A stretch of DNA of 32,123 nt from a virus, in the IMG/VR virus record IMGVR_UViG_3300009421_000151, positions 1 through 32,123 of that record; one strand, written 5' to 3'. Positions within the stretch are counted from its first letter, which is position 1. Every line of letters begins with the position of its first letter. This document shows, piece after piece, positions 1 to 32,123 of the stretch. The position numbers and the translations under genes were made by a program. The notes beneath the pieces were generated by a model. The model made no database searches. It was not told where the DNA came from and worked only from the letters and a program-made list of their open reading frames with translations.

Positions 1-150
1 ATCAGAATCAGCATCAGAATCAGCATCAGAATCAGCATCAGAATCAGCATCAGAATCAGCATCAGAATCAGCATCAGAATCAGCATCAGAATCAGCATCA
101 GAATCAGCATCAGAATCAGCATCTGGATCAGCATCTGGATCAGCATCTGG
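1..150. repeat. 12-bp in-frame tandem repeat coding Ala-Asp-Ser-Asp
   Basis: Positions 1-120 are ten exact copies of atcagaatcagc (minus strand GCTGATTCTGAT). They are followed by about two and a half copies of a variant (atctggatcagc) coding Pro instead of Ser. The unit length is a multiple of three, so gain or loss of copies keeps the frame. The array reaches the window edge, so its true copy number is not known; it could also be where a short-read assembly broke. Confidence 0.95.
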
Positions 151-375
151 TTGAGGAGTCGCGTCGCGGTCCTCAGTCTGAAACAGGCGGTGCTGATAGG
201 CCCGATAGAACTTAGGCTGATCCATGGGCACCTCAGTCGCATCCACGTTGCCATACATTGGATTTCGTTTGCTGTCCTCGAACACGTCGAGCACGACGTC
301 GGTACCGAGCACCTTCAGCGGACCTATGTAGCCCTTGGCGACGAGCTGAATAACTTCGATGATTGTGAGTGACAT
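1..375 (-). CDS. Truncated structural-operon protein with Asp-rich repeat tail
   Basis: The reading frame starts at ATG 375 (MSLTIIEVIQLVAKGY) and runs off the left edge, so only the first 125 residues are visible. Residues 1 to about 76 look like an ordinary folded domain. After that come Asp-Ala-Asp-Pro units, then ten identical Ala-Asp-Ser-Asp units encoded by a perfect 12-bp repeat. The gene follows the head-tail gene in the late operon, so a virion or tail-completion role is inferred from position only; I do not recognise the family. A dispersed late motif (409-421) lies 33 nt upstream of the start. No stop codon is visible, so the length of the acidic tail is unknown. Confidence 0.7.
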   Translation of the reverse strand, partial: MSLTIIEVIQLVAKGYIGPLKVLGTDVVLDVFEDSKRNPMYGNVDATEVPMDQPKFYRAYQHRLFQTEDRDATPQPDADPDADPDADSDADSDADSDADSDADSDADSDADSDADSDADSDADSD

Positions 376-408
376 GCAGCGGTATCTCGGCAGTGAACGT
401 TGCCGATG

Positions 409-421
409 CTGCACCCTCGCC
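409..421 (-). promoter_or_regulatory. Dispersed late-operon motif, copy 1
   Basis: Minus strand GGCGAGGGTGCAG, in the gap between the head-tail gene (stop at 427) and the truncated gene (start 375). The similarity extends on both sides: CGATAGCAAG upstream is shared with copy 5, and CATCG downstream is shared with copy 4. It lies 33 nt before the start codon. Function unknown. Confidence 0.75.
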
Positions 422-426
422 GCTTG

Positions 427-918
427 CTATCGATTCAGTGTGTCAACGCGTGACTGGTTGTCATAGACGCCGCCCACGGTGAACGGGTACGCAAGCGGCG
501 GTTTGCTCATGTCAAACTTGGCATTCTTGCCGCCGTACTGCAGCTCGCCGTATTGCACACCGTATCCCCACGCCAGCTCAATTGCGTATCGACCCAGCCA
601 GTACAGTTTCAACTGCGTGAACCCCGTGCCATCAGGCTCGATATCCTTGACCTCGTACACATGGCCATGAGTCATCAGGCGCTGGTTTTGTTTGATGTGG
701 ACAGCATCTTCATCAACCACCAGAAATACCGGGTTGAAACCTGAGGTGTCCAACGTCTCTAAATAAGATCGATCGAAAAATCCCGTAACCTCTCGCTCGA
801 GTATCACCTCGAACGTGGCATCGGGCAGAACCGTATTCGATGTTGTATTGCCCAGCACAGCGGTACTGCCATCGTCAGCAAAGTACGCGCGCCGTTCTGC
901 CAGTGATTCAAGTGCCAT
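427..918 (-). CDS. Putative head-tail joining/completion protein
   Basis: A protein of about 163 residues beginning MALESLAERRAYFADD. It sits after the capsid and DUF2190 genes, where lambda-like phages carry head-tail connector or stopper proteins. Size and sequence style (a beta-rich body ending in tyrosine/glycine-rich stretches) fit such a protein, but I see no diagnostic motif. I chose ATG 918 over the in-frame ATG 942 because 942 lies inside the T-tract of a strong terminator and would start in the hairpin tail. A GGGG stretch sits upstream of 918. Unlike other block-leading genes, this one has a terminator rather than the dispersed motif before it. Confidence 0.7.
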   Translation of the reverse strand: MALESLAERRAYFADDGSTAVLGNTTSNTVLPDATFEVILEREVTGFFDRSYLETLDTSGFNPVFLVVDEDAVHIKQNQRLMTHGHVYEVKDIEPDGTGFTQLKLYWLGRYAIELAWGYGVQYGELQYGGKNAKFDMSKPPLAYPFTVGGVYDNQSRVDTLNR

Positions 919-933
919 GGATTCGCTACCCCA

Positions 934-966
934 TAAAAACAAAAGGCCCGGTATTACCCAGGCCTT
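934..966 (-). terminator. Rho-independent terminator after the capsid block
   Basis: On the minus strand a 9-bp stem (AAGGCCTGG paired with CCGGGCCTT, one G-U pair) closes a 6-nt loop and is followed by TTGTTTTT. It lies between the DUF2190 gene and the head-tail gene in the direction of late transcription. It would lower expression of downstream genes relative to the capsid unless transcription is antiterminated. Confidence 0.85.
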
Positions 967-990
967 CTGTACAGCTTAGTGACCGTAATA

Positions 991-1314
991 TCAGCTGGAT
1001 GCTGGCAAGCCGTTCAGCAGTACGTCGATGCTGTCAGCGTTGACAACTTCATCGACAAAGCCGATGGCAACGCCACCACCTTCAACCACCTGCGTGGCCA
1101 GCGTCATGGTGACAGCGTCTCCTTGCGCAAGGCCATGAGCCGGTGCACTGATACGGTAGACGCCTGCCAGCTTGATCACGCCCATCTCATTGGCTGCGAT
1201 GTCAGCAATGGCGATACCTGCCATGGCACCGGATGCGACCACCTCACCGCTGGTTACAGCGGCTGTGGGCGTGATGTTGCGGGTCTGCCCGCTATGTCTG
1301 TAGCTCTTCGCCAT
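991..1314 (-). CDS. DUF2190 family capsid-associated protein
   Basis: A 107-residue protein starting MAKSYRHSGQTRNITPTAAVTSGEVV. The N-terminal pattern (a short polar start, then a PAAVTSG-type stretch and a small glycine-rich beta domain) is that of DUF2190, a family encoded next to phage major capsid genes and thought to act as capsid decoration or completion protein. The start at 1314 lies 5 nt after the capsid stop; longer in-frame starts would overlap the capsid gene. It is translated with the capsid and precedes the terminator at 934-966. Confidence 0.8.
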   Translation of the reverse strand: MAKSYRHSGQTRNITPTAAVTSGEVVASGAMAGIAIADIAANEMGVIKLAGVYRISAPAHGLAQGDAVTMTLATQVVEGGGVAIGFVDEVVNADSIDVLLNGLPASS

Positions 1315-1319
1315 CCGAT

Positions 1320-3437
1320 TTATACTCCGGCCTGCTTGTAGATAGTCATGTACTCGAGGGCGTTGATACCGGCATCGAGTCTGACCTTCCACTCAACACC
1401 ATCAACACGCCAGCCGTTCTTGGCCTCGAGGTACGGGGTCTGGTTGCCGTCCAGAAAACCCACCTCGATAGGAGGCCGGGTGTTCGAGATCATGTACCAG
1501 TCAGTGGTGCTGATCTGATCCAGTCGTGGATCGGCTACCACTTTGAACGTATTGCGCACACTGTTAGCCATACGGCTGTAACTGTCAGCGAGCGGCCCAG
1601 CTTCGACGTAGGTCTCACTAGCCGCCAGCACCATTGCGCGATCCTCCAGCGACAGAGGGCACAGCAGGATGTTCGGACGGATGCCGGATGGCTGTGCGTC
1701 ATCCTGAGTGCGGCGACCTTTGTTCAACGCCATGGCGCGACGAATGGCAGACACAGAGTCTGTGCTGATCGCCGCTCCTGTGGCGTTGAGGTTGCCATGC
1801 GTTGCATGAATCATCGCAACCCCGTCACCCATCTTGGGGTTGGTCACCAGAATCTCGATAACCTTTGCACCCAGGGTGCGACGAGCCGCCTCACCAAACA
1901 TGCGTGGGATTTGAGAGAACACACCGATGTCATCATTGATGATTGCCTGGCGAGTGATGTTGAACATCTTGCCGTGCGTATCGATGCTCGCAGATTCCTT
2001 GTAGTCATCGAAGGTGTCGTTCTTGTACTCGCCGCCTTCCTTGATCATCTCAAGGTTCTCAAAACCGTTCCAGCCGATCCGGTCATGATTACGGAAGTCT
2101 CGGAAGTTACCGGTGGACGTCCAGTCGCTATACGTCTCCTCGACCTCGTCAAAGGCTGCGAGTAGTGAACGGTGTGCGATGTCATGCAGGATGTGCGGGA
2201 AGTCGGAGGTGCTGTGTGTGAACGCCATTGCGACGATGTCCATACGTGAACCCAGTGGCCGCTGGTTGCCTGCGATCAACGATGCCCGGGCAATCTCTGC
2301 CATAGACATGCTGTTGTATTCATTCGCACGGTCTACAGTGCCCAGTCCTGCCACGGCAGACAATGCAGCCGTTGCACCCACGCGGAACTTTTCACGGGCA
2401 TCCTCACCAGCGTATGCCGAAGCATCACGCCCAGCGGGTGTCGCATCCTGACAATCTGTCAGCGTCTCTACGGTGGTCTGGAAGTCTTCCAGGCTTACAC
2501 CGTTCTCGATAGCCTTGTCTCGCGCCTTGTTGAACTGCGCTGGCAGCTTGGCATCGTCGAACGCTTTGCGAATGCCTGCAACACGATTGCGCTCTGCCGT
2601 CGCGCCAGCTTCAGCACCACGCGCCTCGGCATCGGCCACCGCTTGAGCGTTAGCATCGTTTTCATTCTCTGCGCCTTCGACAGCGCTGCCGGTCTTCTTT
2701 TTGTCTGGCATCGGGTTCTCCGCTTGAGCCATTGAAACCACACGCGCTGCGCGTGCCGTAGTAAAACTGTTGATCTGCTCTCTTGCCCAGGCCGGTGCGT
2801 TACCACCCAGGCGTGTCAGGTACTCCGACATCTCATCAGCCGTCAGGCCCATAGCTGTCGCTGAATCGTCTTCCTCGTTCTCATCCTCTTCAGGTGCGTC
2901 AAACACGCTATCGATGAAGCCAAGCTCCAGGGCTCGGTTTGAATCCATCCATGTCTCAGCTGTCATCAGTTCGGCAGCTGCTTCCTCTGTCACGCCGGCA
3001 CGCAGTGAATAGGCATTAACAAGCGCTTGCTTGTGCACGTCCAGTACCTCTGCCTCCTTTCGCATCTCTTCAGCGGAGCCCATAGCCATTGACCACGGGT
3101 CGTGAATCATGAAAACGCTGGCAGAGGACATCTGTACAACGTCTCCAGCCATGGCAATGACAGACCCCATCGACAGTGCATAGCCTTCGATAGAGGTAAT
3201 AATTCTTGCTGAGTGTCGTTTCAGCGCGCTGTATATGGCAACGCCGGCACCCACCGAGCCACCCGGTGAATTCACGATCACTTCGATCTCGTCAACTTCA
3301 CCCAGGCTATCCAACGCCTCGCGGAAATCACGGGCCGAAATATCCCAGTAGCCGATAGGACCATCGATTGCTATGCGTGCACGACGGTTGCCCATCGCGC
3401 TTATAGCGAACCAGCTTCTATCGGTTGTTTTGGGCAT
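1320..3437 (-). CDS. Prohead protease/major capsid protein fusion
   Basis: A 705-residue fusion. Residues about 10-210 are a ClpP-type serine protease: NSPGGSVG (56-63), the ClpP-like catalytic Ser89 in YALSMGS, and His112 in MIHDPW. An acidic linker and an Ala/Glu/Lys-rich scaffold-like segment follow. The C-terminal 330 or so residues look like a Mu gpT-type major head protein (HDIAHRSLL, GDGVAMIHATHGN). In this known family the protease domain acts on the prohead and frees the shell subunit. Start ATG 3437 overlaps the portal 3' end by 20 nt and has no clear Shine-Dalgarno; motif copy 2 lies 34 nt upstream. Longer in-frame starts up to 3584 run through the portal gene and are unlikely. Confidence 0.9.
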   Translation of the reverse strand: MPKTTDRSWFAISAMGNRRARIAIDGPIGYWDISARDFREALDSLGEVDEIEVIVNSPGGSVGAGVAIYSALKRHSARIITSIEGYALSMGSVIAMAGDVVQMSSASVFMIHDPWSMAMGSAEEMRKEAEVLDVHKQALVNAYSLRAGVTEEAAAELMTAETWMDSNRALELGFIDSVFDAPEEDENEEDDSATAMGLTADEMSEYLTRLGGNAPAWAREQINSFTTARAARVVSMAQAENPMPDKKKTGSAVEGAENENDANAQAVADAEARGAEAGATAERNRVAGIRKAFDDAKLPAQFNKARDKAIENGVSLEDFQTTVETLTDCQDATPAGRDASAYAGEDAREKFRVGATAALSAVAGLGTVDRANEYNSMSMAEIARASLIAGNQRPLGSRMDIVAMAFTHSTSDFPHILHDIAHRSLLAAFDEVEETYSDWTSTGNFRDFRNHDRIGWNGFENLEMIKEGGEYKNDTFDDYKESASIDTHGKMFNITRQAIINDDIGVFSQIPRMFGEAARRTLGAKVIEILVTNPKMGDGVAMIHATHGNLNATGAAISTDSVSAIRRAMALNKGRRTQDDAQPSGIRPNILLCPLSLEDRAMVLAASETYVEAGPLADSYSRMANSVRNTFKVVADPRLDQISTTDWYMISNTRPPIEVGFLDGNQTPYLEAKNGWRVDGVEWKVRLDAGINALEYMTIYKQAGV

Positions 3438-4890
3438 CGTCAGGAGTCTGTGAATTCGGATCGGGTTGATCCTGCACCCTCGCCGGATGGTGTTCTTCTT
3501 CATCCTTGATCTCACCCCACACCGTTTCAGGGTCTCGGCCACGTTCTGACATGACGTGCTGACGTGATTCCAGGCGCGCATCAACCAGCGTTGTCCAGGC
3601 GCTTGCCTCTTTGGATGGATCGATCCATGGCATCGCAGGCAGTGGAATGTCGTGATGTAGCACCGTGCTCAGATCAACGTCAGCCGGAGGCACCCACGCA
3701 CCCGACGCTATAGCGGCCTCGATAAATGCACGGTAATCAGGTGTGATCATGTGATCAGCAAAGTACCGGGAACAGGCGCCATACCCGATCTGCTTGTCAG
3801 TACGCTCCTGACGCATCGCAGAGTAGCTGCCCTCGTAGTTGTTGGACAGCGAGGAGAACGCGACCTTCATGCCGGCAGCTGCCCGTCTGTGCTGGTCCTT
3901 CATGTACTCGACCATGTGATTGTTCGGGCGGTTGCTTTGTATGGTGCCAATGCTCTCGCCTTCCTCGAGTTCGTATATCTGCCCCGGGTTCATCGATAGT
4001 TCACGTGGCTGTCGCTTCTCCGGAACCGTGTACATGTCCGGACTACCACGCTGCACATATCCGGTCATTGCAGCAGCGACTCTCATCGCAACGTTTTCCG
4101 ACTCCTCGCCATCCTTGATCGAATCAAAGCGGTCAAGCGTAGGCGCAAGCACGGACACACCGCGCGTCTGCCGAAATCGGGTGACGTGTTTGAGGTGTGT
4201 AACGCGTGTGGCAGGGATCCGCTTGTCTGGCTCAACTGCTCCAGCACGCGCAACCGCTGCCATGGCTTCGCCGATGTAGCTACGATGACACCAGTAGTTA
4301 GTCGCTCGGCCCCATTCGTTTTTCTGAACCGATGACACGATCCGCCGCTTCTCATCTGTGAACCCAACCGGAAACAAATCAGGCTCGATCATCTCGATAG
4401 AAAACGGTACTTGCGTCAGGTGATCCAGTGAGGGCACGAAACCGATCAGACGCTGAGAGAACATCTCACCATCACGCGCCCAGGCACGAGCCGTGAGTCG
4501 CTGCACTTCCTGATAGGTATGCTCGCCTGTAACCTCTGGTTTTAACATCCAGTCCTTGAACAGCGCTGCAATCTGTACGTTTGATTCTTTGTGCAGCTTG
4601 CCATCGAGACTACGCACCAATGCACGCGGTATCAGGCCACGGCCTATGATCGCGTTAACGAACACATCCAGACCACCGGAAACCAGATCGTAATTCTGCT
4701 CCAGGTACCGGGCCTCGGCACGCAGGCTCTCGATAGCGCCACGGGTTGCAGAGTCGGCAGTCTCGGATACCCCGCGGCGCTTGTGATACGGCGACGGCCT
4801 TGCTGCTTCGTAGTAGCCCTTGACAGGATCACCCGCCAGCTTGCGCCCGATCAGCTTGCGGGCACGGTACAGGCTTCGCTTCAGGTTCAT
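3418..4890 (-). CDS. Phage portal protein (lambda gpB type)
   Basis: A 490-residue protein starting MNLKRSLYRARKLIGRKLAGDPVKGYYEAA. The layout matches the lambda-type portal family: a basic N-terminus, LRAEARYLEQNYDLVSGGLDVFVNAIIGRGL, then IEMIEPDLFP and the YSAMRQER-type region near residues 375-390. Portal dodecamers form the DNA entry vertex and bind terminase. The start overlaps the stop of the gpW-like gene (ATGA). The C-terminus is Pro/Asp/Gln-rich, and the dispersed motif (copy 2) is read in frame there as Ala-Arg-Val-Gln-Asp. Confidence 0.92.
   Translation of the reverse strand: MNLKRSLYRARKLIGRKLAGDPVKGYYEAARPSPYHKRRGVSETADSATRGAIESLRAEARYLEQNYDLVSGGLDVFVNAIIGRGLIPRALVRSLDGKLHKESNVQIAALFKDWMLKPEVTGEHTYQEVQRLTARAWARDGEMFSQRLIGFVPSLDHLTQVPFSIEMIEPDLFPVGFTDEKRRIVSSVQKNEWGRATNYWCHRSYIGEAMAAVARAGAVEPDKRIPATRVTHLKHVTRFRQTRGVSVLAPTLDRFDSIKDGEESENVAMRVAAAMTGYVQRGSPDMYTVPEKRQPRELSMNPGQIYELEEGESIGTIQSNRPNNHMVEYMKDQHRRAAAGMKVAFSSLSNNYEGSYSAMRQERTDKQIGYGACSRYFADHMITPDYRAFIEAAIASGAWVPPADVDLSTVLHHDIPLPAMPWIDPSKEASAWTTLVDARLESRQHVMSERGRDPETVWGEIKDEEEHHPARVQDQPDPNSQTPDDAQNNR
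3472..3484 (-). promoter_or_regulatory. Dispersed late-operon motif, copy 2 (in portal 3' end)
   Basis: Exact GGCGAGGGTGCAG on the minus strand, followed by GATCAA. It lies inside the last 70 bp of the portal gene and 34 nt upstream of the protease-capsid start. It is translated in the portal frame as ARVQD. Its position relative to the next start, not the coding frame, is what it shares with the non-coding copies. Confidence 0.75.
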
Positions 4891-5189
4891 GAAAACTTGT
4901 CCCCGAACCCTATGGCCTGACCGCGACCGTCGAAGGTGGCGTGGTGCGTGGTCGGGCCCGATCGGCGGGTGGCCGCCTGCCCGGTGTGCTCGTTGCGTAA
5001 ACGCACGAACTCCTGAAGTTCCTGCCAGATCTCGGCGCGGGTAAGATGGGTTGCGTTACGCGATGCCCCACCAGAGGCCGGTGTGATGCCATAGCTTTGC
5101 CGTCCAGATTTGAGCCACTCTTTACGCAGCGCGATCTGTTCTTCAATTTCTTCAAGTGTCCAGACGCTCAACGTCGACGGCCCATCCAA
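4887..5189 (-). CDS. gpW-like head-tail connector (tentative)
   Basis: A 100-residue protein, mostly helical by composition: TLEEIEEQIALRKEWLKSG, then LTRAEIWQELQEFVRLRNEH. It lies between TerL and portal, the position of lambda W. The length, the charged helical pair joined by a short loop and the position fit a gpW-type protein that joins head and tail. The C-terminal 30 residues are polar and differ from lambda gpW. The start at 5189 overlaps the terminase 3' end by 22 nt, with motif copy 3 17 nt upstream. The family assignment is inferred from position and style. Confidence 0.6.
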   Translation of the reverse strand: MDGPSTLSVWTLEEIEEQIALRKEWLKSGRQSYGITPASGGASRNATHLTRAEIWQELQEFVRLRNEHTGQAATRRSGPTTHHATFDGRGQAIGFGDKFS

Positions 5190-7063
5190 TTACCAGGCCT
5201 TGAATCCTGCACCCTCGCCGTTGCACGATTCACCCACTCTGACTGTGCGCCGGCTGGTTGCTCTGGCATCACCTGCGCTGCACGTCTCACGCTCGACGTA
5301 TCCGGAGGCTTGGATATAACGATCAGTGCATACAGGTAGACACGTAGATCCCAGGTCTCGTTACGGGCTCGCGATTTGATCCACGTGCGTTTGGCAAACC
5401 CTTTGGACAGAATTGTTTCAAGCCGCTCAGCGCATAGCTGCTCGAACACCTCCTCGTCGTATCCGGCAACCACGCCGCCCTGTGCATCCTTTGGCCACGA
5501 GCAATACCCGAAGTTATCCGAGTCAGTCTCGGCCAGGTAGGTTGCCGCATCCGACTTGAAGTCATCGACACGCAGGTTGTACACATCAACCTTTCGTTTA
5601 CTGCCGTCGTCCAGCTTTGTCCGCTCCCGGGCGACCTGTTTGCGTGCTGCCTGCCCCATGCCAGCGAACGCATACACGCGCTGGTTCCGGCGCTTGTAAC
5701 ACCACTCCTTAACGATGCGCTGACGGTGACCCTGTATATCGATGGCGGTTGCAAAGATGCCGAGCTCGTCACCTGTCTCGGTTGGCCACGTGCGACGTCT
5801 CAGATCGTCTAGCTGATCCCACACATCAACCTGTTCGGTATTGCCGAAGAACTGCCCCTTCTGAATGCCCCAACTACGCAACCGGTCATCGATGCCGATC
5901 ACCTCCCAGTCAAGGTAACTGTCCTGTGTGTCTACCAGCAGCATCAAGTGGAACACTTCGCCCGGCACGGCAAAGCCTGTCTCATGCCAGGGGTAGACCT
6001 TGCGCCGCCTGAATAGCGCCTCCCATTCAAGCTGCTCACCTTCGCCCTTCCACTCCTCGGCAAATGCGGTGTTGACCACCACCTGCAGCTCGCCCGGATC
6101 ACCTTGAGCTGCCAGCCACTCCATAGCGGTATCGCGCCATTCAGCGAACGGTGACGACCACTGGTTCATGTGGTAGCCCTTACGCTTCGGGTCGGCCTCG
6201 TTCATCACGACCCATGACCCGGCACCTTTAATCTTGCGCTCGGACTTCTCATCGTGAACGGTACCGCAGTGCTCACACGTGTAGTCCAGACTCTTCAGAA
6301 TCTTGTTCTCATCACGGTGAAACGTAAAATGCTTTAGCTGTGGGAACTGACTCTCGCCACACTCCGAGCACTCCAGCTGCCACTCGTGCTGTAACGTGGA
6401 CTTGTACTGCCTGGAGACGCCGACACCCTCCAACGTCGGCGTTGACACGATCAATATCTTCCTATTCCAGAACGTTCGTGTGCGCTTGATCGCCAGTAGT
6501 AGCGGGTCACCTTCCTTGTTCTTTTCCCACCGGTTGATCTCGTCAGCCAGCACGTAACGAATAGGACGTGATGCCAGCGACGATGGCGAATTCGCGCCAG
6601 CGATCGTCAGATGGCCACCGGTGAACGCCTTGTGCAGAATGGTGTTTTTCGATGTGCGCCCCACCGCTGAGCTGAAGCGATCCTTGAGCACAGGTGTGTC
6701 GCGAATCATCGGCGCGATACGATCCTTCGAGAAGGCCTCGGCCATCGGCTTCTCGTTCGGCTGCAGGCACAGTATCGGGCCCGGATCCTGATCAGCGATG
6801 TAGCCGATGAAGTTGTTGATGACCTCGGTCTTCGCGCTCTGAGCGCTGAACTTGAGCACCACCACTTCTGTGTCGTCAGACGGTGATAGCGCATCCATGG
6901 GCGCTACGGTGTGGGGTGCCCGGCTATTGCGCCATTGACCGGGTTCGGCAGAGGACTCGGCCGATAGCTTCCGGTGCTTGTTCGCCCAGGCACTTACCTG
7001 TAGGCGCGGCGGTGCACGGAAGGCTGCGAAGGCCGTCGCGATCGATTGCTCGAGCGGGATCAC
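5168..7063 (-). CDS. Terminase large subunit (GpA family)
   Basis: A 631-residue packaging motor and nuclease. Residues 72-81 (FSAQSAKTEV) are the deviant Walker A of GpA-type terminases; YVLADEI at 170-176 is Walker B with acidic D174/E175; ILIVSTPT is the coupling motif. Two CxxC pairs (CSEC and CEHC, around residues 232-268) suggest a zinc site. LMLLVDTQDSYLDW starts the nuclease domain. GpA enzymes usually cut at cos, which supports a cos phage. The start is GTG, sharing its G with the TerS stop (TAGTG). The last 25 residues contain motif copy 3 in frame (ARVQD). Confidence 0.95.
   Translation of the reverse strand: MIPLEQSIATAFAAFRAPPRLQVSAWANKHRKLSAESSAEPGQWRNSRAPHTVAPMDALSPSDDTEVVVLKFSAQSAKTEVINNFIGYIADQDPGPILCLQPNEKPMAEAFSKDRIAPMIRDTPVLKDRFSSAVGRTSKNTILHKAFTGGHLTIAGANSPSSLASRPIRYVLADEINRWEKNKEGDPLLLAIKRTRTFWNRKILIVSTPTLEGVGVSRQYKSTLQHEWQLECSECGESQFPQLKHFTFHRDENKILKSLDYTCEHCGTVHDEKSERKIKGAGSWVVMNEADPKRKGYHMNQWSSPFAEWRDTAMEWLAAQGDPGELQVVVNTAFAEEWKGEGEQLEWEALFRRRKVYPWHETGFAVPGEVFHLMLLVDTQDSYLDWEVIGIDDRLRSWGIQKGQFFGNTEQVDVWDQLDDLRRRTWPTETGDELGIFATAIDIQGHRQRIVKEWCYKRRNQRVYAFAGMGQAARKQVARERTKLDDGSKRKVDVYNLRVDDFKSDAATYLAETDSDNFGYCSWPKDAQGGVVAGYDEEVFEQLCAERLETILSKGFAKRTWIKSRARNETWDLRVYLYALIVISKPPDTSSVRRAAQVMPEQPAGAQSEWVNRATARVQDSRPGNWMGRRR
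5207..5219 (-). promoter_or_regulatory. Dispersed late-operon motif, copy 3 (in TerL 3' end)
   Basis: Exact GGCGAGGGTGCAG on the minus strand followed by GATTCA, within the last 52 bp of the terminase gene and 17 nt upstream of the gpW-like start. It is read in the terminase frame as ARVQD, the same frame as copy 2 in the portal gene. Confidence 0.75.
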
Positions 7064-7593
7064 TAGCCGAGCTCTGTCTCGGCTTCCATCTCCTCTGGAT
7101 CCGGGGTGTAGATGGCTTTGTCGGCCATCTCATTCAACGCCCCTTCGATCTCCTGACGTGCAGCGGTTTCGATTTCGCGCATCGATGCCCCCGAGTAAGC
7201 CACTTGTGCCAGTCGCACTGGCAGAGCGAGAAACGTGGCGCGTGCCTGCATGATGATGTCAACCCATGCGGCGGTGACTTCTGCAGCATCGAGCAACTCA
7301 TTCTTGATCCGGCGCTCCTCCATGTCAGCGATGTTCGCCTGGTGGAAGCGCAGTCTGCCCAGCTCCTCGTTCTTGTCGTACTCACCTTCCTTGATCAGCT
7401 GCGAGATCTGCTTTTCGACCTCACGATTGATATACCAACGCACAGCATCCGCGCCATCGTACCGGGTACCACGACCGGGTCCGGTACCGCCGACTATCTC
7501 CACGGGCAGGCCGTGCTGTCGTTCCCACGTCTCCACCGTCTTGGGATGAGCGTCGAGGATGTACGCAAGCTCTGGTCTGGTAAGAGGCTCCAC
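7063..7593 (-). CDS. Terminase small subunit
   Basis: A 176-residue DNA-recognition subunit that would bind cos and load TerL. The N-terminus has a winged-helix or MerR-like unit (LTRPELAYILDAHPKTVETWERQHGLPV), followed by a long charged helical region (EVEKQISQLIKEGEYDKNEELGRLRFHQANIADMEE) typical of Nu1/DUF1441 proteins. The start GTG 7593 has a well-spaced GGAG; the frame stays open upstream to about 7680, so a longer form cannot be fully excluded. It is followed at once by TerL. Confidence 0.82.
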   Translation of the reverse strand: MEPLTRPELAYILDAHPKTVETWERQHGLPVEIVGGTGPGRGTRYDGADAVRWYINREVEKQISQLIKEGEYDKNEELGRLRFHQANIADMEERRIKNELLDAAEVTAAWVDIIMQARATFLALPVRLAQVAYSGASMREIETAARQEIEGALNEMADKAIYTPDPEEMEAETELG

Positions 7594-7775
7594 AGGCGCT
7601 CCGAATAGTCTGGCTACAGATGCGATGTAGCCTGCATCCTCGCCAATGGAATCGGAGTGGCGATAGATGCCAGCCGAAACCTAGACACTTTTCGCGCAGC
7701 CCTATACCCGACAAGGGGCACCCCGCCAGAAGGACCCGCAGACGGTATGACTGGTCAGTCAGCTACTCATTAACG
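7594..7775. other. Non-coding gap upstream of terminase; probable cos region
   Basis: About 180 bp without a convincing gene, directly upstream of the small terminase gene, where lambda-like genomes place cos. The most cos-like spot is the two-fold symmetric GGGGCACCCC at 7715-7724 in a GC-rich stretch. No second site is obvious, and I cannot show cleavage. The gap also holds motif copy 7. No clear promoter or terminator was seen. Confidence 0.4.
7632..7644 (-). promoter_or_regulatory. Dispersed late-operon motif, copy 7 (one mismatch)
   Basis: Minus strand GGCGAGGATGCAG, one base different from the other copies, 38 nt upstream of the small terminase GTG start and in the same orientation as the rest. 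It is the only copy with a GGA core (AGGATG). Confidence 0.6.
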
Positions 7776-8471
7776 TCAGGTATTCGCACTGGCTTCAAAC
7801 TGAACATCAGCAAATCTTCCCTCGGCCACTGTGTTCGTATTGTCAAAGTACGTATCCGAGTGCTTAAGTCTGATATACAGCGTTTTGTCAGCGCTAGTCT
7901 GGTGCTCAAACACGAATTTATCTGTGTTGCCAATAATGCCAGAATCTACTATTTCATTAGCTAACGTCAGATCATCAGTCGGCTGCACACTGGCGCTCAC
8001 GTCTACAGCATATTGCCGGATATCAGCATTCGCGCCGTGTATCCACGTCAGTATAAAATTAATGCCTTGCTGTTCTACGCTCACGTTTAGCGACTTCGAT
8101 ACTTCTTGCGGAGTGCCTGTTTGCTTGTAAAACACTTTCCGGATTTCGACATAGGGTTCATCGAACCTGCTTAACGTTATCTCTGTGTATCCATTGTCTA
8201 GTGTTTGTAAAAATGATTGATCATATGTTACTGACAATGAGCCTGAAGAGTCTGTTGTTACCGATTGCTGGTCGTATACTTCATCAAAGAAATTGTTATT
8301 ACGATCTTGTAGTACGGCAACATCAATGCTTGTTAGCGGAGGCAATCCGTATGCGTAGATAGTCAAGCCATCTGATATATTTCTGTTATTTATCTCTTTG
8401 GTTGAGATGGAAACATACTGGCCAATCTTGCAAGTCGGCAGGTTGCTGCTATTGGAGCTAATCGTTGCCAT
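7776..8471 (-). CDS. Putative tail fibre accessory protein with FN3-like C-terminus
   Basis: A 231-residue beta-rich protein. The C-terminal part (GINFILTWIHGANADIRQYAVDVS to the DKTLYIRLKH strand) has the alternating pattern of a fibronectin-III or Ig-like domain. The N-terminal half is Ser/Thr/Asn-rich. It is the last gene of the AT-richer fibre block and ends just before the cos-like gap. Domain type is inferred from strand pattern only; adhesion or fibre assembly is inferred from neighbours. Confidence 0.6.
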   Translation of the reverse strand: MATISSNSSNLPTCKIGQYVSISTKEINNRNISDGLTIYAYGLPPLTSIDVAVLQDRNNNFFDEVYDQQSVTTDSSGSLSVTYDQSFLQTLDNGYTEITLSRFDEPYVEIRKVFYKQTGTPQEVSKSLNVSVEQQGINFILTWIHGANADIRQYAVDVSASVQPTDDLTLANEIVDSGIIGNTDKFVFEHQTSADKTLYIRLKHSDTYFDNTNTVAEGRFADVQFEASANT

Positions 8472-8473
8472 TC

Positions 8474-8794
8474 TTAGACGACAGCCGGAAACACAAACAA
8501 TTTGTCTGGCCGATGCAGCTCTTTTAGCATTGCCATTGCTTCTGCGTTTTCGTTTGGCTCACCCGGAGCGTAGAAATTGATGATTTTATAAGCTGGGTCT
8601 TGTTCGTAGCCCTCTACAGGGTCAACGTTTGCAGGTAGTTTTTTTGAAAATTCTAGCTCATCGGGCATAATGCCGTCACGAAGATTCTCCATGATTGACA
8701 GTATTTGTACGCACTGCTCCTGTGTATATAAGCCTTCTAATATCCAGTGCTCAATACACCCAATACCGTTTATGTACGCTTGTCGCGTGCTCAT
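8474..8794 (-). CDS. Small hypothetical protein of the fibre block
   Basis: A 106-residue acidic protein (MSTRQAYINGIGCIEHWILEGLYTQEQC). I see no signal peptide, membrane segment or known motif. ATG overlaps the stop of the 680-residue gene upstream (ATGA), so the two are translationally coupled. Position between two fibre-like genes suggests a chaperone or small structural part, but nothing in the sequence proves this. Confidence 0.6.
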   Translation of the reverse strand: MSTRQAYINGIGCIEHWILEGLYTQEQCVQILSIMENLRDGIMPDELEFSKKLPANVDPVEGYEQDPAYKIINFYAPGEPNENAEAMAMLKELHRPDKLFVFPAVV

Positions 8795-10833
8795 GCTCTT
8801 CTCGCTGGTTCGCCGGACCGAACAAACTGCATTCCTATGTAGTAATCATCAGCCGGAAATGTTCTGGACGTTGGGTAATCCCCCCAAGAACTGCCATTAT
8901 TTGAACTAAACTCAGCTTGAGAAGTATCAGGTGAAAAAACGCTAGACTCTGGCGGCGAGACTTCATTCCAGTGGACAGGATGAGCTGCAATTCGCCATGC
9001 TCCATTTAATGAATTGCAAGAAAGAATAGCTTCATAATTGCCACCGTCGAAATTATGACTAGATGACAGTGAGCTTAGCAAGTAATCAGCTTTGTATTTG
9101 TTGTCATTTCCGCTGCGATTGCGATTATCAGACGCTACGTTGTAGTTTGGTGACCATTGAGCGGTAGCTACAGTAGTGCCATTTTTCTTAATTGTTCCAA
9201 TAAGCGGATCGCCGTTCGGAGTATTCGATTTATGCCAGCGCGACGATACCCACCATCTATCTGCATTAAAAGCAAATCCAGACGGTACAGTGAATTTCAT
9301 TCTTGCAATATTACTGCCGCCAATGTCACGCCAGCTATCTTTGTAGTCATAGCCCCAAAATCCGTAACCAGTCCATGTGTTGTCATCGGTGTTGTTGTAC
9401 CGATACCACGGTATCTGCGGCTTGCCGGGCTGCCTAAGCCAGCCGCCGTTAGGTCCAGACATATAGCAGGTGTACGCTCCCCAGTCTCCGTAAGCAGGGC
9501 TTCTGTGTGGTCCTGTAAGATTACTTGTATTACCAAGTGAGCTGCCATTGTTTCCCCAGTAACCGCCCGTGTTGCCAGCGTTAACCCATGATCTACACAG
9601 ATCTGGCTTATTACGAAATGGACGGTCATCAACAAGGTCGTGTTTATTCATAAACGCTATAGCGTATCTATTACCCTCCGATATATTTATTGTCCTGTCT
9701 AAATTAATTATCTTAGGAGCATCGGGAAAGTCGTAAGGTACATAATCAGTTGAGCCATACGCCAACACAACACTTGTATTTGGCAACCCTTGGCTATCTA
9801 GTGGACAAATCACCACTTCAAAGACTGGGTTGCCCCAGCAGTAAGTCTGTCCCGAGTCAAACAGCATCGAGCATTGTTGGCCAGTCAATCTAGGGCTTGC
9901 GTTGTATCCAATAGCGTAAGTTGATGAGTAACTAGAGTTCGGCGCTCCACGTGTATTAACATCACCATCTGTTAGGGTTCTATTTTGAACACGCACCTTT
10001 GTTGTAGTGGCGCTTTGAGTAGCTACAAAACAAATCGCAGTGTTGTACTGATTGCTACTATTAAGTAGTTGTATTTCACGGCCACAGTTCCAACCAAACA
10101 AGCCGTAGCCTAAGTTAGAATCAGAGAGTTTAATGGCCGGAGCTGGGTCAGTAGTGTAAGTACGCACTCCACCAAACCCATACCATCCTGTTGTCTCTGG
10201 AGCAGTTTCAAACTCGTAAGAGTAGTGTGTGTTTGGCTTTGGCAGGTACATCGTTTGTCGATGCGCTTTGGGGTTTCCATACAGACCCGTTGTGTCTTCA
10301 TTCGTTCTCCAGGCAACAGATGGGTCAGATGTTTCCCAGAATTTTATACGAAATGATCTGTTAGAGTCTAAAAGAGCCTCAACTGTCAGTGAGTCGTGGT
10401 CTCCATTCTCTGTAGTCGATAAGACAGATGCAGAACCTTCTTGCTCTACAACTTTTGGAACTTCAACCCTAACGATCCAACCTACATTATTAATGGTTTC
10501 TTCATCAAGGTTTGCAGGATCTGTATATACACCATCACCCATAATTAGCAGAGAATTGCCACGTATACGGTATAAGGTAATAAGGTTATCACCCTCTGCC
10601 AGAGTTACATTCTCAGACCATTGCCCGTACTCCGCAGGCACTGCACTACCCTGATCAACACCATTAACAAAAAGATCAACTAAGTCTCCAGCTTGGAAAT
10701 CTGGCTCCCCCGTCCACTTTGGTAGCCACGATATTGATTCGAGAGGCTCTTTAGGCGTTATTAACCGACGCCGAACTAAAGCTGCTGTCGGCTGTGGTAC
10801 AAGCGACGGCACGCTGTAAGTCGCCATTACCAT
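8791..10833 (-). CDS. Large putative tail fibre/host-recognition protein
   Basis: A 680-residue protein rich in Gly, Asn, Ser, Tyr and Trp, with long beta-prone stretches and repeated aromatic patches such as WYGFGGVRTYTTD and YGFWGYDYKDSW. No signal peptide and no catalytic motif is visible. Composition and its place in a fibre block point to an extracellular, carbohydrate- or receptor-binding virion protein. The start ATG 10833 overlaps the upstream stop (TAATG); a second ATG two codons later is equally possible. The DNA is visibly AT-richer than the head genes, as is common for exchanged receptor-binding modules. Confidence 0.65.
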   Translation of the reverse strand: MVMATYSVPSLVPQPTAALVRRRLITPKEPLESISWLPKWTGEPDFQAGDLVDLFVNGVDQGSAVPAEYGQWSENVTLAEGDNLITLYRIRGNSLLIMGDGVYTDPANLDEETINNVGWIVRVEVPKVVEQEGSASVLSTTENGDHDSLTVEALLDSNRSFRIKFWETSDPSVAWRTNEDTTGLYGNPKAHRQTMYLPKPNTHYSYEFETAPETTGWYGFGGVRTYTTDPAPAIKLSDSNLGYGLFGWNCGREIQLLNSSNQYNTAICFVATQSATTTKVRVQNRTLTDGDVNTRGAPNSSYSSTYAIGYNASPRLTGQQCSMLFDSGQTYCWGNPVFEVVICPLDSQGLPNTSVVLAYGSTDYVPYDFPDAPKIINLDRTINISEGNRYAIAFMNKHDLVDDRPFRNKPDLCRSWVNAGNTGGYWGNNGSSLGNTSNLTGPHRSPAYGDWGAYTCYMSGPNGGWLRQPGKPQIPWYRYNNTDDNTWTGYGFWGYDYKDSWRDIGGSNIARMKFTVPSGFAFNADRWWVSSRWHKSNTPNGDPLIGTIKKNGTTVATAQWSPNYNVASDNRNRSGNDNKYKADYLLSSLSSSHNFDGGNYEAILSCNSLNGAWRIAAHPVHWNEVSPPESSVFSPDTSQAEFSSNNGSSWGDYPTSRTFPADDYYIGMQFVRSGEPARRA

Positions 10834-11816
10834 TAGACTAAATCCTCCAGTTTCATCCAGCCAGCAACGATGTCACCAACAACGTCGCCAGCAGGCTCTA
10901 CTTGCAGTTGGGCTAATGTGATGCCGTTAGTTGCCATGTACTGACATCTTGCTAGCCGTACTATAGGCTCATACCCGGCAACAGTTGTCCACTCTAAAAA
11001 AAACGGAGCTAGATCGGGGTCATACGGGTACTTTGTGTTGTCCCCTAACCCACCAAGAGTCCACCATTCATGTCCGTTTGTGTCAAAAGGTTTACGCACG
11101 TAATCATTATTAGCGTCAAACAACATTGCGTTGGTTATGCTGTCTTTAGCTTCAAACGGGTATTTAGTGTGCGCCCCGACAGATCCAGAAGATTGCGTTG
11201 TTGTGCGTCTGATTTCTTGCTTTATAGATTTAGACTCTGCTTCTGCGATGGCGACTCTTGAATCAATAGCTGTAACCGAATCAGGCACTACACTTTGTCT
11301 TGGAAGGACTTCACTCCACGTAGACGCCCCATCACTTGTGTACAAACCAAATAAGTCAGTGAACAGTATTCGAGCAAAATTGTCACCGCCGTACAGCGTC
11401 GCATCTAGCGCAGTGATTTCAGCGGGTATGACACTCTCTGCTGGAGCGGCTCTTGGAGTGCTCAAGGGTATATACTTTACATTGGCTTCGCTTGACCCAA
11501 ACGCTTTTGACTCTTGAGCCAATAGTCTTGTATTCAAAGCTTCGTAATCATTTGCTATGGTGTTAACAGACGCCACGATAGACGGTGAAACAGCAGTTAT
11601 GATTGTGCTTGATGAACTACTGGACGATCCTACTGGGCGAGTTAATAGATTAGCTACGCTGCCTATTTCGTTGTAGCCATAGATTTCAAAAGCTCTGGTG
11701 CCATAGTCGATTGTTCGACCATCAGCAATCCAATCGCTAAGAGCATAAGTGCCGATGTCATACTGAGCTTTTGCAGCCGCTTCAGCTTGTGATCTTGATG
11801 TGTACGGAATTGGCAT
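10833..11816 (-). CDS. Putative tail fibre/structural protein with poly-Ser linker
   Basis: A 327-residue protein. A globular N-terminus (SRSQAEAAAKAQYDIGTYALSDWIADG) is followed by a run of seven Ser near residues 64-70, a helical stretch (VNTIANDYEALNTRLLAQES) resembling a trimeric coiled segment, and a further Ala/Glu-rich helix (VAIAEAESKSIKQEI). This alternation of head domain, flexible linker and helices is common in fibres. No family recognised. A 52-nt gap separates it from the tailspike gene. Confidence 0.6.
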   Translation of the reverse strand: MPIPYTSRSQAEAAAKAQYDIGTYALSDWIADGRTIDYGTRAFEIYGYNEIGSVANLLTRPVGSSSSSSSTIITAVSPSIVASVNTIANDYEALNTRLLAQESKAFGSSEANVKYIPLSTPRAAPAESVIPAEITALDATLYGGDNFARILFTDLFGLYTSDGASTWSEVLPRQSVVPDSVTAIDSRVAIAEAESKSIKQEIRRTTTQSSGSVGAHTKYPFEAKDSITNAMLFDANNDYVRKPFDTNGHEWWTLGGLGDNTKYPYDPDLAPFFLEWTTVAGYEPIVRLARCQYMATNGITLAQLQVEPAGDVVGDIVAGWMKLEDLV

Positions 11817-11868
11817 TTACGTTTAACTCTTGAGTGATACTGTGACGGCGTTGAGTTGAGTTTGTCAT

Positions 11869-14262
11869 TTATATTATTCTTGTTCCGAGAAGAAATATTT
11901 CCCATAAGTCATCATTCTTGTTGGCAATTACCTCAACAACTTGTCCATCTGTGATTTGCGCAAGTTCTGTTGCCCCACGCTTTACTGATAAATAATGAGT
12001 ATTATTTACAGCACTCACAGAAAACTGAAATTTTCTACCATCTTGCATAGATGAAGCTAATGGCAGTCCCAGCGTACTCGTTGCAGTTAAATCAAGGTCA
12101 AATCTTCCAGTATAGGCGGGCAAACCCGCCGCCCCAGCATGCCAGTTAACAGTTCCCGCTCCTTTTATTAACTTCGGAACCTTGCCGTAGGACGATGACT
12201 GCTGCTGCACGACAGAACCTTTTGTCTCATTTGCCGAATAAAGCTCACTGTTGTATGTTTGCATTTTATCAACATGAGAAGAACTAATATTTATATTTTT
12301 AAGCTCTGGCATATCGAGAGCATTTGTTGGATTTATTAGATACAGAGGGCCAGCGGGCAAGTTTGCGTAATTTGTAGCGCCTACATTTAAGTTGGATACT
12401 GTGCCCAGCATGTTGACACCACTTGCCAAAGTAGTCTTTAAAAATTCTTGCCAAGGGTTGATTAATTTCACCCCGTCTATGTTGTATACATTAACTCCTA
12501 AAAGCTCTATGCAAGGTAAATAAGTGTTTGCTTCTGTCGTCGAGCCACCATGTATATAACAATTTGGCCCAATGTGTAGTTGTGAAGATGAGTTTGTCAT
12601 ATATAGACAACGACCTTTATTAACTTCCCAATGAGAGTTAATAAAGGATAGCGAAAGGTTCCCCGCTATAATTATTGAATCGCCAACACTGTTTTGAAAA
12701 GCGCAACTGTTAAACGCATACGTTACGGCTAATGTGTCAGTTGACAAATCTCTCACATTGTTGTAAAGACCATGCAATGACGTATTGCTAAAATTTACAC
12801 GACCGCCTCCAGACTGGTTGTTTCCGATAAATAAGCCACAACTAGAGCCTTCAGATATTGGAGCTGTTTGCGTAACTCCACTTGCTGTAAACACTTTTAC
12901 ATTATCAAGAATTGTATTCCATGTATTTCGTGCTTTAATGCCAGATCCTTGCGCATTTCCTACTGAGATTTGCACGTTTCTAATGACTAGCTCGGGCAAA
13001 GACGGACAATCAATAGCAAACCCAGTTCCATCATTTCTTACAGTAAAATCATAAAAGTGTACGTCTCTTTCATTTAATCCTGTGCCATTTGGAGATGTTT
13101 TGAATAACCCATCTGGTGATGCCGTTTGAAATATCGTGCCGACAATTTCCAGCCCATCTATTCTTTTTAGTCCTTTTACATCTACGGCCCCACTGCCTTT
13201 GATAGATATAACCCCACCACGAGTTGCGGAGTGGCCGGGGTTATCAACGGCATCGTAATACACACGCACAGGCCCACTTTCATAAATACCTACACCACAA
13301 TGAAGTGTTCTATGTTCTGTGTGACTGAGGTAATTCACAGCAGCTTGCAAGGCGATTGTGTTATCTACCCCAAGTCCAGGCTTTGCACCAAAGTATCTAG
13401 CTCTAAACGGCCCATCTGTATTCCTAACAAACCCTCCAGTTGATCCACTAGTACCTGAGAATGGAACGTAATACCCACCTTCAGAATCTAACAGCACATC
13501 AGAAGATATGTCAGTTGTGACAACATTGAATACCCCATTTCGAGGAAAATCATGCACTATGATTTGTGTAGCGCCCGACGACTCAAGTAAAGTCATCTCG
13601 TCATATGCAAGAGTTTCTGGACGTTTGTAAAGAGCACCTAAAAGCCCAACAACTCGTTCCTGTGCAATATTCCCCGACCCATCAGGGTTACGCTGCCACG
13701 ATGTCGGCCCAGTACGAGTATGCGTTGCTACAACAAACGTATCACCAGATGTTTGATCAGTTTCCAGCTCTACAAATCGTTTTTTCCAAGGACGTACTTC
13801 AGTCGCTAAATCATCTGCTGATCCGTAAGCTGTGTCGTTATAATCGTTTTGGGGATCACGTTTCCAGTACGTTAAATCTACAGCACTATTTGATCCTATT
13901 GGCGCAACAGCTATCGCACGATAACTTTCACCGGTAGACAGGTTGATTGTGTCATTGAATTTGGCAACCGGCGTATTCTCATTCGCAAGATCAATCTCGC
14001 CCACCCATGTGCCTGCGCGAACCTCCCGCACCCACACATCACCATAAGCACCAGCAACCCTATCCGGATCAATCGACGGATCTGGATTGGTTAGCGTAAG
14101 AGAGAGCTGGCATCGATGACCATTGAGACTCGTGCACCAACTACCAGGCACAAAGAACGCAGGATCAGCAGAGCCACGCTCAGTGGTCCACATTGGTGCA
14201 TCGATGTCGCGCATATCCGCATAATCAATATGCGACTTGCCTAGCCTGCCATGGTTCTCCAT
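11869..14262 (-). CDS. Tailspike with pectate-lyase-type beta-helix
   Basis: A 797-residue protein. Near residue 290, FRARYFGAKPGLGVDNTIALQAAVNYL matches the start signature of pectate-lyase-superfamily beta-helices (FGAxxDGxxDNTxAxQxA). It is followed by hundreds of residues of short repeated strands (VIRNVQISVGNAQGSGIKA, VNFSNTSLHGLYNN) as in right-handed parallel beta-helix tailspikes. Such proteins are trimeric and often bind or cleave surface polysaccharide. The first 280 residues would be the virion-attachment part. The catalytic residues cannot be placed from sequence alone. AT-rich DNA and Asn/Ser-rich coding suggest separate acquisition of this gene. Confidence 0.8.
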   Translation of the reverse strand: MENHGRLGKSHIDYADMRDIDAPMWTTERGSADPAFFVPGSWCTSLNGHRCQLSLTLTNPDPSIDPDRVAGAYGDVWVREVRAGTWVGEIDLANENTPVAKFNDTINLSTGESYRAIAVAPIGSNSAVDLTYWKRDPQNDYNDTAYGSADDLATEVRPWKKRFVELETDQTSGDTFVVATHTRTGPTSWQRNPDGSGNIAQERVVGLLGALYKRPETLAYDEMTLLESSGATQIIVHDFPRNGVFNVVTTDISSDVLLDSEGGYYVPFSGTSGSTGGFVRNTDGPFRARYFGAKPGLGVDNTIALQAAVNYLSHTEHRTLHCGVGIYESGPVRVYYDAVDNPGHSATRGGVISIKGSGAVDVKGLKRIDGLEIVGTIFQTASPDGLFKTSPNGTGLNERDVHFYDFTVRNDGTGFAIDCPSLPELVIRNVQISVGNAQGSGIKARNTWNTILDNVKVFTASGVTQTAPISEGSSCGLFIGNNQSGGGRVNFSNTSLHGLYNNVRDLSTDTLAVTYAFNSCAFQNSVGDSIIIAGNLSLSFINSHWEVNKGRCLYMTNSSSQLHIGPNCYIHGGSTTEANTYLPCIELLGVNVYNIDGVKLINPWQEFLKTTLASGVNMLGTVSNLNVGATNYANLPAGPLYLINPTNALDMPELKNINISSSHVDKMQTYNSELYSANETKGSVVQQQSSSYGKVPKLIKGAGTVNWHAGAAGLPAYTGRFDLDLTATSTLGLPLASSMQDGRKFQFSVSAVNNTHYLSVKRGATELAQITDGQVVEVIANKNDDLWEIFLLGTRII

Positions 14263-14266
14263 GAGC

Positions 14267-14920
14267 TTACAGCGCTACTTTGCCAGTGATAACCAACTCG
14301 AATTGCGTGTTGTCTGCAGGGGGTGTGGCAAATGGACCGACAGTGATCACTGTCGCAGATGCCTTGACCACCTTGAGTCCTATCTGTTCCTCTGAGCTAC
14401 GTTTCTGCACGTGCTTAGTTGCTACAGAGCTCATGGTGTGGTCGATATTGAACGACGTAAGTATCCCGTCACCAGGCAAGGGAAAAACAAACGTCATCAG
14501 GCGGTTTTCCAGCGCGTTACTGATCGCCTGGTTGCTCACCGCGTTAGTGCTCGCTTTGCTCAGCGCTGTGTCGACAGCAGCCGGCGCAACATTAGTGGCT
14601 GTGTCCTTCCAGGCTCGAGGGTTGGCATCCGCATCAACCACCCACACGGTGTCAGTGCTCTCAACGTTCGCGTAGGCATCATCCTGAGCAGTGGCTGCAG
14701 GGTACGCAGACTCAAGCGCTGCAGGGGTGGCATGCTCGCCCTTGTACTTGTTCAGCTCCGCCACCAGCGCCTTGTCGGCATCAGAGTAGCGGTTAGTATT
14801 GGTTAGCCCGTAAAGGGCTGTTGCGAGCGTGGCAGCGTCAGTCCTTGCCAACAACTCTGACAGGACAACAAGACGCAGCGGATCGCCGTCAAGAGCCGCA
14901 TGGCTAGTGGTTGCACTCAT
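14267..14920 (-). CDS. Putative tail fibre protein, C-terminal domain shared with next gene
   Basis: A 217-residue protein. Residues about 100-140 carry AVDTALSKASTNAVSNQAISNALENR, a helical repeat seen in many phage fibre proteins. The last 70 residues (GDGILTSFNIDH to VITVGPFATPPADNTQFELVITG) resemble the C-terminal domain of the upstream neighbour, suggesting duplication. The gene overlaps that neighbour (ATGA) and is 4 nt from the tailspike gene, so it probably forms the stalk or adaptor of the same fibre assembly. Confidence 0.65.
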   Translation of the reverse strand: MSATTSHAALDGDPLRLVVLSELLARTDAATLATALYGLTNTNRYSDADKALVAELNKYKGEHATPAALESAYPAATAQDDAYANVESTDTVWVVDADANPRAWKDTATNVAPAAVDTALSKASTNAVSNQAISNALENRLMTFVFPLPGDGILTSFNIDHTMSSVATKHVQKRSSEEQIGLKVVKASATVITVGPFATPPADNTQFELVITGKVAL

Positions 14921-15444
14921 GAGGATCCCTCAACAATTAGTTTGTAACGATTAGTGGATGGTGTTGTGGCAAACGGGCCGACAATCACCTGACCGGGTGT
15001 AGTGAGCCAGTCAGTGGGTATGGCAATAGGCTTGTTACTGGCCATGTCGATCACAACAACGTTGCTGACATGGGCCTTCGGATGGGCGAGTGTGAATGTC
15101 TTCAGTGCACCGTTACCGAATGAACGCTCGTAGGCGCGCGAACCGCCGAACTGGATCCAATAGGGATTACGGACAGGACTTGAAGCACCTAGCTGTTCGG
15201 GAGTAGCTTCAGGATCGGCGTAGTAGTTGACTGGAACACCACCGCCATCAGGAAACCAACAGCGCAAGCCGACGTAGTCCTGCTCCCATAATGGATTGGT
15301 TACGCCCTGGAGCTTGTTGTGCTGGCCAACGATGTCATTGACTTCGCCGGGTAGCAGCTCGTAACGTTCCTCACCCACTGCGGGAGGTGCCTGCAGTGGG
15401 TGGTATTCCTGCAGCTCAATGTCAAGTTCGTAGGGGTTGGCCAT
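14917..15444 (-). CDS. Putative virion protein leading the fibre block
   Basis: A 175-residue protein (MANPYELDIELQEYHPLQAPP). The C-terminal 70 residues (GNGALKTFTLAHPKAHVSNVVV to IVGPFATTPSTNRYKLIVEG) are similar to the end of the following gene. It is the first gene of the fibre block and has motif copy 4 ending 11 nt upstream of the ATG, with no other ribosome-binding site visible. A structural role in the tail tip or fibre is inferred from its neighbours. Confidence 0.6.
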   Translation of the reverse strand: MANPYELDIELQEYHPLQAPPAVGEERYELLPGEVNDIVGQHNKLQGVTNPLWEQDYVGLRCWFPDGGGVPVNYYADPEATPEQLGASSPVRNPYWIQFGGSRAYERSFGNGALKTFTLAHPKAHVSNVVVIDMASNKPIAIPTDWLTTPGQVIVGPFATTPSTNRYKLIVEGSS

Positions 15445-15455
15445 AAAGGCCGATG

Positions 15456-15468
15456 CTGCACCCTCGCC
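15456..15468 (-). promoter_or_regulatory. Dispersed late-operon motif, copy 4
   Basis: Exact GGCGAGGGTGCAG on the minus strand in the short gap between the DUF1353 gene and the first fibre gene, 11 nt before the ATG at 15444. The flanks match copy 1 closely (AAGC before, CATCGGC after). No other Shine-Dalgarno is present, so the GAGG of the motif may serve, at a longer than usual spacing. Confidence 0.75.
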
Positions 15469-15474
15469 GCTTGG

Positions 15475-16080
15475 CTATACTGCCTCGCCAGACGGCTTCA
15501 GACGAACGCCATAGTCAAGGTCCGCCCATCCACGCAGTGGTTCAGTCTTGCGCCATCGACGCCAGGCGCGCCATGCACCCACGACAACGGCGAGGTGAGC
15601 GATCCATCCGAGCAGTATCATATCGTTGGTAGCGAAATTCACGCGGCGCATAACGCTATTGGCTGCAGCAACAGTGGGTACCTCCTCAATCGTGCCGTCA
15701 CCGGTCACCAGCACGCCATAGCGCACCGCAAAATCGTGAACCGCGAACGCTGCCAACATCAGGCCAAATCGTTCGATCATCAGTCCTGTCAAGATCATGG
15801 CCATCAAAGCGTATCCGGCCCAGCCATGCAGTGGGAATACCTGCATAACTATCACAGCGATCACGAGCAGCCAGCGCGGTATTGATCCGCCATCGAATTC
15901 GAAGCGCCCCGGCAGGATGTAGGTTCCACCATTGGGCCGCGGCACATGAAACGGCTTGATTACTCGAACCCGGCGTTGATCCATCAGCCACGTCCAGTAC
16001 TTAGCGGCGACCGGCTTGCCTACCGTCTTTATGGGAATGGTCTCGAGCTGCATGCCCGTATCAATGCCGAATGCTTTCAT
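15475..16080 (-). CDS. DUF1353 family membrane-associated protein
   Basis: A 201-residue protein starting MKAFGIDTGMQLETIPIKT. It contains the DUF1353 pattern RFEFDGGSIPRW near residue 60 and AVHDFAVRYG about 55 residues later. Between and after these are hydrophobic stretches (LLVIAVIVMQVF, YALMAMILTGLMI, MILLGWIAHLAVVVGAW) that look like membrane segments, more than most family members have. DUF1353 proteins are common in tailed phages; their function is not established. The start 16080 is fixed by the ATGA overlap with the HNH stop and a GAGGA 10 nt upstream. Confidence 0.75.
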   Translation of the reverse strand: MKAFGIDTGMQLETIPIKTVGKPVAAKYWTWLMDQRRVRVIKPFHVPRPNGGTYILPGRFEFDGGSIPRWLLVIAVIVMQVFPLHGWAGYALMAMILTGLMIERFGLMLAAFAVHDFAVRYGVLVTGDGTIEEVPTVAAANSVMRRVNFATNDMILLGWIAHLAVVVGAWRAWRRWRKTEPLRGWADLDYGVRLKPSGEAV

Positions 16081-16403
16081 GCTGCTATGGTCCTCTGTAT
16101 GCGCATGGTAGCGCACACCTCACGAACGTTTGTCACGTACCGCTTGTAATTTCCCGCATGCCCGATGACCAGGTGGGCGTGTTTGTTCAGGGTGATCAGG
16201 TTCGCTGGCTCCCCAGCAAGATCGGGTGCGATGCTCACCGGTATCAGGTGATGCACCTCGAGTCGATCGGTCTTGCCCGTCGCTTCACACACCGGGTATT
16301 TTTTCCGGTGCGTCAGCAAGGCCTTACGCACCTTCCACTGTTTGCGTGCATTGCGTGTCACGTACGATGGATTGCGAACAGCGAAAGATGCGTATTCAAA
16401 CAT
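16077..16403 (-). CDS. HNH endonuclease
   Basis: A 108-residue protein with the HNH core VHHLIPVSIAPDLAGEPANLITLNKHAHLVIGH-type arrangement: the HH pair near residue 51, the central Asn in the PANLI segment and a C-terminal His cluster. HNH nucleases in cos phages can assist terminase cleavage, as HK97 gp74 does, but those usually lie beside the terminase; here the gene is in the lysis/accessory block. It could instead be a DNA-metabolism or homing-derived nuclease. A basic N-terminus (RNARKQWKVRKALLTHRKK) is suited to DNA binding. Confidence 0.8.
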   Translation of the reverse strand: MFEYASFAVRNPSYVTRNARKQWKVRKALLTHRKKYPVCEATGKTDRLEVHHLIPVSIAPDLAGEPANLITLNKHAHLVIGHAGNYKRYVTNVREVCATMRIQRTIAA

Positions 16404-16406
16404 CGG

Positions 16407-16901
16407 TTAAAGAATCACCAGTGCAGCCAGGGGCTTGAGCAGTCGAACAACCTCCACCGCCCGAAGCGCTGTGTCGTTTGACCGTATAGCTGACCGTATC
16501 TCGGTGTAGGCCGGTATGGTGCCCGCGGAATAAGCGACCAGGTCCACCGGTATGGGAATGCCAGAATGTTGCTTGTAGGCCATCACCTCCCCTCGAATCG
16601 AGGCAAACGACTCACCGATACGATCAAAGGCATCAGGGGAGTCCAGGGCAAGGGTGACCACGGATACATCAGGTTGCACATCCTTGAACTGATCGTACAG
16701 ATCATCCAGATAGGCCAGATCACGGGCAATAACAGCCTCTGATTCAGCAGGTAGGTAGTCGAGCAGGGTGTCTCGTACCGAGCTTGTCTGGGTTAGCTGA
16801 GCGCTACCGATCAGCACCTTGCCGGCATCAGGTATGGATCCGCAGGCTGTCAACAGCAACGTGGCTAGCGAAATAATCAGAATAGGTATCTTGTCTCTCA
16901 T
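16407..16901 (-). CDS. Putative lipoprotein
   Basis: A 164-residue protein with a lipoprotein signal: a basic N-terminus (MRDK), a hydrophobic core and the lipobox LLTAC with Cys20. The mature part is helical and acidic without transmembrane segments. It follows the endolysin gene, so an outer-membrane spanin component is possible, although it is long for Rz1 and not proline-rich. No partner inner-membrane spanin is recognisable immediately beside it. A lysogen-expressed envelope or exclusion lipoprotein is the alternative. Confidence 0.7.
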   Translation of the reverse strand: MRDKIPILIISLATLLLTACGSIPDAGKVLIGSAQLTQTSSVRDTLLDYLPAESEAVIARDLAYLDDLYDQFKDVQPDVSVVTLALDSPDAFDRIGESFASIRGEVMAYKQHSGIPIPVDLVAYSAGTIPAYTEIRSAIRSNDTALRAVEVVRLLKPLAALVIL

Positions 16902-16910
16902 GTGCTCTCG

Positions 16911-17675
16911 TTATGTGGGTAGTAGTACGTCGGGTGTGATGTAGGGATAGACATCCCGGTCAAGCTCTGTGTGGGCGCCATCACGTCGAACGCCCTCCCA
17001 GTCAATACCGTGGGTGCACGGGACACCTTCAAGACGAGCCGCTTCCTTGAGTGCATTCGTGGTCTGCTCGAATGCCTCCCAGCTCCAATCCTCGTGACCG
17101 TTGACGATCGGCACGTGATCGATCGCCTTGGCCAGTGGTCGCTCAAGGTGGCGCGTTTCCATCGTCCAGGAGACGCCCTTGCGGATGTTCTCGCGCTGGG
17201 TCTCAACCTCACGCAGGCTGTCGATCAGTGCAAAGTCGATCGGTGACAACTTCAGCCCGGTTCGATGCACTCGCGCTATAGCCGGGTCAGATTGCGCCAG
17301 GTGTTTCTCACTGGTGCGGCCGAATACAAACGCTTTTCGGGTGGGTGCTGCCGGTATTGATGGCCGGGGTCGTCGGTCAACCTCGGCGAATGAATCGAAT
17401 TCTGTGTCGAGTATCGAGGGCTCAGGACGTGGTGCAGGCTCGGCGGGTTTTTCTACCAGGACATTGGTGGCTATCTGTACACCGAAAAAACGCCCCAGCG
17501 CAACCAGTCCGGTCGATAGGTAGGCCAGAGTGCCGGTGATAAACAGGAACCAGTCCCAGTTCTCGAACGCGCCGATCTTTGCCATATATCCGCTGATAGC
17601 CAGCACACCGCCTGCCGCCCATTGCAAGGTACCAACATACAGCCGTGTCTTTGCACTCTTGATATCGGTATTCAT
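16911..17675 (-). CDS. Membrane-anchored M15 peptidase (holin-endolysin-like fusion)
   Basis: A 254-residue protein with two clear membrane segments (residues 12-31 and 43-65), a Pro/Glu-rich linker (76-113) and a C-terminal M15-type peptidoglycan peptidase (about 116-241). The peptidase pattern is visible: SPIDFALIDSLREVETQRENIRKG-type region, a zinc-ligand pair His176/Asp186 in ETRHL...AID, THGIDW, and DGAHTEL with the third ligand His235. In this family the enzyme cuts L-Ala-D-Glu bonds of the peptide stem. The paired hydrophobic hairpin resembles a small holin, so one polypeptide may combine holin and endolysin roles. The start at 17675 overlaps the upstream stop (ATGA). Confidence 0.78.
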   Translation of the reverse strand: MNTDIKSAKTRLYVGTLQWAAGGVLAISGYMAKIGAFENWDWFLFITGTLAYLSTGLVALGRFFGVQIATNVLVEKPAEPAPRPEPSILDTEFDSFAEVDRRPRPSIPAAPTRKAFVFGRTSEKHLAQSDPAIARVHRTGLKLSPIDFALIDSLREVETQRENIRKGVSWTMETRHLERPLAKAIDHVPIVNGHEDWSWEAFEQTTNALKEAARLEGVPCTHGIDWEGVRRDGAHTELDRDVYPYITPDVLLPT

Positions 17676-18229
17676 GATTGCTCGGCCTGTCTGTACGGAT
17701 CCAGACCGCCGAGACGCCGTAAATGATTCTCGGCCTGCAGCCAGATTTCTATCGAGCCTCGGATGGCTATGGTTGCGCGTGATCCCGTGGCTGTCGTCAG
17801 GTGGTAGTCCTGCATTGGACCCACCGCCTGCTGCTCCTTGATCGCAAGTATCGTGTTACGACGCTGGCCAAGGCCTCTATGCTTGCCGACTTTCCCGATG
17901 TTGCCATGCGTGTTGTAACAACGCCATCGACAGTACAGCCCTTCTGAATCCTTGGCACTGCGTGATGGGTAGAACCCCGTGTTGCAGCACTTGCACTGCT
18001 TCGGATTGTCGTGTCTTATCGCCTGGATAACGTACGACGATGGCTTGCCCGAGATGTTAGGCAGCTCATGACACTGAGCCCAGATACGTCGGTTCGAGTA
18101 CCCGTCTTTAACCCACGTTTCTATCTGCGCATGCTCAGAACTGCCTTGAACAATAGAGCCTTTGAAGCAAAGCGCTCTGACGGCCATGGCAACTGGATGT
18201 ACAGCAGTAAACTCTGGCGAGGGCATCAT
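17672..18229 (-). CDS. Zinc-ribbon-like hypothetical protein
   Basis: A 185-residue basic protein. KQCKCCNTGFYPS...LYCRWRCYNTHG forms a cysteine cluster likely to bind zinc, and a preceding region (YSNRRIWAQCHELPNISGKPSSYVIQAIRHDN) could be helix-turn-helix-like. A nucleic-acid-binding or late regulatory role is possible; I do not recognise the family. Two adjacent ATGs (18229, 18226) could start it. Neither has a normal ribosome-binding site; motif copy 5 ends 10 nt upstream. Confidence 0.65.
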   Translation of the reverse strand: MMPSPEFTAVHPVAMAVRALCFKGSIVQGSSEHAQIETWVKDGYSNRRIWAQCHELPNISGKPSSYVIQAIRHDNPKQCKCCNTGFYPSRSAKDSEGLYCRWRCYNTHGNIGKVGKHRGLGQRRNTILAIKEQQAVGPMQDYHLTTATGSRATIAIRGSIEIWLQAENHLRRLGGLDPYRQAEQS

Positions 18230-18239
18230 GCAATTAATG

Positions 18240-18252
18240 CTGCACCCTCGCC
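18240..18252 (-). promoter_or_regulatory. Dispersed late-operon motif, copy 5
   Basis: Exact GGCGAGGGTGCAG on the minus strand, between the stop at 18258 and the ATG at 18229 (10 nt away). With its flanks (CGATAGCAAG and then T before it, CAT after it) it matches copy 1 at all but one of about 27 positions. Confidence 0.78.
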
Positions 18253-18257
18253 ACTTG

Positions 18258-18824
18258 CTATCGAAACCAGAACAGTTGGGTGTGAGGTGCTGGCACGTCA
18301 CGAAACACTAGCGGCGATGGGTTGATGACAGGATTTGGCTCCAGCCAGCACATGGATTTGTATTGAGGGATTTGCCCATTCCACATCCAGATGCCGCTGC
18401 TACTGTCTTCAAGCAGCTCGCCATTCTCATCGTAAAACCCTGTCATACGAGGCTTAACTGGCTCGAATGACAGCTCCCACAGCCTCTCCTCTTCACTGGT
18501 CTGCAGTCTGAACGAGACAATCTCCCCGCGATCAGGGCCCTCGAGCATGTTGCAACGCATGACATCAGGCCATGCCGCGCGAACCGTCAGATGCCAGATT
18601 GAATGGCTTCTGAACTTTGGATGCGTGCCAACCGGGTAGTTCTCACGCGTAGGAACAACATCGAAGTATTCCACCCAATGAGAGGTATTGCGCGTGCTGT
18701 TAACCGTGTACTCGATAGCAAATCGTGCAGTGACGCCATAGGTAAAAAACAGCAGTGACCAGAACGACACCGACAGGAGAGCGTTGAGCACAATGCGTGC
18801 TCTTTGGAATAGCTGAACTTTCAC
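18258..18824 (-). CDS. Single-pass membrane protein of unknown function
   Basis: A 188-residue protein starting at GTG 18824, chosen because GTGA overlaps the upstream stop and an AAGGA lies 9 nt before it. The N-terminus has one hydrophobic segment (IVLNALLSVSFWSLLFFTYGVTA), and the remaining 150 residues are polar and rich in aromatics (WMWNGQIPQYKSMCW), so it is probably a signal-anchored periplasmic domain. Family not recognised. It is the last of a run of small membrane genes. Confidence 0.6.
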   Translation of the reverse strand: MKVQLFQRARIVLNALLSVSFWSLLFFTYGVTARFAIEYTVNSTRNTSHWVEYFDVVPTRENYPVGTHPKFRSHSIWHLTVRAAWPDVMRCNMLEGPDRGEIVSFRLQTSEEERLWELSFEPVKPRMTGFYDENGELLEDSSSGIWMWNGQIPQYKSMCWLEPNPVINPSPLVFRDVPAPHTQLFWFR

Positions 18825-19030
18825 GGTTTGAGGTCCTTCATCAGTGCAAGCATCACCTTGCCCAGACCCATCAATACTCCACACAAACCGAACACATACC
18901 AGGGTATCTCCTGATTGCGCTCTAGCAGGTAGTACATGCAGGCGACGAATGCTGCTGCTCCCAGGCAATGGTTAAGCGCCTTGAATATTTTCTCCGAGCT
19001 TGTGAGCTCTGGCTTTTCACTATCCGTCAT
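18821..19030 (-). CDS. Small two-segment membrane protein
   Basis: A 69-residue protein starting MTDSEKPELTSSEKIFKAL, with two hydrophobic stretches (CLGAAAFVACMYYLL and WYVFGLCGVLMGLGKVMLALM) and a Lys-ending tail. Size and topology resemble class II holins, but the same holds for many small phage membrane proteins. It overlaps both neighbours, so it is tightly coupled. An alternative GTG start lies six codons upstream at 19048. Confidence 0.6.
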   Translation of the reverse strand: MTDSEKPELTSSEKIFKALNHCLGAAAFVACMYYLLERNQEIPWYVFGLCGVLMGLGKVMLALMKDLKP

Positions 19031-19178
19031 GACCTCGGCCGATCTCACGGACTGCCTGTCCTGCCTTTACAACCACGAAGCACGCAACCGTGGCCACGAC
19101 GGCCCCTGAAACGGTATAGGTTGCAATCACCACCAATGATGTTGCGCAACACACGTCGAAGAGTTCTTCAGGCGTCAT
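19020..19178 (-). CDS. Very small membrane protein
   Basis: A 52-residue protein (MTPEELFDVCCATSLVVIATYTV) with one long hydrophobic segment (SLVVIATYTVSGAVVATVACFVVV) and a basic end. The start at 19178 gives the natural product; in-frame starts further upstream would run through the preceding small gene. It overlaps the next gene by 11 nt. Possible holin or antiholin part; not recognised. Confidence 0.5.
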   Translation of the reverse strand: MTPEELFDVCCATSLVVIATYTVSGAVVATVACFVVVKAGQAVREIGRGHDG

Positions 19179-19188
19179 CAAATGATAA

Positions 19189-19335
19189 TCAACTGATGAC
19201 GGCAGGACAGCCGCACTTGTCGGCCCATGTAATAAACGCTCCATAAACAAGAAACATGATCCATACGTTGCAGCCCTCGATGGCTGTGAAGTTGCAGTGC
19301 ATTGAAAACCGGAAAGCATCCTGCGCTCTGCTCAT
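19189..19335 (-). CDS. Very small Cys-containing membrane-like protein
   Basis: A 48-residue frame starting MSRAQDAFRFSMHC, with a hydrophobic stretch (VWIMFLVYGAFITW) and several Cys. It begins 9 nt after motif copy 6 and ends 10 nt before the next small membrane gene. It is supported by position and compact packing rather than by a known family. Confidence 0.45.
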   Translation of the reverse strand: MSRAQDAFRFSMHCNFTAIEGCNVWIMFLVYGAFITWADKCGCPAVIS

Positions 19336-19344
19336 GTATTGAGC

Positions 19345-19357
19345 GTGCACCCTCGCC
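19345..19357 (-). promoter_or_regulatory. Dispersed late-operon motif, copy 6
   Basis: Minus strand GGCGAGGGTGCAC (last base differs) in the gap between the stop at 19382 and ATG 19335, 9 nt before the start. The preceding flank (TGATAT) is unrelated to the other copies, so the conserved core is about 12 bases. Confidence 0.65.
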
Positions 19358-19381
19358 ATATCAGCGTGTGCGACACGTTAC

Positions 19382-19603
19382 CTACCGAATTTTGCACTTA
19401 CCGGCCTTGTTCTTTGGCTTGCTGGTCATGTGAAAAACATTGCCCTGGCAGATCTCGCACTTGTAGGGATTGAGCCGTATTCGCCGCTCGGAGTGACGTC
19501 CTCGATGGCGAGCTTCGCGCCGCCGAGTCTGGCGCTTGATCTCAGCCATGACCGCTGAGTACGATGTAAACGGTTGCTTATTGCAAGTGTCTGGCTGGGG
19601 CAT
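19382..19603 (-). CDS. Small zinc-binding phage protein
   Basis: A 73-residue very basic protein: RQTRRREARHRGRH followed by PYKCEICQGNVFHMTSKPKNK. The single CxxC with a nearby His and the HxTSKPK ending resemble small phage proteins with the pattern YxCxxCxxWHLTS. A nucleic-acid-binding role is likely; exact function unknown. ATG 19603 has a well-placed GAGGTGAG directly upstream. Confidence 0.6.
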   Translation of the reverse strand: MPQPDTCNKQPFTSYSAVMAEIKRQTRRREARHRGRHSERRIRLNPYKCEICQGNVFHMTSKPKNKAGKCKIR

Positions 19604-19604
19604 C

Positions 19605-20162
19605 TCACCTCACCGCCCGTCTACGCAACGCAGGCTTCCTTTTCCTTGTCCCGCCGACTTTGGCTTTGGTCACTCTTTTGAGCATCTTCGGATCCAGATC
19701 CACCCACCACTGATTCAGATAGGCCAGCCTCGGCTCATCATCCAGACAGTACGCTTCAACCGTTGCCTGGGCGTGCTCGCACCCACGACAGACCACGGCA
19801 TGATGTCCAGCTGCGTTTAACCGCACTAACCACTTGAGCTGGTCTTCGCTGATCGTCCCGAACTGTGTCGGGTTTTGCTCATGCAGCGCGAAGGCCACGC
19901 GCTTGAGCTCAATGCACAACCCTGCGTGGGTGTCATTGGGCCAGGGCAGATTGATATCAGGCACACCAGGCATAACACCTTCAGCCTTCATGATCGCAGC
20001 CTCGACTACCTGTCGTGATCCGCCATTGGGTACGGCATACATCAGATTCACGGGCGGGTAACGAGTGTCGGCATGCTTGGCCCAGGCAAACAGCTTGCGT
20101 TGCTCTATGGACTCGGACGGCACGACCAGGTCTGCATGCCCTTCCCTTCGAAGTACTTTCAT
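19605..20162 (-). CDS. VRR-NUC domain nuclease
   Basis: A 185-residue protein with the VRR-NUC core: YAVPNGGSRQVVEAAIMKAEGVMPGVPDINLPWP, then LCIELKRVAF, then SEDQLKWLVRLNAAGHHAVVCRGC. The acidic Asp of PGVPDI and the Glu/Lys of IELK are the expected catalytic residues. Such stand-alone nucleases in phages act on DNA junctions or flaps during replication or recombination. The C-terminus is strongly basic (RKRKPALRRRAVR). The start overlaps the stop of the small upstream gene (ATGA). Confidence 0.88.
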   Translation of the reverse strand: MKVLRREGHADLVVPSESIEQRKLFAWAKHADTRYPPVNLMYAVPNGGSRQVVEAAIMKAEGVMPGVPDINLPWPNDTHAGLCIELKRVAFALHEQNPTQFGTISEDQLKWLVRLNAAGHHAVVCRGCEHAQATVEAYCLDDEPRLAYLNQWWVDLDPKMLKRVTKAKVGGTRKRKPALRRRAVR

Positions 20163-20296
20163 GTGGCTCGCAGTGCCTTGAGCATTTGATCAATGCAATC
20201 CTGTCGCGACCAGCCTTCAAACACCCGGTCGAGCTTCTGCACCCACAGTACGAAGGGTTTCTGCTCGAGTGCTTCAAAGCTAATCTCAGAGCTCAT
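20159..20296 (-). CDS. Small hypothetical protein
   Basis: A 45-residue frame starting MSSEISFEALEQKPFVLWVQ. It is joined to both neighbours by start-stop overlaps (TGATG at 20296-20298 and ATGA at 20159-20162), which is strong evidence for a real coupled gene in this operon. No motif recognised. Confidence 0.6.
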   Translation of the reverse strand: MSSEISFEALEQKPFVLWVQKLDRVFEGWSRQDCIDQMLKALRAT

Positions 20297-20640
20297 CAGA
20301 ACACCGTTGCCAGTCGTTGCGCTTCTGCCACTCGCTCACGCCTGATGGTGTCAATAGCGTGCTCGATGCGTTGTCTGGAATCGTACCCATGCGCCGGTAA
20401 GGAGCCTTTGCCGTCCACCGCCTTGCGACCGTTCTCCCACAGATCCAGTATTTGCTCGAGCGAGCCCTCGCCTGCTATCTGGCTCTGCTTGAGGAAACGC
20501 TTTGCCAAACCACGATCACGTTGTTTGATCTGTTCGTGTGCGGGGAGCGGCGGGTACCGATCCATCAAGCTACGCCTGGCGCATTCAGGGCATGCCCATT
20601 CAGCTCGGTGTTGTGAACCACACTCGCTGCAGATCATCAT
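20296..20640 (-). CDS. Zinc-finger hypothetical protein
   Basis: A 114-residue protein with an N-terminal four-cysteine ribbon (ICSECGSQH...WACPECARRS) followed by a charged helical region (IKQRDRGLAKRFLKQS, DSRQRIEHAIDTIRRERVAEAQRL). A DNA- or RNA-binding regulator is plausible. ATG 20640 has an upstream AGGGG; the second ATG is one codon on. The 58 nt before it hold no gene of useful size. Confidence 0.6.
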   Translation of the reverse strand: MMICSECGSQHRAEWACPECARRSLMDRYPPLPAHEQIKQRDRGLAKRFLKQSQIAGEGSLEQILDLWENGRKAVDGKGSLPAHGYDSRQRIEHAIDTIRRERVAEAQRLATVF

Positions 20641-20698
20641 GGCCAGCCCCTGTCCATTTCGTCTGCAGTGAGTCGATCGTTGACTGGTTTTTTCTCAG

Positions 20699-20926
20699 TC
20701 AGGTACGTGGCTGTGCACAGCGCAATGCGATTGCGAAAGTGTGCACTCCACGCTGTACGCACGACTCACACAGAGCGATGTCCAGTGTCTGTGCGTTGAT
20801 CGGTATCTGGTGCAGGGTGGTGAACGATTCAGTGCCGCAGCATGCACACAGGCCCGTGGGTGCAGGATTAACGCGGAAAAGTACAGATTTCTGTACTTTC
20901 TTGATCAGTGTGTGAAACCAACTCAC
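20699..20926 (-). CDS. Small zinc-binding protein
   Basis: A 75-residue protein with two CxxC pairs (LCACCGTES and LCESCVQRG) spaced about 30 residues apart, which together can form one treble-clef or ribbon zinc site. It starts at GTG 20926, overlapping the upstream stop (GTGA). It is part of the chain of coupled small genes after the replication genes. Function unknown. Confidence 0.6.
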   Translation of the reverse strand: MSWFHTLIKKVQKSVLFRVNPAPTGLCACCGTESFTTLHQIPINAQTLDIALCESCVQRGVHTFAIALRCAQPRT

Positions 20927-21228
20927 GCTGTTTCCACCTCTCGAATTTTTGGCAGAGACTCCAGCAGCTCATACCAGCTGCTGATCGTGGGTGGTAGGCG
21001 TCTGAGGCGCGACTCGTGAGACGTGACGATGCCAATAAGCTCTCGATGACGGTAGTGCCAGCCAACAGGTGAGCGTCCTGGCATGCCGGTAATAGCGTTT
21101 GTGCCAATGCGTGATTGGGAAAAATACTCACGGCTGATCAACTCGGCTTGGTCGGCATAGACTTCGCCAGAGCCATCCAGCACCTGGACAACCTCACCCA
21201 CGGAGAACTTAGGCTCTGGAATGCTCAT
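20923..21228 (-). CDS. Hypothetical protein, possibly SH3-like
   Basis: A 101-residue protein starting MSIPEPKFSVGEVVQVLDGSGEVY. The opening (FSVGEVVQVL) and later YADQAELISREYFSQS resemble small beta-barrel proteins of phages, but no family is certain. The start at 21228 is fixed by the overlap with the 41-residue membrane gene; longer in-frame versions reaching 21441 would overlap two genes and are not credible. Confidence 0.55.
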   Translation of the reverse strand: MSIPEPKFSVGEVVQVLDGSGEVYADQAELISREYFSQSRIGTNAITGMPGRSPVGWHYRHRELIGIVTSHESRLRRLPPTISSWYELLESLPKIREVETA

Positions 21229-21350
21229 GAGGCGATCCATAATCCGATCAACAGCCACAGTGCAAGCGATGCCACCATGGCAACCACGATGCCTTTTGCA
21301 GCGTTCAGGGAGCTGGTGTCGACAGATTGCCGTGTTTGGTTGTTTCTCAT
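21225..21350 (-). CDS. Tiny single-span membrane protein
   Basis: A 41-residue frame starting MRNNQTRQSVDTSSLNAAKG and ending in one membrane span (IVVAMVASLALWLLIGLWIAS). It begins within the stop of the replication gene (ATGA at 21347-21350) and ends within the start of the next gene (ATGA at 21225-21228). That tight coupling supports it despite its size. Confidence 0.55.
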   Translation of the reverse strand: MRNNQTRQSVDTSSLNAAKGIVVAMVASLALWLLIGLWIAS

Positions 21351-22297
21351 GCGGTTGCTGCCTCTCTGGCTTTTTGACGTTCTTTCGGATCAGCGCCCTT
21401 GGTCGTGGTGCGCAGCCTGAGTGCGGTTTCCTCGGCACCATCGAACTGCTTGCCGGTAAGTTTCGGATACAGCACCAGGTTGATCGTGCGTATCGGATCC
21501 CTGCACTTCGCCGCAGCCACCTCGTCGGGTATGACGTCGTTCATCGCTGCCTCGAGCTTCCCGATCGTCAGGCTGTTGGCCAGCCAGGCTCGAACAACCC
21601 ATCGGGAGTCTGGAAGATCGAGCCGTTCGGGTTGGCACCCTCGTGCCACGACATGATCCAGTACCGCCGTGATTCGGCTGTCCACCGTGGGTGGTTGCTC
21701 GTGATCTGAAATTGATTCTGTGGGCCGAATTTCGGACTTATCCACAGATTTTTGCTTGCTAGTAGTAGGTTTTATATCTTGTTCTAACTCTAACTCTAGG
21801 GCGTCACTTGTCACACCCTGTGACGTCACACCTTCGTCACTGTGACCGTCACACTCGCTGAGAGCCTGTAGTTTCGCGGCTTTCTGTCTCGCTCGATATT
21901 GGCGAGTGCGTTCGGCCGACGTCATGTGAGGCTGGGAAAGCGTCACATGTGACGCTGAATGTGACGCGTCACAAGCGTCACCGTTTTTATTATCCACAGC
22001 CTTTGCACAGGTTTTCCACAGGGCGTCAATTAATCGTAGTTCGACCAATCTCGCCCGCACCTCGAGCGCTGTTTCAACCGTCAGCCCGAGCGCCTTGGCC
22101 ACCACCGCATCACGTATCTTGTCACTCGCGTAGTTGTCATCCAGAACGCCTTCCATCTCCATCATCATCAGCCACAACAGATGGCGCTGATCATCGAATG
22201 AGAGCAGCTGTACGACAGGATCGGTGCGTGTGTTGAGCGACAGCTTCATCCACTGCATGCGAGCGGGTTTGGTCACCGTAGGAGATTGAACAGCCAC
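21347..22297 (-). CDS. Phage replication protein with embedded origin
   Basis: A 316-residue protein. Residues 1-110 (MQWMKLSLNTRTDPVVQLLSFDDQRHLLWLMMMEMEG) look like the winged-helix region of phage replication initiators. MTSAERTRQYRARQKAAK marks the junction common in such proteins, then a low-complexity linker coded by the iteron DNA, then a C-terminal helical domain (WVVRAWLANSLTIGKLEAAMNDVIPDEVAAAK) of DnaT/loader type. It would recruit the host helicase to the origin inside its own gene, as lambda O and P do. It starts at GTG 22297 with GGAGGTG upstream, sharing bases with the previous stop (TAGTG). Confidence 0.72.
   Translation of the reverse strand: MAVQSPTVTKPARMQWMKLSLNTRTDPVVQLLSFDDQRHLLWLMMMEMEGVLDDNYASDKIRDAVVAKALGLTVETALEVRARLVELRLIDALWKTCAKAVDNKNGDACDASHSASHVTLSQPHMTSAERTRQYRARQKAAKLQALSECDGHSDEGVTSQGVTSDALELELEQDIKPTTSKQKSVDKSEIRPTESISDHEQPPTVDSRITAVLDHVVARGCQPERLDLPDSRWVVRAWLANSLTIGKLEAAMNDVIPDEVAAAKCRDPIRTINLVLYPKLTGKQFDGAEETALRLRTTTKGADPKERQKAREAATA
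21738..22020. other. Putative phage origin of replication
   Basis: Within the replication gene there are 12 GTCAC/GTGAC pentamers in about 180 bp, seven at 21803-21852 and five at 21942-21981. Two perfect DnaA boxes (TTATCCACA) flank them at 21738-21746 and 21990-21998, with a near-match TTTTCCACA at 22012-22020. The arrangement (iterons inside the initiator gene, next to DnaA boxes and T-rich DNA) is that of a lambda-like origin. No experiment is implied; iteron consensus is tentative. Confidence 0.65.
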
Positions 22298-22779
22298 TAG
22301 AGCACCTCCACGCTGACGCGCAGCTTCAGATCGATGGTGTGCTCATTGTCAGGCGTCGATCCCAGATCGAGCGTGTTCTCTATCCGAGACAACGTGTCTG
22401 GCTCTGCATTGTCGACCATGGCACTTACACCCGATAGGGACGCCGGGGTGACTATCTCACCGCCCTCGTTGACTCGATAGCGACAGCGACCTGCTCGCCA
22501 TTCCCAGCCAGGCGACGTTATCCGAAGCATCTGATTTCCTTTTTTATGGCACCGATCGATCACGCCTGCGTTTGCTAATGCAGTGACATGTCTGAACATG
22601 GTGTCTCGCTTATCTGTAACCGCTGGCAGCTGCTCAGCTAGCCAATGGTTGCTGCAAAGCTTGAAGTTCCAGAGATTTGGAAGAGATGCGTCAAACACGC
22701 AGGCGAAAACAACGGCTTCACTTAGATTTAACTCATGCCTTTGGATGAAAGGCATGTCTAGCGAGATGCGTTCGATCAT
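22297..22779 (-). CDS. Winged-helix replication/regulatory protein
   Basis: A 160-residue protein. The first 100 residues (SEAVVFACVFDASLPNL...LAEQLPAVTDKRDTMFRHVTALANAGVIDRCHKKGNQMLRITSPG) have the spacing of a winged helix-turn-helix ending in a wing, as at the N-terminus of phage O-type and RepA-like initiators. The C-terminal 50 residues are acidic and probably unstructured. It lies directly upstream of and coupled to the origin-carrying gene, so the two probably work as an initiator pair. It may alternatively be a transcriptional regulator. Confidence 0.6.
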   Translation of the reverse strand: MIERISLDMPFIQRHELNLSEAVVFACVFDASLPNLWNFKLCSNHWLAEQLPAVTDKRDTMFRHVTALANAGVIDRCHKKGNQMLRITSPGWEWRAGRCRYRVNEGGEIVTPASLSGVSAMVDNAEPDTLSRIENTLDLGSTPDNEHTIDLKLRVSVEVL

Positions 22780-22966
22780 TGGCTTGGTATCCTATGTGTG
22801 CTCTGCTCTTGTCAACGCAGCGCCATCAGGCTTTTCATCGGTAGTGGTGTTCATCGTTTTATTTCGTCAGTTGAAGGTGCCGGCCTATTCGGCTAGAGCG
22901 AGCGGCCGGCAGACCCGCACTCCTCGTATGGACCCACTCGGGTCATCGCTTTGGTTGTTCTGTATT
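22780..22966. other. Non-coding gap with perfect inverted repeat
   Basis: This 187-bp gap separates the cII-position gene from the replication genes. TGCCGGCC (22878-22885) and GGCCGGCA (22904-22911) form an 8-bp perfect inverted repeat around 18 nt. No T-run follows on either strand, so it is not a standard intrinsic terminator. A 20-codon minus-strand frame (22792-22854) has no ribosome-binding site and is not called a gene. Confidence 0.5.
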
Positions 22967-23401
22967 TCAGTCCAGACCCACCACACGGCTGTACTTGATC
23001 TCCATGTCACGCAGCTGCTCTTCCAGGTATGCAATGCGCTTCTGATCTGCCAACTCTTGCTCACGCGGTTTGAGCACCATCTTCAACCGCATCGCATAGA
23101 ACTGGACCAGTGCAACGCTGCTCGTAGCCCGAACGAATGCCAGTAATTTGCCCGCTGGCATACCGACCTGCCCTTGCCGCAATTTGCTGAATACCGCTCT
23201 CGTGATTCTCATGTCGTCCGCCAGTTGCATGTGGGTTAGGCCTCGTCTGTTTGCGAGGGCTTGATCTACGCTGTAATTGATTGCATCAAGTTCCGACTCA
23301 AAAGCTGCCACCTGATCCAGTGGCGCCATTGCCGGTACGTCCGGATCCTCAAACATCGCGAAAAAACGCTGCGCACTCGGGCCTGTAACTTCCTGTTTCA
23401 T
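22967..23401 (-). CDS. DNA-binding regulator in the cII position
   Basis: A 144-residue protein starting MKQEVTGPSAQRFFAMFEDP, chosen for a GGAG 10 nt upstream. Residues around 55-90 (THMQLADDMRITRAVFSKLRQGQVGMPAGKLLAFVRAT) are helix-turn-helix-like, and the C-terminus (REQELADQKRIAYLEEQLRDMEIKY) is a likely coiled coil for oligomerisation. It follows the cro-like gene, the place of cII in lambda. Activation of lysogeny genes is an inference from position only. A longer in-frame extension to 23608 overlaps cro and is rejected. Confidence 0.62.
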   Translation of the reverse strand: MKQEVTGPSAQRFFAMFEDPDVPAMAPLDQVAAFESELDAINYSVDQALANRRGLTHMQLADDMRITRAVFSKLRQGQVGMPAGKLLAFVRATSSVALVQFYAMRLKMVLKPREQELADQKRIAYLEEQLRDMEIKYSRVVGLD

Positions 23402-23510
23402 GGGTGTTTCTCCTGTAGTTCGTGATGTTTCACGTGCTTTTCTGTCTTCTGGTGTCAAATAAAAGCCCACATAGCAACCGGCTAAAAACAAGTAAATGTG
23501 TGCTAGCAAA

Positions 23511-23720
23511 TTAGGCAGAGATCTTTTTCGATACCGGAAAAATGAGTGTTCGACCAATGCGCTTCTCCAACGCGTCGCGAAACCACTTGCTCGGCTGCCG
23601 ATGCCCATTAGCGAGTTGACTGAGATAGCCGACAGACGTGCTCATAGAGTCAGCCAAATCAGATTTCTCAGATTTACCGAGTGATTTCCAGATTTGTTTG
23701 AAAGGCATTATTTCATTCAT
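23511..23720 (-). CDS. Cro-like helix-turn-helix repressor
   Basis: A 69-residue protein starting MNEIMPFKQIW (a TTG two codons upstream at 23726 is the alternative). GKSEKSDLADSMSTSVGYLSQLANGHRQPS is a clear HTH of the XRE/YdaS type. Its promoter on the minus strand (TTGAAG, 17 bp, TATATA) is overlapped by two operators. It is divergent from the S24-type repressor gene and heads the rightward-type early operon that continues into the replication genes, the lambda cro arrangement. Confidence 0.72.
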   Translation of the reverse strand: MNEIMPFKQIWKSLGKSEKSDLADSMSTSVGYLSQLANGHRQPSKWFRDALEKRIGRTLIFPVSKKISA

Positions 23721-23724
23721 GCTC

Positions 23725-23770
23725 AATATATAGCATAGCTATATGTGCACTTCAATAGCATTGCTACAGA
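23725..23770. promoter_or_regulatory. OR-like region: two operators and cro promoter
   Basis: Operators TAGCATAGCTA (23731-23741, inside a 17-bp palindrome 23728-23744) and TAGCATTGCTA (23756-23766) have centres 25 bp apart. On the minus strand a promoter fits exactly: TTGAAG immediately follows the distal operator, then 17 bp, then TATATA overlapping the proximal operator. The repressor gene is read the other way. Repressor or Cro bound here would block cro transcription. Confidence 0.72.
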
Positions 23771-23801
23771 ACATATTCGATATTGGAACTACTTTCCTAA
23801 T

Positions 23802-24515
23802 ATGTTGAAACCGCTGTCCTCATCCAGAAAAGACAAAATGACTCCAGACGACAGGGAGTCGGCTCAGCAATTGAAAAAATTTTGGAAATCTAACAAACGG
23901 AAAGATGATACATACGACACTTTCGGCGCGAGGGAGCTGGCCACCACAGGCCCAAACGTAAGTCACTACATAAACGGCAATCAACCTTTGAACCCTAAAG
24001 TCGCGACCATTTTTGCCAACTACCTGGGCATTGCGGTCGAGTTGTTTGCGACAAGGCAGTTACTAGACGACATCAAATTAATACGCGGATCCTCAGACGA
24101 TAATTTTATTGATGTGCCACTAATCTCGAGAACAAAAAGTTCCGCTGAAGAACCGTTTGTTCTGGGCGCTCATGCTAGGCACGTTGCGATCAAAATCAGC
24201 AAAGAATTCATGAAAGAACTCGATATTGATAGCGATTTGAGCTTGCCAGGCGCACTGATAACCAGTGATGGCTCGTTCGTTATAGTTGATCGGAGTGACA
24301 AGCTATTAACCGATGGATATTTGTACGCCATTGACAAGGGACCTTCGGGGATCGAGGTGAAGCGTTCACACCGGCAAAGTAGAAACACGGTGATATTGAC
24401 TACGGCCGAAGAGTTTGGAGGAGCTCCATCAAGTCCTGAGATGATAAAAATTGGCGATCTTGGTGATATCCAAGTGATCGGCAAAGCTGCTCTACAAATC
24501 GCAAACAGATCTTAG
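23802..24515 (+). CDS. CI-like phage repressor (HTH plus S24-type domain)
   Basis: A 237-residue protein from ATG 23802. The N-terminal part contains an HTH (FGARELATTGPNVSHYINGNQPLNPKVATIFANYLGI). The C-terminal half has the LexA/CI peptidase layout: FMKELDIDSDLSLPGALITSDGSFVIVDRSDKLLTDG-type strands, then the Lys of IEVKR. The nucleophile region reads SDLSLPG rather than the usual GDSMEP, so autocleavage competence is uncertain. An ATG at 23745 would make operator 23756-23766 coding and is unlikely; 23838 is another option. It should bind the TAGC-N3-GCTA sites and maintain lysogeny. Confidence 0.75.
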   Translation: MLKPLSSSRKDKMTPDDRESAQQLKKFWKSNKRKDDTYDTFGARELATTGPNVSHYINGNQPLNPKVATIFANYLGIAVELFATRQLLDDIKLIRGSSDDNFIDVPLISRTKSSAEEPFVLGAHARHVAIKISKEFMKELDIDSDLSLPGALITSDGSFVIVDRSDKLLTDGYLYAIDKGPSGIEVKRSHRQSRNTVILTTAEEFGGAPSSPEMIKIGDLGDIQVIGKAALQIANRS

Positions 24516-24543
24516 CCCTATATTTAAGAATGAATGGATTCTC

Positions 24544-25179
24544 ATGGATGCAAAACAAATAAGAAGCAAGCGAATTATCGATCGCGATATAAACACACTA
24601 ATAGGTCTTTCGATGGGTATCGTATCAGACGGAGAAGTCGTAAAGGAAGAAGCTGAGTACCTGCTGGGCTGGCTTATTCAGAGCGAATGTCGCGTACAAA
24701 TACCGTTGGTGTCTGATCTCCGAATCTTTGTTCAAACGGCGCTTGAGTCCGGTAGCTTTAGTAAATCTGATTCATTAGAGCTATATGAAGTGCTACTGAA
24801 ACTGACAGGTGAAGGATCAGATCACGGGGAGCTGGCCAAGCCCTCAACAATACCCCTTTGTGATCCAGCACCAGATCTAGTTTTCATGGGTAAAATTTAC
24901 GTGTTCACCGGAAAGTTTAACTACGGCACAAGAGAACAGTGTCATTTATCTACCGCTTCATTAGGCGCAATATGCTCCACCAGAGTGACTAGAAAACTTG
25001 ACTACCTAGTCATCGGATCATACGTTACAGACAGCTGGATGCATGAAAGTTTTGGAAACAAGATCATTAAAGCGATGAACTACCGAAACGACGGGCAAGA
25101 TATAGCTATCGTCTCTGAGAATACTTGGCTACGAGCACGAGACGCGGGGTCACTAGCAACCGAGAATAGTCATGCCTGA
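24544..25179 (+). CDS. BRCT-domain protein in the rex position
   Basis: A 211-residue protein. Residues 12-90 are helical with an acidic motif (LIGLSMGIVSDGEVVKEEAEYLLGWLI) similar to TerB-like domains. Residues about 115-197 form a BRCT domain of the NAD-ligase/RFC1 type: KIYVFTGKF, a glycine turn near GAICS, LDYLVIGS, and a closing Trp in SENTWLRA. BRCT domains bind DNA ends or phosphopeptides. It lies just downstream of the repressor, hence probably transcribed in the lysogen like lambda rexAB. It overlaps the end of the convergent gene by 10 nt. A role in exclusion is inference. Confidence 0.7.
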   Translation: MDAKQIRSKRIIDRDINTLIGLSMGIVSDGEVVKEEAEYLLGWLIQSECRVQIPLVSDLRIFVQTALESGSFSKSDSLELYEVLLKLTGEGSDHGELAKPSTIPLCDPAPDLVFMGKIYVFTGKFNYGTREQCHLSTASLGAICSTRVTRKLDYLVIGSYVTDSWMHESFGNKIIKAMNYRNDGQDIAIVSENTWLRARDAGSLATENSHA

Positions 25180-25985
25180 AAAGATCGGAATAGCGCTCCA
25201 TGTTGGGATATTTTGAAATTCTCCGGACTTCCCTTCTTCGTTTTTTTGTAGAAAGATTTTCTGGCAATTTCTAGCAATTCTTCCGCCGACGCTTTCGCAG
25301 TAATTACAGCAGCCATTTGAACTGTTGGCCTGAATTTTTCACTATTCTCAATGCCAACCTCGGACAAGGAGAAGAGCATTGGTTCAGGGCAATTAGTCAT
25401 TTTAGTCATAGCGATAACATTCGTGAATTTCGTTGAGTAGGTGGACAACCCAATATCAACTCCGAACAACAGCGCGCTGCCCTTTCCGCCCATTTCCAAC
25501 TGTGCCCACTGCTCGGATTCGCTTACCTGCTTCCTAACGTTAGCCGCTGTGAGTTTTGGAGCGATGGGCTTTCTAGCTTGAGTCAATATCGATTCTGACC
25601 CCATCCACATTGCCGTATAAAGCCTCCCATTCGTTGTGCTGACTATATCTAGCTCCTGATACCTGTTGGAGTACTTGACTAACGAAATCGAATCATTCCA
25701 ATTACCTAGAAACGAGTCTCCAGATTTCTTGTGAGTTTCTTGAGGCGTCTGAGTTACGGACCTCACCTGGTAACAGTGGTGTTTAGAATTCGCAGCTTTT
25801 GGTCCGTACCCAGTATGACCACTTGTGTAGATCACATCCCCCACTTCAAATCGACAAATTGCCAGAGGTTTCTGGAAGGCGATAGGTACCGGCCAAGCAA
25901 AATTCGGTATCAGCTTCATCACAACTAAAGTCTTTGGATTTGGCGAATCTTGGCCTAACTCCTGCTCTGCTTGGAATTGCAACAA
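25170..25985 (-). CDS. Unknown protein of the immunity region
   Basis: A protein of up to 271 residues with no family I recognise. It is mixed alpha/beta, with FEVGDVIYTSGHTGYGPKAANSKHHCYQVRSV near the N-terminus (an SH3-like or barrel look), SALLFGVDIGLSTYSTKFTNVIAMTKM in the middle and a basic C-terminus. No signal or membrane segment. The start is uncertain: TTG 25985 lies against the operator pair and has no ribosome-binding site, while ATG 25919 (MKLIPNFAWP) gives 249 residues. It is convergent with the BRCT gene and divergent from the early operon, so lysogenic expression and an accessory role are possible. Confidence 0.6.
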   Translation of the reverse strand: MLQFQAEQELGQDSPNPKTLVVMKLIPNFAWPVPIAFQKPLAICRFEVGDVIYTSGHTGYGPKAANSKHHCYQVRSVTQTPQETHKKSGDSFLGNWNDSISLVKYSNRYQELDIVSTTNGRLYTAMWMGSESILTQARKPIAPKLTAANVRKQVSESEQWAQLEMGGKGSALLFGVDIGLSTYSTKFTNVIAMTKMTNCPEPMLFSLSEVGIENSEKFRPTVQMAAVITAKASAEELLEIARKSFYKKTKKGSPENFKISQHGALFRSFQA

Positions 25986-25990
25986 TTTTA

Positions 25991-26032
25991 TGTAGCATTG
26001 CTATTGATTAATATATATAGCAATGCTACATT
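25991..26032. promoter_or_regulatory. OL-like region: two operators and early-operon promoter
   Basis: TAGCATTGCTA (25993-26003) and TAGCAATGCTA (26018-26028) have centres 25 bp apart and sit in a near-perfect 14-bp inverted repeat (25991-26004 with 26017-26030). On the plus strand TTGATT (26004-26009) directly follows the first operator, then 17 bp, then TACATT (26027-26032). This is the same geometry as the cro promoter. It drives the operon beginning at 26059. Confidence 0.75.
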
Positions 26033-26058
26033 TTAGTTTGAAAAACTTGGAGCAAACA

Positions 26059-26538
26059 ATGGCCTCACCATCAACGCAAATCCCTCAGCCCACCCACGGC
26101 GAGACTCCAGCCCAAGGTCAGTTCGATTTCTCGGCTCCATTGCCAGCCTCTGCAGTCGCGACAAGCGTTGTAAAAGTAACGGTCCAGCCAATCAAACCCC
26201 TGCCACCGGCAACTATCCAATCGGTCCCTGCGGTCAAGCCGTACGCAAACAACGCCTACCCGTCCAAAGAGCAGCTGCAGCAGATCAGCGAGCAGCCATT
26301 CACCTACGACCTGCATGATGCTGATTTTCGTGTGTACTGGACGAAACGCACCGGTTACACCTGGTCAGGTGGAAACGAGCGGAACGATGATGGCTCACCG
26401 AAGAACGTGGACATCACACAGCGTCTACTTGATGTCGATGAGAATCCTCGACTCGGTACCGTGCATCATCGGCGCTGGTATCAGCACATCTGGAACGTCT
26501 GGATAGCCCAGTCAGCGGCGACGCAGGTGGCCGCATGA
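26059..26538 (+). CDS. First gene of the early operon, unknown
   Basis: A 159-residue protein starting MASPSTQIPQPTHGE, chosen because GGAG lies 7 nt upstream and because ATG 26023 lies inside an operator. Residues 1-70 are Pro/Ala/Gln-rich and likely disordered; residues 75-150 are a compact aromatic domain (FTYDLHDADFRVYWTKRTGYTWSGGNER, HHRRWYQHIWNVW). Its place right after the OL-like promoter is that of lambda N, but it lacks an Arg-rich RNA-binding N-terminus, so antitermination is not supported. Confidence 0.62.
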   Translation: MASPSTQIPQPTHGETPAQGQFDFSAPLPASAVATSVVKVTVQPIKPLPPATIQSVPAVKPYANNAYPSKEQLQQISEQPFTYDLHDADFRVYWTKRTGYTWSGGNERNDDGSPKNVDITQRLLDVDENPRLGTVHHRRWYQHIWNVWIAQSAATQVAA

Positions 26539-26732
26539 AAAACACCATCCCAGAGTCAGACACCACCGCGCTCGAGCAAAGAGCCCAGCGTGATCGTGAG
26601 TACCGTGAAGCGATCGCGAACGGTACCGACCCCTACTTCAGCAAGTGGTTTGGCTATGCCCTGATCGCATTGTCTGCAGCCATTCTCATCATCTCAGCTA
26701 TCGAGATATACACATGGACTCCCTACTCATGA
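26535..26732 (+). CDS. Small membrane protein
   Basis: A 65-residue protein: a charged N-terminus (TTALEQRAQRDREYREAIANGTDPY) and one C-terminal transmembrane segment (FGYALIALSAAILIISAIEIY). It overlaps the previous gene (ATGA) and the next (ATGA), so it is a coupled operon member. Early-operon membrane proteins of this kind sometimes inhibit division or block superinfection; nothing here decides that. Confidence 0.62.
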   Translation: MKNTIPESDTTALEQRAQRDREYREAIANGTDPYFSKWFGYALIALSAAILIISAIEIYTWTPYS

Positions 26733-27049
26733 GCACAGCAATCATTATTGATGCAGAGCGGTTCCCTGCGTCCAACGCGGTTAACGATAGCTTTTACAAG
26801 CCAACCGTTGATCAGCGAATCACCTTCCTCGATGGATTCATTTCCCAGCATCGACACGGTACCGATACACAGATATCTGTCAGCGCTGATGTGCTGCTCA
26901 ATAATCTGGCTGCCGGTGAGCTGATCAGTGAGTCGATCATGCGTGCGGAAGCGGCGTTTCACTGCATATCTGCCAGCGAGCAGTTCCCACCTATGACTCG
27001 CCACTTCGATGCCGTTGTCGATCTCGACACAGCTCGGAGGGCTGCGTGA
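26729..27049 (+). CDS. Hypothetical early protein
   Basis: A 106-residue protein starting MSTAIIIDAERFPASNAVND. The start at 26729 is fixed by the ATGA overlap; an earlier in-frame ATG lies within the membrane gene. Composition is ordinary and soluble, with no motif recognised. It ends in a TGATG overlap with the pentapeptide-repeat gene. Confidence 0.58.
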   Translation: MSTAIIIDAERFPASNAVNDSFYKPTVDQRITFLDGFISQHRHGTDTQISVSADVLLNNLAAGELISESIMRAEAAFHCISASEQFPPMTRHFDAVVDLDTARRAA

Positions 27050-27765
27050 TGCTCTATCAAATTAAAAACTGGATCACGGGCAAAATCATTTTCGAAAAAG
27101 ACTTCGATAGCTTCAAGCTTGCCGTTGAGGCTGCGGTAAGCGCAGAGGTCAGCCTGAGGTGTGCTGACCTGAGGCGTGCTGACCTGAGGAGTGCTGACCT
27201 GAGGCGTGCTGACCTGAGGAGTGCTGACCTGAGGCGTGCTGACCTGAGTGGTGCTGTCCTGAGTGGTGCTGTCCTGAGTGGTGCTGACCTGAGTGGTGCT
27301 GACCTGAGTGGTGCTGTCCTGAGTGGTGCTGTCCTGAGTGGTGCTGTCCTGAGTGGTGCTGTCCTGAGGAGTGCTGTCCTGAGGAGTGCTGTCCTGAGGA
27401 GTGCTGACCTGAGCGGTGCTGACCAACTCAAAGGCGTGCCGGTGATCGAAAACATTCACCAACGCGTCTATGAGGCAGCATCCGCAGAAGGCGCGCTAAA
27501 CATGGGCAATTGGCATTCATGCGAAACAACGCACTGCAGAGCTGGCTGGGTAACTCACCTTGCAGGGCCTGCAGGGGCGGCAATGGAATGGGCGCTTAGT
27601 ACAGCGAGTGCTGCCGCGATGATTTATCTCGCCAGTGACCGTGATCTGGAAAAGATTCCAGATTTCTACACCAGCAACGAAAAAGCCCTTGAGGACATGA
27701 AGCGCCTGGCCGAACTTGAAGCCACACGTGCAACGGAGGGCGGCTCTGATGCTAATCCTGAGTAG
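27049..27765 (+). CDS. Pentapeptide-repeat protein with C-terminal phage domain
   Basis: A 238-residue protein from ATG 27049 (GTG 27046 is one codon earlier). Residues about 38-128 are 18 tandem pentapeptides A(D/V)LxX, which fold as a right-handed quadrilateral beta-helix. The central position is Leu throughout, and many units have Val in place of Asp. The C-terminal part ([36 protein letters not shown]) is a conserved domain seen attached to pentapeptide repeats in phages, with Cys and His that could bind metal. Some pentapeptide proteins mimic DNA and inhibit gyrase; whether this one does is unknown. Its 3' end overlaps csrA by 17 nt. Confidence 0.82.
27159..27426 (+). repeat. 15-bp tandem repeats in the pentapeptide gene
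   Basis: About 18 units of a 15-bp repeat of the form GCTGACCTGAGGCGT, with runs of near-identical GCTGTCCTGAGTGGT and GCTGTCCTGAGGAGT copies. The DNA identity between adjacent units is far higher than the protein fold requires, so the array has recently expanded or been homogenised. The unit keeps frame, so copy number can vary without breaking the gene. Confidence 0.92.
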
Positions 27766-27973
27766 GCGCACCGATGAGTCCATTGTCATCAGCAAAAAGG
27801 GCGCACCGGCCAGTGAGAACGTCACGGTGACCATCCTGAGCGTTAAAGGCAAGCAGATCCGGATCGGTTTTGTCGCGCCTGACGATGTGGCGGTGCACAG
27901 GGAGGAGATATACGACAGGATCCAGCAGGGGCAAGCTGAGGACAAGTCCAAAGCCGCTGCAGTGCTCGACTGA
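27749..27973 (+). CDS. csrA: CsrA/RsmA-family RNA-binding regulator
   Basis: A 74-residue protein beginning [14 protein letters not shown], with [35 protein letters not shown], the full CsrA pattern including the RNA-contacting N-terminal strand (L4, R6, R7) and the VHREEI strand with its key Arg. A short insertion (KKGAPASEN) lengthens the first turn relative to E. coli CsrA. CsrA dimers bind GGA-containing hairpins at ribosome-binding sites and alter translation or mRNA stability. The start at 27749 has GGAGGG upstream and overlaps the pentapeptide gene. A phage copy under the OL-like promoter could redirect host gene expression on induction. Confidence 0.93.
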
Positions 27974-28326
27974 TGGCCACGTCACGCAACAAAGGCAAGC
28001 ACTACCAGCCAGTGCTCTGCCGTATCAAGCTGTTCCCAGCGTCAGGCAAGAGTGTGGTTGTGATACCGCATGAGTGCACCACGCTGGTCGGGCATGTACT
28101 GCCGTTCAAGGGACAGGTGGTGCTGCTCCAGTGGGTACAGGGCAACGGAGAGCTTAAGCAGCCGACAGACCCGTCATTGATGACACCAGAGCAACACGCT
28201 GACTGTCTGGCAGCGCCCTGGGTTATTGCATGGGTTCAGAACTGGCTGATAGAAAACTTTGAAGCCGAAGGCAGAGCGGTGGAGCTGATGACGCCGGCGG
28301 CGCCGATCAAGGAGGTGTCGTCATGA
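27973..28326 (+). CDS. Hypothetical early protein
   Basis: A 117-residue protein, basic N-terminus ([22 protein letters not shown]), then a beta-rich stretch (KSVVVIPHECTTLVGHVLPFKGQVVLLQWVQ) and an acidic helical end. It starts within the csrA stop (TGATG) and is translationally coupled to it, so it may act with CsrA or simply follow it. No family recognised. Confidence 0.6.
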   Translation: MATSRNKGKHYQPVLCRIKLFPASGKSVVVIPHECTTLVGHVLPFKGQVVLLQWVQGNGELKQPTDPSLMTPEQHADCLAAPWVIAWVQNWLIENFEAEGRAVELMTPAAPIKEVSS

Positions 28327-28649
28327 AAACGCTCGGAGAAATCATCACTATTTGTCGCGATGGTGGAACACCCACTGTGGATGAGATGCGCTATGCCATC
28401 TGCGCGATGGATGGGCTGTCTTCCTTGGATCAGTCTGACATCACATTGAACGCGTCCAAAGAGTTGGAAAACAAGCGATGCCCCACATGGAGCCGCGTAC
28501 ACGAATTGGTTTTTGATCGATGGAAACGTGCGCTAGCCAGAACACCAAAGCAATGGATTGGCGACTCCGATCCTGATTGCCCGAAGTATCAGGAGCAGCG
28601 CCAGCGGTCGAAGAAGTTCGTCGAGGCTGCACTACGAGGCGCTGACTGA
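28323..28649 (+). CDS. Hypothetical early protein
   Basis: A 108-residue protein (MKTLGEIITICRDGGTPTVDEMRYAICAMD) of helical composition with a Lys/Arg-rich C-terminus (YQEQRQRSKKFVEAALRG). It overlaps the previous gene (ATGA) and the next (TGATG) and has GGAGG upstream of the start. Similar short proteins are frequent in the early operons of temperate phages; function unknown. Confidence 0.6.
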   Translation: MKTLGEIITICRDGGTPTVDEMRYAICAMDGLSSLDQSDITLNASKELENKRCPTWSRVHELVFDRWKRALARTPKQWIGDSDPDCPKYQEQRQRSKKFVEAALRGAD

Positions 28650-29110
28650 TGGCATACGCTGAAAACACATCTGTCAATAGCGAGCAGTCACGAGCCGAGA
28701 TCGAGCGGATCCTTGTGCGGTACGGCGCTGATGAGTTCGCCTACATGAACACTGCTAACCAGGCGGCAGTTATGTTCAAGGCGTTCGATAGACGCGTGCA
28801 GTTCGTACTGCCTATGCCCGATCGCAACGATCGTCAGTTCACCCACACCGAGGTTCGTAACACACCCCGATCAGAGAAGGCCAAGCGTGAAGCCTACGAG
28901 AAGGCAATACGCCAGAAGTGGCGCGCATTGGCTCTGTGCGTCAAGGCAAAGCTCGAAGCGGTGGACGCTGGCATCACAACGTTCGAGGATGAGTTCATGG
29001 CGCATATCATCCTGCCCAATGGAAAGGCGGCCAGCGAGTTTGTACGGCCAGCTATAGCTAAAGCCTATGAATCTGGAACCATGCCACCCATGCTCGGATT
29101 CGGGCAATGA
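28649..29110 (+). CDS. Conserved phage hypothetical protein
   Basis: A 153-residue protein starting MAYAENTSVNSEQSRAEIERILVRYGADEF. The ENTxVxxExSRAEIExxLxRYGA opening, then AAVMFKAFDRRVQFVLPMPDR and EKAIRQKWRALALCVKAKLEAVDAGI, match a conserved family I have seen in many phages and prophages, always in early or replication-linked operons. The function is not established. Coupled to both neighbours by overlaps. Confidence 0.72.
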   Translation: MAYAENTSVNSEQSRAEIERILVRYGADEFAYMNTANQAAVMFKAFDRRVQFVLPMPDRNDRQFTHTEVRNTPRSEKAKREAYEKAIRQKWRALALCVKAKLEAVDAGITTFEDEFMAHIILPNGKAASEFVRPAIAKAYESGTMPPMLGFGQ

Positions 29111-29556
29111 TCAGCCGCGGCGGATATAGGCAGCACGTTGGTATTGGCTACAAGCAAGCCAAGGCGATCGTAGCGAACCACTACCAGGTTGACACAAATA
29201 ATGCGCGCAAGCTTTGCCTGTTGTTCCCCCACGATGATGTCGACAAAGGACAGGCCGTGGTGCAGGAGGCTCTACGGATCATTGCGCTGCATGATTCGCT
29301 GGACTGTGAACTCAATCGGTGCCGCCTGTGTGGCAAGGCAGGAAGATCGCAGCATGTAAGACCTCGCGATGATCTAACACTGATCATTCCAGTGCGGCAG
29401 AAGCAATTCAGCGATTGGATTCCTTGGCACATCTGTGCACCCACGCTATGCCGTAGGTGCTGGCACAAATCGATACCAACTATTTACGCCTATCAACAGC
29501 TAATCACCCTCACGCGACTTTGCGGAAAACTCAAGAGAGCCAGGTATGTCCACTAA
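29107..29556 (+). CDS. Zinc-binding protein, possibly HNH-derived
   Basis: A 149-residue basic protein. RCRLCGKAGRSQHVRPRDDLTLIIPV and HICAPTLCRRCWHKSIPTIY provide two Cys pairs about 55 residues apart, with His between, a layout close to zinc-stabilised HNH or similar treble-clef nucleases. A convincing catalytic His-Asn-His set is not visible, so binding without cleavage is equally likely. The 3' end overlaps the next gene by 11 nt. Confidence 0.58.
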   Translation: MISRGGYRQHVGIGYKQAKAIVANHYQVDTNNARKLCLLFPHDDVDKGQAVVQEALRIIALHDSLDCELNRCRLCGKAGRSQHVRPRDDLTLIIPVRQKQFSDWIPWHICAPTLCRRCWHKSIPTIYAYQQLITLTRLCGKLKRARYVH

Positions 29557-29791
29557 CAAAACAACTGCAGATCTGCGTGAGAGATTGTTTGACAGCATCG
29601 ATGCTGTGAAGGCAGGAACCCTGGATCCGAAGAACGCTGCTCAGATTGCCAACTTGGCCAAGGTGATGATCGACAGCGCGCGGCTCGAGCTTGACCACTC
29701 CAAGACACTGTCACAGCTGGACAAGGACAACCAGAACGTTGCGACTGGACCGATGTTGCTGGGAAAAGTTGAGATGGAGCAAGGATCGTGA
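29546..29791 (+). CDS. Small conserved early protein
   Basis: An 81-residue helical protein (TTADLRERLFDSIDAVKAGTLDPKNAAQIANLAKVMIDSARLELDH). The pattern of an LRERLFDSIDAVKAG helix, a short turn and a second helix ending in SARLELDH is shared with small phage proteins of unknown function. Starts inside the 3' end of the zinc protein gene; AGAGAGCCAGG provides a ribosome-binding region. Confidence 0.65.
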   Translation: MSTNKTTADLRERLFDSIDAVKAGTLDPKNAAQIANLAKVMIDSARLELDHSKTLSQLDKDNQNVATGPMLLGKVEMEQGS

Positions 29792-29862
29792 GTGGACTAG
29801 ATCAGATCAGCTCATCGATAAGTAGTCCACCCACAACCATAAACACTGGCATAGCAGTTTAA
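29788..29862 (+). CDS. Possible 24-residue microprotein
   Basis: A 24-codon frame starting at GTG 29788, overlapping the previous stop (GTGA) and preceded by GGAG and AAGGA. It is Ser/Thr/Ile-rich (LDQISSSISSPPTTINTGIAV) with no motif. Coupling geometry is its only support; it may be non-coding. The rest of the gap to 29887 carries the ribosome-binding site (GGAAG) of the next gene. Confidence 0.25.
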   Translation: MSGLDQISSSISSPPTTINTGIAV

Positions 29863-29886
29863 TCGCCCTCAAGAGACTGGAAGACA

Positions 29887-30528
29887 ATGGCAGCTAAGAA
29901 AAACAAACCCAACAATTTCGTCGTCGATGGTCGGCTGATGCGTGCAGCTCAGGCGTGTACAGCGAGCAAAGACCCTCGAGAGATGATCCAGTACGTCTGT
30001 ATCTGCAAAGACGGCTTTGTCAGCGCCACTAACGGTGCTGTTGCATTCCGAGCGGCCATGAAGGACCTTGAGATGTTCAGCGGTGTTGATCGACAACACA
30101 TCATCGACTTCCACGCGAAGATTCCAATGTGGGCAGAGCAGATCGAATTTGAATGGACGGATGATCGAACTGGAATTGCCCGGGTGACCTCTATGGATGA
30201 AAAGAAAAAGGATCGCCTGGTGGGATTCAAATCCATTGAGGAAACAGAAGAGAACCGTTTCCCAAACATCGCTCGGGTGATTGATTCAACACCACCGAAA
30301 AACACTAAGCGAATAGGCATCAGTGCTGGTGATATGACGTTTGCTGGAAAGGTGTTCGGTTCGGCTGCGAATCTCATGATGGAGCTGCACGGATCCAACG
30401 GCAACATGATGTTCACACCGCTCGGTCGCTGGGAGATGTACGACGCCAAGCTGGTCATATCGTCGCAATCGATGTTGGACATCGAGGACGATGATCCTGT
30501 CTCAATTTTCAATGAGGATAACGGCTGA
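29887..30528 (+). CDS. Possible sliding-clamp (DnaN)-like protein
   Basis: A 213-residue protein. VICKDGFVSATNGAVAF-type wording near residue 45, NRFPNIARVIDST near residue 125 and the following IGISAGDMTFAGKVF...LMMELHGSNGNMMFTPL resemble, in order, the ATDGHRL turn, the FPDYxRVIP strand and the final-domain strands of the bacterial beta clamp. It is shorter than a full DnaN (about 366 residues), so it would be a reduced version. A role in phage DNA synthesis is inferred. Fold assignment is tentative and needs profile comparison. Confidence 0.5.
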   Translation: MAAKKNKPNNFVVDGRLMRAAQACTASKDPREMIQYVCICKDGFVSATNGAVAFRAAMKDLEMFSGVDRQHIIDFHAKIPMWAEQIEFEWTDDRTGIARVTSMDEKKKDRLVGFKSIEETEENRFPNIARVIDSTPPKNTKRIGISAGDMTFAGKVFGSAANLMMELHGSNGNMMFTPLGRWEMYDAKLVISSQSMLDIEDDDPVSIFNEDNG

Positions 30529-30845
30529 TGGCTGACCTGCAAAAGTTGCTGGATGAGCTTCCGAAAGATCGGCGAGCAATGCGCATCATCCTAGAAGAGT
30601 TGCTCAAATCGAAGCCAGACATGGCGCTTATGCTCTGTCAGAACTACCTGAGAATGGTGTACTCGACAACCATCCCAGAGATACAACGCAAAGAAGTCGC
30701 CCAGGCGTTCTTTGCTGGCATGTCCACCGGGTTCAATTTCGCCGTTGAAATTGCAGATTACCTGCCAGAGGACGCAACAATAGATGCGATGTTAAAGGTA
30801 GCGGAGTCAATCGAGAAACACGTGAAACCAGCGGGGAGGCACTGA
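30528..30845 (+). CDS. Hypothetical helical early protein
   Basis: A 105-residue, mostly helical protein (MADLQKLLDELPKDRRAMRIILEELLKSKPDMALMLCQNYLRMVY). It starts in the previous stop (TGATG) and ends in the start of the DUF4224 gene (TGATG). No motif recognised; position next to the excisionase-like and integrase genes gives no further clue. Confidence 0.6.
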   Translation: MADLQKLLDELPKDRRAMRIILEELLKSKPDMALMLCQNYLRMVYSTTIPEIQRKEVAQAFFAGMSTGFNFAVEIADYLPEDATIDAMLKVAESIEKHVKPAGRH

Positions 30846-31051
30846 TGAGCTTATGTTTAACAGTTGACGAACTAAAGGAGCTAACCGGCAAAATGCGCCC
30901 CACCGCTCAGCGCAAGGCACTTAACATCATGGGCATAGACAGCAGGACACGCCCTGACGGCAAGCTGATAGTGCTCAGATCAGCTGTTGAGCCAACGCCT
31001 TCGCGCAACAGCGCAAGACCGAATCTCAAGGCTCTTAATCATGTCGCCTAG
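30845..31051 (+). CDS. DUF4224 excisionase-like protein
   Basis: A 68-residue protein with the DUF4224 pattern LTVDELKELTGKMRPTAQRKALNIMGIDSRTRPDGKLIVLRSAV. This is a small helix-turn-helix domain regularly encoded directly before phage integrases and likely to act as a recombination directionality factor. Its 3' end overlaps the integrase start by 11 nt. The role as excisionase is inferred from family and position. Confidence 0.78.
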   Translation: MSLCLTVDELKELTGKMRPTAQRKALNIMGIDSRTRPDGKLIVLRSAVEPTPSRNSARPNLKALNHVA

Positions 31052-32123
31052 AAAGCGCAAGCCAGAGAATCGAGGCTTTCCTACCGGATGGCGGTGGCGC
31101 GGAAATAGGCTCTACTACATGGTGCCAAAAGGTCAGGAATCGGCGTGGGATGGCAAGCGAGAGTTTCCACTTGGTGGCTCTATTGCCGGCGCTTACAAGG
31201 TGTGGGCAGAACGTGTGGGTCAGGACTCGCGTGGCACTCTCTCAACAATGGATGAGCTGTGCGACCAGTACGCAAGGGAACACATCCCGTCTCTTGCGCC
31301 AGCCACTCAGGATTCGTACAAAATATCGATCGTGAGGATTCGGGCTGTGTTCTCCGGCGTTTCAGTTGCTGCGGTCAGCCAACAAGATGCCAGAGCGCTC
31401 TATAACAAGCTGTGTTCAGACAAGGGTGTGTCCTCAGCACGCATGACAGCGGGGACACTGAAGCATCTGATGACGATGGCGGCCGAATGGGGATGCATTC
31501 CAAGCAATCCGTTGTTGGGTATGAGGTTCCCGGGTGCTAAAGCTGCAAAGCGTTTCCTAACCCGTGCCGAAATATCATCAATACTGTCTATCACACCAGC
31601 GAACAGAACACAGCGAGTGGGGCTGGCCTTCGTGAAGCTTGCGTTACTGACGGGGCTTAGGCGCGGAGACCTACTGTCGCTCAGAGTGTCTGACTGCACA
31701 GATGATGGCATTATCGTCACCCCGAACAAAACTGCCGGCAGCTCAGGCATACACGGCGTGTTCGAATGGACTCCGGAATTACGTGAGGCGGTCAACTACG
31801 CGCTAGCCATCAAACCAACCAGGATTGGTGATGCGCCATTGATCGTGACCAACCAAGGCAAGTCGTATCTGAATGCAGATATGAAAGCCAATGGCTTCGA
31901 CAGTGTGTCACGGCGATTTATCGACGCAACAGTTGAGCAGGAGCTCGTCACGCAGAAATGGACGATGAAGGATCTAAGGGCGGCGGTGGCGTCTCACGCA
32001 GGTAGTACGGCAGAAGCACAACAACAACTTATGCACAGCTCGCCAGCGGTCACTGAGAAGCACTACAGACGCGCACCGATCCGGTTGCAGCCAGCCTCAC
32101 TTGCACGGTTTACAACGAAATGA
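31041..32123 (+). CDS. int: Phage tyrosine integrase
   Basis: A 360-residue site-specific recombinase from ATG 31041; an upstream in-frame ATG (30987) lies within the DUF4224 gene and is less likely. The N-terminal arm-binding and core-binding regions span residues 1-165. The catalytic domain has Arg207 (TGLRRGDLL), Lys230, the HxxR box as K310-x-x-R313 (MKDLRA), His332 (LMHSSPAVTEKHY) and nucleophile Tyr342. Lys in place of the usual His at the HxxR box is tolerated in some family members. The stop codon is the last base of the window, so the attachment site is probably just beyond it. Confidence 0.95.
   Translation: MSPRKRKPENRGFPTGWRWRGNRLYYMVPKGQESAWDGKREFPLGGSIAGAYKVWAERVGQDSRGTLSTMDELCDQYAREHIPSLAPATQDSYKISIVRIRAVFSGVSVAAVSQQDARALYNKLCSDKGVSSARMTAGTLKHLMTMAAEWGCIPSNPLLGMRFPGAKAAKRFLTRAEISSILSITPANRTQRVGLAFVKLALLTGLRRGDLLSLRVSDCTDDGIIVTPNKTAGSSGIHGVFEWTPELREAVNYALAIKPTRIGDAPLIVTNQGKSYLNADMKANGFDSVSRRFIDATVEQELVTQKWTMKDLRAAVASHAGSTAEAQQQLMHSSPAVTEKHYRRAPIRLQPASLARFTTK

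What the first reader, a model, noticed from the sequence alone, without database searches (positions are those of the whole stretch)
409..19357. Seven copies of a directional 13-bp motif mark the starts of late gene blocks
GGCGAGGGTGCAG on the minus strand is found at 409-421, 3472-3484, 5207-5219, 15456-15468, 18240-18252, with one-mismatch copies at 7632-7644 and 19345-19357. Every copy has the orientation of late transcription. Each lies 33, 34, 17, 11, 10, 38 and 9 nt upstream of a start codon. These starts open blocks whose internal genes are joined by short overlaps: small membrane genes; zinc protein to DUF1353; fibres; terminase; gpW-portal; capsid-DUF2190; distal gene. Three of the downstream genes have no normal ribosome-binding site. 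Directional, start-linked repeats are known as start-associated sequences and stoperators in mycobacteriophages; this sequence is not one I know. It could be a translation enhancer, an RNA-binding or antitermination site, a repressor-bound stoperator or a processing site.
Basis: partly seen in the sequence, partly recalled or inferred. Interest (0 to 1): 0.82.

Follow-up and report, generated by a model that had tools for sequence, protein, structure and literature searches.

The report
Repeated RNA signal before late genes
A bacterial virus carries the same 12-16 letter sequence seven times, each copy just before a late gene and each followed at once by a small hairpin of different sequence, which looks like an unrecorded RNA control signal for its structural and lysis genes, though its function is untested.

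Summary
GGCGAGGGTGCAG occurs five times exactly and twice with one mismatch, always on the minus (late) strand and never on the plus strand. No 12-mer exceeds three copies in shuffled sequence, against six here. Every copy lies 9-38 nt upstream of a plausible late start codon; the starts at copies 3 and 7 are uncertain.

In all seven copies a short stem-loop begins at or just past the motif's 3' end, and the stems differ in sequence. The folding signal peaks sharply there (z about -6 against dinucleotide shuffles), is near zero upstream and 20 nt on, and is absent from the phage's other starts, cluster K SASs and phage tf nick sites. Box plus variable hairpin points to an RNA-level element (GGCGAGGRTGCASSMT).

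No copy set was found in about 200 relatives (26-47% identity), IMG/VR or 369 genomes of one bacterial class. The phage is an orphan, so conservation could not be tested.

Best explanation: a cis-acting RNA control site at late cistron junctions, setting translation or mRNA fate of the downstream gene (confidence 0.45). Stoperator, promoter and nick readings are weaker. It resembles a start-associated sequence but is not a cluster K SAS.

The parts
409..421 (-). copy 1, exact box, 33 nt upstream of ATG 375 (distal ORF)
387..406 (-). hairpin of copy 1, TCGGCA/TGCCGA, loop 8
3472..3484 (-). copy 2, exact box, inside the portal gene end, 34 nt upstream of ATG 3437 (fused protease-capsid gene)
3458..3472 (-). 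hairpin of copy 2, GGATC/GATCC, loop 5
5207..5219 (-). copy 3, exact box, inside the large terminase gene end, 17 nt upstream of TTG 5189 or 35 nt upstream of TTG 5171 (gpW-like gene)
5194..5209 (-). hairpin of copy 3, CAGG/CCTG, loop 8 (weakest; a competing fold exists)
7632..7644 (-). copy 4, one mismatch (GGCGAGGATGCAG), 38 nt upstream of GTG 7593 (small terminase)
7612..7632 (-). hairpin of copy 4, GGCTACA/TGTAGCC, loop 7 (strongest)
15456..15468 (-). copy 5, exact box, 11 nt upstream of ATG 15444 (first gene of the fibre block)
15439..15451 (-). hairpin of copy 5, GGCC/GGCC, loop 5, overlaps the start codon
18240..18252 (-). copy 6, exact box, 10 nt upstream of ATG 18229 (Cys-rich protein, then endolysin)
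18216..18240 (-). hairpin of copy 6: inner GCATTA/TGATGC (18223-18240), or the whole box pairing with CCCTCGCC (18216-18223), enclosing the start codon
19345..19357 (-). copy 7, one mismatch (GGCGAGGGTGCAC), 9 nt upstream of ATG 19335 (start uncertain)
19330..19344 (-). hairpin of copy 7, GCTCA/TGAGC, loop 5, overlaps the candidate start codon

Best explanation
Each copy is a cis-acting RNA element in the late polycistronic mRNA: a conserved linear box (GGCGAGGRUGCASSMU, containing a Shine-Dalgarno-like GAGG) followed at once by a stem-loop whose structure, not sequence, is kept. Most likely a trans-acting factor reads the box (a phage or host RNA-binding protein, an RNA, or the 30S subunit through GAGG) at the junction between cistrons, and sets translation initiation, or processing and stability, of the gene that opens each late block. 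Shown here: the box, its orientation, its start-linkage and the locked hairpin. Inferred: that it acts as RNA, that a factor binds it, and that the outcome is translation or mRNA fate.
For: Seven copies in the sense orientation of the late genes and none on the other strand. All within 9-38 nt upstream of a plausible start, a position held by about 3.6% of late-strand sites. A hairpin begins at or just past the 3' end of all seven copies: z about -6 against dinucleotide shuffles at offsets +10/+12, near zero at -60 to 0 and again at +20. Stems differ in sequence, which favours selection on structure. Seventeen starts without a copy show no such structure. Both coding copies use the rare Arg codon AGG (6% of Arg codons), which fits nucleotide-level constraint. 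GAGG in the box can pair with the anti-Shine-Dalgarno at about -6.4 kcal/mol.
Against: An inverted repeat in DNA looks the same whether it acts as RNA or DNA. The hairpin window was chosen after inspection, and only seven instances exist; the copy 3 stem is weak. Distance to the start varies from 9 to 38 nt, and the 7632 gene has its own GGAG ribosome-binding site. No candidate factor was identified. No relative carries the element, so covariation across genomes is untested.
Confidence: 0.45

Rival explanations
1. Transcription-elongation signal: a nut-, put-, ops- or pause-like element, read in the nascent RNA or non-template strand, that loads an antiterminator or paces RNA polymerase at late junctions.
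For: Linear box plus hairpin is the layout of nut sites. From memory, the box GG-N6-TGC fits five of the six key positions of the elemental pause consensus (GG..TGYG), and such pauses are reported to be enriched at translation start sites (cited in PMC5234074). A strong intrinsic terminator lies within the late region at 939-970.
Against: The +1 G of the pause consensus is A here. The stems and loops have no shared sequence, unlike boxB of a given phage. One loading site per operon normally suffices. A box-type element would not need to sit near starts.
Confidence: 0.2
2. DNA-bound site: stoperators for the phage repressor, or activator sites or promoters for late genes.
For: Asymmetric 13-bp repeats in one orientation relative to transcription are typical of L5 stoperators (PMC5712189).
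Against: No copy lies at the repressor/early-promoter region, where different inverted repeats lie instead. No sigma-70-like site coincides and upstream base composition is ordinary. A DNA-bound box does not explain a sequence-variable hairpin at its 3' edge.
Confidence: 0.17
3. Dispersed or selfish repeat, or a recombination linker copied between gene junctions, without a regulatory role.
For: Copies 1, 5 and 6 share extra flanking sequence that includes the upstream TAG stop, so some copying probably happened. The set is found in this genome only.
Against: Hairpins differ between copies yet all pair; copying alone would give the same stem or decayed ones. Strict orientation and start-linkage are not expected of a neutral repeat.
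Confidence: 0.12
4. Recognition sites of a phage nickase that leave single-strand interruptions in virion DNA.
For: Near-exact repeats on one strand only, as for the 14 sites of phage tf (PMC3517423).
Against: tf sites ignore gene starts and transcription direction (several inside genes, two opposing transcription) and have no hairpin (z = 0).
Confidence: 0.04

Closest known systems
Start-associated sequences (SAS/ESAS) of cluster K mycobacteriophages (PMC3203893, PMC12699233)
   Same: About 13 bp, asymmetric, one orientation, just upstream of starts, several copies per genome, function unknown; about half are paired with an inverted repeat.
   Different: Different sequence (GGGATAGGAGCCC). 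SASs lie mainly outside the structural genes, here they are in the late region. The ESAS inverted repeat is upstream with a conserved sequence, here the hairpin is downstream with variable sequence. Anaya SASs show no downstream hairpin.
L5-type stoperators (PMC5712189)
   Same: 13-bp asymmetric repeats, one orientation relative to transcription, mostly intergenic.
   Different: Stoperators share the repressor operator sequence at Pleft; no copy lies at the repressor region here. Hairpins are not part of them.
Split ribosome-binding sites of T4 genes 25 and 38 (PMC3014915)
   Same: A hairpin between a Shine-Dalgarno sequence and a distant start codon; GAGG lies in the box here.
   Different: Single genes, not a repeated box. 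Effective spacing after removing the hairpin is not uniform here, and in copies 5-7 the hairpin overlaps the start codon.
nut sites of lambdoid phages (boxA plus boxB)
   Same: Linear box followed by a hairpin on the transcribed strand.
   Different: Box is not boxA-like; stems and loops are unrelated in sequence; seven copies in the late region.
Localized nick sites of phage tf (PMC3517423)
   Same: Near-exact repeats on one strand only.
   Different: Not start-linked as a rule, no hairpin.

Membership tests
Start-associated sequences (cluster K SAS) | Consensus GGGATAGGAGCCC with at most two mismatches | tested here: not met
   Box is GGCGAGGRTGCAS; consensus from PMC3203893.
Start-associated sequences (cluster K SAS) | One orientation, immediately upstream of gene starts | tested here: met
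   Seven of seven, 9-38 nt upstream.
Start-associated sequences (cluster K SAS) | ESAS: conserved 17-bp inverted repeat upstream of the SAS | tested here: not met
   No structure upstream (z near 0 at -60 to -15); hairpin downstream with variable sequence.
Stoperators | Same sequence as the repressor operator at the early promoter | tested here: not met
   No copy in the repressor/early region 20-32 kb.
Stoperators | Bound by the phage repressor and dampening downstream expression | not testable with these tools
   Needs a binding and reporter assay.
nut sites | boxB hairpin of conserved sequence bound by an N-type protein | tested here: not met
   Seven different stems and loops.
nut sites | Antitermination activity | not testable with these tools
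   Needs a terminator readthrough assay.
T4-type split ribosome-binding site | Hairpin brings a distant Shine-Dalgarno sequence to normal spacing | tested here: not met
   Could fit copies 1-2 at most; the 7632 gene has its own GGAG, and copies 5-7 have the hairpin over the start.
Localized nick sites (tf type) | Repeated site on one strand only | tested here: met
   Seven on minus, none on plus.
Localized nick sites (tf type) | Nick present in virion DNA | not testable with these tools
   Needs virion DNA.
Known Rfam RNA families | Match at gathering score | tested here: not met
   No match.

The most novel reading that the evidence does not exclude
A post-transcriptional regulon inside one phage: a dedicated phage-encoded factor recognises box plus hairpin at each late block and sets the stoichiometry or timing of lysis, fibre, terminase, connector and capsid genes from one long transcript.
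Probability: 0.25. Interest if true: 0.75.

Novelty: new variant of a known kind. Interest (0 to 1): 0.52.

Why it matters
Late phage genes are usually thought to be tuned by promoters, antitermination and local ribosome-binding sites. A repeated box-plus-hairpin at most late junctions would be a common control handle on one long transcript. Seven natural copies with different stems make the structural requirement directly testable by compensatory mutation. It also suggests that start-associated repeats, described in 2011 and still without a tested function, may have RNA-level counterparts in other phage groups.

Tried and rejected
Rfam search at both thresholds gave nothing relevant. Sigma-70 promoter and terminator scans showed nothing at the copies. 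Long-range pairing of the box with downstream sequence is not general; it is driven by copy 6. Stop-codon readthrough was considered because copies 1, 5 and 6 follow TAG; the frame stays open into the next gene only in copies 1 and 5, so it was rejected as a general role. A split ribosome-binding site was rejected as a uniform explanation. Searches for close relatives by large terminase, portal and Cys-rich protein in IMG/VR found none. A capsid profile gave 160 loci at 26-47% identity without the motif set. The 16-base form in IMG/VR gave 19 single, chance-like hits; 369 genomes of the class around the Marinobacter relative gave one. The AlphaFold model of the Cys-rich protein after copy 6 is unusable (mean pLDDT 35.5). 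sigma-54, KOPS and Chi likeness were considered from memory and dropped because spacing or length does not fit.

Full report
WHAT WAS CHECKED. The 13-mer GGCGAGGGTGCAG is present exactly at 409-421, 3472-3484, 5207-5219, 15456-15468 and 18240-18252, and with one mismatch at 7632-7644 and 19345-19357, all on the minus strand. There is no plus-strand copy with up to one mismatch and no copy of the reversed pattern. With the two tandem arrays masked, the commonest 12-mer of the window has six copies; in 100 dinucleotide shuffles the maximum for any 12-mer was three, and two in 99 of them. Weaker copies with three mismatches occur on both strands at about the expected number, so copies are either near-perfect or absent.

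CONTEXT. The record is a 32,123-base virus contig with an integrase at its right end and a lambda-like late region read leftward: endolysin (phrog_465), DUF1353 protein, fibre genes of low G+C, small and large terminase, a short gpW-like gene, portal, a fused protease-major capsid protein, head decoration and head closure. The contig ends in a tandem repeat at its left end, so tail genes are missing. The copies begin after the replication and nuclease genes and run to the contig end; none lies in the early rightward operon. Copies 1, 5 and 6 follow the TAG stop of the upstream gene by 5-6 nt. Copies 2 and 3 lie inside the ends of the portal and terminase genes. Copy 4 is in the roughly 180-nt gap before the small terminase gene. 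Copy 7 follows a stop by 24 nt. Distances to the nearest plausible start are 33, 34, 17 (or 35), 38, 11, 10 and 9 nt. The starts after copies 3 and 7 are uncertain.

THE HAIRPIN. Reading the flanks showed a short inverted repeat starting at or just past the 3' end of every copy: TCGGCA/TGCCGA, GGATC/GATCC, CAGG/CCTG, GGCTACA/TGTAGCC, GGCC/GGCC, GCATTA/TGATGC and GCTCA/TGAGC. Against random late-strand positions the longest Watson-Crick stem averages 5.0 versus 3.25. Against dinucleotide shuffles of the same 25 nt the mean folding energy is -6.9 versus -3.0 kcal/mol, z about -6. A sliding test shows that this is confined to the motif's 3' edge: z is near zero at offsets -60 to 0, about -6 at +10 and +12, and back to zero at +20. 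Against all late-strand 25-mers the mean is reached in 0.03% of random sets of seven. The 17 starts without a copy show no such structure. The window was chosen after inspection, which inflates the exact figures, but the sharp position dependence is hard to get by chance. The stems all differ in sequence: copies 1 and 5 share CGGC on the 5' arm and differ at the next base with a matching change on the other arm. Conservation of the linear box continues to position 16 (GGCGAGGRTGCASSMT, T16 invariant). In copy 6 the whole box GGCGAGGG can also pair with CCCTCGCC in the coding start, enclosing the start codon (-24.2 kcal/mol).

WHAT IT IS NOT. No Rfam family matches. No sigma-70-like promoter coincides with a copy, and upstream base composition is ordinary. 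Mycobacteriophage SASs, fetched as a control (Anaya, eight sites in the first 50 kb), show no hairpin on the downstream side (z = +1) and differ in sequence and genome location (PMC3203893, PMC12699233). The 14 nick sites of phage tf, another class of one-strand repeats, show no hairpin (z = 0) and ignore gene starts and transcription direction. L5 stoperators share the repressor operator sequence (PMC5712189), whereas no copy lies near the repressor region here. A T4-type split ribosome-binding site (PMC3014915) could fit copies 1-2 at most.

RELATIVES. Nearest relatives are distant: large terminase about 40% and integrase about 35% at best in the phage collection, portal 41% in sampled genomes, capsid fusion 26-47%. 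About 200 loci were scanned; none has a repeated copy set and none has a 12-mer in six dispersed copies. The 16-base form occurs once each in 19 IMG/VR contigs, a chance-like pattern, and once in 369 genomes of one bacterial class. The tools may hide very near relatives of the window, so absence of close kin is not proof. Conservation at the same junctions, the strongest test, could not be made.

MECHANISM. Sense orientation, start-linkage, a fixed linear box and a hairpin kept in structure but not in sequence are together best explained by an RNA-level cis-element at late cistron junctions. I commit to control of translation initiation or mRNA fate of the downstream gene through a factor that reads the box, with the stem-loop as its structural partner (confidence 0.45). 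Shown: box, orientation, placement, locked hairpin. Inferred: action as RNA, a bound factor, the outcome. An elongation or antitermination signal is the main rival (0.2), then a DNA-bound site (0.17), a dispersed repeat (0.12) and nick sites (0.04).

VERDICT. A genuine, unexplained repeat with a newly found structural half. It resembles start-associated sequences in layout but fails their sequence and inverted-repeat tests, so it is filed as a new variant of a known kind. Interest is moderate, limited by a single orphan genome and the lack of functional data.

Noticed in passing
23725-23774 and 25985-26034: Pair of AT-rich inverted repeats built on TAGCAATGCTA-like palindromes on either side of the putative repressor region; likely repressor operators.
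   Followed up: no
28649-29110: Small early protein (phrog_17260, E 1e-57, unknown function) that is 52-57% identical to proteins of mycobacteriophages such as MooMoo and Yoshi and of a human faecal phage record, far closer than any structural gene: an unusual cross-host exchange.
   Followed up: partly
939-970: Strong intrinsic terminator (13 pairs, T tail) inside the late operon between the decoration and head-closure genes.
   Followed up: no
8000-14300: Fibre module of about 42-45% G+C in a genome of about 55%, placed upstream of the terminase genes; probably acquired.
   Followed up: no
27046-27765: Plus-strand gene with a long 15-bp tandem array that encodes pentapeptide repeats.
   Followed up: no
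1-160: The contig ends in a 12-bp tandem array coding for an Asp/Ser/Ala-rich repeat, which probably broke the assembly and hides the tail genes.
   Followed up: no
16911-17675: Endolysin gene with an N-terminal hydrophobic extension, possibly a fused holin-like or signal-anchor segment.
   Followed up: no
24544-25179: Plus-strand protein beside the repressor with a weak, sub-threshold BRCT-domain match.
   Followed up: no
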